Origin: Acidimicrobiia bacterium
GTDB taxonomy: Bacteria; Actinomycetota; Acidimicrobiia; IMCC26256; JAOSJM01
DNA length: 64,000 nucleotides
Assembly: GCA_027494165.1 (NCBI GenBank)
Contig: JAOSJM010000001.1
Coordinates: forward strand, 682,001-746,000
Direction: 5' to 3'
Each line of letters opens with the position of its first letter. Within the stretch, counting starts at the first letter, position 1. This document shows, one piece after another, positions 1 to 64,000 of the stretch. Made by a program: the position numbers and the translations under genes. Under the pieces are notes generated by a model, which saw nothing but the letters and a program-made list of their open reading frames with translations, searched no databases and was not told where the DNA came from.

Positions 1-290
1 CCGTCCTGAGGACCCGGAACCTGGCCGCCCAGGAAGGCGATCCGAGGTTCCGCGACGTGCGGAACCGGTCGCTGCGCCCGATCACCGAGGCTCTGGCGAG
101 GAAGATCGCCGAGTCCCAGCGGGCCGGCAAGGTCAGCACCGCCATCACGCCCTACGTGGCCGGGGCGGCCCTGGTCGCCAGCATGGAGCGGCTCGCCGCC
201 TTCCACGAGGCGCTGGACGCGAGCCGGGCCGAGGTGGCCGAGACCGTCGGCCGCATCATCTACCAGACCGTCACCGGCCGGCGCGACTGA
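1..290 (+). CDS. TetR-family regulator, C-terminal part (cut by window edge)
   Basis: Only the C-terminal part is present. The frame is open from base 3, before the first possible start (GTG at 57), so the true start lies outside the window. The visible ~95 residues are helical and include RPITEALARKIAESQRAG and a stretch ending ETVGRIIYQTVTG, which fit the ligand-binding or dimer domain of TetR/AcrR regulators. The N-terminal helix-turn-helix is not visible, so the family call rests on the C-terminal pattern alone. It converges on the minus-strand ppx-like gene 20 bases downstream. Confidence 0.55.
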   Translation, partial: VLRTRNLAAQEGDPRFRDVRNRSLRPITEALARKIAESQRAGKVSTAITPYVAGAALVASMERLAAFHEALDASRAEVAETVGRIIYQTVTGRRD

Positions 291-310
291 GCGGAGCCGG
301 GGCCGGCGCG

Positions 311-1879
311 TCAGCCTGCCGCCGACACGCGGTCGATCGGCCGCCCCGCCGGGGGGGTGGTGAGCTCGAGCTCGCGGTCGAACACCCGCTCCATCAGCCC
401 TCGCTTGCGGCGGGCGCCCCACAGCTCCAGCTCGGCGTCGCCGGCGGCCGAGGCCCGCACGAGCACCAGCGAGGGACCCACCGACACGTCGATGTCGCGC
501 ACGACCTGGCTGCGCCCGCGGTCGAGGCCGTCGGCGACCCGGAGCAGGGCGGTGAGCGTCCGGACCCGCTCCAGCGCGCCGGGCGAGAGCGGGCCGACGA
601 GGTCGTCGGACGGCTTCGGGTCGCCCCGGCGGTGCCAGCGGGCCAGGGCGGCGAGGATGCGCACCTCCTCGGGATCGAAGCCCCGGAGGTCGCCGTGGAC
701 CACGAGGTAGGCCGCGTGCCGGTGATGACCGTCGCGGGCCACGTGCTCGCCGATGTCGTGGAGGAGCGCGCCGTACTCGAGGAGCTCCCGGTCGGTCGGC
801 GACAGGCCGTGGAGGGTGGCCGTGGCGTCGAACAGGGCCAGGGCCAGGCGAGCGACGTGACAGGAGTGCTCCTCGGCCCAGCGGCACCGGCGGGCCAGGT
901 TCTGCACCGAGGCTCGCCGGATCGCCCGGGGGTCCTCGGACCAGTCGGCGAGGTCGTGGTGGACGATGGCGTCGAGGAGGATCCCCTCTCGCAGCGCCCA
1001 CTCGCTCACGGTCAGCTCGTCGAACCCGAACAGCTCCATCGCCGTGACGAGGAACGTGGAGCCCGCGGGGACGAGGTCGACCCGCCGGGCCTCCAGGCCC
1101 TCCATGCGCCGTCGCTCGGAGGCCGGGCTGGACATGATCTCCCGGTGGAGGGGCAGGAGCTCCTCCCGGGTGAAGGTGAGCTGGTTGAGGGAGCGGGGGA
1201 CGTCACCGCCGCGCCGCGCCGCCACCATGTGGGCCAGGTCCTCGAGCGTCCCGCTCGACCCGATCGTGGTCGTGGGCCCGAAGCGGGCCACGTGCTCGGC
1301 CACCGGGCCCAGCGCCGCCTCCAGGCGGTCCCGGAGCCGGCGGCGGTCCCGCTTCGACGGCGGGTCGGACTCGACGAGCTCCGCGGTGAGCCGGCTGACC
1401 CCGAGGTTGAGGCTGGTGGCCCAGTGCAGGCCCCGCGCGTCGCCGACCATCACCTCGAGGCTGCCGCCGCCGAGGTCGAAGCAGAGCGCGGGCCCGGGGT
1501 GGATGAGGACGCTGGCCCGGACGGCCGAGAAGACGAGGCGCGCCTCCTGGAGGCCGCTGATCACCTCGACCCGGACACCGGTCTCGTGCTCGATGCGGTC
1601 GACGACCTCGTCCCCGTTGGCCGCCTGGCGGATGGCGCTGGTGGCGCGGGCGTGCAGCTCGGTGGCTCCGGCCGCCTCGGCGAGGAGGCGGAACCGGCGC
1701 ACGGTGGCGACCGCCTGGTCGGCGACCGGGGGAGGGATGTGGCCGGTGCGGCTCACGACGTCACCCAGCCGGAGCATCTCCTTCTCCCGGGTCAGCGGCG
1801 CGAAGCCGCCGTCGGCGTGGACCTCGGCCACGAGGAGGTGGAAGGAGTTGGTCCCCAGGTCGAGCGCCGCCAGCCGCAT
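311..1879 (-). CDS. Ppx/GppA-family phosphatase (exopolyphosphatase-like) with HD-like C-terminal domain
   Basis: 522 residues, the length of bacterial exopolyphosphatases. The N-terminus has the ASKHA phosphate-1 loop (ALDLGTNSFHLLVAEV) and residues ~140-150 the second phosphate loop (FDLGGGSLEVMVGD). The C-terminal third carries an HD-like pattern (LLHDIGEHVARDGHHRHAAYL), as in long Ppx proteins. The family hydrolyses terminal phosphates of polyphosphate or the pentaphosphate of pppGpp; which substrate applies cannot be read from sequence. ATG start at 1879. It is divergent from the aldehyde dehydrogenase, with operator-like dyad 1977-1994 between them. Confidence 0.85.
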   Translation of the reverse strand: MRLAALDLGTNSFHLLVAEVHADGGFAPLTREKEMLRLGDVVSRTGHIPPPVADQAVATVRRFRLLAEAAGATELHARATSAIRQAANGDEVVDRIEHETGVRVEVISGLQEARLVFSAVRASVLIHPGPALCFDLGGGSLEVMVGDARGLHWATSLNLGVSRLTAELVESDPPSKRDRRRLRDRLEAALGPVAEHVARFGPTTTIGSSGTLEDLAHMVAARRGGDVPRSLNQLTFTREELLPLHREIMSSPASERRRMEGLEARRVDLVPAGSTFLVTAMELFGFDELTVSEWALREGILLDAIVHHDLADWSEDPRAIRRASVQNLARRCRWAEEHSCHVARLALALFDATATLHGLSPTDRELLEYGALLHDIGEHVARDGHHRHAAYLVVHGDLRGFDPEEVRILAALARWHRRGDPKPSDDLVGPLSPGALERVRTLTALLRVADGLDRGRSQVVRDIDVSVGPSLVLVRASAAGDAELELWGARRKRGLMERVFDRELELTTPPAGRPIDRVSAAG

Positions 1880-1976
1880 CGCCGCCGACTGTACCGACGC
1901 CGGTCCCCGGAGCCGCGCAGCCGACCGGTGTGGCGAGGGTCACCGGCGGCCCGGAGCGCGGCGCCGGGACCCAGAG

Positions 1977-1994
1977 CCTGACGCCCTCGTCAGG
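1977..1994. promoter_or_regulatory. Operator-like palindrome CCTGAC-N6-GTCAGG
   Basis: CCTGACGCCCTCGTCAGG has perfect 7-base arms around 4 bases. It lies between the ppx-like gene and the aldehyde dehydrogenase, upstream of a possible -10 TACGCT at 2011-2016. The same arms recur in front of the SDR gene (19703-19720), and related dyads precede other lipid genes in the window. The binding protein is unknown. Confidence 0.65.
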
Positions 1995-2047
1995 GTGAGG
2001 AGGGGTCGGGTACGCTGACCGGGTTGCCGTGAGACGAGGGGGGAGCC

Positions 2048-3523
2048 ATGGGCGCCATCGCGGGCGAGGCCCGGATGCTCATCGACGGCGAGCTCGTGGG
2101 GGCGTCGTCGGGCCGCACGTATGCCAACGTGAACCCGGCCACCGAAGAGGTGCTCGGCGAGGTCGCCGACGCCGGCGTCGAGGACATGGAGCGGGCGATC
2201 GAGGCGGCGCGGCGCGCGTTCGACGAGACCGGCTGGACGGACGACCGTGAGCTCCGCAAGCGCTGCCTCCTCCAGCTCCACGAGGCCCTGGCGAGCGAGC
2301 GCGAGACCCTGCGCCCCCAGATCGTCTCCGAGGTCGGGTGCCCGATCTCGCTCACCTACGCGGTGCAGCAGGACAGTTGCATCGACGACATGCTCTACGA
2401 CGTCGGGCTCGTCGACTCCTACGAGTGGGAGTACGACCTCCCCGTCCACGAGTTCTTCGGCGTCAAGAGCTCGCGGCGGGTGTTCAAGGAGCCGATGGGC
2501 GTGGTGGGGGCCATCACGCCGTGGAACTTCCCGTTCATGCTCAACCTCTCGAAGATCGTGCCCGCGCTCGGCGCCGGCAACACGGTCGTCCTCAAGGCCG
2601 CGCCCGACACGCCCTGGAGCGCCACGTTCATCGGGAGGCTCGCCGCCGAGCGGACCGATCTCCCGCCCGGCGTGCTCAACGTCGTCACGTCGGACGACCC
2701 GGCCGCGGTCGGCGAGGTCCTCACCGGCGACCCCCGGGTCGACATGGTGAGCTTCACGGGCTCCACCGTGACCGGGAGGCACATCATGGGGCGCGGGGCC
2801 GACACGCTGAAGAAGGTCTTCCTCGAGCTGGGCGGGAAGTCGGCCCACATCGTGCTCGACGACGCCGACTTCGAGTCGGTGATCCCCGGCGGCGCGATGG
2901 TCTGCATGCACGGGGGCCAGGGCTGCGCGATCACCACCCGCATGCTCGTGCCCCGGTCCCGCTACGACGAGGCGGTGGCCCTGCTCGAGGCCGCCTACCG
3001 GAACATCCCCTACGGCGATCCCTTCGACCCGGCCAACATCATGGGCCCGCTCATCAGCGCGCGGCAGCGGGAGCGGGTCCTCGGCTACATCGAGAAGGGG
3101 AGGCAGGAAGGCGCCCGGCTCCTCGTCGGCGGGGGGACGCCGTCGCACCTCGACAAGGGGTGGTTCGTCGAGCCCACCCTCTTCGTCGACGTCGAGCCCG
3201 ACTCGACGATCGCCCAGGAGGAGATCTTCGGGCCGGTCCTCACCGTGATCCCCTACGAGGACGACGACGACGCCGTCCGGATCGCCAACAACTCGCGCTA
3301 CGGGCTCTCGGGCGCCGTGAGCAGCGCGTCGTTCGAGCGGGCCATGTCCGTGGCCCGCCGCGTCCGTACCGGCACGATGGCGGTGAACGGCGGCATGTGG
3401 TTCGGCCCCGACTCGCCCTTCGGCGGGTACAAGCACTCCGGCGTGGGCCGGGAGCACGGCGTCGAGGGCTTCGAGGAGTACCTGGAGATCAAGACCGTCG
3501 GGTACCCGGCCGACCAGGCCTGA
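2048..3523 (+). CDS. NAD(P)-dependent aldehyde dehydrogenase
   Basis: 491 residues, full length for the aldehyde dehydrogenase superfamily, which oxidises an aldehyde to the acid. Visible landmarks are the cofactor-binding segment ITPWNFPFML, the general base Glu at ~260 (LELGGKSAHIVL) and the catalytic Cys at ~293 (GGQGCAITTR). The C-terminal PFGGYKHSGVGREHG is typical. ATG follows GAGGGGGGAGCC. The substrate is not identifiable; the operator-like dyad upstream and the surrounding CoA-metabolic genes suggest aldehydes from lipid or side-chain catabolism. Its last 35 bases overlap the convergent HMGL-type gene. Confidence 0.9.
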   Translation: MGAIAGEARMLIDGELVGASSGRTYANVNPATEEVLGEVADAGVEDMERAIEAARRAFDETGWTDDRELRKRCLLQLHEALASERETLRPQIVSEVGCPISLTYAVQQDSCIDDMLYDVGLVDSYEWEYDLPVHEFFGVKSSRRVFKEPMGVVGAITPWNFPFMLNLSKIVPALGAGNTVVLKAAPDTPWSATFIGRLAAERTDLPPGVLNVVTSDDPAAVGEVLTGDPRVDMVSFTGSTVTGRHIMGRGADTLKKVFLELGGKSAHIVLDDADFESVIPGGAMVCMHGGQGCAITTRMLVPRSRYDEAVALLEAAYRNIPYGDPFDPANIMGPLISARQRERVLGYIEKGRQEGARLLVGGGTPSHLDKGWFVEPTLFVDVEPDSTIAQEEIFGPVLTVIPYEDDDDAVRIANNSRYGLSGAVSSASFERAMSVARRVRTGTMAVNGGMWFGPDSPFGGYKHSGVGREHGVEGFEEYLEIKTVGYPADQA

Positions 3524-4442
3524 CCGGCGTCGCGCCACGGGTCCCGGTGCCGGCCGTCCCCCCGAATCGGGGGCCGGCGACGCCGACGTGGCTCGCCACC
3601 GGGCGGCCCACACGCGCGCAGGCGATCCGGGCCGCGTCGAGGAGGAGGTCCAGGTCGATGCCGGTGTCCACGCCCGTCGCGTCGAGGCAGTGCACGAGGT
3701 CCTCGAGCGGGAGGTTCCCGGAGGCGCCCGGCGCGAACGGGCAGCCGCCCAGCCCGCCGACGGCCCCGTCGATGCGGTCGACGCCGGCGTCGAGCGCGGC
3801 GAGGGCCCCGGCGAGGGCCATCCCTCGCGTGTCGTGCAGGTGCACCCCCACCGGGATCCCCGGGGAGAGGTCCTTGACCGCGGCGACGAGGTTCCGCGTC
3901 TCGGCCGGCGTCGCGGTCCCGACCGTGTCCGCGAGCCCCAGCCCCGCGGCGCCGGAGTCCAGGGAGCGTCGCGCCTCGTCGAGCACCACCGCGGGGTCCA
4001 CCGGTCCGACGTGGGGACACCCGAACGCCGTGGCCAGCGTGGCCTCGATCCGGGCGGACGCGCCGGCATCGGAGACGATGCCCGCCAGCTCGGTGCGTGA
4101 GGCCTCGACGCTGCGGCCGGCGTTCCGCTCGTTGTGCGGCTCGGAGACGGAGTAGACGAACTGGAGCCGTTCGAAGCCGGCGCCGAGGGCCAGCTCGGCG
4201 CCCCGCCGGTTGAGCACGAGCGCCGAGCAGGCGATCGGTGAGGACGGCAGCACGCGAGCCGAGAGCTCGGCCGCGTCGGCCAGCGCCGGCACCCGGTCGG
4301 GCCGGACGAACGAGGTCAGCTCGACGTCGACGACCCCTGCCGCGACGACGGCGTCGAAGATCTCGACCTTGGCGGCGGTCGGGACCGGAACCTCGTCCTG
4401 GAGGCCGTCGCGGAGCGTGACGTCACGCAGCACGAGGTTCAC
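3489..4442 (-). CDS. HMG-CoA lyase-type aldolase (HMGL family)
   Basis: About 317 residues from GTG 4442, which overlaps the stop of the GntR gene as GTGA. Family landmarks in order are RDVTLRDGLQDE at the N-terminus, GVHLHDTRGMA (metal-binding His-x-His) and the catalytic-loop signature VGGLGGCPFAPGASGN containing the active-site Cys. The family splits 3-hydroxy-3-methylglutaryl-CoA into acetyl-CoA and acetoacetate in leucine or branched isoprenoid breakdown; close relatives split other 3-hydroxyacyl-CoAs. Coupling to a FadR-type GntR gene suggests local control. The C-terminal ~25 residues are Gly/Arg-rich and overlap the aldehyde dehydrogenase end. Confidence 0.85.
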   Translation of the reverse strand: MNLVLRDVTLRDGLQDEVPVPTAAKVEIFDAVVAAGVVDVELTSFVRPDRVPALADAAELSARVLPSSPIACSALVLNRRGAELALGAGFERLQFVYSVSEPHNERNAGRSVEASRTELAGIVSDAGASARIEATLATAFGCPHVGPVDPAVVLDEARRSLDSGAAGLGLADTVGTATPAETRNLVAAVKDLSPGIPVGVHLHDTRGMALAGALAALDAGVDRIDGAVGGLGGCPFAPGASGNLPLEDLVHCLDATGVDTGIDLDLLLDAARIACARVGRPVASHVGVAGPRFGGTAGTGTRGATPVRPGRPGTRRS

Positions 4443-5135
4443 GTCGAGCCCACGGCCCGGTCGAAGAGGTCCTCGGTCGCGAAGGCGCGAACCCGCAACA
4501 GCACGTCGCGTCCCTGGAGGATGTGCTCGGTCATGAGCCGGCCGGCGCGATCGGCTTCGCCGCCCGCGACGGCCTCGAGGACCAGGTGGTGGAAGACGCT
4601 GGACCGCCGGGCCTCCCGGGGCCCGGAACCGTCGGAAGGCCTGGAAGACGAGCGGGATGTCGACCGTCCGGCGGAGCATCCGGAGGAGCCGCTCGTCGCG
4701 TGCCGCCTCGACGACGGCGACGTGGAACGCCTCGTTGCAGCGGTGCAGCTCCCGGACCCCCTCGATGGTGGAGACCGCCGGCACGGCCCGGTCGAAGCCA
4801 GCGAGCGCGACGTGCATCCGTGCGACCTGCTCGGGTCCGGCGCGCGTGGCGGCGCGCCGGGCCGCGTGGGACTCGAGCAGGGCTCGCAGCTCGTAGACGT
4901 CGAGGATGTCCTCGGCGGTCACCGGACGGACGGTGGCGCCCCGGTTCGGTTCGCTGCGGACCAGCCCGTCGGCCTCGAGGCGACGGAGGGCCTCCCGCAC
5001 CGGCGTGCGCGAGAGCTCCAGGTCCTGGGCGATCCGCTGCTCCACCAGGCGCTCGCCGGGGCGGTAGCGCCCCTCGACGATGGCGTCGCGGATGCACCGC
5101 TCGGCGTGCTCGACCCCGTGTCCTCGACCAGGCAT
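4439..5135 (-). CDS. GntR (FadR subfamily) regulator, frameshifted
   Basis: From ATG 5135 the protein starts with a winged helix (RPGERLVEQRIAQDLELSRTPVREALRRLEADGLV split over residues ~20-55) followed by an FCD ligand domain (ELRALLESHAARRA, HRCNEAFHVAVVEA). The frame breaks near 4617-4622 in a GGGCCCCGGGAGG stretch. Dropping one base restores SSVFHHLVLEAVAGG and RLMTEHILQGRD and a TGA at 4439-4441 that overlaps the next GTG. Without correction it appears falsely fused to the HMG-CoA lyase. FadR-type proteins usually sense acids or acyl-CoAs. A sequencing error is more likely than decay because the restored C-terminus is intact. Confidence 0.75.
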
Positions 5136-5239
5136 CGCATACAGGATGGCAGAGATCACCGCCAACGACCGGGGAAGACGCCGCAAGATCGCCGGTGATC
5201 GTGTGCAATCGGGCCGATGACGCCTTGACGGCACATGAT

Positions 5240-5257
5240 CCTGACATTAGCTTCAGA
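5240..5257. promoter_or_regulatory. Operator-like dyad (TGAC-N6-TTCA variant)
   Basis: CCTGACATTAGCTTCAGA lies between the GntR gene (minus) and the first VOC gene (plus). It matches CCTGAC-N6-GTCAGG in the left arm and has TTCAGA on the right. It is flanked by GATC, as is the site at 7216-7233. Confidence 0.5.
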
Positions 5258-5311
5258 TCGCGGGTTCGGCCTCCTCACCGGGGGCGAGCGCAGCGGAAGG
5301 AGGGGACCGCG

Positions 5312-5848
5312 ATGCCGATCCACCACGTGGCGATCGCCACCCGCGACCTGGAGGCGACCCACGAGTTCTACACCGAGGCGATGGGCTTCGAGCTCGTGAA
5401 GGTCGTCAAGCGCCTCGCTCCCCAAGGGGACGGAGGCTGGAGCCGCCACGTGTTCTACGACACCGGGGGCGACGGCCTCTTCGCCGTCTGGGACCTCCAC
5501 CTCCTCGACGTGGACGAGGGGTGGAGGACGGAGATCTCCAAGGGCCTCGGGCTGCCGACGTGGGTCAACCACGTCGCCTTCACCGCCCACGACCGTGACG
5601 ACCTCGGGGCCAAGAAGCGCAGGCTCCTCGAGCACGGGTGGATCGTCACCGAGGTCGACCACGGCTTCGTCCGGTCCGTCTACGTCCTCGACCCCAACGG
5701 CATCCTCGTGGAGTTCTGCCTGGACCAGGAGCCGCTCACCGAGGCCGACCGCGAGGAGGCGGAGCGGCTGCTCCTCGACGACACCCCGGCGACCATCCCC
5801 GAGCTCGAGGGCGAGATCCACCGCCCCGCGACCGTCCCGAGCCGCTGA
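5312..5848 (+). CDS. VOC (glyoxalase/dioxygenase fold) protein, copy 1
   Basis: 178 residues; ATG 5312 with ribosome site GAAGGAGGGG about 8 bases upstream. Paired beta-alpha-beta-beta-beta modules carry the expected metal-ligand segments: IHHVAIATRDLEATHEFY at the start, NHVAFTA in the middle and LDPNGILVEFC near the end. VOC enzymes use a divalent metal for isomerisation, epimerisation or ring cleavage; the substrate cannot be told. It is a tandem paralogue of the next gene (shared HHVA...DATH.FY, WVNHVAF, DPNGILVE) and follows an operator-like dyad. Confidence 0.8.
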   Translation: MPIHHVAIATRDLEATHEFYTEAMGFELVKVVKRLAPQGDGGWSRHVFYDTGGDGLFAVWDLHLLDVDEGWRTEISKGLGLPTWVNHVAFTAHDRDDLGAKKRRLLEHGWIVTEVDHGFVRSVYVLDPNGILVEFCLDQEPLTEADREEAERLLLDDTPATIPELEGEIHRPATVPSR

Positions 5849-5892
5849 CCGGACGCCGGGCACCAGAACCCGACACCGAGAGGGGGTCCCCC

Positions 5893-6405
5893 ATGAGCTC
5901 GCACGACCGACCCGGTGGCTTCCACCACGTCGCCTACGCCTGCCGTGACATCGACGCCACGCACCACTTCTACCAGGACCTCATGGGCATGCCCCTCATC
6001 CACACCGAGATCAAGGAGCACCAGGGCGGGTTCCTGCGCCACATCTTCTACGACACGGGTGACGGCTCGTGCCTGGCGTTCTTCGACCTCCACGGCGTCG
6101 GGGAGCGCGAGGGATGGTCGAGCGCGGTGTCGACCGGCAACCAGCTCCCGGTCTGGGTGAACCACGTCGCGTTCTCGTCCGACGCGGCGCGCCAGGAGGA
6201 CGTGAAGGCCCGAATGGCCGCCGAGGGCATCGAGCCGTACATGGAGGTCGACCACGGGTGGTGCATCTCGTGCTACTACGTCGACCCCAACGGGATCCTC
6301 GTCGAGCTCTGCCGGGTCACCTCGGGGTTCGCGGCCGAGCCCGAGCGGGCCGCCGGCCTCCTCCACTCGACCGAGCCCACCGACGTCACCGTGCCGGTGC
6401 GGTGA
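5893..6405 (+). CDS. VOC (glyoxalase/dioxygenase fold) protein, copy 2
   Basis: 170 residues from ATG 5893 (GAGAGGGGG upstream). It shows the VOC pattern FHHVAYACRDIDATHHFY, WVNHVAFSS and VDPNGILVELC. It sits 44 bases after the first copy and is probably co-transcribed. The two differ enough, especially in the middle strands and C-terminus, to act on different substrates or as a heteromer. A TetR gene converges on it from downstream. Confidence 0.8.
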   Translation: MSSHDRPGGFHHVAYACRDIDATHHFYQDLMGMPLIHTEIKEHQGGFLRHIFYDTGDGSCLAFFDLHGVGEREGWSSAVSTGNQLPVWVNHVAFSSDAARQEDVKARMAAEGIEPYMEVDHGWCISCYYVDPNGILVELCRVTSGFAAEPERAAGLLHSTEPTDVTVPVR

Positions 6406-6428
6406 CCCCGGCGCTCGTCGTCGACCGA

Positions 6429-7121
6429 TCAGGGCGAGTCCGCACCGTCCCCGCCGTCCACGGACCCGGCCGCCCCGGGCGTGGCGTCGGCGCGCCAGTA
6501 GAGGGCGTGGTACCAGATCGTGCTGAGCGTCGCCACGGCGTCGTCGTCGTCGACGGACGTCCTCGTGTCCCCCTCGCCACCCTGGCCCAGCCACACGAAG
6601 CAGAACTGCTCGAACATCGAGGCCAGGGCCGAGGCCGCGAGCCTCGGCTCGAGGTCCGGGCAGAAGCCGTCGGCCTGGGCCCGGCGGATCTCGCGCTCGA
6701 TGTTGTCGACGCCGACGTGGCGGATGTCGCGCCAGCGCTGGGCGAACGCGTCGTCCTTCATGGCGAGCTGGAAGACCCCGACGAGGACGGGGAGGTGCTC
6801 CTTGTAGGCCATCCAATAGGCTCGGGCCGACGCCTCGATCCTCTCGCGTGGTGGTGCGTCGCGCCGGATCACCGACCGGGCCCGCATGATCACCTCGTGC
6901 GGGAACTGGTCGGCGAGGACCCACAACAGATCCTCCTTGCTCTCGAAGTAGTTGTAGAAGGAGGCGGGGGAGCGGCCCGCCTCGGTGGCGATGTCGGCGA
7001 CCGTGGTCCTCAGGAAGCCGTGGCGGGCGATGGCCCGCCGGGCGGCGTCCTCGAACGCCGCCCGGGTCTTGCGTCCCCGGGCACTCGGGGGGAGCGGGGG
7101 CGCGCTTCGCTGGTCAGACAC
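6429..7121 (-). CDS. TetR-family transcriptional regulator
   Basis: 230 residues. The N-terminal helix-turn-helix is clear (AIARHGFLRTTVADIATEAG, then SPASFYNYFESKEDLLWVLA, residues ~28-68). The ligand domain contains RIEASARAYWMAYKEHLPVL and a helix with SMFEQFCFVWLG, as in fatty-acid-responsive TetR proteins. It is divergent from an acyl-CoA ligase with an operator-like dyad (7216-7233) in the shared intergenic region, the usual arrangement for an autoregulated local repressor. It is therefore the best candidate in the window for the protein that reads the TGAC-N6-GTCA sites, but that is inference. Confidence 0.88.
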   Translation of the reverse strand: MSDQRSAPPLPPSARGRKTRAAFEDAARRAIARHGFLRTTVADIATEAGRSPASFYNYFESKEDLLWVLADQFPHEVIMRARSVIRRDAPPRERIEASARAYWMAYKEHLPVLVGVFQLAMKDDAFAQRWRDIRHVGVDNIEREIRRAQADGFCPDLEPRLAASALASMFEQFCFVWLGQGGEGDTRTSVDDDDAVATLSTIWYHALYWRADATPGAAGSVDGGDGADSP

Positions 7122-7215
7122 TGGCGGACCTGCCTGGACGTGTCCCGGTGCGGTGGGATCCGGGAAGGTGTGGACGGTCTGGCACGGCCACAGCGTAACC
7201 GGAGACGGCCCATGA

Positions 7216-7233
7216 TCTGAACGCGACGTCAGG
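7216..7233. promoter_or_regulatory. Operator-like dyad between TetR and acyl-CoA ligase genes
   Basis: TCTGAACGCGACGTCAGG, flanked by GATC on both sides, is the reverse orientation of the 5240-5257 type (TGAA-N6-GTCA). It lies 95 bases from the TetR start and 49 bases before the ligase start. Confidence 0.55.
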
Positions 7234-7282
7234 ATCGAGAGTGGGGGGATCGCACACGGACGACGACCAAGGGAGACCCCAC

Positions 7283-8818
7283 GTGTACTCCTTCGCCGCC
7301 AGCCTCCGGGCGCACGCGGCCCGCCGGCCCGACCACGCCGCGATCACGACGGGAGGCGGCCGGACCCTGTCCTACGGGGAGCTCGACGCGCTGAGCAGCC
7401 GGGTGGCCAACGCCCTGATCGGGGTGGGGGTGGAACCCGGGGACCGCGTCGCCCACGTCGGCCGCAACCGCGCCGAGTTCGCGGCGACGATGTTCGGTGC
7501 CTCGAAGGTCCGGGCGACGCTGGCGGGCGCGAGCTGGCGGCTCGCGGTCGACGAGCTGGGCGGCGTGCTCGCCGACGCCGACCCGAAGGTCGTGGTCGTC
7601 GACGAGGAGTTCGCCGCGAACGTGCAGGCCGTGGCCGCACGGGTTCCGGGGCTGCGCCAGGTGGTCGTCGCCGGCGCGACCGGTGACTTCGACACCTGGA
7701 CGGCGCGCGTCCCCTCGGTCGACCCGGGTCTCGAGCCGCGACCCGACGACGTCGTCCTCATCACCTACACGTCGGGTACGACCGGTCTGCCCAAGGGCGT
7801 GATGGCCACGAACTCGATGATCGAGGCGCACCTCACGCGTCCCATGCCCTGGTGCCTCGACCCCGCCTCGGTGATGCTCGTCGTGTCGCCCGTGTTCCAC
7901 GCGGCCGGCTCGGCGTGGGTGTTCCTCGGCGTGTACCACGGGGCTCACGTGGTGCTCCTGCCCGACGCGAACCCGCGCCTCGTCCTTCGGGCCGTGGGAG
8001 AGCACCGGGTCACCCACACCATGCTGGTCCCCGCGCTGATCCAGTTCATGCTCCAGACGCCGGAGTGCGCCGGCACCGACCTCTCCAGCCTCCGCACGGT
8101 CGTCTACGGCGCGTCGCCCATCTCGGAGACCGTGCTGAGCCAGGCGCTGGAGACCTTCGGGTGCGAGCTCGCCCAGGGGTACGGGATGACCGAGACCCTC
8201 GGCCCCATCACGTTCCTGTACCCGGCGGATCACGACCCCGCGCTGGGGTTGTTGCGGTCGGCGGGACGGCCCTCACCCGGCATCGAGCTGGCGATCGTCG
8301 ACCCCGAGACGGGCGAGGAGCGGCCTCCGGGCGAGGTCGGCGAGGTCTGGACGCGCAGCGACCAGAACACGATCGGCTACTGGCGCAAGCCCGAGGAGAC
8401 CGGCGCCCTGTTCCGCGACGGCTGGCTGCGCACGGGCGACGCCGGGTACGTCGACGATCGTGGCTACCTCTTCCTCACCGACCGGGTCAAGGACATGATC
8501 GTCAGCGGGGGCGAGAACGTGTACCCGGTCGAGGTCGAGAACGCGCTCATGGCCCACCCGGCGGTCGCCGACGTGGCCGTCGTGGGCGTCCCCGACGAGC
8601 GGTGGGGTGAGACCGTCAAGGCGGTGGTCGTGGCGGCGCCGGGCGGGGTCCCCGTCCCGGACGAGCTCATCGCCCACTGCCGGGAGAGGCTCGCCGGCTT
8701 CAAGTGCCCGACCTCGGTGGACCTCGTCGACGAGCTGCCCCGGAACCCGTCGGGGAAGGTCCTGCGCCGGCTCGTCCGGGAGCCCTACTGGAAGGGCCGG
8801 GCGCGGCTGGTCCAGTGA
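7283..8818 (+). CDS. Acyl-CoA ligase (AMP-forming, ANL superfamily)
   Basis: 511 residues from GTG 7283, preferred because GGGAG ends 7 bases upstream; a GTG at 7241 in frame would add 14 residues. Motifs: P-loop YTSGTTGLPKGVM near residue 165, GYGMTETLG, LRTGDAGY, DRVKDMIVSGGENVYP and the catalytic Lys in NPSGKVLRRLV at the C-terminus. It activates a carboxylic acid to acyl-AMP and then acyl-CoA; the chain type is unknown. The divergent TetR gene and operator-like dyad suggest substrate-induced expression. Confidence 0.9.
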   Translation: MYSFAASLRAHAARRPDHAAITTGGGRTLSYGELDALSSRVANALIGVGVEPGDRVAHVGRNRAEFAATMFGASKVRATLAGASWRLAVDELGGVLADADPKVVVVDEEFAANVQAVAARVPGLRQVVVAGATGDFDTWTARVPSVDPGLEPRPDDVVLITYTSGTTGLPKGVMATNSMIEAHLTRPMPWCLDPASVMLVVSPVFHAAGSAWVFLGVYHGAHVVLLPDANPRLVLRAVGEHRVTHTMLVPALIQFMLQTPECAGTDLSSLRTVVYGASPISETVLSQALETFGCELAQGYGMTETLGPITFLYPADHDPALGLLRSAGRPSPGIELAIVDPETGEERPPGEVGEVWTRSDQNTIGYWRKPEETGALFRDGWLRTGDAGYVDDRGYLFLTDRVKDMIVSGGENVYPVEVENALMAHPAVADVAVVGVPDERWGETVKAVVVAAPGGVPVPDELIAHCRERLAGFKCPTSVDLVDELPRNPSGKVLRRLVREPYWKGRARLVQ

Positions 8819-8864
8819 GCGCCCGGGATGCGGGTGCCGATCCGGTGCCGGAGGCCCGGGCGCG

Positions 8865-9977
8865 TCAGCATCCGTGGTCCTCGACCCAGCCGGCGATCCG
8901 GTCGGCGACGGCGTCGCGGGCGCCGGCCGGTTCCAGGAAGTAGTGGTCGCCGGGCATCGTCTCGAACGTCTTGTCCCGGGCCGCCACGGCGTCGAACAGC
9001 TTCCGGGCGTCGGACGGGAACACGCCCTCGTCCGCCGTGGGGTGCAGGAGCAGCGTGGGGAGGTGGAGCCGGGCCAGGTGCGGCGCGGCCTGGCACTGCG
9101 AGTCCTCGAGGCTCCACATCGACAGCCAGGTCCGCAGCGTGTTGAGCACGCCGATCCCGAAGACGCCGGCGTTGGCCCGCTTCGGATCGCCGGAGTAGCA
9201 GCGCGGGACGACCCGGTCGGAGGGGTCGAGGGTCGCGTCGACGAAGCGCAGGTCGGCCCAGGTCCGCTGCACGACGAAGAGCCGGTCGGTCACCCCCGTC
9301 CCGGAGCCGTTCCAGCTCCTCCTTCACCCACGCCGTGATGCGGTGGTTCCGGTCCCGTTGGGCGGCCCGGTATCGCTCGACGAACTCGGGCGGGTAGGGA
9401 GGGCCGTGGCGCGGGTCGAACATGTCGAGGTCGGGGTCGGTGGCCAGCGGATCGTTCTCGTCGAGGACCGACGGGTCCATCCAGTTGGTGAGCACCTCGG
9501 GGCGACCGGGGTGGGCGGCCAGGAACACGAAGAGGTCCCCGGGCGGGAGGTCGAGGATCGCCTCGAGCTCGCGCAGGCCGGGCGCGGGCCGCACGTTCGG
9601 CTCGATGGCCTGCGACTGGTAGGCCCCCATGAGCGACCCGCCCCCCGAGTTCCCGAGGAGGACGACCCGCTCCACCCCGGCGACCTCCCGCAGCCAGCGG
9701 ACGCCGACGCCGATCTCGGCGAGCGCGTGGTCGAGGAGGAAGTAGGCCTCGTTCCCTCGGAAGCGCGTGTTCCATCCGAGGAAGCCGTAGCCGCGGGCCG
9801 CCAGGAGCTCCGCGAGGTAGTGCTCGGAGAAGTCCACGTTGTAGTGGGTGGCGACGAACGCCGTCGTGGGGCGCCCGCCGGCCGGCGTGTGGTAGACGCC
9901 CTGGCAGGGATGCCCCCGGCGCCGGCCCGGCCGACGACGGGGGAGGCCAGACCGACGAGCTGCCGCTCGACGCGCAT
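8865..9977 (-). CDS. Alpha/beta hydrolase, two frameshifts
   Basis: ATG 9977 with a strong AAGGAGGT. The nucleophile elbow reads LLGNSGGGSLMG, and the C-terminal half has DPKRANAGVFGIGVLNTLRTW and the catalytic-His region MPGDHYFLEP. Two breaks are needed to read it through: near 9906-9920 (CCC lacking one base) and in the C5 run at 9293-9297 (one base extra). Together they cancel to about 370 residues. It is a paralogue of the intact hydrolase at 18506-19681 (shared YPPEFVERYRAAQ-like and RDRNHRITAWVKE-like segments). Two homopolymer indels favour sequencing error, but real decay is possible. It is divergent from the ABC importer operon. Confidence 0.7.
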
Positions 9978-10052
9978 GTGGACCTCCTTCGTGCGGAGGT
10001 CGACGCATCCACCGTCACCGTCGCGTCACCGTTGCCCCCCGCTGCTCGTGAC

Positions 10053-10070
10053 CCTAACATCAGGTTCAGA
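10053..10070. promoter_or_regulatory. Operator-like dyad, left member of a mirrored pair
   Basis: CCTAACATCAGGTTCAGA lies in the divergent region between the hydrolase (minus) and the ABC importer (plus). Its reverse complement recurs almost perfectly (17 of 18 bases) at 10110-10127, so the two sites face each other with centres 57 bases apart. Confidence 0.65.
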
Positions 10071-10109
10071 TCACGTCCCGACCTCCCGCCGCACCGGGTC
10101 TTGGCGTGT

Positions 10110-10127
10110 TCTGAACCTGATGTTAGA
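10110..10127. promoter_or_regulatory. Operator-like dyad, right member of a mirrored pair
   Basis: TCTGAACCTGATGTTAGA is the inverted copy of 10053-10070 and lies 43 bases before the GTG of the solute-binding lipoprotein. It may set importer expression in one direction while its partner sets the hydrolase. Confidence 0.65.
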
Positions 10128-10170
10128 TTCGGGAACAGGGAACAGGGATCCCGGCGGACAAGGGGGCAAC

Positions 10171-11454
10171 GTGCATCGAAGGCTCATGGTGCTGGGACTC
10201 GTCCTGGCACTCCTGACGGCGGCGTGCGGCGACGACGACGGCGACGGCAACGCGAACGGCAACGCGGACAGTCCCACCACGGCGGCCGGCCCGGCCGAGG
10301 TGGCGACGGACAAGGGCGTGACCGACGACGAGATCCGCGTCGGGTTCCTCAACGGCTTCACCGGACCGATCGCTCCGCTGGCCATCGCGGCCGGGGCCGG
10401 GTTCGACGCGGCCGTGCACGAGGTGAACGAGGCGGGTGGCATCTGCGGCCGCGAGGTCGTCACCGTCCGGGGCGACACGAAGTACGACCCGCAGGTGTCG
10501 GTGCAGGAGTACCGGGCCAACAAGGACGACGTGGTGATGCTGGGGTCCCTCACCGGGACCGCCGCGCTGTTCGGGCTCTCCGAGGACATCGCCCGCGACG
10601 GGATCACGGTCCTCGGCGCCACGGGCTCGGCCAGCGTCCTCCCGCTGGAGAACATCTGGCTCTACATCACGTCCTTCACCCACCAGGCCCTCAACGCCAT
10701 CAGCTGGGCGGCCGAGGAAGAGGCCGGTGACGACGGCGCTCTCCAGCTCGGGATCCTCTACCAGGACGACCCGTTCGGCCAGGAGGGCCTCGCGGCGGCG
10801 CAGTTCGCCGAGGCCAACCTCGACAACGTGGAGATCGTCGGTGAGGCCAAGTACGCCGCCGGGGACCAGGACTTCACCGCCCAGGCCCAGGCCCTGAAGG
10901 ACTCCGGGGCCGAGGTCGTGTGGCTCCACGCCATCCCCTCGGCGGTCACGCCCTTCCTCGGGGCGGCCGCGCAGATCGGGTACGAGGCCATCTTCATCGG
11001 CATCGACGCGTCGTGGTCGGCCACGATGGTCGAGCCGCTCGGCGACATCCTCGACAACTACCGGGTCGTCACGTCGAGCGTGGCCTGGGGCGAGGACGTC
11101 GCGGGCATGGACGAGCTCCTGGCCGCCTACGAGGCGGTCTCGTCCGACCCGGGCAACGACTTCGTGATCGCCGGCTACATCAACGGGCGGGTCGCCATGG
11201 CGGCGCTCCGTCGGGCCTGCGAGCTTGGCGACCTGACCCAGGCCGGGATCGGGAAGGCGATGGTCGGCCTCGAGGTGGACAACGGCGGGCTCGGACCGAA
11301 GCTGTCCTTCGGTGACACGCTGGACGAGCAGATCCCCTCTCGGGCGACGCGCGTCAACGCGATCAACCTGGAGGAGAAGCGGGCCGAGCCGCTCACGGAC
11401 TTCGCGGCGTCCCCGCTCGCGGAGCAGTGGACGTTCGACGAGCTCCCCGGGTGA
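10171..11454 (+). CDS. Liv-type ABC importer, substrate-binding lipoprotein
   Basis: 427 residues from GTG 10171 (AGGGGG upstream). A lipoprotein signal (RRLMVLGLVLALLTAACGDD) is followed by an Asp/Asn/Gly-rich linker and a Peripla_BP_6 fold beginning DDEIRVGFLNGFTGPIAPLA. GRDVxTVRGDTK-like and ILYQDDPFGQEGLAAAQ segments are typical of branched-chain amino acid/amide receptors. The ligand may not be an amino acid: the next gene is a long-chain acyl-CoA ligase inside the importer operon, which suggests import of a hydrophobic carboxylate. Mirrored operator-like sites precede it. Confidence 0.88.
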   Translation: MHRRLMVLGLVLALLTAACGDDDGDGNANGNADSPTTAAGPAEVATDKGVTDDEIRVGFLNGFTGPIAPLAIAAGAGFDAAVHEVNEAGGICGREVVTVRGDTKYDPQVSVQEYRANKDDVVMLGSLTGTAALFGLSEDIARDGITVLGATGSASVLPLENIWLYITSFTHQALNAISWAAEEEAGDDGALQLGILYQDDPFGQEGLAAAQFAEANLDNVEIVGEAKYAAGDQDFTAQAQALKDSGAEVVWLHAIPSAVTPFLGAAAQIGYEAIFIGIDASWSATMVEPLGDILDNYRVVTSSVAWGEDVAGMDELLAAYEAVSSDPGNDFVIAGYINGRVAMAALRRACELGDLTQAGIGKAMVGLEVDNGGLGPKLSFGDTLDEQIPSRATRVNAINLEEKRAEPLTDFAASPLAEQWTFDELPG

Positions 11455-11557
11455 TCCCTCCCCGGCTCGGGCGCGGGCGGACCGACGGTCCGCCCGCCCC
11501 GGCCGCCGGGGACCCGAGCCAGGCGCCGGCCGATCCGAAGGGAGCGCAGCGACCCCC

Positions 11558-13435
11558 ATGAGCACCACGGCAGTGCGACCCGCGACCGACGAGCGGCTCG
11601 CCCTCGACACCGTCCCGAAGCTCCTCTGGCACCGGGCCCACGAGCATCCGGCTCGGATCGTGTTCCGGCACAAGGAGCTCGGGATCTGGAACCCCATCAC
11701 CTGGGCGACCTACCTCGCCCGGACCGAGGCGTTCGCCCTGGGGCTCGGGACCCTGGGCGTCGAGCCGGGTGACCGCGTCGCGGTCCACTCCGAGAACCGT
11801 CCCGAGTGGGTGTACGCCGACGTCGCCATCGAGGCCTGCCGGGCCATCGTGGTCGGCATCTACCCCACGAACCCGGCCGCCGAGGTCCGGTACCTGCTCC
11901 AGAACTCGGGAGCCAAGGTGCTCGTGGCCGAGGACCAGGAACAGGTCGACAAGGCGCTCGAGGTCTTCGACGAGTGCCCGGACCTCGAGCGCATCGTCGT
12001 GATCGATCCCAAGGGGATGCGCAGCTACTCGCATCCCGCGCTCGTGAGCTACGACGAGATCGAGGCACGGGGGCGCGAGCTGGCCGAGGCGGATCCCGAT
12101 GCCTTCCACCGGCTCGTCGCCGACACCCGAGCCGAGGACGTGGCCGTGCTCGTGTACACGTCGGGGACGACCGGTCCTCCCAAGGGCGCCATGCTCACCC
12201 AGCAGAACGGCCTCGTCGGGACCCGGGCGTTCGCCGAGGGGATCGGCATCCGCGACGACGAGCAGACGGTCTCCTACCTGCCCCTCTGCCATCTCGCCGA
12301 GCGGGTCTGGACGCTCTACGCCCCACTGACCTACGGCGTGGTGGCGAACTTCGCCGAGTCGATCGACAGCGTCCAGCAGGACATCTACGAGATCGCCCCG
12401 ACCTTCTTCGGTGCCGTGCCGCGGATCGCCGAGAAGATGCAGTCCGGCGTCGAGATCCGCCTCATGGACTCGGCCTGGATCAAGCGCAAGAACTACGAGC
12501 TGTGGATGCGGGTCGGGAGGAAGCTCGCCCGTGAGCGCCTCGAGCGCAGGGGCCACCTGAGCGCCCCGTCGCGGGTCCTCTACGCGCTGGGCAACCTCTT
12601 CCTCTACCGGGCCCTGCGCGAGCGGCTGGGCATGAAGCGGGTCCGCCACTGCCTCATCGGGACGGCGCCGGTGGCCCCCGAGCTCATGGAGTACTTCCAC
12701 GCCATCGGGATCCGCATGATCCAGGCGTACGGCCAGACGGAGTGCGGCGGTGCCTCGCACGCCCACAAGGGCTGGGACATCCGCTTCGACACCGTGGGCG
12801 TCCCTTTTCCGGCCTACGAGTGCCGTCTCGACCCGGACACGGACGAGGTGCTCCTCCGCAGCGAGGGGAACTTCGCCGGCTACTGGAACAACCCCGAGGC
12901 GACCGCCAGGACCCTCGTCGACGGATGGCTCCACACCGGTGACCAGGGGGTGATCCACGACGGCGAGCAGCTCCAGATCGTGGGTCGCATCAAGGACATC
13001 ATCATCACGGCCGGCGGCAAGAACATCTCTCCCTCCGAGATCGAGAACAAGCTCAAGTTCTCCCCGTACGTCAAGGAGGCCGTGGTCATCGGCGAAGGAC
13101 GCAAGTACCTGACGGCCCTCATCGGTATCGAGTTCGACAACGTCGCCCACTGGGCCGAACGGCGCGGCATCCCGTACACCACGTACCGGGACCTCTCCGA
13201 ACGTGAGGAGGTCGTGGAGCTGGTGAGCGAGTGGGTGCAGCACGTGAACGACGAGCTGGCCCGGGTGGAGAACATCCGCAAGTTCCGGCTCATCCCCAAG
13301 GAGCTCGACCACGAGGACGAGGAGCTCACGGCCACCCAGAAGGTCAAGCGGTCGTCGATCGAGAAGAAGTTCCAGGAGCTCGTCGAGACCATGTACGGCT
13401 CGAGGCCGGCGCCCGAGGCGGAAGCGGTCCGATGA
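11558..13435 (+). CDS. Long-chain acyl-CoA synthetase (FadD15-like)
   Basis: 625 residues from ATG 11558 (GAAGGGAG upstream). The long form matches FadD15-type synthetases: P-loop YTSGTTGPPKGAML, AYGQTECGGASH, DGWLHTGDQG, GRIKDIIITAGGKNISP and a C-terminal TATQKVKRSSIEKKF bearing the catalytic Lys. It makes acyl-CoA from the acid, ATP and CoA. Its stop overlaps the start of the permease gene as ATGA, so it is translated as part of the importer operon and probably traps the incoming acid as a CoA ester. Confidence 0.9.
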   Translation: MSTTAVRPATDERLALDTVPKLLWHRAHEHPARIVFRHKELGIWNPITWATYLARTEAFALGLGTLGVEPGDRVAVHSENRPEWVYADVAIEACRAIVVGIYPTNPAAEVRYLLQNSGAKVLVAEDQEQVDKALEVFDECPDLERIVVIDPKGMRSYSHPALVSYDEIEARGRELAEADPDAFHRLVADTRAEDVAVLVYTSGTTGPPKGAMLTQQNGLVGTRAFAEGIGIRDDEQTVSYLPLCHLAERVWTLYAPLTYGVVANFAESIDSVQQDIYEIAPTFFGAVPRIAEKMQSGVEIRLMDSAWIKRKNYELWMRVGRKLARERLERRGHLSAPSRVLYALGNLFLYRALRERLGMKRVRHCLIGTAPVAPELMEYFHAIGIRMIQAYGQTECGGASHAHKGWDIRFDTVGVPFPAYECRLDPDTDEVLLRSEGNFAGYWNNPEATARTLVDGWLHTGDQGVIHDGEQLQIVGRIKDIIITAGGKNISPSEIENKLKFSPYVKEAVVIGEGRKYLTALIGIEFDNVAHWAERRGIPYTTYRDLSEREEVVELVSEWVQHVNDELARVENIRKFRLIPKELDHEDEELTATQKVKRSSIEKKFQELVETMYGSRPAPEAEAVR

Positions 13436-14316
13436 CGAAGTTCCTCCAGCTCCTGTTCCAGGGGATGTCCCTCGGGGCCATCTACGCCCTCATCGCCCTG
13501 GGGTTCGTCATCGTCTTCAAGGGCTCCGGCGTCTTCAACTTCGCCCACGGAGACTTCGTGATGGCCGGCGCGTACGTCGTGGTCGTCGCCGCGGCCAGCG
13601 CCCCGTACGGTCTCGCCGTGGCCCTGGCCCTGCTCGTGCTCGTGCTCCTGGCGCTCGTCGTCGAGCGCACGGTGCTCAGACCCATGCTGGGTCAGCCGCT
13701 CTTCGCCGTGATCATGGTGACCCTCGGCGTCTCGATCATGGTGAGATCCGTGGTCGCCATGCTCTGGGGCGTCGAGGAACGGGGGTCCTCGGCCGAGCCC
13801 ATCGGGCGGGGCGTGGTGCACGCGGGCGAGGTGGCCCTGCCCTGGGTCGGGATCTGGACGATCGGCGTCTCCGTCCTGCTCCTCGCCGCCCTGTGGTTCT
13901 TCTTCCAGAAGACCGGCTACGGGCTCGCGCTCCGGGCGACCGCGAACAGCCAAGAGGCGGCGCTCGCCCAGGGGATCGACATCCGGCGCATGTTCGCGCT
14001 CTCGTGGGCCATCGCGGGGGTGCTCGCCGTCGCCGCCGGGATCTTCCTCGGGGCGTTCCCGCGGCAGGTGACGCCCGCGATGGGGGCGACCGCCCTGGCC
14101 GCCCTCCCCGCCATCATCATCGGGGGCTTCGACTCCGTCCCGGGGGCCGTGGTCGGGGGGCTCTCGGTCGGGATGATCCAGGTGCTCGGCGCCGGCTACC
14201 TGGCCGACGTCGGCGGCGGGAACTTCCACGAGGTCCTGCCCTACCTGGTGATGCTGCTCGTCCTCGCCGTGCGTCCGTACGGGCTGTTCGGCAGCCCCGA
14301 CATCGAGAGGGTGTGA
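13432..14316 (+). CDS. livH: Liv-type ABC importer permease, LivH family
   Basis: 294 residues, about eight hydrophobic segments. It begins FLQLLFQGMSLGAIYALIAL and has the family's GFVIVFKGSGVFNFAHGDF near residue 30 and the EAA-like cytoplasmic loop ALRATANSQEAALAQGID. The C-terminal PYLVMLLVLAVRPYGLFG is characteristic. ATG 13432 overlaps the ligase stop. The gene name reflects the family; leucine transport is not implied. Confidence 0.9.
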   Translation: MTKFLQLLFQGMSLGAIYALIALGFVIVFKGSGVFNFAHGDFVMAGAYVVVVAAASAPYGLAVALALLVLVLLALVVERTVLRPMLGQPLFAVIMVTLGVSIMVRSVVAMLWGVEERGSSAEPIGRGVVHAGEVALPWVGIWTIGVSVLLLAALWFFFQKTGYGLALRATANSQEAALAQGIDIRRMFALSWAIAGVLAVAAGIFLGAFPRQVTPAMGATALAALPAIIIGGFDSVPGAVVGGLSVGMIQVLGAGYLADVGGGNFHEVLPYLVMLLVLAVRPYGLFGSPDIERV

Positions 14317-14317
14317 C

Positions 14318-15409
14318 GTGGCCTCCGGGGTCATCGCCCAGACCTATCGCCAGGACATGGCCCTGCGCCGGGGGTCCCTGCAGTGGCTCGGCGTCGCCGC
14401 CGTGGCCGCCCTCGCCCTCGTGTACCCGTTCTGGGCCGATGCCCGGTGGGAGACGGTCGGCGTGTTCGTGCTCATCGCCGCCACCGCGGGGCTCGGCCTG
14501 CACGTGCTCACCGGCCTCGCCGGGCAGGTGTCGCTCGGGCACTCGGCCTTCGTGGGTGTGGGGGCCTACACCGCGATCTGGCTCGGGGCGGACCACGGGA
14601 TGCCGATGTGGGTGTGGCTCCCCGTCTCCGGTCTGGTGCCCGCCGCGGTCGCGCTCCTGGTGGCGCCGTTCGCGGCCCGGGTCCGGGGGCTCTACCTCGC
14701 CGTCGTGTCGGTGGCGCTGATCTTCGTGGCCAACTACTTCTGGAACTGGTGGGACTGGCTCACCGGGGGGTTCAACGGGCGCACCGCCCAGCCGACGACC
14801 GTCATGGGCCACAACCTGTTCGACGATCTCGACGTGTTCGGGCTCGTGCACCTCAACTCCAACGAGCAGTTCTGGTTCCTCGTGCTGGCGGTCTTCCTCC
14901 CGCTCGCCCTGGCCGCGCGCAACATCCAGCGGACCCGCATCGGGAGGGCCTTCATGTCGGTGCGGGAGCGGGATCTCGCCGCCTCGGTCGCCGGGGTCCC
15001 GGTCACGCGCACGAAGGTCCTCGGCTTCGTCGTGGCCGCCTTCTACGCGGGCGTCGCCGGCTCGCTGCTCGCGGCGTACCAGTCGTACGTCGTCCCGAGC
15101 CAGTGGAACCTGCTCCTCGCCATCTCGTACATCGCGATGATCGTGATCGGGGGCCTGGGCTCGGTGCTCGGCGTCGTGCTGGGCGCCGTCTTCGTCACCG
15201 CGCTCCCCACGTTCGTCGAGTCGCTCGCGGACGTCCTGCCCCTCCTCACCGACAAGCCGTCCACGTCCGGAGGGCTGACGGTCGACCTGGTGTCGACCTT
15301 CCTCTACGGGCTCGCGATCGTCGTCGTGATGGTCGCCGAGCCCCGGGGGATCATGGGGCTGTGGGAGCGGTTCAAGCTGTTCTGGAGGTCGTGGCCGTGG
15401 AGCCCGTGA
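14318..15409 (+). CDS. livM: Liv-type ABC importer permease, LivM family
   Basis: 363 residues from GTG 14318, one base after the livH stop. The Liv permease signature AGQVSLGHSAFVGVGAYTA is at residues ~65-85, and the coupling loop VRERDLAASVAGVPVTRTKV at ~205. About nine membrane segments, ending in an EPRGIMGLWERFK tail typical of LivM. It should pair with the preceding LivH-type protein to form the channel. Confidence 0.9.
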   Translation: MASGVIAQTYRQDMALRRGSLQWLGVAAVAALALVYPFWADARWETVGVFVLIAATAGLGLHVLTGLAGQVSLGHSAFVGVGAYTAIWLGADHGMPMWVWLPVSGLVPAAVALLVAPFAARVRGLYLAVVSVALIFVANYFWNWWDWLTGGFNGRTAQPTTVMGHNLFDDLDVFGLVHLNSNEQFWFLVLAVFLPLALAARNIQRTRIGRAFMSVRERDLAASVAGVPVTRTKVLGFVVAAFYAGVAGSLLAAYQSYVVPSQWNLLLAISYIAMIVIGGLGSVLGVVLGAVFVTALPTFVESLADVLPLLTDKPSTSGGLTVDLVSTFLYGLAIVVVMVAEPRGIMGLWERFKLFWRSWPWSP

Positions 15410-16245
15410 TCGTCGACGTCGCCCGCGACGAGAGCACACCGGTCACGCCGATGCTCGAGATCCGCAACCTCGAGATCGGCTACGAGCGCCTCGCCGAGGT
15501 GGTCCGCGGGGTGAGCCTGACCGTGGGCCAGGGCTCCATCGTCACCCTGCTCGGGCCGAACGGCGCCGGGAAGACGACCATCCTCCGGGCCGTCTCCGGC
15601 CTCCTCGACATCCACGACGGGGAGGTCCGCAAGGGACAGGTGATCCTGGACGGGGCGGACGTCACCGGTGCGCCGGCGGCCCGCATGGTCCGCTCCGGGG
15701 TCACGCTCGTCCCCGAGGGTCGCCAGGTCTTCGACGTGCTCACCGTGGAGGAGAACCTCCGCAGCGGCGCCCACACGCGTCGGCGGGATCCGCAGGAGGT
15801 CGAGGAGAGCCTCGCCGAGGTGTTCACGCTGTTCCCGCCGCTCGAGAAGCTCCGGCGGCGTACCGCCGGCTACCTCTCGGGAGGCGAGCAGCAGATGCTG
15901 GCCATCGGGCGGGCGCTCATGGCCCGACCCCGCCTGCTCCTCCTCGACGAGCCGAGCCTCGGCCTGGCCCCGAAGGTGGTCGAGGAGATCTGCCGGGTGC
16001 TCGTGGAGATCAACCGGAGGGGGACCTCGGTCCTCCTCGTCGAGCAGAACGCGCTCATCGCGCTCCGGATGGCGCACGACGGGTACGTGCTCGAGAACGG
16101 GCGGATCGTGCTCGACGGGCCATCGGACCGGCTGCTCGCCAACGACGACATCCGCGAGTTCTACCTGGGCCTGCACCCGGGTGGGGAGCGGCGCAGCTAT
16201 CGAGAGATCAAGCACTACCGCCGGCGCAAGCGGTGGCTCTCCTGA
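15397..16245 (+). CDS. livF: Liv-type ABC importer ATPase, LivF family
   Basis: 282 residues. GTG 15397 is chosen because GGAGG ends 9 bases upstream; GTG 15406 would give a GTGA overlap. Walker A LLGPNGAGKTTILRAVSGLL, signature YLSGGEQQMLAIGRALM, Walker B LLLLDEPSLGLAP and a His-switch-like Q (LLVEQNAL) are all present. The basic C-terminal extension EIKHYRRRKRWLS marks the LivF subtype found next to acyl-CoA ligases. No second ATPase (LivG) gene lies in this operon or window, although Liv importers normally need two. Confidence 0.88.
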   Translation: MEPVIVDVARDESTPVTPMLEIRNLEIGYERLAEVVRGVSLTVGQGSIVTLLGPNGAGKTTILRAVSGLLDIHDGEVRKGQVILDGADVTGAPAARMVRSGVTLVPEGRQVFDVLTVEENLRSGAHTRRRDPQEVEESLAEVFTLFPPLEKLRRRTAGYLSGGEQQMLAIGRALMARPRLLLLDEPSLGLAPKVVEEICRVLVEINRRGTSVLLVEQNALIALRMAHDGYVLENGRIVLDGPSDRLLANDDIREFYLGLHPGGERRSYREIKHYRRRKRWLS

Positions 16246-16306
16246 GCCCCGGCCCGACGCCGACCTGAGGCCCGACCGTCACGGACCGTCACGAGGGGGG
16301 AAGCCG

Positions 16307-17251
16307 TTGAAGGCCGTGCTCCAGTACCGGGCCAGCCCCGGGTTCGTCCGCACGCTCCGGGAGCGCGCGCCCGGCTGGCTCGACGTCGTGGTCGTGGACG
16401 AGCGCGACCGCTCCACGTTCGCCGCGGAGATGCGGGACGCCGAGGTGCTCCTCCACGTCCTGGAGCCCGTGACGGCCGCGGTCCTCGAGGCGTCTTCGTC
16501 GCTGCGGCTCGTGCAGAAGATCGGGGTCGGCGTGAACACGATCGACCTCGACGCCGCCCGGGCCCGGGGGGTGGCCGTGGCCAACATGCCCGGCACGAAC
16601 ACGACGGCGGTCGTCGAGCACACGCTGGCCCTCCTCCTGGCCGCGCTCCGCCGGATCCCCGCGTTCGACCGGTCGACCCGGTCCGGCCGGGGCTGGGAGC
16701 CGGACCTCGGATCGGTCGACGCGGTGGGGGAGCTGGCGGGGAGGACGGTGGGCCTCGTCGGGTACGGCGCCGTCGCGTCCCAGCTCGCGCCGGTCCTGTG
16801 CGCCCTCGGCGCCCGGGTCCTCCACAGCACCCGGACCGCGCGGCCCGACGCCGTGTCCGAGCCCCGGTCGCTCGACGACCTCCTCGGCGAGTCCGACGTC
16901 GTCTCGCTCCACCTCCCCCTCACGGCCGAGACGACCGGGCTCCTCGACCGGGACCGCATCGCGAGGATGAAGCCGGGGGCCGTGCTCGTGAACACGGCCC
17001 GGGGGGCGCTCGTGGACGAGGACGCGCTCGTCGACGCGCTGCGGTCGGGCCACCTCCGGGCGGCCGCCCTCGACGTGTTCGCCGAGGAGCCGGTCGCGCC
17101 CGACCACCCGCTCCTCGCCCTCGACAACGTGGTGGTGACGCCCCACGTCGCGTGGCTCACCCCCGAGACGCTGGCCCGCAGCGCGTCGGTCGCCTTCGAG
17201 AACTGCCGCCGGCTCCGCGCCGGCGAGCCGATCCTCCACCGGGTGGTGTGA
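16307..17251 (+). CDS. D-2-hydroxyacid dehydrogenase family (phosphoglycerate-dehydrogenase-like)
   Basis: 314 residues from TTG 16307, preceded by GAGGGGGGAAG. The Rossmann motif GLVGYGAVASQLAPVL is near residue 150. The substrate Arg (NTARGALVDEDALVDAL), catalytic Glu (FAEEPV) and catalytic His (VTPHVAWLTPETL) follow in the family order. The family uses NAD(P)H to interconvert 2-oxo and 2-hydroxy acids. It sits 61 bases after the importer ATPase and 1 base before the CoA transferase, so it probably shares their transcript. Confidence 0.85.
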   Translation: MKAVLQYRASPGFVRTLRERAPGWLDVVVVDERDRSTFAAEMRDAEVLLHVLEPVTAAVLEASSSLRLVQKIGVGVNTIDLDAARARGVAVANMPGTNTTAVVEHTLALLLAALRRIPAFDRSTRSGRGWEPDLGSVDAVGELAGRTVGLVGYGAVASQLAPVLCALGARVLHSTRTARPDAVSEPRSLDDLLGESDVVSLHLPLTAETTGLLDRDRIARMKPGAVLVNTARGALVDEDALVDALRSGHLRAAALDVFAEEPVAPDHPLLALDNVVVTPHVAWLTPETLARSASVAFENCRRLRAGEPILHRVV

Positions 17252-17252
17252 C

Positions 17253-18509
17253 GTGGCCGAGGAGGGAGGCGCGCTCGAGGGGCTGCGGGTGCTCGAGCTC
17301 GGGAGCTTCATCGCCGGCCCGTTCGCCGGCCAGCTGCTCGGCGACCACGGCGCCGACGTGATCAAGGTCGAGCCCCCGGGGGCGGGCGACCCGATGCGGC
17401 GGTGGGGGGTGTGCCGCGACGGACGGAGCCTCTGGTGGCCGGCCATCGCCCGCAACAAGCGGTCGGTGGCGGTGGACCTGCGCCGGGACGAGGGGCGCGA
17501 GGTCGTCCGCCGGCTGGCGGCCCGGTGCGACGTCGTGATCGAGAACTTCACCCCCGGCCGGCTGGCGGGATGGGGGCTGGGCTACGGCGAGCTCGCGGCC
17601 GGCAACCCCGGGCTGGTCCTGACCCACGTGTCGGGCTTCGGGCAGACCGGGCCCCGGGCCGGCGACCCCGGGTTCGGCAGCGTCGGCGAGGCCATGGGCG
17701 GGATCCGTCACACGACGGGGTGGCCGGACCGGCCCTCGACCCGGACCGGGGTCTCGCTCGGGGACGCCCTGGCGGCCCTCTTCGCCATCGTGGGGACGCT
17801 CGCCGCGCTCCACGAGCGCGAGCGCAGCGGCAGGGGGCAGGAGGTGGACGTGGCCCTCTACGAGGCCGTGTTCGCCGTCATGGAGTCGCTGCTGGCGGAC
17901 CACGAGATCGGAGGAGTCGTGCGGGGACGGGCGGGGAGCACCCTCCCCGGCGTGGCGCCGTCGAACGTCTACCCGACGGCCGACGGTCACGACGTGCTCG
18001 TCGCCGCCAACGCCGACGCGCTCTTCCGGCGGCTCTGCGACGCGATGGGCCGCCCCGAGCTCGGGGACGACCCGCGCTTCGCGACCCACGGCGCCCGGGG
18101 GGAGCACCAGGACGAGCTCGACGAGGTCATCGCCGGCTGGACCGCCACGCTCGGGCTGGCGGAGCTGCGGCGGACGCTCGACGAGCACGCCGTCCCCAAC
18201 GGCCTCATCTACACCGCGCCCGACATCCTCGCCGACGACCACTACGCGGCCCGGGAGATGATCGAGCGCCTCCACGACGCGGGGCTGGGGAGGCTCGTCC
18301 CCATGGCCGGCGTCGTCCCCAAGCTGTCCCGGACGGCCGGCCGCGTCCGCGGGGTCGGTCCCGAGCTCGGCGAGCACACCGAGGAGGTCCTCGTCGAGGT
18401 CGGCGGCTACCGGCCCGAGGAGGTGGCCCGGCTCGTCGCCGACGGAGCCGTGGCCAGCCGGTGCCCGACCGGGTCCACCGGCTCGACCGGGAAGGAGTCC
18501 GACCCGTGA
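17253..18509 (+). CDS. Class III CoA transferase (CaiB/BaiF family)
   Basis: 418 residues from GTG 17253. The start LEGLRVLELGSFIAGPFAGQ and the segment LGDHGADVIKVEPPGAGDPMR are diagnostic, followed by NKRSVAVDLRRDEGR and GVSLGDALAALFA. The region that holds the aspartyl nucleophile in formyl-CoA transferase (LxDAV-like) here reads LYEAVFAV, with Glu; this variant occurs in many family members and its chemistry is less certain. It moves CoA between carboxylates, or may racemise an alpha-methylacyl-CoA. The stop overlaps the next start as GTGA. Confidence 0.88.
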   Translation: MAEEGGALEGLRVLELGSFIAGPFAGQLLGDHGADVIKVEPPGAGDPMRRWGVCRDGRSLWWPAIARNKRSVAVDLRRDEGREVVRRLAARCDVVIENFTPGRLAGWGLGYGELAAGNPGLVLTHVSGFGQTGPRAGDPGFGSVGEAMGGIRHTTGWPDRPSTRTGVSLGDALAALFAIVGTLAALHERERSGRGQEVDVALYEAVFAVMESLLADHEIGGVVRGRAGSTLPGVAPSNVYPTADGHDVLVAANADALFRRLCDAMGRPELGDDPRFATHGARGEHQDELDEVIAGWTATLGLAELRRTLDEHAVPNGLIYTAPDILADDHYAAREMIERLHDAGLGRLVPMAGVVPKLSRTAGRVRGVGPELGEHTEEVLVEVGGYRPEEVARLVADGAVASRCPTGSTGSTGKESDP

Positions 18510-19681
18510 CCGACCCCTCGCTCCACCGCTACGAGCGAATCCCCTACCTCGTCGTCTTCGAGGACCGCTCCACGTTCCGCGACACCTACGGAGGCGTGGG
18601 CGACCACGTGACGCTGGAGTCGTACCTGCTCCGGCCCGACCGGCCGTCCGACACCGTGCTCGTGTTCATGCACCCCGTCGGGGGAGGGGCCTACCTGCCG
18701 ATGGTCAACGGGCTCGCCCGGGCCGGGCACCACGTCGTCTACTGCGGCAGCCGCTACCGGGGAGCCGACGCCGGGCTGATCATGGAGAAGGTCGTGCAGG
18801 ACCTCGGCGCCTGCGTGCGGGACGCCCGGGAGCGGCTGGGCTACCGCAACGTGGTGCTGGCCGGGTGGAGCGGCGGCGGCGCGCTCTCGCTCTACTACCA
18901 GCAGCAGGCCGAGTCGCCGACGGTGACGGCCACGCCGGCGGGTGACCCACCCGACCTGACCCGGGAGCAACTCGTCCCCGCCGAGGGCGTGATGCTGCTC
19001 GCCGCCCACGTGAGCCGCCACGGCACGCTCACCGAGTGGCTCGACGCCTCGATCGTCGACGAGCTCGACCCGTCGAAGCGCGACCCGGCGCTCGACCTGT
19101 ACGACCCGGAGGGCCCGAACCGGCCCCCGTACCCGGAGGACTTCCTCGCCCGCTACCGGGCCGCGCAGGTCGCCCGCAACCGGCGCATCACCACCCGGGT
19201 CAAGGAGAAGCTGGCCGAGCTGCGGGCCTCGGGCCGGCCGGACGACGAGCACGGCTTCGTGGTCCACGGCACGATGGCCGACCCCCGGTGGCTCGACCCC
19301 GCCGTCGATCCCAACGACCGGCGTCCCGGGTGGTGCTACCTGGGCGACCCCCGGGTGGTGAACATGGGGCCCGTGGGCCTGGCCCGGTACAGCTCGCTGC
19401 GGAGCTGGCTCTCGCAGTGGAGCTACGACGACGCCCGCGGCGACGGCGTGCGCTGCGCCCGCGACGTGTCGGTCCCGGTGCTCGTCGTCGGGAGCTCGGC
19501 CGACGACGCCTGCACCCCGAGTCACACCCGCCGGCTGTTCGAGGCCGTGGGCCACGACGACAAGGAGATGGTGGAGGTCGCGGGGGCCACCCACTACTAC
19601 GCGGGGCCCGAGCAGCGGGCGCCGCTGGCGGTCGCGATCGGGCACGTGACGGACTGGCTCGCCCGCCACGGCTTCCGCTGA
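18506..19681 (+). CDS. Alpha/beta hydrolase
   Basis: 391 residues from GTG 18506, coupled by GTGA to the CoA transferase. The nucleophile elbow is LAGWSGGGALSLYYQQQ, and the catalytic-His region is VAGATHYYAGPEQRAPL. The oxyanion region reads FMHPVGGGAYLP. It is an intact paralogue of the broken hydrolase at 8865-9977. The substrate is unknown; the operon with a CoA transferase suggests an ester, lactone or CoA thioester in the same pathway. Confidence 0.8.
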   Translation: MTDPSLHRYERIPYLVVFEDRSTFRDTYGGVGDHVTLESYLLRPDRPSDTVLVFMHPVGGGAYLPMVNGLARAGHHVVYCGSRYRGADAGLIMEKVVQDLGACVRDARERLGYRNVVLAGWSGGGALSLYYQQQAESPTVTATPAGDPPDLTREQLVPAEGVMLLAAHVSRHGTLTEWLDASIVDELDPSKRDPALDLYDPEGPNRPPYPEDFLARYRAAQVARNRRITTRVKEKLAELRASGRPDDEHGFVVHGTMADPRWLDPAVDPNDRRPGWCYLGDPRVVNMGPVGLARYSSLRSWLSQWSYDDARGDGVRCARDVSVPVLVVGSSADDACTPSHTRRLFEAVGHDDKEMVEVAGATHYYAGPEQRAPLAVAIGHVTDWLARHGFR

Positions 19682-19702
19682 GCCGGCCACGCACCCGCTG
19701 AT

Positions 19703-19720
19703 CCTGACGTGTCCGTCAGG
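19703..19720. promoter_or_regulatory. Operator-like palindrome CCTGAC-N6-GTCAGG
   Basis: CCTGACGTGTCCGTCAGG has the same perfect 7-base arms as site 1977-1994. It ends 9 bases before the -10 element of the SDR gene, covering the -35 region, where a bound repressor would block RNA polymerase. Confidence 0.7.
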
Positions 19721-19729
19721 TGGCGGTGC

Positions 19730-19735
19730 TAGCCT
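19730..19735 (+). promoter_or_regulatory. -10 element TAGCCT of a leaderless SDR transcript
   Basis: TAGCCT ends 8 bases before ATG 19744, so transcription probably starts at or next to the A of the start codon. There is no Shine-Dalgarno sequence, which supports leaderless translation. Confidence 0.55.
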
Positions 19736-19743
19736 GCGCCGGC

Positions 19744-20563
19744 ATGGTCGAGCCGACCGCCGGGCCTCCCGAGGGCGCCCCGCTCGAGCCGGCCCGCGCG
19801 CTCCTCACCGACCGGGTGGCCGTCGTCACCGGCGCGGCGATGGGGATCGGGCGCGCGGTCGCGCTCGCCCTCGCCCGCTTCGGGGCCCACCTCGCGCTCT
19901 GCGACCGTGAGGCCGAGGAGCTCGAGTCCGTGGCCGCGGAGGCCCGCGGCCTCGACCGCCGGGTCGTGACGGGCGTCCTCGACGTGCGGGACGCCGAGGC
20001 CGTCCGCTCGTGGCTCGAGGCCGTCCGATCCGCGCACGGCCGCGTCGACGTGCTCGTGAACAACGCCGGCGGAGGCTTCCGGGCCCCGTTCCTGGAGGTC
20101 AACGACCGGGGGCAGGACGCGCTGGTGCACGAGAACTTCACCAGCGTCACCCATCTCGTGCGGAACGTCGTGCCGCTGATGCCGCCGCCACCCCGGGGAG
20201 GCTCGATCGTCAACGTCACGTCCATCGAGGCCCACCGGGCCGGTCCCGGGTTCGCGGTCTACTCGGCGATGAAGGCGGCGGTGGCGAACCTCACCAAGAC
20301 CCTCGCCCTCGAGCTCGGCGACCGGATGATCCGGGTGAACTGCGTCGCTCCCGACGTCATCCCCACGCCGGGGATCGGCGAGGACCTCCCGGTCCGCACG
20401 CCCTTGCCCCGGCGCGGCCACCCCCGACGACGTGGCGGCCGCGGCCGTCTACCTGGCCGGCGACCTCGCCCGCTTCGTCACCGGCGTGACCCTGCACGTC
20501 GACGGCGGGAACCTGGCCGCGGGCGGCTGGCGCCGCACCGACGACGGGAGCTTCACGACGTGA
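19744..20563 (+). CDS. Short-chain dehydrogenase/reductase, frameshifted near C-terminus
   Basis: About 272 residues after correction. NAD(P) motif VVTGAAMGIGRAV is near residue 35; NNAGGG, the Ser region VNVTSIEAH and the catalytic YSAMKAAVANLTKTL follow in SDR order. The frame breaks after VRTPLP in the CCCC run around 20407-20410. Removing one base restores ATPDDVAAAAVYLAGDLA and VTGVTLHVDGGN, the expected SDR ending, and a TGA that overlaps the next GTG. Uncorrected, it reads as a false fusion to the F420 enzyme. It is preceded by an exact operator-like palindrome. Confidence 0.82.
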
Positions 20564-21414
20564 GGTTCGGGGTCGCCCTCGGGCGCGTGCACCCGGCGCT
20601 CTTCCTCGACGTCACCCTCGAGGCCGAGCGCCTCGGCTACGAGTCGGTCTGGCTGCCCGAGCACCTGGTGTTCCCGATGGCGATGAGCCGGTCCCCGCAT
20701 CCGGGCGAGGAGCACCCGCCGGTCCCGCCCACGACCCCGGTGTTCGACGCCCTCGCGTACCTGAGCTACCTCGCGGGGCGGACCGAGCGCATCCGCCTCG
20801 GCACCCACGTCTACAACCTCGCGCTCCGCCATCCGTTCGTGGCCGCCCGGGCCGTCCAGACCTGCGACGTGGTCTCGGGCGGACGGCTGGAGCTGGGGAT
20901 CGGCGCCGGGTGGCTGGAGGAGGAGTGGGTGGCGGCCCAGCTCGACTTCCGCACCCGGGGCCGCCGCCTCGACGAGGCCCTCGAGGTCTGCCGCCGGCTG
21001 TGGACCGAGGCCGAGGTCGAGCACCACGGCGAGTTCTTCGACTTCGGGCCGGTGGCCTTCGAGCCCAAGCCGGTGCAGCGGCCCTGGCCGCCGATCCACG
21101 TCGGAGGCGAGAGCGAGGCCGCGCTGCGTCGCGCCGCGCGGGCCGGTGACGGGTGGATCGGCATGGGCCACACGCCGGAGTCGGCGGCCCGCTCCATCGG
21201 GCGGTTGCGCGAGCTGTGCGAGGACCACGGCCGGGGCGGCGAGCGCCTCGTGGTGAGCCTCGGAGGCGAGGTCCGCGACCGGGACGACGTGGCCCGGTGG
21301 GAGGAGCTGGGGGTGGACCGGCTCGTGGTCTCGCCGTGGCGGCGGTCGCGGGAGGCGCTCGAGGGGCTGGGTCGCTTCGCCGAGGCCGTGGGGATCGGCG
21401 AGGAGCCCGCCTGA
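20560..21414 (+). CDS. LLM-class F420-dependent oxidoreductase
   Basis: 284 residues from GTG 20560, overlapping the SDR stop as GTGA. The luciferase-like TIM-barrel pattern is clear: ESVWLPEHLVFP near the N-terminus, RIRLGTHVYNLALRHP, then SGGRLELGIGAGWLEEEW, and PPIHVGGESEAALRRAARAG. Actinobacterial members use coenzyme F420 for hydride transfer to or from small organic substrates. Coupling to an SDR suggests two successive redox steps on one substrate. Confidence 0.87.
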   Translation: MRFGVALGRVHPALFLDVTLEAERLGYESVWLPEHLVFPMAMSRSPHPGEEHPPVPPTTPVFDALAYLSYLAGRTERIRLGTHVYNLALRHPFVAARAVQTCDVVSGGRLELGIGAGWLEEEWVAAQLDFRTRGRRLDEALEVCRRLWTEAEVEHHGEFFDFGPVAFEPKPVQRPWPPIHVGGESEAALRRAARAGDGWIGMGHTPESAARSIGRLRELCEDHGRGGERLVVSLGGEVRDRDDVARWEELGVDRLVVSPWRRSREALEGLGRFAEAVGIGEEPA

Positions 21415-21491
21415 CCGGCCGCCGGGCCGGCCCTGTGCTCCCCGCCTGCCCGTCCGCCCGTGCGCTCCGGGCCGGCCCATCGTCGCTGCCG

Positions 21492-21536
21492 GGTTGGCGC
21501 GGTTTCGGGGCTCACGACCCCGATACCGCACCGACC
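21492..21536 (-). repeat. 45-bp hairpin repeat, copy 1
   Basis: Arms GGTTGG...CGGGG and CCCCG...CCGACC around loop CTCACGA. This loop is the reverse complement of the loop in copy 49591-49635, so the copy is in the minus orientation. It lies between convergent gene ends. Confidence 0.7.
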
Positions 21537-21618
21537 CGGGGACCGGGAAGGGCCGGGGAACCGGGAAGGGCCGGGGGCGTTCAGGCCGGGTCGCCGGGTC
21601 GGCGGGTTGTCGCTGCCG

Positions 21619-21663
21619 GGTTGGCGCGGAATCGGGGCTCACGACCCCGAAACCGCACCAACC
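21619..21663 (-). repeat. 45-bp hairpin repeat, copy 2
   Basis: Same family and orientation as copy 1 (loop CTCACGA), in the second 127-bp tandem unit. The stem can pair along nearly its full length. Confidence 0.7.
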
Positions 21664-21707
21664 CGGGGAACCGGGAAGGGCCGGGGACGGGACGGGCCCG
21701 GGGGCGT

Positions 21708-22532
21708 TCAGGCCGGGTCGCCGGGCCGGCCGAGGAGGTCGTCGGGCCGGTCGCCGAAGTCCCGGATGGTGCCGCGGTTGCGCCGGGCGTGGCCGATCCG
21801 CTCGGGCTGCATCGTGTAGCAGATCCCGGTCATGAGCGCGCCCAACTCGTCCGCGGTGGCGATGCGGTCGAGGTCCATGCCCCGGCCGAGCCCGATCCTG
21901 CAGGCCCGGCGCAGCACGCCGGCGGCCTCGGCCCCGTCGGGGTCGAGCGTGGTGTCCGCCCAGCGCAGGAAGCCGCCCTCCCAGGGGGCCCGCGCGTAGA
22001 GGGGCGGGTCGACGACCCTCCCGCCCTCGAGCGTCCACGACAGCACCGGCGCTCCGTCACGCCACAGGCGGACCCGGGCCCGGCTGTCGACGGGCACCGG
22101 CACCTCGGCGTCGTACTGGCGGCGCGTCCGGCCGGCGGCCGCGTGGGCGACCGCCAGCCCGGCGAGGTCGAAGAGGTGGGTGCAGTGGGCGCGGGGATCG
22201 GCGTGGGCGGCCGCGCCGGTGGCCCGCTCGAAGAGTGGCACTCCCTCGAGGTCGCGCAGGCGGATTCCCGCGTCCGGGCAGGTGGTCCACGGGGATCTGG
22301 GCGCCTCGGCGGTGATCGCGACGACCCGCCGCCCGTCGTGGCGGAGGCGGACCCGGAAGTGGTGCATGTCGTCCTCGAGGCCACCGACCACGAGCCCCGG
22401 CTCGGTCGTCGTGAGCCGGATGCGGCGCCGGTACGCGTCCGCGGTGACGTCGGGGCCGGCACTCCGAGGGACCGTGGCTCCGGCGAACGGCTCGCCGTGG
22501 CCGCCCCCGGCCGGCTCGGCGCCCCGGGTCAA
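21708..22532 (-). CDS. DUF2889-family protein
   Basis: About 274 residues from TTG 22532, which overlaps the stop of the SnoaL-like gene (TTGA); this start is tentative and an internal one is possible. The core begins DAYRRRIRLTTTEPGLVVGG and continues with a His pattern (DDMHHFRVRLRHDG), matching the DUF2889 family. A later segment, CTHLFDLAGLAVAHAA, is also characteristic. No biochemical role is known to me. It closes an operon with an unusual AMP-ligase and a SnoaL-like protein, so a role in CoA-ester or polyketide-like metabolism is plausible but unproven. Confidence 0.6.
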   Translation of the reverse strand: MTRGAEPAGGGHGEPFAGATVPRSAGPDVTADAYRRRIRLTTTEPGLVVGGLEDDMHHFRVRLRHDGRRVVAITAEAPRSPWTTCPDAGIRLRDLEGVPLFERATGAAAHADPRAHCTHLFDLAGLAVAHAAAGRTRRQYDAEVPVPVDSRARVRLWRDGAPVLSWTLEGGRVVDPPLYARAPWEGGFLRWADTTLDPDGAEAAGVLRRACRIGLGRGMDLDRIATADELGALMTGICYTMQPERIGHARRNRGTIRDFGDRPDDLLGRPGDPA

Positions 22533-22939
22533 CCCTCGGGCTCCGGCTCGCCGAGGAAGCGGATGGTCCGGCTCCGGAAGCGCCACCGGTCCTCCTCGCG
22601 GACCAGATCGTCGTAGTAGCGGCCGGCCTGGGAGACGCTGAACCCGCCGTCGGTCTTCGTCAGGTACAGGAAGTCGGTGCGGGCCCGGGCGCGGCGGCCG
22701 TCGTCGTCGACGTCGAGCACGGTGTTGTACGTGACGTGCTGGCCGGGTGGCATGCCGGGCCGGCGCTGCCCGATGGTGTCGTGGATCTCCCGGCGACCCC
22801 GGCGCGTCTCGCCGAACACCGTGAAGGCGCCGTCCTCGGCGAAGAGGTCGGCGAACTCCTCCGGGCGACCGTCGTCGTAGTGCTGGCAGTACTCGGCCAG
22901 CAGCCTGCGGATCCTCGACTCCTGCTTGGTCCTGCCCAT
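22529..22939 (-). CDS. SnoaL-like (NTF2-fold) protein
   Basis: 136 residues from ATG 22939; GGAGAGGGAG lies 9 bases upstream. The cone-shaped NTF2/SnoaL fold is suggested by RIRRLLAEYCQHYDDGRPEEFADLFAEDG split over the first 40 residues, then HDTIGQRR, HVTYNTVLDVDDDG and DRWRFRSRTIRFLG at the end. Such proteins act as small hydrolases, isomerases or dehydratases, or as binding proteins. It lies between, and overlaps or abuts, its operon partners. Confidence 0.75.
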   Translation of the reverse strand: MGRTKQESRIRRLLAEYCQHYDDGRPEEFADLFAEDGAFTVFGETRRGRREIHDTIGQRRPGMPPGQHVTYNTVLDVDDDGRRARARTDFLYLTKTDGGFSVSQAGRYYDDLVREEDRWRFRSRTIRFLGEPEPEG

Positions 22940-22941
22940 GC

Positions 22942-24504
22942 TCACCGGCTCCCTCTCCGGGCTCGCTGCTCGCCCGGGTAGCCACCACCGCCGAAGCGCG
23001 CGTCGAGGGCGTCGTAGTCGACCGCGAAGCCCCGGCGGGGGAGCCGGTCCACGAACTCCACCTGCCGTGGCTTCTTGTAGGAGGCGATGGCGGCCCGGCA
23101 GTGCTCGACGATGTCCTCGGCCGACGCCGAGACCCCGTCCCGGAGGGCCACGACGGCCACGACCCGCTGGGTCCACTCGGGGTCGGGGACGCCGATCACC
23201 GCGCACTCGGCCACGGCCGGGTGACGGGCGATGCACGCCTCCACCTCGGTGGGGTAGACGTTCTCCAGCGCCGACTTGATGATGCGGGTCTTCGGCCCGA
23301 TGAAGGTGAGGGTGCCGTCGGCCTCCCGCCGGGCCAGGTCGCTCGTGTGGTGCCAGCCGCCGACTTGGCGGTGCGCCGTCTCGTCGGGCCGGTTCCAGTA
23401 GCCGTTCGCCACGAGGGGACCGCGGACCACCATCTCCCCGACCTCGCCGTCGGGCACGTCGTCGCCGTCGGGGTCGACGACCCGGACCTGGACGAGCGGC
23501 GAGGGGCGGCCGTGGGCGCCGACGGTGGCCGCGGCGAGGCTGTTGAAGGTGAGCATCCCCGTCACCTCGGTCTGCCCGTACCCGCCGGGGTTGCGGGCCC
23601 AGGGGCTCGTGTCCACGGTGATCATCTCGTTCCAGGCCGGCTTCCCCGGGAACGCCCGCAGCGACGTGAGGTCGTAGCGGCCGTCGGCGTTGACCTCGAG
23701 GATCCGGTTGACCGTGGGGCCGACGAGGAAGGCGCCGGTGCACCGCTCGGCCTCGATCAGCCGGCACAGCTCGGCGGCATCGGCCCGTCGCGTGAAGACG
23801 TTGGTGCCGGCGGCCACGAACGTGGCCACGGTGGTCATGAGGGTGGCCATGTGGAAGAGCGGGCCGCTGTTCAGGTAGACGTGGTCGGGCCCGACCTCGG
23901 CGACCCGCTGGAGCACGAGGCTCTGGCCGATCAGCGCCGCGTGGCCGAGGAGGGCACCGGCGGGCCGTCCGGTGAAGGCCGCCGTGTACATCACGAGCAC
24001 CGACGAGGCCGGGTCGACGGGGAGGTCGGGGTCCTCGGCGGCTCCCTCGGCGACGGCGCCCTCGTAGGTGTCGGGGCCCGCCGGGGCGTCGTGGCGGAGC
24101 CACCGGGCCCGGTGCCCCGCGCGCTCGCGGGCGGCCCGGACCGTGCCGCCGATCTCCTCGTCCTGCCACACGACCACGGCCGGGTCGAGGTCGTCGAGGA
24201 CGAAGGCCGTCTCGTCGACCGAGGACCGCCAGTTGGCCGGGCAGCACATCGCCCCGAGCTTGGCCGCGGCGAGCAGCAGCTCGAGCACCCGGAACGAGCC
24301 CTGCCCGAGCCAGAGGACCCGGTCGCCGCCGCCCACCCTGAGGCCGGACAGCGCGCGGGCGAGGCGGTTCACCCGCTCGTCGAGGGCCCGGTAGGTCAGG
24401 CGCACGTCGCCGTCGACGACCGCGGTCCGGCGCGGCCAGCTCCGGGCGTGCTCGCGCAGCACGTCGCCCAGGGTGTGGGCGTGGAGCACGTCGACGGCGG
24501 TCAC
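22942..24504 (-). CDS. AMP-ligase-like protein with altered catalytic motifs
   Basis: About 520 residues from GTG 24504. Overall ANL layout is intact: GYGQTEVTGMLTF, HTSDLARREADG, GPKTRIIKSALENVYPTEVE. Two motifs deviate. The phosphate loop reads VMYTAAFTGRPAGALL instead of YTSGTTGLPKG, losing the Ser/Thr-rich and Lys positions. The C-terminus reads LPRRGFAVDYDALDARFGG, without the catalytic Lys found in the other four ligases here. It may be a distinct acyl-CoA ligase subgroup, a thioesterification-only enzyme, or non-catalytic. Operator-like dyad 24524-24541 sits directly upstream. Confidence 0.75.
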   Translation of the reverse strand: MTAVDVLHAHTLGDVLREHARSWPRRTAVVDGDVRLTYRALDERVNRLARALSGLRVGGGDRVLWLGQGSFRVLELLLAAAKLGAMCCPANWRSSVDETAFVLDDLDPAVVVWQDEEIGGTVRAARERAGHRARWLRHDAPAGPDTYEGAVAEGAAEDPDLPVDPASSVLVMYTAAFTGRPAGALLGHAALIGQSLVLQRVAEVGPDHVYLNSGPLFHMATLMTTVATFVAAGTNVFTRRADAAELCRLIEAERCTGAFLVGPTVNRILEVNADGRYDLTSLRAFPGKPAWNEMITVDTSPWARNPGGYGQTEVTGMLTFNSLAAATVGAHGRPSPLVQVRVVDPDGDDVPDGEVGEMVVRGPLVANGYWNRPDETAHRQVGGWHHTSDLARREADGTLTFIGPKTRIIKSALENVYPTEVEACIARHPAVAECAVIGVPDPEWTQRVVAVVALRDGVSASAEDIVEHCRAAIASYKKPRQVEFVDRLPRRGFAVDYDALDARFGGGGYPGEQRARRGSR

Positions 24505-24523
24505 GCCAGGATGATCGCACAGG

Positions 24524-24541
24524 GGTGACGCGACCGTCAGC
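24524..24541. promoter_or_regulatory. Operator-like dyad TGAC-N6-GTCA
   Basis: GGTGACGCGACCGTCAGC contains an exact TGAC-N6-GTCA core. It lies about 20 bases upstream of the GTG of the unusual AMP-ligase on the minus strand. Confidence 0.6.
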
Positions 24542-24573
24542 GTCGCTGCCTCCCTGGGCGATCGGTCTCGTTC

Positions 24574-24618
24574 CGTCGGCACGATCCCGGGGCTCGGTAC
24601 CTCGAGTTCGCGCCCACC
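24574..24618 (+). repeat. 45-bp hairpin repeat, diverged copy
   Basis: Same length and block structure as the family (CGTCGG, CACGA, TCCCGGGG, 7-base loop, CCTCG, GCGCCCACC), but with several substitutions and weaker pairing. It is preceded by CGTCGCTGCC, as is copy 1. It lies in the divergent intergenic region between the AMP-ligase and a lipoprotein gene. Confidence 0.4.
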
Positions 24619-24758
24619 CGCCGCGGCCGGGTGCCTCGCTCACCCGGTGCCACCCCGCGGAGTGGAGCCAACGGTTCTCCCCGATCCGAGCCTGTCGATC
24701 CTCGAAAGTGTAGGGCCTCGATGACTCCGGATAGCGTCTCGGCAAAATACGAAAGACA

Positions 24759-24788
24759 TTGACCAGACGAGACCCAAAAGGCTATGGT
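24759..24788 (+). promoter_or_regulatory. Sigma70-type promoter for the lipoprotein gene
   Basis: TTGACC (24759-24764) and TATGGT (24783-24788) are separated by 18 bases. The predicted start of transcription falls on ATG 24794, giving a leaderless message. The local sequence is markedly AT-richer than the rest of the window. Confidence 0.6.
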
Positions 24789-24793
24789 GAACG

Positions 24794-25549
24794 ATGTCGC
24801 TCGGCGGCACCCGGCGGCTCCATGGCAGTCCTTCGAGTTGTCGGGAGGAGGTGTCCGGGTTGCCGAGACCTCCGGGCCGGCTCCTCGTCCTCGGGATGGT
24901 GCTCACCCTCCTCGCCGGGGCGTGCGGTGGCTCCCGATCCGCCGGTGACGCGACGGTCGAGGTCGCGGGCTCCCGGCCCGCGGCGGCCGGCGGAACCGCG
25001 GGGGAGGCCGGCGTCGTCTGCGACCTCGACCCCACCCGATTGGCAGAGCCGCCACCGGCGACGTGGGTCGACCGCATCCCCGACGCGCCCGTGCCCGTCT
25101 GCGTCGGGACCGTCGGTGCGGACCGCTACTGGCTCCGCGTCGGCGGGTCGCCGCCCGACGTCGAGGCCCGGCTCCAGTACCGCGACGTCCAGCTCTCGAG
25201 CATCCACGACGACGCGACCTCCTGGCCCGGGCGCCTCGAGGAGGGCTTCCTCGTCTGGGAGGTGAGCAGCCTCGATGGCAGGCAGTTCCTGCTGGGCGAG
25301 GTGCCGTCGTCGGTCGGCTCGGTCGTGGTGCACCTTGACGACGGTCGCCGGGTCCGCGTGCCGGCCAGCCCCGACACGGGGCTCCCCGTGCGCCACGTCG
25401 TCTTCGGGATGTCCGTGACGTCGCGTGTGATCCGGGTCGAGGCGCCAGGGGTCTTCTCGTTCGAGGTACCCGAGGTGGAGACCTTCGCCGGCCTCGAGCT
25501 CACGGTGGATCCGGCGCTCGTCGTCCCGGCCGGAGGAGCAGGAGGGTGA
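24794..25549 (+). CDS. Putative exported lipoprotein, family unknown
   Basis: 251 residues from ATG 24794. A TTG at 24859 with GGGAGGAGG upstream is an alternative and gives a shorter signal. The signal peptide PPGRLLVLGMVLTLLAGACGG ends in a lipobox-like AGAC. The mature part is mostly beta-strand-like with DRYWLRVGG, VQLSSIHDD and HHVxFG-type segments, and has no family I recognise. It is followed by a disrupted frame that encodes another signal-like sequence. Confidence 0.65.
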   Translation: MSLGGTRRLHGSPSSCREEVSGLPRPPGRLLVLGMVLTLLAGACGGSRSAGDATVEVAGSRPAAAGGTAGEAGVVCDLDPTRLAEPPPATWVDRIPDAPVPVCVGTVGADRYWLRVGGSPPDVEARLQYRDVQLSSIHDDATSWPGRLEEGFLVWEVSSLDGRQFLLGEVPSSVGSVVVHLDDGRRVRVPASPDTGLPVRHVVFGMSVTSRVIRVEAPGVFSFEVPEVETFAGLELTVDPALVVPAGGAGG

Positions 25550-25996
25550 CGTCGTCGCCACTGGGCCCGGGCCGCCGTCGTCGCGGTCGTCGTGGGCTCC
25601 AGCGTCCTCCCCTGGGTCCCGGGTGGGGAGAACAGAGCCGCGGCGCACGAGGGCGTTTTCTCGCTTCCTCCGGGGCCGTATTGCGCCGGGAACGGGTACG
25701 GCACCAACGACGTGGATGGCCGGGGCATTGGGTGAGCTCGGCCCGCACCGGGCTCGGTCAACCCTCGGGACCATGCGCGGTGCTCGTTCGCATGACAGGG
25801 AGTTACTGCTACGGGACCAACCCGCCGATCTGCCAGGCCAACATCGTCTGGACGGAATGGCAGTCGGCTGCCGCGCCCGGCCCTGTCCTCCAGCAGGTCG
25901 GACGGGTTCAAGGCGACGGAGAGCCAGCACCGGTTCTGCAACGGCCCGTGGTCCTGCGGTCCCGTCTACGGGGTGCTCACGAGCCATCCGCACTGA
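25546..25996 (+). pseudogene. Disrupted small exported Cys-containing protein
   Basis: No single frame is open, but three segments read as protein. Bases 25550-25732 give RRRHWARAAVVAVVVGSS, a signal-like start, then PPGPYCAGNGYGTNDVDG. The next frame gives SYCYGTNPPICQANIVWTEW. The last segment gives HRFCNGPWSCGPVYGVLTSH before TGA 25994-25996. A GTG at 25546 overlaps the lipoprotein stop. Both central pieces share CYGTN/GYGTN wording. Base composition is less GC-rich than the neighbours. Either several indels have accumulated, or this is a decayed acquired gene. Confidence 0.4.
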
Positions 25997-26039
25997 CCGC
26001 CGAGCGACCACTCTCCCTCGCCGGCCGGGGGCTCGCGGC

Positions 26040-27568
26040 TCAGGGGGCCTCGGGGTGGCGGAGGAGGTGCTTCATGACCTTGCCGGTGGCGTTGCGGGGG
26101 AGCTCCCCCACGAAGTGGACCTGGCGAGGCCGCTTGTAGTCGGCGAGGCGCGCCGCGCAGTGCCCGCGCAGCTCGTCGGCGGTGACCGGCGCGCCCTCGC
26201 GGGGCACCACGAAGGCGGCGACGTCCTCGCCGAGGACCGGGTGGGGGACCCCGACCACCGCGACCTCGGCGACGTCGGGGTGCTCGAGGAGCACGTGCTC
26301 GACGTCGGTCGGGTAGACGTTGTGGCCGCCCCGGATGATGAGGTCCTTCTTGCGGCCCACCAGGTAGAGGTAGCCGTCCTCGTCGAGGTGCGCGAGGTCG
26401 CCGCTGCGCAGCCACCCGTCCTCGGTCCAGGTGGCCGCGGTGGCCTCGGGGTCCCGGTAGTACTCCCGCTGGCGGCCGGGCAGCCGGGTGAGGAGCTCGC
26501 CGACCTGGCCCGCCGGCAGCTCCCGGCCCTCGTCGTCGACGATCCTGACCTCCATGGGCGGGAGGGGCCGGCCGACCGACCCGACCCGCCGCTCCGCCTC
26601 CTCCTTGGGGATCACGATGAAGGCCGGTCCGGCCTCGGTCATCCCGTAGGAGTTCGACACCGACGCGCCGGGTAGCCGCTCCTGGAGCCGGCGGAGGGTC
26701 GACGGAGACAGGGGGCGCTGCCGATCGACAGCATCACCAGGCTCCCGAGGTCGGCTTCGTCGAAGCGGGGGTGGGCGACGAGGAGCTCGGCCATCGCGGG
26801 CACGAGGAACGCCATGGTCGGCCGCTCCCGCTCGACGATCTCCAGCCAGCGGCCCGCGTCGAACCGGGCGAGGTACGCGCCGGTCATCCCCATCTTCATC
26901 GGGTTGTAGATGAACGCGATGCCCGCGAACGTGAACAGCGGCGCGCCGTGGAGCCAGAGGTCGCCGCTCCAGCGCGGCTCGTTGTTGGGGACCATGGCCA
27001 CGTTGGAGTGGCGGACCGCCACGCCCTTGGGGAGCCCGGTGGTCCCCGACGTGTACATGATGTCGGCGAGGTCCGGGAGGTCGGTGGGGACGTGGAGCTC
27101 GCTGCCGTCGGGGTCGAGGACGTCGTCCCACGCCTCGACGCCGGGGCCGCGGCCGCCGGCGCTCACGACGACGTCGAGCGACGGGACGCCGGCCCGGACG
27201 TCGAGGGCGGTCGGCAGCAGCTCCTCGCAGGTCAGCAGGCCCGAGATCCCGGCGTGGCCGAGGATCGTCACGAGCTCGGGGGACGACAGCCGGGTGTTGG
27301 TGGGGACGGCCACCGCCCCGGCGTTGTGCACCGCGGCGTAGGCCACGATCCAGGCCAGCACCTCGGTGCCCGGGAGGTAGATCGAGACCCGGTCGCCCCT
27401 GGCGATGCCCCGGGCCACCAGGCCCCGGGCCAGCCGGTTCGACCCGGTCTCCCACTCCTCGAAGGTGAGGGACCGCCCGCTCCCGAGGTCGCGGTACGCC
27501 ACCTCGCCGGAGTGGGTGCGCGCCATGAAGCGGAGCTGGTCCTCCTGCAGGTCCCCCCAGTCCGGCAC
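26040..27568 (-). CDS. Acyl-CoA ligase (AMP-forming), frameshifted
   Basis: About 509 residues after correction, from GTG 27568. N-terminal part: PGTEVLAWIVAYAAVHNAGA and P-loop YTSGTTGLPKGVAV. C-terminal part in the next frame: SNSYGMTEAGPAF, RSGDLAHLDEDGY, GRKKDLIIRGGHNVYP and the catalytic Lys in RNATGKVMKHLL. The break falls in the G5 run at 26711-26715, where one more base joins LVMLSIGSAP to LSPSTLRRLQE. All catalytic motifs are present, so a sequencing error is the simplest reading. A truncated SDR gene precedes it. Confidence 0.82.
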
Positions 27569-27570
27569 GG

Positions 27571-27732
27571 TCAGGACCCGAGGCCCATGGGGAGGATCCC
27601 CGGAGAGCGCCCGGCCGGCGGCTCGCTCACCACGATCCGGGTGCCGTCGGCCGCCGGCGGGAGGGCCCCGCCGCGGCCGATCCCCCGCCCGGCCCCGGTG
27701 ACGATCGCGATCCTGCCGTCGGTCGAGCCCAT
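27571..27732 (-). pseudogene. SDR N-terminal remnant
   Basis: 53 codons from ATG 27732 encode only the start of a short-chain dehydrogenase: RIAIVTGAGRGIGRG (cofactor loop) and ADGTRIVVSEPPAG (second strand). It then stops directly before the acyl-CoA ligase. The catalytic Ser, Tyr and Lys are missing. It looks like a 5' remnant left by a deletion that fused this promoter region to the ligase. Confidence 0.6.
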
Positions 27733-27830
27733 CCGACCCCCTACCATCGGGGCACCCGCCGGCGCCCGATCCGGTGCGCCGGGCAGCATGTCCCAATCGT
27801 CCCGGACCCGTCAAAGGGGTCTCCACCGCC

Positions 27831-28487
27831 GTGATCGTCGACCTCCACGCCCACACCACGCCCCGCTCGAACTGCAGCCGGACGACGCTGGAGGAGCTCG
27901 TGGCGTCGGCTCGCGCCCGGGGCCTCGACGCGCTGTGCATCACCGAGCACGACGTCACGTGGCCCGACGACGAGCTGGCCGAGGCGTCGCGGGCGCTGGG
28001 CTTCACGCTGATCCCGGGGGTGGAGCTCACCACCGACGTGGGTCACGTGCTGGCCTTCGGGCCCCTGCGCAAGCCCCTGTGGCTCGGCTACCGGTTCGAG
28101 GAGCTGGTCGAGGAGGTCGAGGGCACCGGCACCGCGCTCGTGCTCCCGCACCCGGTGCGGCGGGTGGCCGGCGAGCGGGCTCTCCGGGGCGGGCGGACCC
28201 CGCCGGCCCCCGAGGTCGTGGCGGCGTCGTTCGCCTGGTCGGCGGTGCACGCCGTGGAGGCGGTGAGCACCCAGACCACGCCGTTCGAGCACGAGCTCAC
28301 CGCCGCGGGCCTGGCCGTCGTCCCCCGGCCCAGCGTCGGGGCGAGCGACGCCCACGGCCCGGGCCTGGCCGGTGCCTACGCCACCCGGCTCGTCCGGCGG
28401 GTGTCGGGCGCGGTCGAGCTGGCCGAGGAGATCCGGGCCGGCCACGTCGTGCCGGTGGCGCTGGAGTCGCCGACGGCGGCGACCTGA
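27831..28487 (+). CDS. PHP-domain phosphoesterase-like protein
   Basis: 218 residues from GTG 27831 (AAAGGGG upstream). Metal-binding PHP motifs in order: VDLHAHTTPRS (HxH), ITEHDVTW, PGVELTTDVGHVLAFG, VLPHPVRR and VGASDAHGPG. PHP proteins hydrolyse phosphate esters of small molecules or nucleotides using a metal cluster. The substrate is not evident. It is divergent from the ligase/SDR-remnant unit. Confidence 0.82.
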   Translation: MIVDLHAHTTPRSNCSRTTLEELVASARARGLDALCITEHDVTWPDDELAEASRALGFTLIPGVELTTDVGHVLAFGPLRKPLWLGYRFEELVEEVEGTGTALVLPHPVRRVAGERALRGGRTPPAPEVVAASFAWSAVHAVEAVSTQTTPFEHELTAAGLAVVPRPSVGASDAHGPGLAGAYATRLVRRVSGAVELAEEIRAGHVVPVALESPTAAT

Positions 28488-28511
28488 CCGCCCGTCGAGC
28501 CAGGGTGCCCC

Positions 28512-29075
28512 TCAGAAGCACTCGAGGCCGAGCTCGTCGACCACGTCGGGGGGCGGGTCGATGCAGCCGACGCCGGAGGTCCCGATGTCGACGAGCACCC
28601 ACGTGTCGCCCTCCCGGTGGAGGACGACGTAGGCACCGTCGACCGTGACGCCGGGATGGGGGACGATCCAGGCCGAGGCCCAGGTGGGGTCGCTCGTGGC
28701 GAAGCGGACGTCCTCGACGTCGTACCGGTCGCTCGGCACCGCGGAGGTCATGTCGCTCGCCTTCACGGCCTCGACGATCTCGGCCACGTCGTCGCGTGGT
28801 GGCGCGGTCTCCGGGGTGGCCGTGGTCGGGGGTTCGGTGTCGGCGGTCGCCGTCGTGGAAGACACGGTCGTGGGCGGGCGCGCGGACGTCGGGGTCGGGG
28901 GCCGCGAGGTCGAGGTCGTCGACGACGTGCTGGCACCGGCCGTGGACGGCGCCACCGTCGACGCGCTCGTCGGGCCGTCGTCGTCGCCGCACGCAGGCGC
29001 GGCGAGGAGGACGAGCGCGGGGACGACCAGTCGTCTCCAGCCTCTCCCCGACCCGCGGAGCCTCACGACCGGCAC
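28512..29075 (-). CDS. Putative lipoprotein, paralogue A
   Basis: 187 residues from GTG 29075. The signal LVVPALVLLAAPACGDDDG with lipobox is followed by a ~60-residue Thr/Ser/Pro-rich linker and a globular C-terminal domain. That domain contains DPTWASAWIVP, AYVVLHREGDTWVLVD, GTSGVGCIDPPP and a final LGLECF. The two C-terminal Cys residues may form a disulphide. The domain is unknown to me. It is a tandem paralogue of the next minus-strand gene. Confidence 0.7.
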   Translation of the reverse strand: MPVVRLRGSGRGWRRLVVPALVLLAAPACGDDDGPTSASTVAPSTAGASTSSTTSTSRPPTPTSARPPTTVSSTTATADTEPPTTATPETAPPRDDVAEIVEAVKASDMTSAVPSDRYDVEDVRFATSDPTWASAWIVPHPGVTVDGAYVVLHREGDTWVLVDIGTSGVGCIDPPPDVVDELGLECF

Positions 29076-29130
29076 CTCCCGCTCGACCTCTCGCCTCGGT
29101 GACCTTCCCTGATCGGCAGGGCCGGCGGCC

Positions 29131-29682
29131 TCAGGAGCAGTCGAGGCCGATCTCGGCCACGACCTCGGGGGGCGGGCCCACGCATCCCACGCCCGACGTA
29201 CCGAAGTCGACGACGGCCCACACGCCCTCCTGCTGGTGGAGGACGACGTAGAGGGGGTCGAGGGTCAGCTCCGGCTCGGGGACGAGCCGGGCCGACGCCC
29301 AGGTCGGGTCGGCGGAGGCGATCCGCACGTCGGTGACCCGGAACTGGTCGGGGGTGAGGTCGAGCTCGCCCGCCAGCGTCGCCAGCACGCCCTGCGCGAT
29401 GGCCCGCTCCTCGTCGGGCGCCCCCGGGCCCGGGCTCGTGGTGCTGCCCTCGGTGGTGGTGGTGGTGGTGGTGCTCGTCGTGGACGCGGAGGTGGTGGGT
29501 GTGCTCGCGGTCGTCGAGGAGTCCGAGGTCGGGCCGTCGTCGTCGCAGGCGGGGAGGGCCAGGGCGAGGAAGGCGGCGGCGGTGACGAGCAGGGGCGCGG
29601 CATCGGTGGGACCTCCGGTTCGCCGGCGGCGTCCGACCCAGCTTGCCCCACCGGGGCCGGGACCGGCCGCATCCGGTGGCAT
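29131..29682 (-). CDS. Putative lipoprotein, paralogue B
   Basis: 183 residues from ATG 29682 (start not certain). Signal APLLVTAAAFLALALPACDDDG, then a Thr-rich linker with a run of Thr residues, then the same C-terminal domain as paralogue A: DPTWASARLVPEPE, LYVVLHQQEGVWAVVD, GTSGVGCVGPPP, IGLDCS. The paralogues differ mainly in the linkers and in the helix before the domain. They are probably surface-anchored proteins with flexible stalks. Confidence 0.7.
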   Translation of the reverse strand: MPPDAAGPGPGGASWVGRRRRTGGPTDAAPLLVTAAAFLALALPACDDDGPTSDSSTTASTPTTSASTTSTTTTTTTEGSTTSPGPGAPDEERAIAQGVLATLAGELDLTPDQFRVTDVRIASADPTWASARLVPEPELTLDPLYVVLHQQEGVWAVVDFGTSGVGCVGPPPEVVAEIGLDCS

Positions 29683-29754
29683 CCGGGCCCGGGCGCCGTT
29701 GACATCTCGGGGCCCGGGGCGTCTCATGGACGCACCGAGCCAGGAGGTGGGGGG

Positions 29755-30324
29755 ATGAGCCTGGACCTTCCCGAGGTGCACGCCCGGGCCCTCGTCGTGA
29801 CGCGCGGGACGGTGGCCGGGGTACGGCCGGACCAGTGGGGGAACGACACGCCCTGCCCCGGGTGGACGGCTCGCGACCTCGTCAACCACGTCGTGGCCGG
29901 GAACCTGTGGGTCCCCGAGCTCGCCGGTGGCCGGACCATCGAGGAGGTGGGCGACCGGCTGGACGGCGACGTGCTGGGCGACGACCCCCTCGCCGCCTAC
30001 GACGACTCGGCCAAGCAGGCTTCCGACGCGTTCTTCGTCCCGGGCGCGATGCAGGCGATGTGCGCGGTCTCGTACGGCCCGGTGCCCGGTTCGGTCTACG
30101 CGGGGCACCGGTTCATCGACGTGCTGATCCACGGCTGGGACCTCGCCCGGGCCACGGGCCAGGCCGCCACGCTCCCGTCCGACTTGGTGGAGGCGTGCTG
30201 GGCCGTGGTCGAGCCCCAGCGCGAGATGTTCGCCGGCAGCGGCGCGTTCGGCACCGGGGTGGAGGTCGGTCCCGATGCCGATCGCCAGGAGCAGCTCCTG
30301 GCGGTGCTCGGTCGCCGGGCCTGA
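29755..30324 (+). CDS. TIGR03086-family protein (mycothiol-dependent isomerase-like fold)
   Basis: 189 residues from ATG 29755 with AGGAGG 8 bases upstream. The DinB/MDMPI four-helix pattern is visible: DTPCPGWTARDLVNHVVAGN near residue 35, YDDSAKQASDAF, and GHRFIDVLIHGWDLARATGQ near residue 130. His residues in these three segments fit the family metal site. Some relatives use mycothiol. Its last ~24 codons are repeated downstream in a tandem duplication. Confidence 0.82.
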   Translation: MSLDLPEVHARALVVTRGTVAGVRPDQWGNDTPCPGWTARDLVNHVVAGNLWVPELAGGRTIEEVGDRLDGDVLGDDPLAAYDDSAKQASDAFFVPGAMQAMCAVSYGPVPGSVYAGHRFIDVLIHGWDLARATGQAATLPSDLVEACWAVVEPQREMFAGSGAFGTGVEVGPDADRQEQLLAVLGRRA

Positions 30325-30517
30325 TCCCCCACGGCGGACCTCGGACGGTCCGGGTGGCCAGGGCGTCGGGACCCTACCGGGGTGGAGGTCGGTCCCGATG
30401 CCGATCGCCAGGAGGAGCGCCTGGGGGTGCTCGGTCGCCGGGCCTGATCCGCGGCGGGCGGGTCGCCGGACGGTCGGGACGGTCCGGACGGTCCGGGTGG
30501 GCAGGGTGTCCGGACCC
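30253..30517. repeat. Tandem duplication (~124-bp unit) of a gene 3' end and the following promoter region
   Basis: Copy 1 (30253-30376) contains the last 24 codons and stop of the TIGR03086 gene plus spacer up to GGGACCCTA. Copy 2 (30377-30517) repeats this with a one-base deletion in the codon part and an extra GGACGGTC-type insertion in the spacer, ending GGACCC just before the -10 of the hisN-like gene. Confidence 0.75.
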
Positions 30518-30523
30518 TAGAGT
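30518..30523 (+). promoter_or_regulatory. -10 element TAGAGT of the hisN-like gene
   Basis: TAGAGT ends 6 bases before the ATC codon at 30530, the position expected for a leaderless start of transcription. An in-frame TAG at 30518-30520 rules out any earlier start. Confidence 0.5.
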
Positions 30524-30529
30524 GCGGTC

Positions 30530-31300
30530 ATCGACGCCGACCTCGACCTCGCCCTCTCCCTGGCCGACGTCGCCGACGCGCTCACGACCGGGCGCTTCCG
30601 GGCGGCCGACCTCGTCGTCGAGACCAAGCCCGATCTCACGCCGGTGACCGAGGCCGACCGGGCGGTGGAGCGTGAGCTGCGGACCCGGATCGCCGCCGCT
30701 CGTCCCGGCGACGCGGTCGTCGGGGAGGAGTACGGCAGCGAGGGCGACGGCGCCCGCCGGTGGATCGTCGACCCCATCGACGGCACGAAGAACTTCGTCC
30801 GGGGCGTGCCGGTGTGGGCGACGCTCGTGGCGCTCGAGGAGCACGGCGTGCTGAACCTCGGCGTCGTCTCGGCGCCGGCGCTCGGCCGGCGCTGGTGGGC
30901 CGCCCGCGGGGAGGGCGCCTTCGCCAACGGGGAGCGCATCGGCGTCTCGAGGATCCCGGAGCTCGGGGACGCGCACCTCGCGTACGACGACGTCCCGGGC
31001 TTCGAGGCCCGGGGGCTGGGGGAGCGGTTCCTCGCCCTGGCCCGCCGGTGCTGGCGGTCCCGGGGCTTCGGAGACTTCTGGTCGCACGTGCTCGTCGCCG
31101 AGGGGGCCGTCGACGTCGCGGTCGAGCCGGAGGTGAGCGTGTGGGACCTCGCCGCCCTCCAGGTGATCGTGGAAGAGGCCGGGGGCCGGTTCACGGACCT
31201 GTCGGGCGTCCCCCGCCCCGACGGGGGCAGCGCCGTGTCGACGAACGGTCTGCTGCACGACGCGGTCCTCGCCGCCCTCGGCGTCCCCCTGCATCCCTGA
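30530..31300 (+). CDS. hisN: Inositol-monophosphatase-family protein, probably histidinol-phosphatase
   Basis: About 256 residues if read from ATC 30530. The first normal start in frame is GTG 30644, which would remove the conserved VETKPDLTPVTEADRAVE segment, so the real start is probably earlier. Metal motifs: GEEYG, VDPIDGTKNFVRGVPVW and VSVWDLAALQVIVEEAGG. The wording around VPVWATLVALEE resembles mycobacterial HisN more than generic inositol phosphatases. The product would dephosphorylate histidinol phosphate; other sugar phosphates are possible. Either the start is a rare AUC, or an ATG has been misread. Confidence 0.75.
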   Translation: MDADLDLALSLADVADALTTGRFRAADLVVETKPDLTPVTEADRAVERELRTRIAAARPGDAVVGEEYGSEGDGARRWIVDPIDGTKNFVRGVPVWATLVALEEHGVLNLGVVSAPALGRRWWAARGEGAFANGERIGVSRIPELGDAHLAYDDVPGFEARGLGERFLALARRCWRSRGFGDFWSHVLVAEGAVDVAVEPEVSVWDLAALQVIVEEAGGRFTDLSGVPRPDGGSAVSTNGLLHDAVLAALGVPLHP

Positions 31301-31435
31301 CCGTGCGCGGGTCCGCACCTAGGGTGGGAGCCGGTCGGGTCCCCGGCCCGGCGCCTTCTCCGCGAATCTGGCTCATCCGGTACGGAAGGTGCGAGACTCC
31401 CTCGGGCCGTGGGTGGAAGCGAGCAGGGGTCGGGC

Positions 31436-32740
31436 ATGGCTGAGGTGACCGTCGGCATCGACATCGGGTCGTCGTCGGTGAAGGCGCTCGCGGTCGACGG
31501 TGACGGCGAGGTGCTGGGCAGGGTCCGGGTGCCGCACCGGCTCGGCGTGCCGGCGCCCGATCGCATGGAGCACGACGCCGCCCGGGCCTGGCGGCGGGGG
31601 CCCCGCCGGGCGTTCCGGGCGTTCCGGGACCTCGCCCCCCGAGGGGTCTGCGTCTCCGCGATGGTGCCGTCGGTGACCGCGGTCGACCGGCGGGGCATCC
31701 CCCGCACCCCCGGCCTCCTCTACGGCGACGCCCGGGGACGGACCGGCCGCGAGGACGTCCTGGGGGAGGCCGGGGAGCTGATGGGATTCCTCACCTGGAC
31801 GGCCCGCGAGGCCCCCGACGCCCACGGCTACTGGCCCGCCCAGGCCGTCGCCAACCACGCGCTGGCCGGCGAGGCCGTGCTCGACACGACCACCGCCGTG
31901 ACCGCCTACCCGCTCTTCGACCTGGTGGGCTGGGACGCCGCGCTGCTCTCGCGGACCGGCGCCCGCGTGGAGCAGATGCCGCGCGTCGCGCCGAGCGGGC
32001 AGCCGGCGGGCCGCGTCGACGACGCGGTGCTCGAGCCGGGGACCATCGACGCCCTGGCGGAGCAGCTCGTCGCCGGGGCCGACCGCGCCGGCGACGTGCT
32101 CGTGGTCTGCGGCACCACGCTCATCGTGTGGGTGGTCCGCCCCGACGAGCACCAGGTCCCCGGCTACCTGTGCGTTCCCCACACCACCCCGGGCCTGTGG
32201 CTCTCCGGTGGGCCGAGCAACGCCGGTGGGCTCTTCCTCGACTGGTCCCGGAGGTTCCTCGCGCGCGCTCGCCGGCCCGTGGACCCGGCGAGGGTCCCGG
32301 TGTGGGTGCCGTACCCGAGGGGCGAGAGGGTCCCGCTCCACGACCCGCGACGGCGCGGCCAGCTCGTCGACCTCGACCTCACCCATGACGCCGCCGCGCT
32401 CCACCGGGCCGGGTTCGAGGCGGCCGGCTTCGTGACCCGGCGGGTCGTGGAGGCCTCCGGCGTCGCCGCCCGCCGGATCGTCGCCGTCGGCGGGGGGACC
32501 CGGGTCGACGAGTGGATGCAGGCCCTCGCCGACTGCACGGGCCTTCCGGTCGACGTGGCCGCCGTCCCCGAGGGTGCGGCGCGCGGAGCGGCGTTCCTGG
32601 CCCGGGTGGCCGCCGGGCTCGAGTCGAGCCCGACCGACGCGGCCCGCTGGGCCCGCACCGGCCGGACCGTCGAGCCCGACCCCGCCTGGGAACAGGCCGT
32701 GGCCGATCGGTACGGCCGCTTCCTCGAGGTCGCGGGCTGA
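31436..32740 (+). CDS. FGGY-family carbohydrate kinase
   Basis: 434 residues from ATG 31436; GTG 31409 is an in-frame alternative. The ASKHA kinase layout is clear: GIDIGSSSVKALAVDGDGEV at the N-terminus, a middle segment TTLIVW, GGPSNAGGLFLDW, and the C-terminal adenosine motif IVAVGGGTRVDEWMQALADC. Family members phosphorylate sugars or polyols such as xylulose, glycerol or ribulose; here the substrate is not apparent. It is somewhat shorter than typical xylulokinases (~480-500). Confidence 0.82.
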   Translation: MAEVTVGIDIGSSSVKALAVDGDGEVLGRVRVPHRLGVPAPDRMEHDAARAWRRGPRRAFRAFRDLAPRGVCVSAMVPSVTAVDRRGIPRTPGLLYGDARGRTGREDVLGEAGELMGFLTWTAREAPDAHGYWPAQAVANHALAGEAVLDTTTAVTAYPLFDLVGWDAALLSRTGARVEQMPRVAPSGQPAGRVDDAVLEPGTIDALAEQLVAGADRAGDVLVVCGTTLIVWVVRPDEHQVPGYLCVPHTTPGLWLSGGPSNAGGLFLDWSRRFLARARRPVDPARVPVWVPYPRGERVPLHDPRRRGQLVDLDLTHDAAALHRAGFEAAGFVTRRVVEASGVAARRIVAVGGGTRVDEWMQALADCTGLPVDVAAVPEGAARGAAFLARVAAGLESSPTDAARWARTGRTVEPDPAWEQAVADRYGRFLEVAG

Positions 32741-32842
32741 CCGCGGGGCCGGGGCCCCCATCCCCCGGGACCCCGTCCCGAGGAGGGCTATGCTCCGGCG
32801 CCCCCCGGCGGGGCCATCGCGTCGCGGAGAAAGGGGTCACCG

Positions 32843-33463
32843 GTGGCTGCTCGTCGCTTCCTCCTGGTGTTCGTGCTCGTGTCGACGGCGTTCGTCGCCT
32901 CGTCGTGCGGAGACGACGACGGCGGCGGCAGCGCAGGCCGGGACGGCTCGGTGGCCGCCTCCGGCGGCGAGAGTGGCGGTGACGAGAGCGGCGGTGACGA
33001 GAGCGGCGGTGACGAGAGCGGCGGTGACGAGAGCGGCGGGGGCGGCCTCGACGACGGGTGCGCGCTCGTCGCGCAGGCCGACGCCGAGGCGCTCTTCGGC
33101 GAGCCCGCCGAGCCTTCCGACGACGCAGGCACCTCCGTCCAGCAGTTCCTCGTCGGGTCGTGCATCTGGCAGAGCCCCGACGGCCCCGAGGGCGAGTTGA
33201 CCCCCCAGCACCTGCTCCAGTTCCACGTCTGGGACGGCGAGCAGTTCTACGGCGGCGATGCCGGGGTGTACGACGACCCCGAGCCGATCGACGTCGGCGA
33301 CCGGGGCTTCATCGCGGTCTCCGACGCCGGCATCTCCCTGCAGTTCGTGCAGTCGGGCAAGACGGTCTCACTCGACTACAGCCTGCTCTTCGCCGACCGG
33401 AGCATCGCGTCGAGCGCCGGAGCCGTACAGGAGCTGGCCGCCAAGGTGTCGTCCCTGCTCTGA
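32843..33463 (+). CDS. Putative lipoprotein with ESGGD repeats (DUF3558-like)
   Basis: 206 residues from GTG 32843. The signal RRFLLVFVLVSTAFVASSCGDDDG has a good lipobox. A low-complexity stalk with four ESGGD units follows. The C-terminal domain begins DGCALVAQADAEALFGEP and has SCIWQSPDGP and FIAVSDAGISLQFVQSG, resembling the DUF3558 group of actinobacterial lipoproteins with a conserved Cys pair. A -10-like TATGCT precedes the gene. Function unknown. Confidence 0.68.
   Translation: MAARRFLLVFVLVSTAFVASSCGDDDGGGSAGRDGSVAASGGESGGDESGGDESGGDESGGDESGGGGLDDGCALVAQADAEALFGEPAEPSDDAGTSVQQFLVGSCIWQSPDGPEGELTPQHLLQFHVWDGEQFYGGDAGVYDDPEPIDVGDRGFIAVSDAGISLQFVQSGKTVSLDYSLLFADRSIASSAGAVQELAAKVSSLL
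32969..33040 (+). repeat. In-frame 15-bp tandem repeat (ESGGD)
   Basis: Four full units of GAGAGCGGCGGTGAC (the first with one substitution) and a partial fifth. The number of units is likely to vary between strains without shifting the frame, altering only the stalk length of the lipoprotein. Confidence 0.8.
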
Positions 33464-33609
33464 CCCCTCGCCCTCCGGGCTCGTCCCGGTTTCCCGGTCG
33501 GCCCTCGCCGGTGGCCGCCGTGAATCGCCGGGGCCGCCCTCCGTCTCTCTCGCGGTGGGGCGGTGGCGGGGTAGCGTGAAGCCGTCGAGGCGCAGGGGGA
33601 GGGCGAGAC

Positions 33610-33822
33610 GTGGCGCTGCGGATCGAGGTCGACCGGGACGTGTGCATGGGCTCGGGCAACTGCCTGTTCTGGGCCCCCGGCGTGTTCGACCAGGACGACG
33701 ACGGGATCTCGGTGGTGAAGGACGCCGGTGGCGAGCCCGAGGAGAAGGTGGTGCTCGCGGCCCAGGGCTGCCCGACCCAGGCGATCTCGGTGTTCCGGGA
33801 CGGCGAGAAGATCGCCCCGTGA
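33610..33822 (+). CDS. Single-cluster ferredoxin (3Fe-4S type)
   Basis: 70 residues from GTG 33610; GGGGGAGGG is 9 bases upstream and a -10-like TAGCGT is at 33572-33577. The cluster motif C-x5-C (CMGSGNC) with a distal GCPTQ lacks the second Cys of a 4Fe-4S site, so a 3Fe-4S cluster is expected. Such ferredoxins usually pass electrons to cytochrome P450s or Rieske oxygenases. No such partner or reductase is encoded in the window. Confidence 0.87.
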   Translation: MALRIEVDRDVCMGSGNCLFWAPGVFDQDDDGISVVKDAGGEPEEKVVLAAQGCPTQAISVFRDGEKIAP

Positions 33823-33872
33823 GCCCGCCCGGCCGGCGCGCCGCCGTGCCCGTCGCGCGGCCGGGCTGACCG

Positions 33873-34640
33873 GTGCCGGCCGGCGCACCCCTCGTCCTCG
33901 TCCACGGCGGGGCCCACGGTGCCTGGTGTTGGGAGCCGACCCTGCCCTTCCTGGGTGCGCGGGCGCTCGCCGTCGACCTGCCGGGGCGCGGCGGGACCCC
34001 CGGCGACCTCGCCACCCTGACCGTCGGGGGCTGCGCCGCGTCGGTGCTCGCCGACGCGGACGCCGCGGGCCTCGACCGCTTCGTCCTCGTGGGGCACTCC
34101 CTCGCCGGGCTCACCGTCCCCGAGGTGGCCGCCCTGGCGCCCGAGCGGGTGCTCCACCTCGTGTTCGTCTCGTGCGCGATCCCGCCCGAGGGCGGGGCCC
34201 TCGTCGACACGCTGCCCGCCTCCCTGCGCCGGCTCTCCCGGCGCGCGGCGCGACGCCTCGGCCGCCGGCCCGCCGGGTTCGGGTCGCAGCTCCCGCGGCC
34301 GGTGGCCCGGCGGATGTTCTGCGACGACATGGACGAGGCCCAGAGCCGCTTCGTGCTCGAGCGGCTGGGTCCCGACTCCCTGGGTCTCGTCACCGAGCCG
34401 GTGTCGCGGCGGCGGCTCCCGACCTCGGTGCCCAAGACCTACGTGCTCCTGCGCCGTGACCGCTCCCTGGGCTGGTCGCGCCAGCACGCGATGGTCGCCA
34501 ACCTGGTGGCGTCGCCGGGCGGGCCCGTCCGCCTGCGCTGGCTCGACGCGGGGCACGACGTCATGGTGAGCCGGCCCCGGGCGCTCGCGGCCCTCCTCGA
34601 CGAGGTCGCTCGGGAGGCTGCCGGCGCGAGCGGCGCCTGA
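33873..34640 (+). CDS. Alpha/beta hydrolase
   Basis: 255 residues from GTG 33873. Oxyanion segment LVLVHGGAHGAWCWEPTL, nucleophile elbow VLVGHSLAGLTVPEVA and catalytic His in LDAGHDVMVSRP give a complete triad framework. The pattern resembles the plant-type esterase/hydroxynitrile-lyase branch. It starts 50 bases after the ferredoxin and may be co-transcribed. It is unrelated in sequence to the other two hydrolases of the window. Confidence 0.82.
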   Translation: MPAGAPLVLVHGGAHGAWCWEPTLPFLGARALAVDLPGRGGTPGDLATLTVGGCAASVLADADAAGLDRFVLVGHSLAGLTVPEVAALAPERVLHLVFVSCAIPPEGGALVDTLPASLRRLSRRAARRLGRRPAGFGSQLPRPVARRMFCDDMDEAQSRFVLERLGPDSLGLVTEPVSRRRLPTSVPKTYVLLRRDRSLGWSRQHAMVANLVASPGGPVRLRWLDAGHDVMVSRPRALAALLDEVAREAAGASGA

Positions 34641-34715
34641 CCTCCGCTCCGGGGTGGTCCGGGCGGCACGTCGCGCCCGCGCCGGCCGGTACCGCCGGTC
34701 CGCCGCCACTCAGGA

Positions 34716-34733
34716 TCTGACGGGCCTGTCGCG
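34716..34733. promoter_or_regulatory. Weak operator-like dyad upstream of the fused FadE
   Basis: TCTGACGGGCCTGTCGCG matches TGAC-N6-GTC and then diverges. It is 50 bases before the ATG of the fused acyl-CoA dehydrogenase. It is listed because its position matches the other sites; alone it would not be convincing. Confidence 0.3.
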
Positions 34734-34782
34734 CCGCGCGACGATCGCGCCCGTTCGTCCGGTACGAGGAGCGTCGGAACCC

Positions 34783-36960
34783 ATGTCCATCGCGATCACG
34801 GAAGAGCACCTGGAGCTCCAGCAGGCTGCCCGGCGCTGGGTCGAGTCCCACTGCCCACCGGCGGTGCCCCGGTCGCTCCTCGACGCCGAGAGCGAGACGA
34901 TGCCGCCCTTCTGGGAGGACCTGGCGGGGCTCGGATGGTTGGGGCTCCACGTCGACGAGGCCTACGGCGGCGAGGGCTACGGGCTGGCCGAGCTGGCCGT
35001 CGTGCTCGAGGAGCTCGGGCGGGCCTGCGCCCCCGGACCGTTCCTGCCCACGGTCCTCACCGCGGCGGTCGTGCAGGCGTCGGGCCGCGAGGCCGCCGCC
35101 AAGGCGTTGCTGCCCGGGTTGGCGACGGGGGAGTCGACCGGTGCCGTCGCGCTCGGTCCGGGGCTGCGCGGCGTGGCCGTCGCCGACGGGCTGCGGGTCT
35201 CCGGCACGACCGGGCCCGTGCTCGGGGGGCACCTGGCCTCGATCGTGGTGGCCCCGGTGTCCACACCCGACGGTGACGTCTGGGTGGCGCTCGAGGCGGC
35301 CCGGCTCACGGCGAGGGAGATGCGGTCGGTCGACCGCACCCGCCGCGTCGCCGGGATCGAGGTGGACGGCGCGGTCGTCCCCGCCGAGCGGCAGCTCCTG
35401 GGCCTGGCCACCGAGCGCGTGCGGGACCTGGCCGCCGTCCTGGCGTCGGCCGAGGCGGTCGGGCTGGCCGGCTGGTGCGTGGACACCGCGGCGGCGTACG
35501 CGACCGAGCGGCACCAGTTCGGGCGGCCGATCGGCCAGTTCCAGGGGGTCAAGCACCGCTGCGCCGACATGCTCTGCGCGGCCGAGCTCGCCCGCGGCGC
35601 CGTGTGGGACGCGGCCCGCGGTGCCGCCGATCCCCGCGAGGGCCCCCTGGCGGTGGCGGTGGCCGCGGCCGTGGCCCTCGAGGCCGGCCTCGAGTGCGCC
35701 AAGAGCTGCATCCAGGTCCTCGGGGGGATCGGCTTCACCTGGGAGCACGACGCCCACTGCTACCTGCGGCGGGCGACGACCTCGACCCTCCTGCTCGGCG
35801 GTGGTCCGGCCTGGCGCCGCCGAGCCGTGGAGCTGGCGCTCGGCGGTGCCCGACGCCACCTCCCGGTCGATCTGCCACCCGAGGCCGACGCGGTCCGGGC
35901 CGAGGTCCGGGCCTTCGTCGACGAGATCCGCGACCTCGACGACGCGTCGAGGCGGGCCCGGATGGTCGAGGAGGGCTACCTGAAGCCCGAGTGGCCACGT
36001 CCCTACGGGCGCGACGCCGGTGCCCTCGAGCAGCTCGTGATCGCCGAGGAGCTCCGGACGGCCCGCATCCGGGTCCCCTCGATCCTCATCGGCGGCTGGG
36101 CGCTCCCGCCCGTGATGGTCTTCGGGACGCAGGAGCAGCAGGAGCGGTGGATCTGGCCCACGCTGCGGGGTGAGATCAGCTGGTGCCAGCTGTTCAGCGA
36201 GCCGGGCGCCGGTTCCGACCTCGCGTCGCTCTCGACGAGGGCCACCCGGGTCGACGGCGGGTTCCTCCTGAACGGCCAGAAGGTGTGGACCTCCATGGCC
36301 CACACGACCGACTGGGGGATCTGCCTCGTGCGGACCGACCCCGAAGCCCCCAAGCACCAGGGCATCTCCTGCCTCATGGTCGACATGCGGTCACCGGGCA
36401 TCGACGTGCGCCCCCTCCGGGAGCTCACCGGCGAGGCCATGTTCAACGAGGTGTTCTTCGACGACGTGTTCGTCCCCGACGACTGCCTGGTCGGCGAGCT
36501 GCACGGTGGGTGGGCCGCGGCCCGCACCACGCTGGCCAACGAGCGGGTGTTCATGGGGGGTGGCGCCTCGTTCGGGTTCGGGGTGGAGGCGCTGCTGGAG
36601 ATGGTGCGGTCGGCGGGACTCGAGTCCGACGGCGGCGTGGTCGAGGAGCTCGGCGCGCTCCTCTGCGAGGCCCAGGCCCTGGCGGTGCTCGGGTTCCGGC
36701 TCACGCTCCGGGCGCTCTCGGGGGCGGACCCGGGCGCGGAGTCGAGCGTGCGCAAGCTCCTCGGCGCGGAGCACGACCAGGCCGTGCAGGAGATGGGGCT
36801 CCGCCTGCTCGGGGCGGCCGCGGCGACCGGCGAGGGCGACGCCGCGACCTGGATCCACGGGTTCCTCTTCGACCGCTGCCTCACGATCGCCGGTGGGACG
36901 AGCGAGATCCAGCGCAACGTGATCGGCGAGCGCCTGCTCGGCCTCCCGAAGGACCCCTGA
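34783..36960 (+). CDS. Tandem-domain acyl-CoA dehydrogenase (FadE34/ChsE3-like)
   Basis: 725 residues from ATG 34783, twice the normal acyl-CoA dehydrogenase length. The first domain (~1-375) has FGRPIGQFQGVKHRCADML and QVLGGIGFTWEHDAHCYLRRA. The second (~385-725) has FSEPGAGSDLASLSTRA, LNGQKVWTSMAHTTDWG and AGGTSEIQRNVIGERLLGLP. Mycobacterial FadE34 has this same fused layout and acts on steroid side-chain CoA esters; equivalence here is inference. It inserts a double bond next to the thioester using FAD. MaoC, DUF35 and thiolase genes follow. Confidence 0.87.
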   Translation: MSIAITEEHLELQQAARRWVESHCPPAVPRSLLDAESETMPPFWEDLAGLGWLGLHVDEAYGGEGYGLAELAVVLEELGRACAPGPFLPTVLTAAVVQASGREAAAKALLPGLATGESTGAVALGPGLRGVAVADGLRVSGTTGPVLGGHLASIVVAPVSTPDGDVWVALEAARLTAREMRSVDRTRRVAGIEVDGAVVPAERQLLGLATERVRDLAAVLASAEAVGLAGWCVDTAAAYATERHQFGRPIGQFQGVKHRCADMLCAAELARGAVWDAARGAADPREGPLAVAVAAAVALEAGLECAKSCIQVLGGIGFTWEHDAHCYLRRATTSTLLLGGGPAWRRRAVELALGGARRHLPVDLPPEADAVRAEVRAFVDEIRDLDDASRRARMVEEGYLKPEWPRPYGRDAGALEQLVIAEELRTARIRVPSILIGGWALPPVMVFGTQEQQERWIWPTLRGEISWCQLFSEPGAGSDLASLSTRATRVDGGFLLNGQKVWTSMAHTTDWGICLVRTDPEAPKHQGISCLMVDMRSPGIDVRPLRELTGEAMFNEVFFDDVFVPDDCLVGELHGGWAAARTTLANERVFMGGGASFGFGVEALLEMVRSAGLESDGGVVEELGALLCEAQALAVLGFRLTLRALSGADPGAESSVRKLLGAEHDQAVQEMGLRLLGAAAATGEGDAATWIHGFLFDRCLTIAGGTSEIQRNVIGERLLGLPKDP

Positions 36961-36979
36961 GGCCCCCCTTCCATTCCCC

Positions 36980-37024
36980 GGTTGGCGCGGTTTCGGGGCC
37001 GTGGACCCCGTTTCCGCTCCAACC
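36980..37024 (+). repeat. 45-bp hairpin repeat, copy 3
   Basis: Loop CCGTGGA with arms GGTTGGCGCGG...CGGGG and CCCCG...CCGCTCCAACC, plus orientation. First of two copies between the fused FadE and the AbiEi/DUF559 gene. Confidence 0.75.
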
Positions 37025-37042
37025 CCGGGACGCTCGTTCCCC

Positions 37043-37087
37043 GGTTGGCGCGGTTTCGGGGCCGTGGACCCCGTTTCCGCTCCAACC
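37043..37087 (+). repeat. 45-bp hairpin repeat, copy 4
   Basis: Identical to copy 3 over all 45 bases, 63 bases downstream of it. Confidence 0.75.
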
Positions 37088-37193
37088 CGGCGGGAGGGAG
37101 GGCCCGGCCCGGCGGGAGGGAGGGCCGGGCCGGCCGGAGAGGACGGGGTCGGCCCACGGCGTCGCTGTCACACCGCCCTGGGATGCTGGCGTC

Positions 37194-38117
37194 ATGGGAC
37201 GGGCGGACAACCTCGCGGCCGAGATCGCCTCCGGCCAGCGCGGGCTCCTCACGCGCGAACAGGCGCTGGCCGCAGGCGTGTCGGCCCACCAGATCCGGAA
37301 CCGGATCGAGACGGGCGCGTGGTCCCGGCTCCACCGCAACGTCTACCGGCTCGCCGGCGCGGCGCGGACGTGGGAGCAGCGGGTCCTCGGCGCCGTGCTC
37401 GCGGTGCCCGGTGCGGTCGCCTCGCACCTCACCGGTGCGGCGCTCTGGGCGTTCCCCGACGTCGGGCCGGACGCCCCGGTGGAGATCACGGTCCCCCGGC
37501 TGGCGCACGGGAGGGTGCGGAGGACGCTCGTGCACCGGCCCGAGGACCTCGCGGCTCCCGATCGCACCGAGGTGGCGGGGATCCCGGTGACGTCCGTGCC
37601 GCGAACTCTCGTCGACCTCTCGGCCCGCCTCTCCGCGGGCCAGCTCGGTCGGGCGCTCGACGACGCGCTCCGGCGACGCCTCACGAGCCTCTGGGCGGTC
37701 GAGCAGTGCGTCGACCGTCTCGACCCGGGTCCCGGTCGCCGGACCAGCGTGATCAGGATGCTGCTCGCGGAGCGGGGCGACGGATCCGCGGTGGGGGAGA
37801 GCGGTCTGGAGTGGCGGGTCCACCGGGCGATCCTGACCGCGGGTCTCCCGCCCCCGACGCCGCAGCACGAGGTGGTGGTCGGGGGCCACCGGTACCGCCT
37901 CGACCTGGCCTACCCGGAGGTGCGTCTCGCCATCGAGGTCGACGGCTGGGTGGTGCACCACACCCGCACGGCGTTCGACGGTGACCGCCACCGGGCCAAC
38001 GCGTTGGTGGCGGCGGGCTGGACGATCCTGCGGTTCACGGCGCGCTCGAGCGACGATGAGGTGGCCGGATCGGTCGGCGGGACCCTCGTGCGGCTCGGCC
38101 GCCGCCGCGGCGCCTGA
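37194..38117 (+). CDS. AbiEi-like N-terminal domain plus DUF559 (nuclease-fold) protein
   Basis: 307 residues from ATG 37194; GATGCT at 37182-37187 suggests a leaderless message. The first ~100 residues match the AbiEi antitoxin winged-helix layout (GLLTREQALAAGVSAHQIRN, RLHRNVYRLAGA). The last ~100 match DUF559, a Vsr/PD-(D/E)xK-like fold: RLDLAYPEVRLAIEVDGWVVH, DRHRANALVAAGWTILRFTA. No AbiEii toxin partner is adjacent. Such orphan proteins are abundant in actinobacteria and unassigned in function. Two hairpin repeats lie on each side. Confidence 0.78.
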   Translation: MGRADNLAAEIASGQRGLLTREQALAAGVSAHQIRNRIETGAWSRLHRNVYRLAGAARTWEQRVLGAVLAVPGAVASHLTGAALWAFPDVGPDAPVEITVPRLAHGRVRRTLVHRPEDLAAPDRTEVAGIPVTSVPRTLVDLSARLSAGQLGRALDDALRRRLTSLWAVEQCVDRLDPGPGRRTSVIRMLLAERGDGSAVGESGLEWRVHRAILTAGLPPPTPQHEVVVGGHRYRLDLAYPEVRLAIEVDGWVVHHTRTAFDGDRHRANALVAAGWTILRFTARSSDDEVAGSVGGTLVRLGRRRGA

Positions 38118-38140
38118 GGCGCGGCCCTCCCCGGTGCCCC

Positions 38141-38185
38141 GGTTGGCGCGGTTTCGGGGCCGTGGACCCCGATTCCGCTCCAACC
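38141..38185 (+). repeat. 45-bp hairpin repeat, copy 5
   Basis: Differs from copies 3 and 4 by one base in the right arm (CCCCGATTCC). First of two copies downstream of the AbiEi/DUF559 gene. Confidence 0.75.
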
Positions 38186-38245
38186 CGGCGTGGAGGGGGA
38201 GGCCGACCCGGCGGGAAGGACGGCCACCAGGGACTCTCATGCGCC

Positions 38246-38290
38246 GGTTGGCGCGGTTTCGGGGCCGTGGACCCCGATTCCGCTCCAACC
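38246..38290 (+). repeat. 45-bp hairpin repeat, copy 6
   Basis: Identical to copy 5. The flanking GGAGGGGGAGGCCGACCCGG stretch also recurs two to three times between 38190 and 38345. The remaining spacer up to 38371 is low-complexity GC-rich sequence with no gene. Confidence 0.75.
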
Positions 38291-38371
38291 CGGCGTGGAG
38301 GGGGAGGCCGACCCGGCGTGGAGGGGGAGGCCGACCCGGCGGGAGGGAGGCCGGGCCGGGCGTGCGGGAGA

Positions 38372-38389
38372 GTTGACAGCGGCGTCAGT
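38372..38389. promoter_or_regulatory. Operator-like dyad TGAC-N6-GTCA
   Basis: GTTGACAGCGGCGTCAGT carries the exact TGAC-N6-GTCA core, with a possible -10 (TAGCAC, 38397-38402) just downstream. It precedes the MaoC-DUF35-thiolase operon. Confidence 0.6.
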
Positions 38390-38486
38390 GAACGGGTAGC
38401 ACAGCGGCTCCGGACGGCGCTTCGGGCTCCGGGGGCCGGGGTCCACGCGCCCGGCCGGTCGGGGCGGGCAGCAGGAGAGGGTTCGC

Positions 38487-38918
38487 ATGGCCGAGCAGAA
38501 GCTCTACTTCGAGGACGTGAACGAGGGCGACACCGCCCCCGACTTCAGCCACGAGCTCACCCGCACCGACCTCGTCATGTACGCCGGCGCGTCCGGCGAC
38601 TTCAATCCGATGCACACCGACGAGGTGAAGGCCAAGGAGGCCGGGCTGCCGAGCGTCTTCGGCCACGGCATGTTCACCATGGGCCTCCTGGGCAAGGCGC
38701 TCACCGACTACGTCGGCGTGGGCAACCTCCGGTCCTACAAGGTCCGCTTCACCAAGCAGACCTGGCCGGGCGAGGTGCTCACGACGAAGGTCACCGTCAC
38801 CGGGAAGCGCAAGGAGGACGGCGAGGGCATCGTCGACCTGGAGTGCTCCGTGGTCAACCAGGACGGCGAGGCGAAGGTCGCGGGCGAGGCGAGCGCCGCG
38901 CTCCCGAGCCGCTCCTGA
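38487..38918 (+). CDS. MaoC-like enoyl-CoA hydratase (single hotdog)
   Basis: 143 residues from ATG 38487 (GCAGGAGAGG upstream). The hydratase-2 motif is complete: YAGASGDFNPMHTDEVKAKE followed by FGHGMFTMGLLGKAL, giving the catalytic Asp and His. Its size and layout resemble HadB/ChsH1-type single-hotdog subunits, which often work as heterodimers with a partner lacking the motif; no such partner is obvious here. It would hydrate the 2-enoyl-CoA made by the FadE protein. First gene of a five-gene operon. Confidence 0.87.
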   Translation: MAEQKLYFEDVNEGDTAPDFSHELTRTDLVMYAGASGDFNPMHTDEVKAKEAGLPSVFGHGMFTMGLLGKALTDYVGVGNLRSYKVRFTKQTWPGEVLTTKVTVTGKRKEDGEGIVDLECSVVNQDGEAKVAGEASAALPSRS

Positions 38919-38946
38919 CCGCCGGACGGGACGCGCCGTCACCCCG

Positions 38947-39351
38947 ATGCGCTTCGACCTGCCCACGCCCGACCTCGAGCAGCAACCGTTCTGGGACGCC
39001 GCGAAGCAGGAGCGCCTCCTCGTGAAGCGCTGCCGGGCCTGCCGCGCCCACCACTTCTACCCGCGCCCGTTCTGCCCGCGGTGCTGGAGCGGTGACGTCG
39101 AGTGGGTCGAGGCGTCCGGACGGGGGACCCTCTACACGTGGTCGGTCGTCCATGTGAACGACCTGCCGCCGTTCCCGGAGCGGGTGCCCTACGTCGCGGC
39201 CATCGTCGACCTCGACGAGGGGCCGCGCATGGAGACCAACGTCGTAGATTGCGACTTCGACGCCCTGCAGGTCGGGATGCCGCTCGAGGTGACGTTCCGG
39301 GAGATCAGCGACGACTTCGCCATCCCGGTGTTCCGGCCGGCGGAAGGCTGA
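38947..39351 (+). CDS. DUF35 protein (zinc ribbon plus OB fold), copy 1
   Basis: 134 residues from ATG 38947. The N-terminal helix FWDAAKQERLLVKRC is followed by a rubredoxin-like zinc ribbon (C-x2-C at RCRACRA and C-x2-C at FCPRCWS) and an OB-fold with GRGTLYTWSVVH and MPLEVTFREISDDFAIPVFRP. DUF35 proteins are obligate partners of Ltp-type thiolases and aldolases. There are two DUF35 genes in this operon but only one thiolase. Confidence 0.87.
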   Translation: MRFDLPTPDLEQQPFWDAAKQERLLVKRCRACRAHHFYPRPFCPRCWSGDVEWVEASGRGTLYTWSVVHVNDLPPFPERVPYVAAIVDLDEGPRMETNVVDCDFDALQVGMPLEVTFREISDDFAIPVFRPAEG

Positions 39352-39455
39352 GCGCGCCACCACACAGTGAGGACCACAACGGTCGCATGGGGGGCTTGGG
39401 TATCGTGACGGACGCAACATCGACGGTCACACCGTCTGTGTCCGGAGGAGGTGCC

Positions 39456-39815
39456 GTGACCCCCCGAGGTGCCGACAGATCCAAGGACTGGAGCTTCCCG
39501 TTCGAGGGCCCGCTCCACGACGTGTTTCCCGCGCTCCACGAGGCGAACCGGGCGTGGATGTCGCAGATCGACTCCCTCACCGCGCCCGACCGCAAGACCC
39601 ACGAGCTCGTGCGCATGGTGTGCACGGTGATCCTGCGCAACCCCGACGGCGTGAAGCGCCACGCGCGGTTCGCCACCGAGGTCGGTGCGACCTGGGAGGA
39701 GGTCCTGGGCTCGATCATGCTCACGATGCCCGGCTTCGGGCTCCTCCCCGCGGTCGAGGCGATCCCCCACGCCCGGGCCGGGTTCGAGGAGGCCGCCGAG
39801 GTCGAAGCCGACTGA
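39456..39815 (+). CDS. Carboxymuconolactone-decarboxylase-like protein lacking the CxxC redox pair
   Basis: 119 residues from GTG 39456, chosen for GGAGGAGG 5 bases upstream; GTG 39408 after a -10-like TATCGT is an alternative. The helical CMD/AhpD pattern is visible (HELVRMVCTVILRN, RHARFATEVGATWEEVLGSI). The region that carries CxxC in AhpD reads NPDGVKRH, so peroxidase chemistry is unlikely. A decarboxylase-like or hydrolytic role is possible. It sits between the two DUF35 genes, in the catabolic operon. Confidence 0.72.
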   Translation: MTPRGADRSKDWSFPFEGPLHDVFPALHEANRAWMSQIDSLTAPDRKTHELVRMVCTVILRNPDGVKRHARFATEVGATWEEVLGSIMLTMPGFGLLPAVEAIPHARAGFEEAAEVEAD

Positions 39816-39835
39816 GCAGGCGACCGAGAGGGCCC

Positions 39836-40264
39836 GTGACCGACGCCGCCGTCCCCTTCCGCATCCTGCCGAGGGTCACCGACCGCAATCGGCACTTCTG
39901 GACCGGCGGCGCCGACGGCGAGCTGCGGTTCCAGCGGTGCGCCGGCTGCGGACTCCTCCTCCACCCGCCGACGGTCGTGTGCCCCCGCTGCCTCGGCAGG
40001 GACCTCGGTGTCGCGCCCGTCTCGGGGCGGGCCACGGTCGTGACCTACACGGTGAACCACCAGGCCTGGATGCCGGAGCCGGAGCCGCCGTACACGGTCG
40101 CCATCGTCGAGCTGGTCGAGCAGGAGGGCCTCCGCCTGACCACGAACATCGTGAACTGCCCACCCGAGGCGGTCCGGATCGGCATGCCGGTGCGCGTGGT
40201 GTTCGAGGAGCGCGACGGCGAGGTCTGGATCCCCCTCTTCGAGCCGGCGGAGGAGGGCGGGTGA
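39836..40264 (+). CDS. DUF35 protein (zinc ribbon plus OB fold), copy 2
   Basis: 142 residues from GTG 39836. It has the helix RNRHFWTGGADGELRFQRC, zinc ribbon Cys pairs CAGC and CPRC, and OB-fold strands (GRATVVTYTVNHQAW, MPVRVVFEERDGEVWIPLF). Its stop overlaps the thiolase start as GTGA, so this copy is the likely direct partner of the thiolase. It is clearly divergent from copy 1. Confidence 0.88.
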   Translation: MTDAAVPFRILPRVTDRNRHFWTGGADGELRFQRCAGCGLLLHPPTVVCPRCLGRDLGVAPVSGRATVVTYTVNHQAWMPEPEPPYTVAIVELVEQEGLRLTTNIVNCPPEAVRIGMPVRVVFEERDGEVWIPLFEPAEEGG

Positions 40265-41478
40265 CGGACCCCGGCGAGATCATCGAGCGGCGGGCCGTCA
40301 TCAGCGGCGTGGGGCAGTCCGACGTGGGCCGGCGACTGTACCGGGACCCACTCGAGCTCACCGTCGACGCCTGCCTGGCCGCGATCGACGACGCCGGCCT
40401 GACCCCCGCCGACATCGACGGGCTCGCCACCTACCCGGGCGCGACCGACAACCCCCCGGGGTTCTCGGGCGCCGGCATCACCGAGGTCCAGGACGCGCTC
40501 CGCCTCGAGCTCGGCTGGTTCACCGGGGGGTTCGAGCTTCCGGGTCAGCTCGGGTCGGTGGTCGACGCCTGCCTCGCGGTCGCGGCCGGTCTCGCCCGCC
40601 ACGTCGTGGTGTTCCGCAGCGTCTGGGAGGCGAGCGCCCAGGGCGAGAAGGGCCGGGCCGCGGTGATGCCGGGCGGCGGCGACGGCGGCGTCCGCATCCC
40701 CCGCGCGTCGGGGTTCATGGAGTGGACCCTCCCGTTCGCCGCACCCTCCGCCGCGATCTGGATCGCCATGTTCGCCATGCGCCACATGCACGAGTACGGG
40801 ACGACGCGCGAGCAGCTCGCCCAGATCGCGCTCAACGCCCGGAGGAACGCCGCGCTGAACCCGAAGGCGGTCTACCGGGACCCCCTGACGATGGACGACT
40901 ACCTCGCGGCCCGGATGATCTCCGAGCCGCTGTGCCTCTACGACTGCGACGTGCCGGCCGACGGAGCCACCGCCGTCGTCGTGTCGCGGGCCGAGACCGC
41001 TCCCGACCTCCGTCGGCCTCCGGTCCGGGTGGAGGCCGTGGGGACGGCCATCCGGGGGCGGCCGTCCTGGGACCAGTTCGACGACCTCACGACGATGGCG
41101 TGCCGCGACGCCGGCGCCCAGCTCTTCACGCGCACCGAGCTGACCCCGGACGACGTGGACGTGGCCGAGCTCTACGACGGCTTCAGCTTCATCACCCTCG
41201 CGTGGCTCGAGGCGCTGGGCCTGTGCGCCAAGGGAGAGTCCGGTCCCTTCGTCGAGGGCGGCAAGCGGATCGCGCTCGACGGCGAGCTCCCACTCAACAC
41301 GAACGGCGGCCAGCTCTCGGGCGGGCGCCTCCACGGCTTCGGGTTCCTGCACGAGGCGTGCGCCCAGCTCTGGGGCGAGGCGGGGGACCGGCAGGTCCCC
41401 GGCGAGCCCGAGGTCGCGGTGGCCGCCGCCGGTGGCGGCCCGCTGGCCGGCTGCCTGCTGCTCACGCGCTCCCGCTGA
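40261..41478 (+). CDS. Lipid-transfer-protein-type thiolase/aldolase (Ltp family)
   Basis: 405 residues from GTG 40261. Thiolase fold with AVISGVGQSDVGRR, DAGLTPADIDGLATYPG, NARRNAALNPKAVYRDP, and the C-terminal AELYDGFSFITLAWLEALG and NTNGGQLSGGRLHGFG. The usual nucleophile context (NxCASG) is absent; the segment reads VVDACLAVAAGL. The conserved Tyr near AELYDGF fits Ltp2-type retro-aldolases, which cleave side-chain hydroxyacyl-CoAs with a DUF35 partner. Substrate (steroid, bile-acid or branched lipid) is not decidable. Confidence 0.85.
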   Translation: MTDPGEIIERRAVISGVGQSDVGRRLYRDPLELTVDACLAAIDDAGLTPADIDGLATYPGATDNPPGFSGAGITEVQDALRLELGWFTGGFELPGQLGSVVDACLAVAAGLARHVVVFRSVWEASAQGEKGRAAVMPGGGDGGVRIPRASGFMEWTLPFAAPSAAIWIAMFAMRHMHEYGTTREQLAQIALNARRNAALNPKAVYRDPLTMDDYLAARMISEPLCLYDCDVPADGATAVVVSRAETAPDLRRPPVRVEAVGTAIRGRPSWDQFDDLTTMACRDAGAQLFTRTELTPDDVDVAELYDGFSFITLAWLEALGLCAKGESGPFVEGGKRIALDGELPLNTNGGQLSGGRLHGFGFLHEACAQLWGEAGDRQVPGEPEVAVAAAGGGPLAGCLLLTRSR

Positions 41479-41601
41479 CGGGCGCTCCCCGGCCCCGATG
41501 GCGACGACCGGTCGAGGTCGGGAGCGGCGGTGGAGCGGAACGGCCCCCGGGCGCGCGCGGTCCGTCTCCGCGACGACCGGACCCGCTGGTGGAGCGCAAT
41601 G

Positions 41602-41619
41602 TCCGACACGGATGTCAGG
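41602..41619. promoter_or_regulatory. Operator-like dyad upstream of FadE
   Basis: TCCGACACGGATGTCAGG has a perfect right arm GTCAGG and an imperfect left arm. It is 16 bases upstream of the -10 element. Confidence 0.5.
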
Positions 41620-41635
41620 AAGCGGTCGCACCGGC

Positions 41636-41641
41636 TATCGT
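41636..41641 (+). promoter_or_regulatory. -10 element TATCGT of a leaderless FadE transcript
   Basis: TATCGT ends 6 bases before ATG 41648, and no Shine-Dalgarno sequence intervenes. Confidence 0.55.
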
Positions 41642-41647
41642 CGAGGC

Positions 41648-42841
41648 ATGCGACTGCGGTACGGCCCCGAGGAGGAGGCCTTCCGGGCCGAGCTGGTGGC
41701 CTGGCTGGAGGAGAACCTCCCCACCGACGAGGAGCTGCGCACGCCCACGCGGTCGAGCGCCGACTTCCAGCCCTGGTCCCGGGCCTGGCAGCGGCGGCTC
41801 TTCGACGCCGGGTGGCTCGTGCCGGGCTGGCCTCCCGAGCTCGGCGGGCGGGACGCCACACCGGTCCAGACGATGATCTACTTCGAGGAGCTCTCGCGGC
41901 GCCGGATCCCCCGGAGCCTGAACCCCCAGGGCCTGGGCATCGTCGCCCCGTCGATCAGGGACCACGGCACGCCGGAGCAGCAGGAGCGGTTCCTGCTCCC
42001 CACGCTGCGGGCCGAGATCGCCTGGTGCCTGGGGATGAGCGAGCCGAACGCCGGAAGTGACCTCGCCGGCCTGTCCACCCGAGCCGTGCTCGACGGCGAC
42101 GAGTTCGTCGTCGACGGCCAGAAGGTGTGGACCTCCGGGGCCCACCACGCCGACTGGTGCCTGTGCTTCGCCCGGACCGACCCCTCGGTCCCCAAGCACC
42201 AGGGCATCAGCGTGCTGATCGTCGACATGCAGACGCCCGGGGTCGAGTGCCGGCCCTTCCCGGAGCTCACCGACCCAGGCCACTGCGACTTCAACGAGGT
42301 GTTCTTCACCGGGGCGCGCGTTCCTCGCGAGAACCTGCTCGGGGAGCTGAACAAGGGGTGGCCGATCAGCCAGGGCTCGCTGGCCCACGAGCGGGCCATG
42401 CTCTGGACCGACTACGCCTACACCATGCAGCGGGCGGTCGAGTCCCTGGTGGAGCTGGCCGGGCGGCCCGGGCCCGGCGGCCGCCGCGTCGGCGACGACC
42501 CCGTGTTCCGTGACGCGGTGGCCGGCCACTACGTCGACGCCCTCGCGGTCATGCTCATGGGCTACCGGGGGTTCTCCAAGTTCGCCCGGGGCCGGGCGTC
42601 CCCCGAGCACTCCATCCTGAAGCTCTTCGGCAGCGAGGCGATCCAGCGCTGCGCGCTGACCGGCCTCGAGGCGATGGGTCCGGCCGGGCTCGACCAGGGC
42701 CTCCCCGGGATGACCGTCAACCGGCCCGGGTCGTGGCCCGACGCCTACCTGCTGTCGTTCGGCGGCACCATCCCCGGCGGCACGAGCGAGATCCAGCGCA
42801 ACATCGTCGCCGAGCGGGTGCTGGGGTTGCCCCGCAGGTGA
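41648..42841 (+). CDS. Acyl-CoA dehydrogenase (FadE)
   Basis: 397 residues from ATG 41648. FAD/substrate motifs: MSEPNAGSDLAGLSTRA, DGQKVWTSGAHHADWCLCFA, HQGISVLIVDMQTPGV, FNEVFFTGARVPRENLLGE and the C-terminal PGGTSEIQRNIVAERVLGLP. The pattern is close to the second half of the fused FadE upstream (KVWTS.A..DW, PKHQGIS, VDMxxPG), indicating shared ancestry. It probably performs another alpha,beta-desaturation in the same pathway. Confidence 0.9.
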   Translation: MRLRYGPEEEAFRAELVAWLEENLPTDEELRTPTRSSADFQPWSRAWQRRLFDAGWLVPGWPPELGGRDATPVQTMIYFEELSRRRIPRSLNPQGLGIVAPSIRDHGTPEQQERFLLPTLRAEIAWCLGMSEPNAGSDLAGLSTRAVLDGDEFVVDGQKVWTSGAHHADWCLCFARTDPSVPKHQGISVLIVDMQTPGVECRPFPELTDPGHCDFNEVFFTGARVPRENLLGELNKGWPISQGSLAHERAMLWTDYAYTMQRAVESLVELAGRPGPGGRRVGDDPVFRDAVAGHYVDALAVMLMGYRGFSKFARGRASPEHSILKLFGSEAIQRCALTGLEAMGPAGLDQGLPGMTVNRPGSWPDAYLLSFGGTIPGGTSEIQRNIVAERVLGLPRR

Positions 42842-42888
42842 GGGCCCGCACGGTCGGGCCCGTCGCGGCGACCCGACGAGGGGGAGAC

Positions 42889-43602
42889 GTGGTGGAACGC
42901 GTGCTCACGGACGCCGACGTCGAGCGGATGCGCACCCCGCTGTGGGAGCAGGCCAAGGCCGCGATGCGTGCGGGCGCACCCGATCGGGCCGCCGAGCTCG
43001 TCGACCGGGCCGTCGCCCAGTGGCGCTCCCTGCAGGACTACTCGATCAACTGGATCACGTCGCTGCTCACCTTCGTCGGAGAGGAGCTGGGGGAGGAGGC
43101 GGTGGAGCGGGCGCTGCGGCGGACCGGCGAGGAGCTCGTGGAGCCACGCCGGGACACCGGGACCGACTGGGACTCGCTGCCGGTCGCGGCCCGGGCCAAG
43201 GTGATCGCCCGGGCCATGGTGGGCAACTTCGGCCAGGTCGAGATCGACGAGGACGACGAGAAGGTCGTCCTGTCGTTCCGGTGCGGGTCGGGCGGCCGCC
43301 TGGTCGACGAGGGCCGCTACGAGGGGGACCGGCCCTACCTCGTGCTCCGGGAGCGGGCCGGTCGCACGTTCATGCGGGACTCCCTGTGGGTCTACTGCGC
43401 CCACTGCTCGGTCAACAACGAGATCCAGCCGGTCGAGGCCGGCCGGACCCCGACGAGCGTCGAGCACCCACCGCAGCGGCCGGGAGAACCGTGCGTCCAC
43501 CACGTCTACAAGGACGTGACCGCGCTGCCCGACGAGGCGTTCCGCCGGATCGGCCGGGAGCCCCCGCCCCGGTCGCGCGAGCGTCGGCCGACCTCGTCCT
43601 GA
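42889..43602 (+). CDS. Conserved-looking protein with a Cys/His cluster, unknown
   Basis: 237 residues from GTG 42889 (GGGGAG 3-8 bases upstream; GTG 42892 is equally placed). The N-terminal half is helical (MRTPLWEQAKAAMRAG, DRAVAQWRSLQDYSINWITS). The C-terminal half holds FRCGSGGRLVDEG, VYCAHCSVNNEIQP and GEPCVHHVYKD, enough Cys and His residues for one structural metal site. I do not recognise the family. It follows the FadE gene by 47 bases and is probably in the same transcript. Confidence 0.65.
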   Translation: MVERVLTDADVERMRTPLWEQAKAAMRAGAPDRAAELVDRAVAQWRSLQDYSINWITSLLTFVGEELGEEAVERALRRTGEELVEPRRDTGTDWDSLPVAARAKVIARAMVGNFGQVEIDEDDEKVVLSFRCGSGGRLVDEGRYEGDRPYLVLRERAGRTFMRDSLWVYCAHCSVNNEIQPVEAGRTPTSVEHPPQRPGEPCVHHVYKDVTALPDEAFRRIGREPPPRSRERRPTSS

Positions 43603-43672
43603 AGAACCCCCGCCAGGTTCGCGGGAGACCTCGTCGGGGAGGGCCCGATGCCCGCGGGAGCGCCGGTGGCGC

Positions 43673-44804
43673 TCAGCCCGTCGCGAGGAGCTGCTCGACG
43701 GGGAGCTCGGTCCACACCACCGGACCGCCGTCGTCCACGTACACGCAGCGCTCGGCCCGGTAGCCACCCCGCCCCTCCTCCCACACGTAGGGCTCGACGA
43801 GCACCACCGTCCCCGGCTCGACCGGCATGGCGGCCTCGGCGTCGGGGCCGAGGTCGGTGCCCGAGAAGGGCGACTCCACCCCGCCGAAGCCGATGCCGTG
43901 CGCGACGTAGAGCCCGAAGGGCCACGGCGGAACACGGTCCGTCCAGCCGCGCTGGGCCGCCTCGGTGAGGTCGCGGGCGGTGGCCCCGGGCGCCAGGGCC
44001 TCGGTGACGCGATCGGCGACCTCGGTCCAGCGCCGGGCCAGGCTCCGCTCCCCGGGGGTGGGCTCCCGACCGACCACGAACGTCCAGCCGAAGTCGGTGG
44101 CGTAACCGTGGTGCAGGAAGCCGGCGTCGAGGAAGAGCCGGTCGCCGACCCTCGAGCCGCCGGTCTCCGGTGAGCTGCCGGTACGGAGGACGCGAGGACC
44201 AGTCGCCGGGCCGGGACCACCAGGCCGCGTCGCGCGAGTGGGGGACGACGGTCCACACCGTGTCGATGTGCGGCTCGGTGAGCCCGACGGCGGCCGCCTC
44301 GGCGAGGAACGCCGCGGTGGCGTCGCGCTCGGTCGTGCCCGGGGTGACCCGCGGGAGGGTCGCCGAGACGGCCCGCTCGGTGAGGAGCGAGCCCTGGTGG
44401 AGCACGGCCAGCTCGGCCGGCGACTTCGGGCCCCGCGCCCTCCCGACCAGTGGCCCGGCGTCGACGACCTCGAGGTGGGGGCGGGCCCGCTCCAGGGTCG
44501 CCAGGGCGTCGAGGCCCAACCGGTCCACGGCCAGCCGCCCCCGTCGCGGCAGGCGGTCGAGGACGAGCTCGACCACGGCCGGGTCGCCGACGGGCGGAGC
44601 CCCCGCGATCACGTGGCCGTCGACGGCGAGGAGCCCGCCGGTCTCGCCGGTCGCGTCGGCGGCGTCGTCCCGGGTGCCGGTGGCGAAGCGGACGTTGCCC
44701 GGCGACGTGAGCAGCATCGCCTCGACGCCGCCCGCGGCGATCGCGCCGTCGAGGCGGGCCCGGCGCGGCGCGGACAGCGCGGCGGAGTCGTGGTGGAGGG
44801 TCAC
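43673..44804 (-). CDS. M24-family metallopeptidase (creatinase/prolidase fold), frameshifted
   Basis: About 376 residues after correction, from GTG 44804 overlapping the stop of the next upstream gene (GTGA). The N-terminal creatinase-like domain has MLLTSPGNVRFATG. The catalytic domain keeps all five metal-ligand segments: LDAGF, TDFGW, VAHGIGFGG, LVEPYVWEEG and YRAERCVYV. The break lies near 44165-44180, where one extra base separates PYRQL from ETGGSRVGDRLFLDAGF. The family removes N-terminal residues next to Pro or hydrolyses creatine-like amides. Confidence 0.78.
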
Positions 44805-45732
44805 GGGGCCGCCGCGGGCTCGGGCGGCGAGAGCTGCTCGACGCCGCCGTCGGTGAGGGCGATCGTGAGCGTGGCGAACCCCTGCCGCACGAGGAGGACC
44901 GCGCCCGGTCCCACCAGGACGCCGGGCGGGCTGCCCCGGCCCCCGCGCAGGACGGGCGGCTCGAGCCGACGGCCGAGACCGCACACCTCGACCCCGTCGG
45001 GGAGCTCGCGGGCCAACTCGGCGGCGGTCCCGCCACGGGCCAGGACCGCCACCGCGGCGCGCAGCGCCGCCGGGTCGTCGGGGGGCATGCCACGGTACGC
45101 GGCCCAGCCGTCGACCTCGAAGCCGCCCGCACCGAGCGGGAAGAGCCCGGCGGTCACGCCCCGGTGCACGACGTCGCAGGCGCGGCGGAGGGCCTCCACG
45201 TCGGCGGGCGCCTTGCGGACGAGGACCTGGGCGAGCATCGCACCCGCGTCGCGTAGCCCCGCGCCCGGGCAGGCGGCCCGGACGAGGGCGTACGTGCCGG
45301 GCGATGTCGCGTCGACGCCGAGCGGCCCGGCGGCGGCGTCGCCGAGCCATTCGGGCAGCCAGGCGGCGAGGGTGCGCGGGTCGAAGACGACGGGGTGCAC
45401 GTGCGACCCGGGGAGGTGGCCGGCACCCTCGGGGTCGGGGGTGAGGACGTGCGGGGGGCCGGCGGTCGTGAGGACGAGCGACGGGAGCGGCGCGGCGGCC
45501 TGGCGGACGCCGATGCGCCGGTGCCCCCCGACGGCGAGGACCGCGGCCGTGCCGCTGAGGAGCAGCCCGGCCAGGCCCGCCTCGACCATGGCGGCCTGGG
45601 CCCGCCTCCAGGGTTCCGGGTCCCCCGGCCCCGGTGCCGGCTCGTGAGCACCGGATGCTCCCGCGGCCGGGGGTCGTCGGGGTCCTCGAGGCGAGATCGC
45701 TGTCGTCGGTCGTCCGGGCCTGGTCGCGCCAC
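44801..45732 (-). CDS. M24-like protein without metal ligands (pseudo-enzyme), probably frameshifted
   Basis: About 310 residues from GTG 45732, which has GGGGGG upstream; one extra base in the run near 45631-45636 is needed to join it to PEPWRRAQAAMVEAGLAGLLL. The safe part starts at ATG 45589. It has the creatinase-type N-terminus and the VRKAPADVEALRRACDVVH helix that begins the M24 catalytic domain. It then lacks every Asp, His and Glu metal-ligand motif and ends with the M24-like VEQLSPPEP tail. Coupling by GTGA to the intact M24 gene suggests a two-subunit enzyme. Confidence 0.6.
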
Positions 45733-46028
45733 CCTGTCCCCCCTTGATCCCGGCCAGTCTGCCCGGCGCCGGTGGGAGCGGCCAGGCCCCGGCCGAGCGC
45801 GCCGCCCGTCCCCGCGACGACCCGGGGTCGTGGTGTCAACCGGCGGGGCCTCCCCGACGTCGTACGGGCAGTGGGCAGGGAGGTCGCCATGGCGGGATGG
45901 GGGACGCGGAGGCGCCGGGGCACGGCCGGCCGCCGGCACGGCTGGAGCCTGGAGCGGGCCGTGGCGCCGTACGCACGGGAGCCCTCGGCGTCCGCCCCGA
46001 CCCGTGGGGCCCTCGACGCCCTGGCGCG

Positions 46029-46046
46029 GGTGACGGCGGCGTCAGC
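46029..46046. promoter_or_regulatory. Operator-like dyad TGAC-N6-GTCA
   Basis: GGTGACGGCGGCGTCAGC holds an exact core and abuts a -10 TAGCCT (46047-46052), upstream of the acyl-CoA ligase. The ~290-base stretch before it (45740-46028) holds no gene I can support. Confidence 0.6.
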
Positions 46047-46049
46047 TAG

Positions 46050-46073
46050 CCTGACGCGCGAACGGTCGTCAGG
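46050..46073. promoter_or_regulatory. Second dyad with long spacer (CCTGACG-N10-CGTCAGG)
   Basis: Perfect 7-base arms identical to those of sites 1977 and 19703, but separated by 10 instead of 4 bases (a 6-base insertion). It overlaps the -10 and the predicted transcript start, directly downstream of the standard site. Confidence 0.5.
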
Positions 46074-46096
46074 GCGCCGTGGGGGGAGGGAGCCAC

Positions 46097-47722
46097 GTGA
46101 CGACGAGCGAGTGGAAGCTCCGGACCGTCGCTCCTGACCTGGCCCGACGGTACGTCTCGGAGGGCTTCTGGGACGACGACACGCTCGGGCAGCTCCTCGG
46201 TCGCGGGCTGCACGACGGAGCCGCCCTTCGGTTCACCGTCCGCTCGCACGTCCGGCCCTGGCGGGGGACCCTGGGCGCCGTCGACGACCTCGCCCGGCGG
46301 GTCGCCGCCGGGTTGCGGGTGAGGGGTGTCGGCCCCGGGGACGTCGTGGCCTTCCAGCTCCCCAACTGGGTGGAGGCGGCGGCGTCGTTCTACGCCGCCG
46401 CCTACCTCGGTGCCGTCGTGGTCCCCATCGTGCACTTCTACGGCCCCAAGGAGGTCGGCTACATCCTCCGCCGCACCGGTGTGAGGGTGCTGGTCACCGC
46501 CGAGCGCTTCGGGCACGTCGACTTCCTCGCCAACCTCGAGGAGCTCCGGCCCTCGCTCCCCGACCTCGAGCTGGTGGCGGTGGTCGGGGAAGCCCCCGCG
46601 GGGACGATCCCCTTCGCGTCCCTCGCCCACGGCGCGCCGCTCGACGGGCCGCTCGGCTCCGACCCCGAGGCGCCCGCGCTCGTGGCCTACACCTCGGGGA
46701 CGACCTCGGACCCCAAGGGGGTCGTCCACTCGCACCGCACCATCGGCGCGGAGATCCGCCAGCTCGGAGCCGCCCAGCCGGAGGGGCCACCCCGGCTCAC
46801 GGGCGCACCGGTCGGCCACGGCATCGGGATGCTGGCGGCGCTGCTCCTGCCGGTGTGGCGGGGCGAGGAGGTCCACCTGATCGACGTGTGGAACCCGGCG
46901 GAGGTCCTCGCGGCGATGCTCGAGGACGGTGTCGCGAGCGGGACCGGGGCAACGTTCTTCCTCACCAGTCTCCTCGACCATCCCGACCTCACCCCGGCGC
47001 ACCTCGAGCTCATGCACCACGTGGGGCTGGGCGGCTCTGCGGTTCCCGCGGCGGTCGCCGACCGGGCGACCGCGCTGGGCCTGTCCGTCGTGCGGATGTT
47101 CGGCTCGACGGAGCATCCGTCGATCACCGGGTGCACGCACGACGACCCGCTCGAGAAGCGGCTCTACACCGACGGCCGCCCCCTCCCCGGGGTCGAGATG
47201 CGCCTGCTCGACGAGGACGGCCGCGAGGTGGCCCCGGACGAGCCGGGGGAGATCGTGAGTCGTGGCCCCGACTGCTTCGTCGGGTACACCGACCCCGCCC
47301 TCACCGACGAGGCGTTCGACGCCGACGGCTGGTACGCGACGGGCGACGTCGGTGTGCTCGACACCGACGGGTACCTCGCCATCACCGATCGGAAGAAGGA
47401 CATCATCATCCGGGGCGGTGAGAACATCAGCGCCCTCGAGGTCGAGGAGCAGCTGCTGAGGATGCCCGGCGTCGCCGAGGTCGCGGTGGTCGCCGCGCCC
47501 GACGAGCGGCTGGGCGAGCACGCCTGCGCGTTCGTGCGGATGGTGCCGGCCGCCCCGACCCTCACCCTCGACGCCGTGCGGGACCGTCTCGGCGAGGTCG
47601 GCCTGGCCCGCCAGAAGTGGCCCGAGGAGCTGCGCTCCGTCGAGGACTTCCCCCGCACACCCTCGGGGAAGATCCAGAAGTTCGTGCTGCGCCGCGCCCT
47701 GCGCGACGAATCCGGCGCCTGA
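46097..47722 (+). CDS. Acyl-CoA ligase (AMP-forming, ANL superfamily)
   Basis: 541 residues from GTG 46097 with GGGGGGAGGG upstream. Motifs: phosphate loop YTSGTTSDPKGVVHSHRT, FGSTEHPSITG, YATGDVGVLDTDGY, DRKKDIIIRGGENISALEVE and the catalytic Lys in TPSGKIQKFVLRR. The N-terminal wording (VVVPIVHFYGPKEVGYILRR) resembles cyclohexanecarboxylate/medium-chain CoA ligases. Two operator-like dyads precede it, so it probably belongs to the same catabolic regulon. Confidence 0.9.
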   Translation: MTTSEWKLRTVAPDLARRYVSEGFWDDDTLGQLLGRGLHDGAALRFTVRSHVRPWRGTLGAVDDLARRVAAGLRVRGVGPGDVVAFQLPNWVEAAASFYAAAYLGAVVVPIVHFYGPKEVGYILRRTGVRVLVTAERFGHVDFLANLEELRPSLPDLELVAVVGEAPAGTIPFASLAHGAPLDGPLGSDPEAPALVAYTSGTTSDPKGVVHSHRTIGAEIRQLGAAQPEGPPRLTGAPVGHGIGMLAALLLPVWRGEEVHLIDVWNPAEVLAAMLEDGVASGTGATFFLTSLLDHPDLTPAHLELMHHVGLGGSAVPAAVADRATALGLSVVRMFGSTEHPSITGCTHDDPLEKRLYTDGRPLPGVEMRLLDEDGREVAPDEPGEIVSRGPDCFVGYTDPALTDEAFDADGWYATGDVGVLDTDGYLAITDRKKDIIIRGGENISALEVEEQLLRMPGVAEVAVVAAPDERLGEHACAFVRMVPAAPTLTLDAVRDRLGEVGLARQKWPEELRSVEDFPRTPSGKIQKFVLRRALRDESGA

Positions 47723-47809
47723 TCGAGCGGTCGCCCACTGGAGCCCGCGTTCGCCCCCGGCATCTCCGCGTCGACGCTCCCGCGCCGACCCGAAGAGGGG
47801 AGTCGGTGG

Positions 47810-49483
47810 TCAGGCGCGGAGCAGGCGACCGGGGCGCGCCGCCACGCCCCGCTCGTCGGGCTCACCGTCGACGCGGATCGGAGTCCCGTTCACGATCACG
47901 TGGCGCATCCCGGTCGGCCGGTCGGCCACGAGCCGCTCGCCGCGGGCAGGGAAGTCCTGCACCCGGCGCAGCGGTCCGGGACCCACCTCGTCGGGGTCGA
48001 AGACGGTCACGTCGGCCGCGCACCCCGGCCGCAGGTAGCCGCGACCCGTGCCCCTCCCGGCCAGCGAGAACACGTCGGCCGGCTCGCCGGTGAGCTTCCG
48101 TACGGCCCGCTCCAGCGGCAGCACCCCGCGCTCGCGCACCCAACCCCCCAGCAGGTCCGTGGGGAGGCACGCGTCGCAGATCTGGCTCACGTGCGCACCG
48201 GCGTCGGAGAGACCGAGGAGCATCCCCTCCTGCTGGAGCAGCCAGGCGATCCCGTCCGGGTCGTCGTTGGCGAGGACGCTGTCGAACCGGGTCCGCAGGT
48301 CCTCGGAGAGGGCGACGTCGAGGACGACGTCGAGCGGCGCCACGCCCTGCTCGGCGGCCACCTCGGAGACGGGCCGACCGACCAGCTCGGGGTGGGTCGT
48401 GGTCTCGGCCACCGACACGGAGTCCCACCGGGTGCGCAGGAACCTGCCGCGGTCCAGCTCCTCCTGGGCCCGGCGCCGCCACTGCGGATCGCGGTAGCGC
48501 TCCACGCGCGCTTCGAGGGGCAGGGCGAGCAGCTCGGCGAAGATCGGGACCACGTTGAAGGTGAACGGCTCGGCCATGTTCATCTGGAAGACCAGAGGGC
48601 GGCACGTGATCTGGGGCCACACGTCGACGCCCTCGGCGCGCCGTGCCGCGTGCATGGCCGCGACGTCCTCGTGGTACGGGAAGCCCTTGATCGTGAGCAG
48701 GGCGGTCCAGGTGATCGGCCGGCCGATCGTTCGCTGGAGCTCGTAGACGTCGGCGTGCTTCAGGTGGTCGCCGATCACCATCTCCGCGACGCCCCGTTGG
48801 AGCTCGCCCATCGGCGCGATGAGCACCTCGAGCTCGTGCCGGTCCGCGAGGCGCGACGGCACCGGCCGGCCGCCGTCGCCGGCGTGGGTGGGCGCGCTCG
48901 TGGTGGCGAAGCCCATGGCCCCGGCGAGCAGCGCCTCCCGCACGACGCCCGCCATGCGGGCCAGCTCGTCGTCGGTGGCGGCCCGCTCGTACCCGTCGTC
49001 TCCCATCACGTAGAGGCGCACGGCCGTGTGCCCGACGTAGGACCCGTAGTTGAGCACCGTGCCGCGGCGCTCGATGGAGTCGAGCAGCTCCGGGAACGTC
49101 TCGAAGTCCCACGGCACGCCCGCCTCCAGCGTGGCGAGGCTCATGTCCTCGACGTGCTCGAGGGTCCGGGCGAGCAGGCCCCGGTGCTCGGGGCGGCAGG
49201 GAGCAAGGGTGAAGCCGCAGTTCCCGGCGATGACCGTGGTCACCCCGTGCCAGCTCGAGGGGGTGAGGGCCGGGTCCCAGAAGACCTGGGCGTCGTAGTG
49301 GGTGTGGACGTCGACGAAGCCGGGCGCGACGACGTGACCCGAGGCGTCGAGGACCCGGTCGCCGTCCAACCCGTGACCGATCTCGCTGATCACGCCACCG
49401 GTCACGGCGACGTCGGCGAGCCGGCCCGGCTCGCCGCTGCCGTCGACGACCGTGCCGCCCCGGATGACCAGGTTCGCGCCCAC
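47810..49483 (-). CDS. D-aminoacylase / N-acyl-D-amino-acid deacylase-type amidohydrolase
   Basis: 557 residues from GTG 49483 (GAGGGGGG upstream). Amidohydrolase signatures in order: LVIRGGTVVDGSGEPGRLAD, the metal motif FVDVHTHYDAQVFWDP, TTVIAGNCGFTLAPC, FATTSAPTHAGDGG, LLGLSDAGAHVSQ (catalytic Asp) and the C-terminal GCAADVTVFDPDEV. The family hydrolyses N-acyl-D-amino acids or related amides with zinc. It converges on the acyl-CoA ligase. The substrate cannot be determined. Confidence 0.87.
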   Translation of the reverse strand: MGANLVIRGGTVVDGSGEPGRLADVAVTGGVISEIGHGLDGDRVLDASGHVVAPGFVDVHTHYDAQVFWDPALTPSSWHGVTTVIAGNCGFTLAPCRPEHRGLLARTLEHVEDMSLATLEAGVPWDFETFPELLDSIERRGTVLNYGSYVGHTAVRLYVMGDDGYERAATDDELARMAGVVREALLAGAMGFATTSAPTHAGDGGRPVPSRLADRHELEVLIAPMGELQRGVAEMVIGDHLKHADVYELQRTIGRPITWTALLTIKGFPYHEDVAAMHAARRAEGVDVWPQITCRPLVFQMNMAEPFTFNVVPIFAELLALPLEARVERYRDPQWRRRAQEELDRGRFLRTRWDSVSVAETTTHPELVGRPVSEVAAEQGVAPLDVVLDVALSEDLRTRFDSVLANDDPDGIAWLLQQEGMLLGLSDAGAHVSQICDACLPTDLLGGWVRERGVLPLERAVRKLTGEPADVFSLAGRGTGRGYLRPGCAADVTVFDPDEVGPGPLRRVQDFPARGERLVADRPTGMRHVIVNGTPIRVDGEPDERGVAARPGRLLRA

Positions 49484-49590
49484 GAGTCCCCCCTCGGTCG
49501 GCTGCACCGGCCAGTCTGGCCGACGGGGCGGGCGCGCGGCCAGGAGCGGGGGCACCCTTCTCCCCGGGTCGGCGCCCCCTGATCCCCCCG

Positions 49591-49635
49591 GGTCGGCGCG
49601 GTCTCGGGGTCGTGAGCCCCGATGCCGCACCAACC
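49591..49635 (+). repeat. 45-bp hairpin repeat, copy 7
   Basis: Loop TCGTGAG. It lies between divergent genes (amidohydrolase and GT39-like), so it cannot be a terminator for either. Confidence 0.65.
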
Positions 49636-49756
49636 CCGGGCGAGGGGAGGCGGGGGACTCCCTTCGACCGGTCGACCCGCGCCGTGCTTGGATCTGCGAC
49701 GGTATGGCGGTGGAGGACGGCAGGGACGTGGCGCGGCTCGACCCGGCGGGTGACGC

Positions 49757-51310
49757 GTGACCGTCGCCCCGCCGCGAGCCCACGCGCCCGCCCGGGCGGC
49801 CCGCCGCCCCTGGAGCCTGCTCGCCGCGGCCTTCGTCGTGGTCGTCGTGGCCGCCGGCATCGCGCTCCGCTTCGTCACCCGCTCGGAGCTGTGGCTCGAC
49901 GAGGCCCTGTCGGTGAGCATCGCCCGGCTCCCGCTCGGCGACCTCCCCGAGGCGCTCCGCCACGACGGGGCCCCACCCCTCTACTACGTGCTCCTGCACG
50001 GGTGGATCGACGTGTTCGGGGACGGGAACGTGGCCGTGCGGGCCCTCTCGGGGATCTTCGCCGTGGCGGCCCTGCCGCTGGCCTGGGCGGCCGGCCGGCG
50101 CCTCGGGGGCCGGCCCGTCGCGGTCTCCGCCCTCGTCGTGCTGGCGACGTCGACGTTCCACATCCGCTTCGCGACCGAGGCGCGGATGTACGCCCTCGAG
50201 ATGTTCCTCGTGCTGGCGGGCTACCTGGCCCTGTGCCGGGCCCTGGAGCGCCCCGTCTTCGGGCGTCTGGCCCTCGTGGCCGCGGCCACGGGTCTGCTCC
50301 TCTACACCCAGTACTGGGCGCTCTACCTCGTCGCCGTGGTCGGCGCCCTCCTCGCGTGGCGTGCCTGGCGCCAGCGCGACCGGGCGGCCCGGTCCGCGCT
50401 CGCGGCGGTGGCGGCCGGGTGCCTCACGCTCCTCCCGTGGGCCGGGATCTTCCTCTACCAGCTCCGCAACACCGGTACCCCTTGGGGTGAGGCCGTCACC
50501 CCCGTCACCGCGGTCGGAGGCACCGCGCTGGCGTTCGCCGGGGGCGAGCACGCCGAGGGCATCGCCCTGGTCGCCCCCCTGGTCCTGCTGGCGCTCCTCG
50601 CCGTGTTCGGTCGCGCGGTCGATCGCCGGCGGATCGAGCTCGACCTGCGGACCGTGCCGGGCGTCCGGTGGGAGGCGGTCGTCGCGGTGGCGACGCTGAC
50701 GCTCGGGGCCCTGGCCTCGTTCGCGGGCGGCACGGCCTACCAGTCCCGGTACGCGTCCATCATGTTCCCCCTGTTCGCGCTGGTGGTGGCGTTCGGGATC
50801 ACCGTCTTCGCCGACCACCGCCTGCGGGCCGGGGCCCTCGTGCTCGTCGCGCTGCTCGGTCTGGTCGGCGGCGTGCGCAACGCGCGCGAGCAACGGACCC
50901 AGGCCTTCCAGGCCGCCGGCGAGATCCGGGCCCGGGCCCGACCGGGTGACGTGGTCGTCTACTGCCCCGACCAGGTGGGACCCGACGTCAGCCGGCTCCT
51001 CCCCGCCGAGCTCGGCCTGGCGCAGGTCCGCTACCCCGACCTGGGGGACCCCCGCTTCGTCGACTGGGTCGACTACGCCGAGCGCCACCGCAGCGCCGAC
51101 CCGGCCGCGGTGGCCACCGCCGTCCTCGACCTCGCCGGCCCGGTCCAGGACGTGTGGCTGGTCTGGGCGCCCGGCTACCGGCACGTCACCGGTCAGTGCG
51201 AGGCCCTGGCCGACGCGCTGGCGCGCGACCGTCCGGGGCGCACGACGCTCGTGCTCCCGGACGACGCGTTCTTCGAGTTCCAGGGCCTCCTGCGGTTCCC
51301 GCCGCCCTGA
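49757..51310 (+). CDS. GT39-like integral-membrane glycosyltransferase
   Basis: 517 residues from GTG 49757, with about ten hydrophobic segments. The first loop carries the catalytic acidic motif SELWLDEALSVSIARLPLGD, and the second HDGAPPLYYVLLHGW, both as in polyprenyl-phosphate-dependent GT-C enzymes. FATEARMYALEMF is also typical of this branch. The hydrophilic C-terminal ~110 residues should lie outside the membrane. It probably adds a sugar to a surface glycan or protein. Confidence 0.83.
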   Translation: MTVAPPRAHAPARAARRPWSLLAAAFVVVVVAAGIALRFVTRSELWLDEALSVSIARLPLGDLPEALRHDGAPPLYYVLLHGWIDVFGDGNVAVRALSGIFAVAALPLAWAAGRRLGGRPVAVSALVVLATSTFHIRFATEARMYALEMFLVLAGYLALCRALERPVFGRLALVAAATGLLLYTQYWALYLVAVVGALLAWRAWRQRDRAARSALAAVAAGCLTLLPWAGIFLYQLRNTGTPWGEAVTPVTAVGGTALAFAGGEHAEGIALVAPLVLLALLAVFGRAVDRRRIELDLRTVPGVRWEAVVAVATLTLGALASFAGGTAYQSRYASIMFPLFALVVAFGITVFADHRLRAGALVLVALLGLVGGVRNAREQRTQAFQAAGEIRARARPGDVVVYCPDQVGPDVSRLLPAELGLAQVRYPDLGDPRFVDWVDYAERHRSADPAAVATAVLDLAGPVQDVWLVWAPGYRHVTGQCEALADALARDRPGRTTLVLPDDAFFEFQGLLRFPPP

Positions 51311-51472
51311 CCGGTGCCCGCGCCCGGCGGCCGGGGCGGGTACCGCCCCGGCCGGATGGTGATGCCGGGCCGGGCCGAGGGCCCCGCGTAGACTGCCCGA
51401 ACCGGGCCGGATCGGGTGGCGGCCGGGACGCGGCGCCGGGGCTTCCCGGCGGGAAAGGTCCATGGGGCGAGC

Positions 51473-52999
51473 ATGGGCGGCGGCGACGGCATCGAACGTG
51501 CGGGGGACCAACCGGCCGGCGGGCCGGCCGCGGCCTCCGGCGGCGCGCCGGAGACGGTCATCATCGGGGCGGGCCCGGCCGGGCTGACCGCGGCCTACGA
51601 GCTCGCGAAGCGCGGCATCACCTCCACCGTCCTCGAGGCCGACGACGTCGTGGGCGGCATCAGCCGGACGGTGGAGCGCGACGGCTGGCGCTTCGACATC
51701 GGCGGCCACCGCTTCTTCACCAAGGTCCGGGTCGTCGACGACCTCTGGTTCGAGATCCTCGGGAGGGACGAGTTCCTCCGCCGGCCCCGGATGAGCCGCA
51801 TCCTCTACCGCGGGAAGCTCTACGACTACCCGATCGCTCCCCTCAACGCCCTGCGGAACCTGGGCTTCGTCGAGGCGGTCCGCTGCGTCCTCTCCTACGT
51901 GTGGGTCCGGATCAAGCCGCCCCGGGACCAGACGACGTTCGAGGGCTTCACCGCGTCGCGCTTCGGCTGGCGCCTCTACCGCACCTTCTTCAAGACCTAC
52001 ACCGAGAAGGTCTGGGGTGTCCCGGCCACCGAGATCCAGGCCGACTGGGGTGCCCAGCGCATCAAGAACCTGTCCCTGTTCCGCGCCGTCTGGGAGGCGC
52101 TCAAGCCCAAGGGGCTCAAGGCCCGCCAGGGGCGGGAGAAGCAGGTCACGAGCCTCATCGAGGAGTTCAACTACCCGAAGTACGGGCCCGGGATGATGTG
52201 GGAGCGGGCTACCGAGCTCGTGACCGCTCGCGGGACGAAGGTGCTCCTCGGCACCGGGGTCACGACGGTGCACCACGACGGGGGCCGGGCGGTGGCCGTC
52301 ACCGCCGAGCACGCGGGCGTGCCCACCCGCTACCCGTGCACGCACGTGATCTCCTCGATGCCCCTGGGGCAGCTCGTCGAGGCCATGGTGCCGCCGCCTC
52401 CCCCGGAGGTGCTGGCCGCGGCCCGGGCGCTCACGTACCGCGACTTCATGACCGTCGCCCTGGTCGTGCCCGAGGACGCCGGCTTCCCCGACAACTGGGT
52501 CTACATCCACGACCCCGACGTGGCGGTCGGGCGGGTGCAGAACTTCGGGTCCTGGTCGCCCTTCATGGTGAAGGAGGGGCGGACGTGCCTCGGGCTCGAG
52601 TTCTTCGTGGACGAGGGCGACGACATGTGGACGAAGTCCGACGAGGCGCTGGTCGAGCAGGGCAAGCGGGAGCTCGAGGCCCTCGGCCTCGTCGACGCGT
52701 CCCGGGTCGAGGCCGGCTACGTCGTGAGGATCCCGAAGGCGTACCCGATGTACGACGACACCTACAAGGCGAACGTCCAGGTGATGCGGGAGTGGCTCGA
52801 GGCGAACGTCCCGAACGTCTTCCCGGTGGGGCGCAACGGCATGCACCGGTACAACAACCAGGACCACTCCATGTACACGGCCATGCTCTCGGTCGAGAAC
52901 ATCCTCGGCGCGACCCACGACGTGTGGGCCGTGAACGTCGAGGCCGAGTACCACGAGGAGCGCCACGAGGACTCCGAGGGCACCGAGCCCATCGGCTGA
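51473..52999 (+). CDS. FAD-dependent oxidoreductase (UDP-galactopyranose-mutase/amine-oxidase-like)
   Basis: 508 residues from ATG 51473; a longer frame opens at 51416 and TAGACT lies further upstream. The dinucleotide fold is [21 protein letters not shown], followed by [22 protein letters not shown], a pattern shared with UDP-galactopyranose mutases and related glycan enzymes. C-terminal FAD contact: [20 protein letters not shown]. Location between a GT39-like gene and acyltransferases supports a glycan precursor role. Its exact reaction is unknown. Confidence 0.8.
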
Positions 53000-53076
53000 C
53001 GGGAGCGCGACCTCCGGTCGACCGAGCCCGCCGGCGGAGCGAAGCCGCGACGTGGACGTGACACCGTGACAGCATC

Positions 53077-54354
53077 GTGAGCGTGCAGCAGGGACCCCAG
53101 CCCGCCCACCCGGCCGACGCCGCGCTGTCGGTCCCCGGGCGGGCCCACTTCCCTGCTTCGACGGTCTGCGGGCCGTCGCCGCGGTCGCGGTGCTGCTCCA
53201 CCACGCCGGGTTCGCCACCGGGTACAGCGCGAACGGCCGCTTCGGAGCCCTGCTGGCCCACGGTGACGCCGGCGTCCCGATCTTCTTCCTGATCTCGGGC
53301 TTCCTGCTCTACCGGCCGTTCGTGGCGGCGCACCTGGCCGACCGCCCGGGCCTGCCGATCTGGCGCTTCTGGTGGCGGCGGCTGCTGCGCATCGTCCCGG
53401 CCTTCTGGGCGGCCCTCCTGCTCGTGTACCTCCTGTTCGGGTACGCGCAGGGTGCGCTCGCGGGACCCCGCGACGTGCTCACCTACTTCGGGTTCCTCCA
53501 GATCTACGACCCCCGGCGCTTCTTCGGGGCGATCAGCCAGGGGTGGAGCCTGGGCACCGAGATGAGCTTCTACCTGTTCCTGCCCCTCTACGCGCTGGCG
53601 GTCCGGGCGGTCGCGTCGCGGGTCCGGGTGAGCCGCCTGCGGGTCGAGGCGCTCGGGCTGGTCGGGCTCTACCTCACGAGCGTCGCGTTCCGGGTCGCCG
53701 TCTTCTCGGGCACCGCCTACCGGCTCGACGCGGTGGGAGAGGCCCGGGGTGCACCGTGGGGGGCCCTCGCCGTGAACTACTGGCTGCCCAGCTTCCTCGA
53801 CCTCTTCGCCATGGGGATGGCGCTGGCCCTACTGAGCTCCTGGGGCCACGAGCGCGGCGCCGCGCCGAGGGCGCTGGCGTGGGTCGGGAGGCACCCGGCC
53901 CTCTGGTGGGCGATGGCCGGCCTCTCGTACTGGGCGGTGTCCACGCGGGTGGGCCTGCCCCGGGACCTCACGCCGCTCGACCCCCACGAGGCGCTGATCC
54001 GCCAGCTCCTCTACGGCCTCACCGCGCTCTTCCTGGTCCTGCCGGCCGTCTTCGGGCCCCAGGATCGCGGGGCTGTCCGGGGCTTCCTCCGGTCGGGCCC
54101 CGTGGCGTTCGTCGGCCTGGTCTCCTACGGCGTCTACCTCTGGCACCAGGCCTGGATCGGCCAGGTCAAGGACTGGCTCGGGTGGGACCTCTTCCAGGGG
54201 AACGTGCTCGTCGTGATCGTCGGGGCCCTCGCGTTCGCCGTGGCGACGGCGGCTGCCAGCTACTACGTCGTGGAGCGACCGTTCCTCCGGCTCAGGACCG
54301 GCCCCCGGTGCTGGCGCGGCGCGCGCCGGCGACGTCGTGAGGCGCAGGTCGTGA
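53077..54354 (+). CDS. Acyltransferase-3 family membrane protein, copy 1 (frameshifted)
   Basis: About 425 residues from GTG 53077. N-terminal GPQPAHPADAALSVPGRAHFP is followed, after a one-base gap in the CCC near 53150-53156, by FDGLRAVAAVAVLLHHAGF, the catalytic-His segment. Family landmarks: FFLISGFLLYRPF, RRLLRIVPAFWAALL, WSLGTEMSFYLFLPLYAL and SYGVYLWHQAW. As sequenced it runs without a stop into copy 2. Removing one C from the run at 54302-54306 gives a TGA at 54352-54354 overlapping the next GTG. It transfers O-acyl groups to extracytoplasmic glycans. Confidence 0.75.
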
Positions 54355-55619
54355 CCGACCACCTGGTGGGGGACCCCGACGTCGAGGAGCGCCTCGAGGC
54401 CGAGCCGGCCCACCCGGCCGACGCCGGGCTCCCCGTCGTCGGCAACCGGGTCCACTTCCCCGGCCTCGACGGGCTCCGGGCCATGGCGGCGCTCGCCGTC
54501 CTCGTGCACCACGTGTCGTCGGCGACGGGCACCAACACCAGCCACTGGACCGGGGCGTTCTTCGCCCGCATGGACGCCGGGGTCCCGGTGTTCTTCCTGC
54601 TGTCGGGGTTCCTCCTCTACCGGCCGTTCGTCGTCGCCCACCTCGAGGACCGGCCGGGGCCGGCCCTCGGGGCCTTCTACTGGCGGCGGCTCCTGCGCAT
54701 CGTGCCCGCCTACTGGCTGGCGCTCACGTTCGCCATCGTGGTGCTGGGCACCGTCGACGTGGGGGACGCCGGGGACGTCCTGTGGCTCTACGGCTTCGCC
54801 CAGATCTACTCGAAGGCCCACGTGCTCGACGGGCTGGTGCAGGCCTGGAGCCTCGCCGTCGAGGTCAGCTTCTACCTGTTCCTCCCCCTGTTCGCCGTCG
54901 CGCTGCGGTCGATCCCGGCCGTGCACCGGGTCCGCACGCAGCTGCTCGCCTGCGCCGGCCTCTGGGTGATCGGGTTCGGCACGCAGGCCGCCCTCCTCGC
55001 CACGCACGACGAGGCGACCCCGGCCACCCTCTGGCTGCCGTCCCAGCTCGACCTGTTCGCGCTGGGCATGGGCCTCGCGGTCGTGAGCGCCTGGGCCGCC
55101 CGCCGGCGCACGGAGCCGGGCTGGATCCTCTGGGTGGGGCGGCACCCCGGCCTGTGGTGGTCGCTGGCCGGGGTCTCGTTCCTCGTCGTGTCGACCGGGC
55201 TCGACCTGCCCCGGGAGTTCGTGGACCTGACCGCCCGCCAGGAGCTCGGCCGCCAGCTCCTCTACGCCGCGACGGCGTTCTTCCTGCTCCTCCCGGCCGT
55301 CTTCGGCGACCCGGAGCGGGGCCGGATCCGGGCGTTCCTGCGGGTCCCCCTCGTGGCGTGGCTCGGCCTCGTCTCCTACGGCGTCTACCTCTGGCACAAG
55401 GACCTGCTCGACCGGCTCCTCGAGGAGGGCGCGGCCGGGTGGCTCCCCGACGTCCGGTTCCTGTCGCTGCTGGCGCTCGTCGTCGCGCTCACCCTCGCGG
55501 CCGCGGCCCTCAGCTACTACCTGCTCGAGCGCCCGGTCCTCCGGCTCAAGGGCCGGGTGCCCTGGCGGCGCCGGCCGGCGCCGGCGCGCGCCGACGAGCT
55601 CGGGTCCCGGGCCCGGTGA
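54351..55619 (+). CDS. Acyltransferase-3 family membrane protein, copy 2
   Basis: 422 residues from GTG 54351. It has the same order of motifs as copy 1: EPAHPADAGLPVVGNRVHFP, GLDGLRAMAALAVLVHHV, FFLLSGFLLYRPF, RRLLRIVPAYWLAL, WSLAVEVSFYLFLPLF and SYGVYLWHKDLL. The two copies arose by tandem duplication and retain a matching PAHPADA leader. A natural fusion into one ~845-residue protein cannot be excluded from sequence alone. Confidence 0.82.
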   Translation: MTDHLVGDPDVEERLEAEPAHPADAGLPVVGNRVHFPGLDGLRAMAALAVLVHHVSSATGTNTSHWTGAFFARMDAGVPVFFLLSGFLLYRPFVVAHLEDRPGPALGAFYWRRLLRIVPAYWLALTFAIVVLGTVDVGDAGDVLWLYGFAQIYSKAHVLDGLVQAWSLAVEVSFYLFLPLFAVALRSIPAVHRVRTQLLACAGLWVIGFGTQAALLATHDEATPATLWLPSQLDLFALGMGLAVVSAWAARRRTEPGWILWVGRHPGLWWSLAGVSFLVVSTGLDLPREFVDLTARQELGRQLLYAATAFFLLLPAVFGDPERGRIRAFLRVPLVAWLGLVSYGVYLWHKDLLDRLLEEGAAGWLPDVRFLSLLALVVALTLAAAALSYYLLERPVLRLKGRVPWRRRPAPARADELGSRAR

Positions 55620-55760
55620 GGGCGGCGGACCACCCGCCGGGGTCGCCGATCGATCCGGCGGCGGGCCCGGAGCCGCTTCGTCCGTGGGCGGTGGTCGCGG
55701 CCCGCCTAGCCTGGGTGTGGCGGGGCGCCGGCGACCCCGCCGGGCCCGACCGGGAGTGCT

Positions 55761-56493
55761 GTGCGCACGCTGATCATCGTCCCTGCCTACAACGAGGAGG
55801 CAGCGCTCCCCGAGGTGCTGCGCGAGCTGGCCGAGCACGCACCCGAGCACGACGTGCTCGTCGTCGACGACGGGTCGTCCGATCACACCACCGACGTCGC
55901 CCGGGCCGCCGGGGCGACGGTCATGACGTTGCCCTTCAACCTCGGGGTCGGTGGAGCCCTGCGGGCCGGGTTCCGCTACGCGGTGTCGTGCGGCTACGAC
56001 CGGGGCATCCAGTTCGACGCCGACGGCCAGCACGACCCGGCCGAGATCGACACGCTGCTGCGCGCCCTCGACGGGGGCGCCGACATGGTCATCGGGGACC
56101 GGTTCGCCGAGGACGTCGACGAGTACCGGGTCGGGCAGATGCGGGGCGGCGCGATGGCCTTCCTACGGGTGGTCGTGAGGGTCCTGTCGGGACGCCGGTT
56201 CGAGGACACCACGTCGGGGTTCCGGGCCTTCAACCGGCCCGTGCTGGAGCTGTTCGCGCGCGAGCTGTCGGTGGAGTACATGGGCGACACGGTCGAGGCC
56301 CTCCTGCTCGCCCTGCAGCGAGGCTTCCACGTGGTGGAGGTCCCCACCCGGATGCGGAGCCGGGCGGCCGGCGCCCCCTCGCAGGGGGAGCGGGAGGCTC
56401 GCCTACCGCTACCTGCGCACCCTGGTCGTCCTCGCGTGCAGCGCCTCCCGCAAGGGTGCCCGCCGGGCCCGGCTCGAGGAGGCGAGGGCGTGA
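55761..56493 (+). CDS. GT2-family glycosyltransferase (dolichyl-phosphate-mannose-synthase-like), frameshifted
   Basis: About 243 residues after correction, from GTG 55761 (GGGAG upstream; -10-like TAGCCT further up). GT-A motifs: IIVPAYNEEAALPEVLREL, VVDDGSSDHTTDVARA, FDADGQHDPAEID and TTSGFRAFNR. The frame breaks at the G5 run near 56380-56386. Dropping one G gives SGRLAYRYLRTLVVLACSAS and a TGA at 56491 that overlaps the next GTG. It probably charges a polyprenyl phosphate with a sugar. Confidence 0.82.
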
Positions 56494-56924
56494 ACGCCTC
56501 GGCCCGCCTCCTCGTCACGCTGATCCTCAGCGGCTCGCTCGTGTGGCTCCTGCGCCTGGTCCGGCTGCGGCGCCTCCGGGGCAAGTACGTGCTGCCCTGG
56601 CTCTTCGCCGTGCCGGTGCTCGTGGCGCTGGTGCTCTCCCCGGGGTTCCTGGAGTGGGTGTCCGACCGGCTCGGCGTCGAGTACCCGCTGGCCGCGTTCC
56701 TGCTCGTGGGGCTGGCCTTCGCCCTCCCCGTGCTCGTCCACACGTCCTGGGAGCTGTCGCGCCTCGAGGAGCGGAACCGGATGCTCGCCGAGGAGCTCGC
56801 GCTCCTTCGGGCCCGCATGTTCGAGCGGGGCGACCTCCGGGTCGACCCGGGCCCGGACGTCGACCCCGCCCCCCGGGTCCGTGTCCACCGGCGACGGCCG
56901 GGACCAGGGCTGACCCCGCGCTGA
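56490..56924 (+). CDS. DUF2304-family membrane protein
   Basis: 144 residues from GTG 56490, coupled by GTGA to the GT2 gene. Three hydrophobic helices (RLLVTLILSGSLVWLLRL, LPWLFAVPVLVALVLSPGFL, AAFLLVGLAFALPVLVHTSW) precede a coiled-coil-like LEERNRMLAEELALLRARM. GT2 plus DUF2304 is a common actinobacterial pair, in which the small membrane protein probably anchors or assists the glycosyltransferase. Confidence 0.82.
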   Translation: MNASARLLVTLILSGSLVWLLRLVRLRRLRGKYVLPWLFAVPVLVALVLSPGFLEWVSDRLGVEYPLAAFLLVGLAFALPVLVHTSWELSRLEERNRMLAEELALLRARMFERGDLRVDPGPDVDPAPRVRVHRRRPGPGLTPR

Positions 56925-56992
56925 CGACGGCGCGGGGGAGTGACCGGTCGGGGGCCCGGGGCCGGAGGGGCGTGGTGGTAACGTCCGCCCGC

Positions 56993-58450
56993 GTGGCGCC
57001 CGGAACCCGGCGGTTCTACCTGCTGCTCTCCCTGATCACCCTCGGCGGGCTGGCCGTGCGGTTCCTCTACGCCTGGCGCTACAAGTGGGACCAGGGCGTC
57101 TGGGGCGACGCGTTCTTCTACCACTACCAGGCCAACGGCCTCGCCGAGGGCGAGGGGTTCATGCGGTGGATCCCGGCCGGCGAGGGCCAGGTGAAGATCG
57201 AGGGCGCGAGCGCCGACCACCCGCCGCTGTTCCCGCTGTACCTGGCCGCCTGGTCGCTCGTCGGTCTCGACACGTTCCGCCAGCACATGGTCGCCTCCAT
57301 CCTCCTGGGGGCGGCGACGGTGTTCGTGGTCGGTCTGGCCGGGCGGACCATCGCGGGGGACCGGGTGGGGCTCGTCGCCGCCGGGATCGCGGCGGTCTAC
57401 GCGAACCTCTGGGTCCACGACGCGCTGGTGATGTCGGAGACCATCACGATCCTCCTCGTGGCCGTGATGGTGCTCCTCGCCTACCGGTTCTGGAGGGCGC
57501 CGACCCTCGGGAACGGCGCCTGGCTCGGTCTCGTGTCCGGCCTCGGGGCCCTCACCCGGGCCGAGGTGGTGCTCTACCTCCCGCTGGCGTTCGTCCCGCT
57601 GGCCCTGCTCGCCCGGTCCCTCGATCTGAGGCGGCGGATCCGGATCATCGTCGTCGCCGGTCTCACGGCCGGGCTGGTGATGGCGCCCTGGGTGCTGCGG
57701 AACATGACCGCCTTCGAGCACCGGTTGTTCCTGTCGGGCGGAGCGGAGATCACCCTCGCCAGCGCGAACTGCGACATCACGTACTACGGGGAGCTGCTGG
57801 GCTGGTGGAGCCCGCACTGCGTGCAGGACGCGCTCCGGGAGGACGGCCTGCACGTCGACCAGGGCGGCCCGGGGTTCCCTCCCGGCGACGCGTCGGAGCA
57901 GGCCCGCTACTGGCGTGAGAAGGCCTTCGGATACATCGGCGACCACACGGGCCGCCTCCCGGTCGTCGCGATGGCGCGGCTGGGTCGGGTGTGGGAGCTG
58001 TACCACCCGGGCCAGAAGGTGGACTTCGACATGATCGAGGGTCGGACCAGAGGCGCGGCCCAGCTCGCCCTGGCCCAGTACTACCTGCTCGTGGGCTTCG
58101 CGGTCGCCGGCGTCGTGGTCCTCCGGCGGAACCGGATCCCGCTCCTCCCGCTGCTCTCCCTGGTGGCGATCGTGTCCCTGACGGTGCTGATCGCGTTCGG
58201 CAACACGCGCTACCGCGCTCCGGCCGAGATCGCCATCGTCCTCCTCGCCGCGGTGGGCGTCGACGCCCTGGTGCGACGGGCGCGGGGCGAGCCCGTGGTG
58301 ACGACCGGAGGCCGTCCCGAGGAGCCCGGTGACGAGGGACCCGGTGGCGAGGAAGAGCAGATCGGGGTCGGCGCCGGGGTGCGCCCGGGCCGGCTGGCGG
58401 GTGTCGTACCCGACGAGCCCGAGCGGATCGGCCCTCCCTCGTCGGGCTGA
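56993..58450 (+). CDS. GT39-like integral-membrane glycosyltransferase
   Basis: 485 residues from GTG 56993; TAACGT at 56979-56984 places a leaderless start there, and in-frame GTGs at 56972 and 56975 are alternatives. The GT-C layout includes WGDAFFYHYQANGLAEGEGF with the acidic catalytic position, ADHPPLFPLYLAAWSLVG and GLGALTRAEVVLYLPLAF, with about ten membrane segments. The C-terminal ~55 residues are hydrophilic and Gly/Glu-rich. Confidence 0.82.
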   Translation: MAPGTRRFYLLLSLITLGGLAVRFLYAWRYKWDQGVWGDAFFYHYQANGLAEGEGFMRWIPAGEGQVKIEGASADHPPLFPLYLAAWSLVGLDTFRQHMVASILLGAATVFVVGLAGRTIAGDRVGLVAAGIAAVYANLWVHDALVMSETITILLVAVMVLLAYRFWRAPTLGNGAWLGLVSGLGALTRAEVVLYLPLAFVPLALLARSLDLRRRIRIIVVAGLTAGLVMAPWVLRNMTAFEHRLFLSGGAEITLASANCDITYYGELLGWWSPHCVQDALREDGLHVDQGGPGFPPGDASEQARYWREKAFGYIGDHTGRLPVVAMARLGRVWELYHPGQKVDFDMIEGRTRGAAQLALAQYYLLVGFAVAGVVVLRRNRIPLLPLLSLVAIVSLTVLIAFGNTRYRAPAEIAIVLLAAVGVDALVRRARGEPVVTTGGRPEEPGDEGPGGEEEQIGVGAGVRPGRLAGVVPDEPERIGPPSSG

Positions 58451-58576
58451 GCCGTCCCTGGCGCGGCCGGTGCGTCGCGAGCCGGGTTCCCTGCACTACC
58501 GTGAGACGTCCCCACGGTCCCCGGCTCCGGCCCCGACGGCGGGCGCGAGCCCCGAGACGAGGAGGGCGCACCGCCC

Positions 58577-59741
58577 GTGGCCGAGTCCTCGCCCGCCGCC
58601 AAGCTGGGCGACATCGCCGCGGCCGCCGGCCTCCGGCGGGTCCACTTCCTCGCCTGGCGCGACCTCGACGACCCCGAGGCCGGCGGCTCGGAGCTCCACG
58701 CGCACGAGATCGCCCGGCGCTGGGCCGAGGCCGGGATCGAGGTGAGCTTCCGCACCTCGTTCGCCGCCGGCTACCCGCAGGTGAGCTTCCGCGACGGCTA
58801 CCGCGTCATCCGCAAGGCCGGCCGCTACCTCGTGTTCCCCAGAGGGGCCTTCAGCGAGATGATGGGCTGGCACGGCGACCGCGACGGTCTCGTCGAGATC
58901 TGGAACGGCATGCCGTTCTTCTCGCCCGTGTGGTGTCGCGGCCCGAAGATCACGTTCCTCCACCACGTCCACGCCGAGATGTGGGACATGACCCTTCCCC
59001 CGGCTGGCCCGGCTGGGTCGCACCATCGAGTCCCGCCTGGCGCCGCCGCTCTACCGGCGGACCAGGATCGTGACCCTCTCCGAGTCGTCGAAGCAGGAGC
59101 TCGTCGAGGACCTCGGCTTCGCGCCCCGGCGGGTGACCGTGGTGCCCCCGGGTATCGACCCGAGGTTCTCGCCGGGCGGCGAGCGCGCTCCCGACCCGCT
59201 CGTCGTCGCGGTGGGCCGGGTCGTCCCCGTGAAGCGCTTCGACCTGCTCGTCGACGTGCTCGCGACGCTGAAGGACCGCCATCCGCGGCTGCGGGCCGTG
59301 ATCCTGGGGGAGGGCTACGAGCGTGAGGCCCTCGAGGCCCACATCCGCGACGTCGGAGCCGAGGGCTGGATCGAGCTGCCCGGCCGGGTCGACGACGCCG
59401 AGCTCGTCGACCTCTACCGCCGGGCCTGGGTGCTCGCCAGCACCTCGGCCCGGGAGGGCTGGGGCATGACCGTCACCGAGGCGGCGGCGTGCGGCACGCC
59501 CGCCGTGGCCACCCGCATCGCGGGCCACCTCGACGCCGTCGAGGACGGTGTCACGGGTCTCCTCGGCGACACCCGCGACGAGCTCGCCGAGAGGCTCGAC
59601 CGGGTGTTGTCCGACCAGGTGCTCCGCCGGGCGCTCTCCGAGGCCGCGCTCGACCGCGCCTCCCGGCTGACCTGGGACGCGACCGCGCTGGGGGCGCTCG
59701 AGGCCCTCGCCCTCGAGGCCAAGCGCAGCCGCTGGCGGTGA
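58577..59741 (+). CDS. GT4-family glycosyltransferase, frameshifted
   Basis: About 387 residues after correction, from GTG 58577. N-terminal domain: HFLAWRDLDDPEAGGSELHA and ITFLHHVHAEMWDMTLP. The C5 run near 58996 must lose one base to continue as RLARLGRTIESRLAPPLYRR. The C-terminal domain then has VPPGIDPRFSPGG, VGRVVPVKRFDLLVDVLA and the nucleotide-sugar motif REGWGMTVTEAAACGTPAVA. Retaining GT-B enzymes of this type add hexoses to glycan or lipid acceptors in the cytoplasm. Confidence 0.84.
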
Positions 59742-59784
59742 CCGCGCTCGGGTCGGCGGCCACGGTCGCCGTGGGCTGGTCCGC

Positions 59785-61314
59785 ATGACGCGCGGTATCG
59801 CGCACGGCCGGCGTCCGGGGGCGCGGCTCCTCCCGCGGCTCGGCGCCGCGGTCCTCGCCGCGGTGCTCGTGGTGGGGATCGCGGCGGGCTGCTCGGAGGA
59901 CCGGGGCGGGGACGGGACGCCCGCGAGCGGAGCGACCACGACCTCGGCTCCGCGAGGTGACGAGACGCAGGGGCAGGCCCGGGTCGAGCGGGCGCGCGCG
60001 GAGGGGCTCCGGGTCCTCCTCGCCGGCGACGACGTCATGGCCGCCGCGGGTCCCGTCGTGGCCCGCCGGCTCGAGGCCACGGGGCGCGCGACGGCGGAGG
60101 TCGACGTGGAGCCGGGCACGGGTCTGGCCAGCTCGCTCGACTGGCCGGCCCGGATCGCGGCCCGGGTCGACGAGATCCAGCCCACCGTCGTCGTCGTCCA
60201 CTTCGGCGGGGTCGACACGGCGCCCTACGCGACGGGACCCGACGGCCGACCGCTCGACCCGGGCTCGGGCCCGTGGTACGACCGGTGGGCCCAGCAGCAG
60301 GCCACGCTCGTCGAGGCCCTGGCGGGCCGGGGGATCGCGCTCTACTGGGTGGCCGCCCCGCCGGCCCGTGACCCGGCCCTCGACACCAGGGTCCAGATGG
60401 CCAACCTCCTCTCGGAGGGGCTCCACCGGGGCTGGCCCGACTGGGTCGCCCACGTCGACGCGCGGCGGGGCCTCGTCGGCCCCGACGGCGGCTTCGCCGA
60501 GACCGTCGCCGTTCCCGGCGGGGAGACGCTCGTGCTGCGCGACACCGACGGGTACGGGCTGGGGCCCGACGGGGCGGCCCGGCTCGCCACCGCCGTCACG
60601 GACCGGCTGGTGGCGCACTGGTGCCTCGACGGCGCTCCCGGGTGCCGCCCGGCCTTCACGAGCGTGCTCCCGCTCCCCAGCGACACGCCGGCGGGACCGC
60701 GCGTGCTCCTCGTCGGGGACTCCATGATGTGGCAGCTCGTGCCCGCGGTCGCGGCGGTCCTGGAGTCCGGCGGGATCCACGTCCACGACGACATCCGGTC
60801 GACCACCGGGCTCGTGGGCGACTTCGACTGGGTGGGGCGCGTGGGCGCGCTCGCCGAGGCCTGGGACCCCGACGTCGTCGTCGGCCTCTTCACCGGTGAC
60901 CTCCGGCCGGGCTACGCCGACCCCACCGGCCAGGTCGTCGAGATGGATTCGCCCCGCTACTTCGAGCTCACGACCGGAGCCGCCACCACCCTCACCGAGC
61001 AGCTCGTCGCGCGGGGCACCCGGGTGCTGTGGGTCGCGGGACCCCCGGCGGCCGGGGGGCCGGTGGCCGAGCGGATGGCCCGGTTCCGGGAGCTGTACGA
61101 GAGCCTGGCCGCCCGCTTCGGGGAGCAGGTGGGCGTGGTCGACGGGATGTCCCCGCTGCTCGACCGGGGAGAGTTCGCGCTCGAGCTCCCCGACGAGCTC
61201 GGCGTTGCGGTCGCGGTGCGGCTCCCCGACGCCTTCCACCTCACGACCGCGGGCGCCGGGCGGCTGGCCGGCGCGGTCGTGGAGGCCGTGCGGGCGACCG
61301 GCGCGACCGGGTAG
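59785..61314 (+). CDS. Lipoprotein with two SGNH-hydrolase-like domains
   Basis: 509 residues from ATG 59785. Signal GAAVLAAVLVVGIAAGCSED is followed by a Thr-rich linker. Two ~220-residue domains share the same order: RVLLAGDDVMAAAGPVVARR and RVLLVGDSMMWQLVPAVAAV, each followed by GL.(S/G)(S/D)xDW and VVVxxFxGx. In the first domain the nucleophile Ser of GDS is Asp (GDD), so only the second is likely to be active. Both end in an HLT- or DGYGLGPDG-type segment. SGNH proteins often act with acyltransferase-3 proteins in glycan O-acylation. Confidence 0.78.
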   Translation: MTRGIAHGRRPGARLLPRLGAAVLAAVLVVGIAAGCSEDRGGDGTPASGATTTSAPRGDETQGQARVERARAEGLRVLLAGDDVMAAAGPVVARRLEATGRATAEVDVEPGTGLASSLDWPARIAARVDEIQPTVVVVHFGGVDTAPYATGPDGRPLDPGSGPWYDRWAQQQATLVEALAGRGIALYWVAAPPARDPALDTRVQMANLLSEGLHRGWPDWVAHVDARRGLVGPDGGFAETVAVPGGETLVLRDTDGYGLGPDGAARLATAVTDRLVAHWCLDGAPGCRPAFTSVLPLPSDTPAGPRVLLVGDSMMWQLVPAVAAVLESGGIHVHDDIRSTTGLVGDFDWVGRVGALAEAWDPDVVVGLFTGDLRPGYADPTGQVVEMDSPRYFELTTGAATTLTEQLVARGTRVLWVAGPPAAGGPVAERMARFRELYESLAARFGEQVGVVDGMSPLLDRGEFALELPDELGVAVAVRLPDAFHLTTAGAGRLAGAVVEAVRATGATG

Positions 61315-61329
61315 CCCACGTTCCCCCTC

Positions 61330-61374
61330 GGTTGGTGCGGTTTCGGGGTCGTGGACCCCGAAAGCGCGCCAACT
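61330..61374 (+). repeat. 45-bp hairpin repeat, copy 8
   Basis: Loop TCGTGGA; the inner stem TTTCGGGG pairs with CCCCGAAA without mismatch. It lies between the SGNH gene and the cupin gene. Confidence 0.65.
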
Positions 61375-61472
61375 CGCCGGAGACGAGCGGAGGGGACCCG
61401 CGGGACGACGGGGGAAGGAGGAGGGACCGGGGCACCGGTAGGATGACGGACGCCGCGACAAGGGGGGGCACC

Positions 61473-61934
61473 ATGACCGTCGTCGACACCGACACCCGAC
61501 TCGTCCCCACCGACGAGATCCCCTGGGCCGAGCTCGCGCCCGGCATCGAGGTGAAGCTGCTCCGGGTGGGCGGCGAGACGGGCACCTACACCGTGATGGC
61601 CCGCTTCGCTCCCGGCATCGAGCTGCCACGCCACCGCCACTTCGGCGCGGTGCACGCCTACACCGTGCAGGGGCGGTGGCGGTACCGCGAGTACGACTGG
61701 GTGGCCGACACGGGGTCCTTCGTCTACGAGCCGCCGGGCTCGGTGCACACCCTCGAGGTGCCCGACGACGCCGAAGGCCCCACGGTCGTGATGTTCGTGA
61801 TGGAGGGCGGCATGGTGATGCTCGACGAGCAGGACCAGCCGTGGATGTACGAGGATCCCGAGACGATGCGTCAGCACTACGCGGGCGCCCTCGCCGCCCG
61901 GGGGATCCCGTACCCGCACCAGGTCCTGTCCTAG
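61473..61934 (+). CDS. Cupin protein (2,4'-dihydroxyacetophenone-dioxygenase-like)
   Basis: 153 residues from ATG 61473 with AAGGGGGG upstream; TAGGAT at 61439-61444 is a possible -10. ATG 61443 is an in-frame alternative but overlaps that element. Cupin metal motif 1 is LPRHRHFGAVHAYTVQG and motif 2 lies in SFVYEPPGSVHTLEVPDD. The wording HAYTVQGRWRYREYDW is typical of the acetylacetone/dihydroxyacetophenone cleavage group, which uses iron to break C-C bonds; the substrate is inferred only to subfamily level. Confidence 0.78.
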   Translation: MTVVDTDTRLVPTDEIPWAELAPGIEVKLLRVGGETGTYTVMARFAPGIELPRHRHFGAVHAYTVQGRWRYREYDWVADTGSFVYEPPGSVHTLEVPDDAEGPTVVMFVMEGGMVMLDEQDQPWMYEDPETMRQHYAGALAARGIPYPHQVLS

Positions 61935-61965
61935 CCCCGCCGGGAACGGGACGGAGCCCGGCGCC

Positions 61966-62622
61966 GTGACCCCGAAGTCGTTCTTCCTGGGGCCCGAGAT
62001 CCACGACTACCTCGTGGGTCACGGCACGCCTCCCGACGGCGTGCAGCGCGACCTCATCGAGGAGACCGCCCGCCTGGGCGGCATCTCGATCATGCAGATC
62101 GCGCCGGAGCAGGGCGCGTTCATGACCCTCCTCACCCGGCTCCTCGGGGCCCGGCGGGCCGTCGAGGTGGGCACCTTCACCGGCTACTCGGCCCTGGCCG
62201 TGGCCCGGGGGCTCCCGCCCGACGGGCGGCTCCTGTGCTGCGACGTCAGCGAGGAATGGACGGCGATCGCCCGGCGGTACTGGGAGCGGGCCGGGGTGGC
62301 CGACCGCATCGAGCTCCGGATCGGCCCCGCCCTCGACACGCTCCGGTCGCTGCCCCGGGAGGAGACCTTCGACCTCGCCTTCATCGACGCCGACAAGGAG
62401 CGCTACGGCGACTACTACGAGGAGATCCTGGCCCGCCTGCGACCCAACGGCGCGATCCTCGTCGACAACACCCTCTGGATGGGCGTGATCGCGGACCCCT
62501 CCGTCACCGACGACGCCACGCTGGCGATCCGGGCCTTCAACGACCGGGTCGCCGCCGACGAGCGGGTGGACTGCGTGATCCTCCCGCTGGGCGACGGCGT
62601 CACCCTCCTGCGCAAGCGGTAG
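61966..62622 (+). CDS. Class I SAM-dependent O-methyltransferase (caffeoyl-CoA-OMT-like)
   Basis: 218 residues from GTG 61966. SAM motif I is VEVGTFTGYSALAVARGL. The metal-binding Asp segment FIDADKERYGDYYEEIL, and later VDNTLWMGVI, are standard for the metal-dependent O-methyltransferase family 3. The ending VILPLGDGVTLLRKR is typical. It methylates a catechol-like or other vicinal hydroxyl acceptor; the natural substrate is unknown. Confidence 0.87.
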   Translation: MTPKSFFLGPEIHDYLVGHGTPPDGVQRDLIEETARLGGISIMQIAPEQGAFMTLLTRLLGARRAVEVGTFTGYSALAVARGLPPDGRLLCCDVSEEWTAIARRYWERAGVADRIELRIGPALDTLRSLPREETFDLAFIDADKERYGDYYEEILARLRPNGAILVDNTLWMGVIADPSVTDDATLAIRAFNDRVAADERVDCVILPLGDGVTLLRKR

Positions 62623-62656
62623 CGCGGCCCCGCCCGGCGAGAGGCGCGACGTGCGC

Positions 62657-63310
62657 CTACATGGGGTTCTCGCGCAGGAACCGGTAGACGTTGCGGAAGT
62701 TGGCCGTCGTCTCTTCCGGGATCGGGACCAGCGGACCGAGCACCCGCGCGCCCCAGATGATCTCCGCGGTGCGCTCGACGAGCTCGGCCGCCTGGAGGGC
62801 CTTCTTCAGGTCGGGGCCGATGGTGCACAGCCCGTGGTTGGCCATGAGCACGGCGCTGGTGTCGGCGAGGCGGCGGGCCACCTCCTCGCCCAGCTCCTCC
62901 GACCCCGTGAGCCGGTAGTCGCACACGGGCACGTCGCCGCCGACGTAGACGACGAACTCCTCGATGACCGCCGGGATGGGCTGGCGGGTGACGGCGAACA
63001 TCGTGGCGTGCTTGGCGTGGGAGTGCATGACCGCCCCGACCTCGGGGTAGCGCCGGTAGCAGGCGAGGTGCAGGGCGCGCTCGGTGGTGGGTGTCCGTGT
63101 GCCCTCGACGACCTGGCCGTCGAGGTCGACGACGACGAGGTCGTCGAGCGTCATCGTGTCGTACTCGACCGACGACGGGGTCATGACGACGTTCCCGTCC
63201 GGGAGCCGGGCCGAGATGTTCCCGGCCGTACCCTCGACGAGGCCCTTGGCGAGCATGGTCCGGGCGGTCGCCAGGAGCTCCTCCTCCAGCGCGCGGATGT
63301 CCTCCGTCAC
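62657..63310 (-). CDS. Class II aldolase/adducin-family protein (fuculose-phosphate-aldolase-like)
   Basis: 217 residues from GTG 63310, overlapping the stop of the upstream dehydrogenase as GTGA. Zinc and substrate motifs: VEGTAGNISARLPDGN, MTPSSVEYDTM, AVMHSHAKHATMFAV and LMANHGLCTIGPDLKKAL. The family cleaves sugar phosphates such as fuculose-1-phosphate or acts on related keto acids. Pairing with a 2-hydroxyacid dehydrogenase suggests a short sugar-acid or aldol-product pathway. Confidence 0.86.
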   Translation of the reverse strand: MTEDIRALEEELLATARTMLAKGLVEGTAGNISARLPDGNVVMTPSSVEYDTMTLDDLVVVDLDGQVVEGTRTPTTERALHLACYRRYPEVGAVMHSHAKHATMFAVTRQPIPAVIEEFVVYVGGDVPVCDYRLTGSEELGEEVARRLADTSAVLMANHGLCTIGPDLKKALQAAELVERTAEIIWGARVLGPLVPIPEETTANFRNVYRFLRENPM

Positions 63311-64000
63311 GGCAGCACCTCCGGGTTCACGATGTGCACGGGACGCTCGCCGGCGAGGAGCCGGGCGAGGTCGTCGGCGATCATCCCGGAGTGGTTGGCC
63401 TCGGTGTCGTAGCTCGCGCCGCCGATGTGGGGGGTGAGGACGACGTTGGGCATGGACACGAGAGGGTGGTCGGTGGGGAGCTGCTCCCCGGGGAAGTGGT
63501 CGAGGCCGGCCGCCGCGACCTTGCCGGACCGCAGGGCCTCGACCAGCGCGTCCATGTCGTGGAGCGCGGCCCGGGCGGTGTTCAGGAAGATCACCCCGTC
63601 CCGCATGGCGGCGAACCGCTCGGCCCCGATCATCCCGGTCGTCTCGGGGGTGACGGCGGCGTGCATCGACACGACGTCGGCCTCGGCGAGGAGCGCATCG
63701 AGGGAGTGCGTGGCCTCGTCGGAGTAGGGGTCGGCGACGATCACCCGCATCCCGATGCCCTCGAGCCGCCAGCGGACGGCGTGGCCGACCGCGCCGAGGC
63801 CGACGAGCCCGGCGGTGCGTCCCGCCAGCTCCCAGGCTCGGAAGCGCTGGTAGGGGATCGTGCCGTCCTTGAAGATCCGGCCGGCCCGGACGTCGGCGTC
63901 GGCGGGCAGCACGTGGCGGTTCGCCGCGAGCAGCAGGGCGAGGGCAAGCTCGGCGACGGCGTCGGCGTTGCGGCCCGGGGCCCGCAGCACCGGGATCCCG
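63307..64000 (-). CDS. D-2-hydroxyacid dehydrogenase family, N-terminus cut by window edge
   Basis: About 231 residues are visible; the frame stays open to base 64000, so the start lies outside. Rossmann motif GLVGLGAVGHAVRWRLEG is followed by NTARAALHDMDALVEALRSG, a Glu region (FPGEQLP) and the catalytic His in VLTPHIGGASYDTEAN. Compared with the relative at 16307 it has a different cofactor-strand sequence (VIVADPY), suggesting different cofactor or substrate use. It is the first gene of the aldolase operon. Confidence 0.85.
   Translation of the reverse strand, partial: GIPVLRAPGRNADAVAELALALLLAANRHVLPADADVRAGRIFKDGTIPYQRFRAWELAGRTAGLVGLGAVGHAVRWRLEGIGMRVIVADPYSDEATHSLDALLAEADVVSMHAAVTPETTGMIGAERFAAMRDGVIFLNTARAALHDMDALVEALRSGKVAAAGLDHFPGEQLPTDHPLVSMPNVVLTPHIGGASYDTEANHSGMIADDLARLLAGERPVHIVNPEVLP

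What the first reader, a model, noticed from the sequence alone, without database searches (positions are those of the whole stretch)
1977..46073. A shared operator, CCTGAC-N6-GTCAGG, in front of about ten lipid/CoA catabolic units
Seen: dyads at 1977, 5240, 7216, 10053, 10110, 19703, 24524, 34716 (weak), 38372, 41602, 46029 and 46050, all in intergenic promoter regions. Five have an exact TGAC-N6-GTCA core (1977, 19703, 24524, 38372, 46029); a rough base-composition estimate expects fewer than one such core by chance in the window. The adjacent genes are acyl-CoA ligases, acyl-CoA dehydrogenases, MaoC/DUF35/thiolase, an importer, SDR and aldehyde dehydrogenase. None was noticed in the glycan block after 49.7 kb. 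Inference: one regulator senses an acid or acyl-CoA and controls a dispersed catabolic regulon. I cannot match the motif to a named regulator.
Basis: partly seen in the sequence, partly recalled or inferred. Interest (0 to 1): 0.82.

Follow-up and report, generated by a model that had tools for sequence, protein, structure and literature searches.

The report
Shared catabolic switch and its regulator
Short palindromic DNA sites stand in front of breakdown genes for fatty-acid-like compounds in this Acidimicrobiia-type genome and its relatives, and they are likely the binding sites of one conserved TetR-type protein, encoded outside the window, that would keep those genes off until a likely food-derived signal arrives.

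Summary
The core observation holds. TGAC-N6-GTCA occurs 5 times in the window (0.73 expected) and 64 times in the genome against 2 for the reversed pattern; 13 of 14 copies in the surrounding 226 kb are intergenic. Class A, CTGACG-N4-CGTCAG, is dispersed and conserved: 273 sites in 58 genomes of the order, reversed control 19. Class B (5235, 10048, 10111) is two such dyads overlapping at a 6-bp offset; all 6 genomic copies lie within 30 kb around the window's own TetR, T2. Two listed sites (34716, 46050) fail. The likely class A regulator is TetR T1, 112 kb outside the window: at least 2 sites in 40 of 44 genomes with T1, 0 of 14 without; 26 of 30 T1 genes carry the site in their promoter, against 2 of 49 other TetR entries. 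Targets include acyl-CoA dehydrogenases, ligases, SDR, P450, amidohydrolase and CoA-transferase genes. Binding, repression and ligand are inferred. It works like the KstR regulon but is not KstR.

The parts
1977..1994 (.). class A operator, exact dyad, between exopolyphosphatase-like gene (311-1879, -) and aldehyde dehydrogenase gene (2048-3523, +)
   Evidence: 21.8 bits
2048..3523 (+). aldehyde dehydrogenase, close to TIGR04284 (706 bits, below its 775 cut-off)
5235..5256 (+). class B operator (two dyads overlapping at 6-bp offset), in front of glyoxalase-family gene 5312
5312..5848 (+). glyoxalase/VOC-family protein (PF00903)
6429..7121 (-). TetR-family regulator T2, candidate reader of class B
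7216..7233 (.). weak dyad between T2 and the ligase at 7283, intermediate between class A and class B
   Evidence: 11.2 bits
7283..8818 (+). acyl-CoA ligase (over the PRK06187 cut-off)
10048..10069 (-). class B operator, first of two in front of the importer operon
10111..10132 (+). class B operator, second of two in front of the importer operon
10189..19681 (+). likely operon: periplasmic binding protein, FadD11-like ligase, two permeases, ABC ATPase, 2-hydroxyacid dehydrogenase, CoA-transferase III, hydrolase-like
19703..19720 (.). class A operator, exact dyad, in front of SDR-luciferase-like fusion gene
   Evidence: 20.3 bits
19744..21414 (+). SDR-luciferase-like monooxygenase fusion; SDR relatives with the site in G028 and G036 (start could be 19726)
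22942..24504 (-). AMP-forming acyl-CoA ligase; relative (65.5%) with the site in G012
24524..24541 (.). class A operator (exact core 24526-24539) in front of the ligase on the minus strand
   Evidence: 17.8 bits
38372..38389 (.). class A operator (core 38374-38387); TTGACA-N18-TAGCAC overlies it
38487..41478 (+). MaoC-like, two ChsH2-like (DUF35) proteins and a thiolase whose best solved match is 6ok1 (lipid-transfer protein)
41602..41619 (.). weak class A candidate in front of an acyl-CoA dehydrogenase gene (41648-42841)
   Evidence: 11.5 bits
46029..46046 (.). class A operator (core 46031-46044) in front of an acyl-CoA ligase gene
   Evidence: 20.4 bits
46097..47722 (+). AMP-forming acyl-CoA ligase

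Best explanation
The exact palindromes CTGACG-N4-CGTCAG in this window are predicted operators of one TetR-family protein (T1, encoded 112 kb upstream of the window), which likely represses its own gene and a dispersed set of acyl-CoA and oxygenase catabolic operons until a likely acid or CoA-thioester ligand releases it. Shown by the calls: the motif, its intergenic position, its conservation across the order, its co-occurrence with T1, and a site in T1's own promoter. Inferred: that T1 binds it, that binding blocks RNA polymerase, and what the ligand is. A second, lineage-specific regulator, likely the window's TetR T2, would read the overlapping double form (class B) of the same CTGA half-site inside a 30-kb block of importer, ligase, flavin-monooxygenase-superfamily and glyoxalase-family genes.
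For: Motif: 5 cores vs 0.73; 64 vs 2 reversed in the genome; 13 of 14 intergenic in 226 kb; unconstrained flanks of 27 sites from other genomes repeat the own consensus, C at -1 in 67%. Co-occurrence: 44 T1 genomes hold 270 sites (control 15), 14 without hold 3 (control 4); at least 2 sites 40 of 44 vs 0 of 14; outside the order 9 of 20 vs 11 of 317. Autoregulation: matrix site within 400 bp upstream of 26 of 30 T1 genes, 0 of 29 other own TetR genes, 2 of 20 T2-homologue entries (two of those 20 repeat own genes). T1a branch 29 of 32. Targets: 10 of 33 foreign targets match an own target at 45% or more over at least 170 residues. Class B: 6 of 6 genomic copies within C1:662904-692132 around T2.
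Against: No binding or expression data. Degenerate dyads are not enriched. T1 usually comes with a paralogue T1b, so co-occurrence cannot tell them apart. Four T1 genomes have 0 or 1 exact sites (G020, G022, G030, G056), and 5 of 20 T1 genomes outside the order have none. 11 of 317 genomes without T1 outside the order have 2 or 3 sites. T1's own site here is imperfect (13.7 bits, just over the cut-off of 13). Some targets are not catabolic (GGDEF-EAL, Rrf2, exopolyphosphatase, gene 53190). AMP-binding genes are as common among control genes (2 of 52) as among targets (3 of 44). T2 as reader of class B rests on position and on 5-mismatch resemblance of its own promoter site.
Confidence: 0.75

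Rival explanations
1. One regulator, the window's own TetR T2, reads all the dyads, exact and overlapping alike.
For: T2 has a weak dyad in its own promoter (7216, 11.2 bits) and lies amid the sites; 2 of 20 T2-homologue entries have a class A-like site upstream.
Against: T2 homologues (E up to 1e-15) are in 17 of 58 order genomes and at most 40% identical outside this genome, while the sites are in 45 of 58.
Confidence: 0.06
2. T1b, the paralogue (C1:1616238-1616987), or T1 and T1b together read class A.
For: Many T1 genomes have two family members; own class A sites lie 3 kb from T1b at C1:1613173 and 1613267, by MaoC-like and SDR genes.
Against: None of 6 T1b-branch rows has a site in its own promoter, own T1b included.
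Confidence: 0.12
3. Class B sites are double sites for T1 rather than for T2.
For: They share the CTGA half-site, and two of them score over 13 bits on the class A matrix (662907: 13.3; 687238: 17.7).
Against: Other T1 genomes have only sporadic class B matches: 12 in 10 of 57 genomes, reversed control 2.
Confidence: 0.3
4. The dyads are chance or compositional features of GC-rich intergenic DNA.
For: Degenerate dyads are not above expectation.
Against: Exact cores exceed shuffles and the reversed pattern; one spacer is enriched; presence follows T1.
Confidence: 0.02

Closest known systems
KstR regulon of mycobacteria (Rv3574; PMC1995591, passages read)
   Same: Autoregulated TetR-family regulator, palindrome in its own promoter, dispersed intergenic sites (16 and 31 in two species per that paper), lipid catabolism genes.
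   Different: Operator TnnAACnnGTTnnA; T1 scores 22.2 bits on the NCBIfam KstR model against a cut-off of 280. KstR was tested at the bench, T1 was not.
FadP and PsrA regulons of proteobacteria (PMC5343134, passages read)
   Same: TetR-family fatty-acid degradation regulons reconstructed by comparative genomics.
   Different: Other phylum; their motifs were not in the passages seen, so operators were not compared.
MftR (PMC8728441) and BkaR (PMC3920632), passages read
   Same: Actinobacterial TetR-family regulators with palindromic operators; MftR is reported to answer to long-chain acyl-CoA.
   Different: Operators T-N2-GGCA-N5-TGCC-N2-A and GTTA-N-T-N4-A-N-TAAC; T1 scores 27.7 bits on the MftR model against 224.9.
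EthR (fold neighbour)
   Different: About 25% identity. EthR's operator was not compared.

Membership tests
TetR family | TetR_N domain (PF00440) over its cut-off | tested here: met
   T1 66.1 bits, cut-off 24; T2 53.4 bits
TetR family | all-helical TetR fold | tested here: met
   T1 model, pLDDT 82.8; fold matches. T2 not modelled
KstR | passes the NCBIfam KstR model cut-off | tested here: not met
   22.2 against 280 bits
KstR | operator TnnAACnnGTTnnA | tested here: not met
   class A is CTGACG-N4-CGTCAG; KstR motif from PMC1995591
MftR / FasR / Bacillus FadR | passes the NCBIfam model cut-off | tested here: not met
   27.7/224.9, 35.6/330, 48.4/200 bits
EthR | EthR-type C-terminal domain and fold | tested here: inconclusive
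   Nearest fold but tied with FadR; PF21313 is precomputed for several T1 homologues but not for T1 itself
autoregulated TetR catabolic regulon (kind, not family) | site in the regulator's own promoter, conserved | tested here: met
   26 of 30
autoregulated TetR catabolic regulon (kind, not family) | regulator binds the operator and is released by a ligand | not testable with these tools
   needs gel shift and ligand assays

The most novel reading that the evidence does not exclude
T1 is the master switch of hydrophobic-substrate catabolism in a whole order of Acidimicrobiia, a KstR-like role built on an unrelated operator, and a younger, local regulator (T2) has taken over the same CTGA half-site in a double, 6-bp-offset form to split an acid-uptake block off the ancestral regulon.
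Probability: 0.42. Interest if true: 0.68.

Novelty: new member of a known kind. Interest (0 to 1): 0.55.

Why it matters
Most named contigs that matched T1 are metagenome assemblies. A regulator-operator pair readable from sequence in dozens of such genomes would assign many unnamed oxygenases, amidohydrolases and acyl-CoA enzymes to one shared programme and gives a direct test: one purified protein, one 20-bp probe, a panel of acids and CoA esters. It also shows that an operator seen in one window can be traced to a regulator outside it by co-occurrence and promoter footprints.

Tried and rejected
Mismatch-tolerant scanning with CCTGAC-N6-GTCAGG: no enrichment, dropped for the exact core and a matrix. 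Class B as mere class A variants: set aside after the genome-wide count, kept as a rival. 34716 and 46050: rejected. Named regulators: the KstR, MftR and BkaR operators in the passages seen differ; the one MadR passage found gives no motif; FadP and PsrA motifs were not in the passages seen. Literature: exact motif strings gave 0 papers and 1 paper, on a eukaryotic bZIP factor; TetR with Acidimicrobiia gave 3 papers and with Acidimicrobiales 1 (listings only), none listed as being on such a regulon; one search gave 73 papers, 20 listed; (both half-sites plus TetR) gave 658 papers of which 15 were listed and none opened, so it decides nothing; one search gave 7 papers, none opened; one search gave 1 paper, read in passages. 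Only open-licence papers are held, so absence from print is not shown. NCBIfam tally of targets was swamped by cross-matching ligase models.

Rows dropped before counts: of 37 order targets, 4 (two from T1-less G002, two from this genome) leaving 33; of 50 own targets, 6 leaving 44: one spanning two pieces, two class B, one of 64 residues, one cut, and the gene at 53190, whose 14.2-bit site speaks against a purely catabolic regulon. Of 64 genomic TGAC-N6-GTCA places 50 were listed and examined: 44 intergenic, 6 coding; one of the 44 (C5:1417930) lies where no gene was called. Promoter test: 30 T1 loci of 44 T1 genomes, 30 of 39 own TetR genes (one is T1), 20 T2-homologue entries of which two repeat own genes. 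Tree: 70 rows; duplicates of order genomes and partial or distant matches left out. In one search at most 8 candidates per genome were scored, so a missed T1 outside the order is possible. The matrix was built on 13 sites of this genome, so counts in its own 226 kb are partly circular; pattern counts in other genomes are not. My gene caller was trained on this genome and used on others.
Full report
What was checked first. The exact core TGAC-N6-GTCA is found five times in the window where shuffles give 0.73, and 64 times in the 4.41-Mb genome against 2 for the reversed pattern. Fourteen of the 64 lie in the 226 kb around the window (C1:560001-786000), 13 of them between genes in a stretch that is 81% coding by my own caller. 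Among spacers 0 to 15 only N6 stands out (14 hits; the others 0 to 7). Degenerate matches to CCTGAC-N6-GTCAGG are not enriched, and the full 12-base dyad has only three places in the genome. A control of 20 stretches (120 kb) elsewhere in the genome has two matrix sites over 13 bits, both coding; the 226 kb have 20, 19 of them intergenic (13 of these trained the matrix).

Two classes. Aligning the sites gives class A, a 16-bp dyad CTGACG-N4-CGTCAG; the flanks of 27 exact sites from other genomes, which the pattern does not constrain, repeat the preference ACC...GGT. The dyads near 5240, 10053 and 10110 are something else: CTGAAYCTGANRTTAGNNTCAG, two CTGA-N8-TNAG dyads overlapping at a 6-bp offset (class B). 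With up to 2 mismatches there are six class B sites in the genome, all at C1:662904-692132, none for the reversed pattern; the 57 other genomes of the order have 12 hits in 10 genomes, reversed control 2. Sites 34716 and 46050 fail the class A matrix; 41602 and 7216 are weak.

Conservation. CTGACG-N4-CGTCAG is present in 45 of the 58 held genomes of the order, 273 sites in all against 19 reversed. Of the one site per genome returned for 30 genomes, 28 are intergenic; the two coding ones belong to G002 and G003, which have no T1. Outside the order 75 of 337 genomes of the class have a match, mostly a single one. The named contigs closest to T1 are Acidimicrobiia or unclassified Actinomycetes assemblies; the window's genome itself is unnamed, so its class is inferred.

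The regulator. Of 39 TetR_N domains in the genome, 30 were returned with flanks; only one of these has a class A matrix site over 13 bits in its promoter: T1, C1:569840-570628, 112 kb upstream of the window. T1-family proteins (E up to 1e-30) occur in 44 of 58 order genomes; these hold 270 sites (control 15), the 14 others 3 (control 4); at least two sites in 40 of 44 vs 0 of 14. The T1-less genomes fall into six families, so relatedness lowers the number of independent cases. Large T1-less genomes (G001-G003, G007, G047, G049; 3.5-5.3 Mb) have 0 or 1 site, so size does not explain it. The association also holds outside the order (9 of 20 vs 11 of 317 with two or more), where T1 genes of 43-45% identity in G130, G228 and G290 have the exact dyad 51-64 bp upstream of the aligned core. 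In the order 26 of 30 T1 genes have a site within 400 bp upstream of the aligned core; the background rate predicts 0.016 per promoter; 0 of 29 other own TetR genes and 2 of 20 T2-homologue entries have one. The four misses: L099's contig begins 53 bp upstream, L116 scores 12.9, L121 is the zero-site genome G030, and L124 falls in the T1b branch. In a tree of 70 family members, at a cut-off of 12.5 bits, the T1a branch has the site in 29 of 32 rows and the T1b branch in 0 of 6; a further Acidimicrobiaceae branch has 7 of 7, six of them with a common variant dyad; a Streptosporangiaceae-type branch has 0 of 9.

Targets. In this genome 44 counted first genes include acyl-CoA dehydrogenase domains (4), CoA-transferase III (3), AMP-forming ligases (3), SDR (3), P450 (3), amidohydrolase 2 (3), luciferase-like monooxygenases (2) and MaoC/FAS1-dehydratase-like (2), with single citrate synthase, ETF, aldehyde dehydrogenase and enoyl-CoA hydratase matches, but also GGDEF-EAL, Rrf2 and exopolyphosphatase. 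In other genomes SDR (8 of 33), amidohydrolase 2 (4), acyl-CoA dehydrogenase (3) and ABC exporter-type proteins (3) lead. Of 52 control first genes, at most one each matches SDR, acyl-CoA dehydrogenase, P450, CoA-transferase III or amidohydrolase 2, while AMP-binding is matched by 2, so ligases alone show no enrichment. Ten of 33 foreign targets match an own target at 45% identity or more over at least 170 residues, among them the window's SDR fusion (G028, G036) and the ligase at 22942 (G012); in the five best matches printed for each, one control gene appears, at 29%. The thiolase of the MaoC/ChsH2 operon at 38487-41478 has 6ok1 as best solved match, E 1.2e-59, titled lipid-transfer protein; that this is the Ltp2 retro-aldolase system is recalled. 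The class B gene at C1:663018 is in the HpaB superfamily (182 bits, below the cut-off of 480), but its best solved match is a vinylacetyl-CoA isomerase, so an aromatic substrate is not shown.

Comparison. The nearest analogue is KstR (PMC1995591; passages read): the same logic, another protein and another operator. T1 passes no NCBIfam cut-off among the 21 models it matches. It is therefore filed as a new member of a known kind, an autoregulated TetR catabolic regulon, here in Acidimicrobiia.

Noticed in passing
G000 C1:230149, C1:1482961, C5:466409, C5:800729, C5:805401: Five of the 64 TGAC-N6-GTCA hits form another motif, TTGACCG-N2-CGGTCAA; one lies just upstream of a TetR gene (C1:1482996), so a further regulator with its own operator is likely.
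   Followed up: partly
G000 C1:1613173 and C1:1613267 (L029): Two class A sites 3 kb from the paralogue T1b, between MaoC-like and SDR genes; several T1b loci from other genomes also have a site 2-3.5 kb downstream.
   Followed up: partly
G000 C1:613806 and C1:596091 (L021, L020): Class A sites in front of a GGDEF-EAL protein and of an Rrf2-type regulator: the regulon may reach c-di-GMP turnover and a second regulator.
   Followed up: no
L172, L175, L178, L180, L182, L184, L185 upstream of the T1-family gene: Acidimicrobiaceae members of the T1 family carry a variant dyad close to AACCTGACCACCGTGTCAGGTT.
   Followed up: partly
window 34783-36960: One 725-residue protein with two acyl-CoA dehydrogenase units in tandem.
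   Followed up: no
window 26040-27568: AMP-binding ligase split over two overlapping frames (26639-27568 and 26040-26660), perhaps a frameshift in gene or assembly.
   Followed up: no
window 46050-46073: CTGACG-N10-CGTCAG directly downstream of a class A site: same half-sites, spacer 6 bp longer.
   Followed up: no
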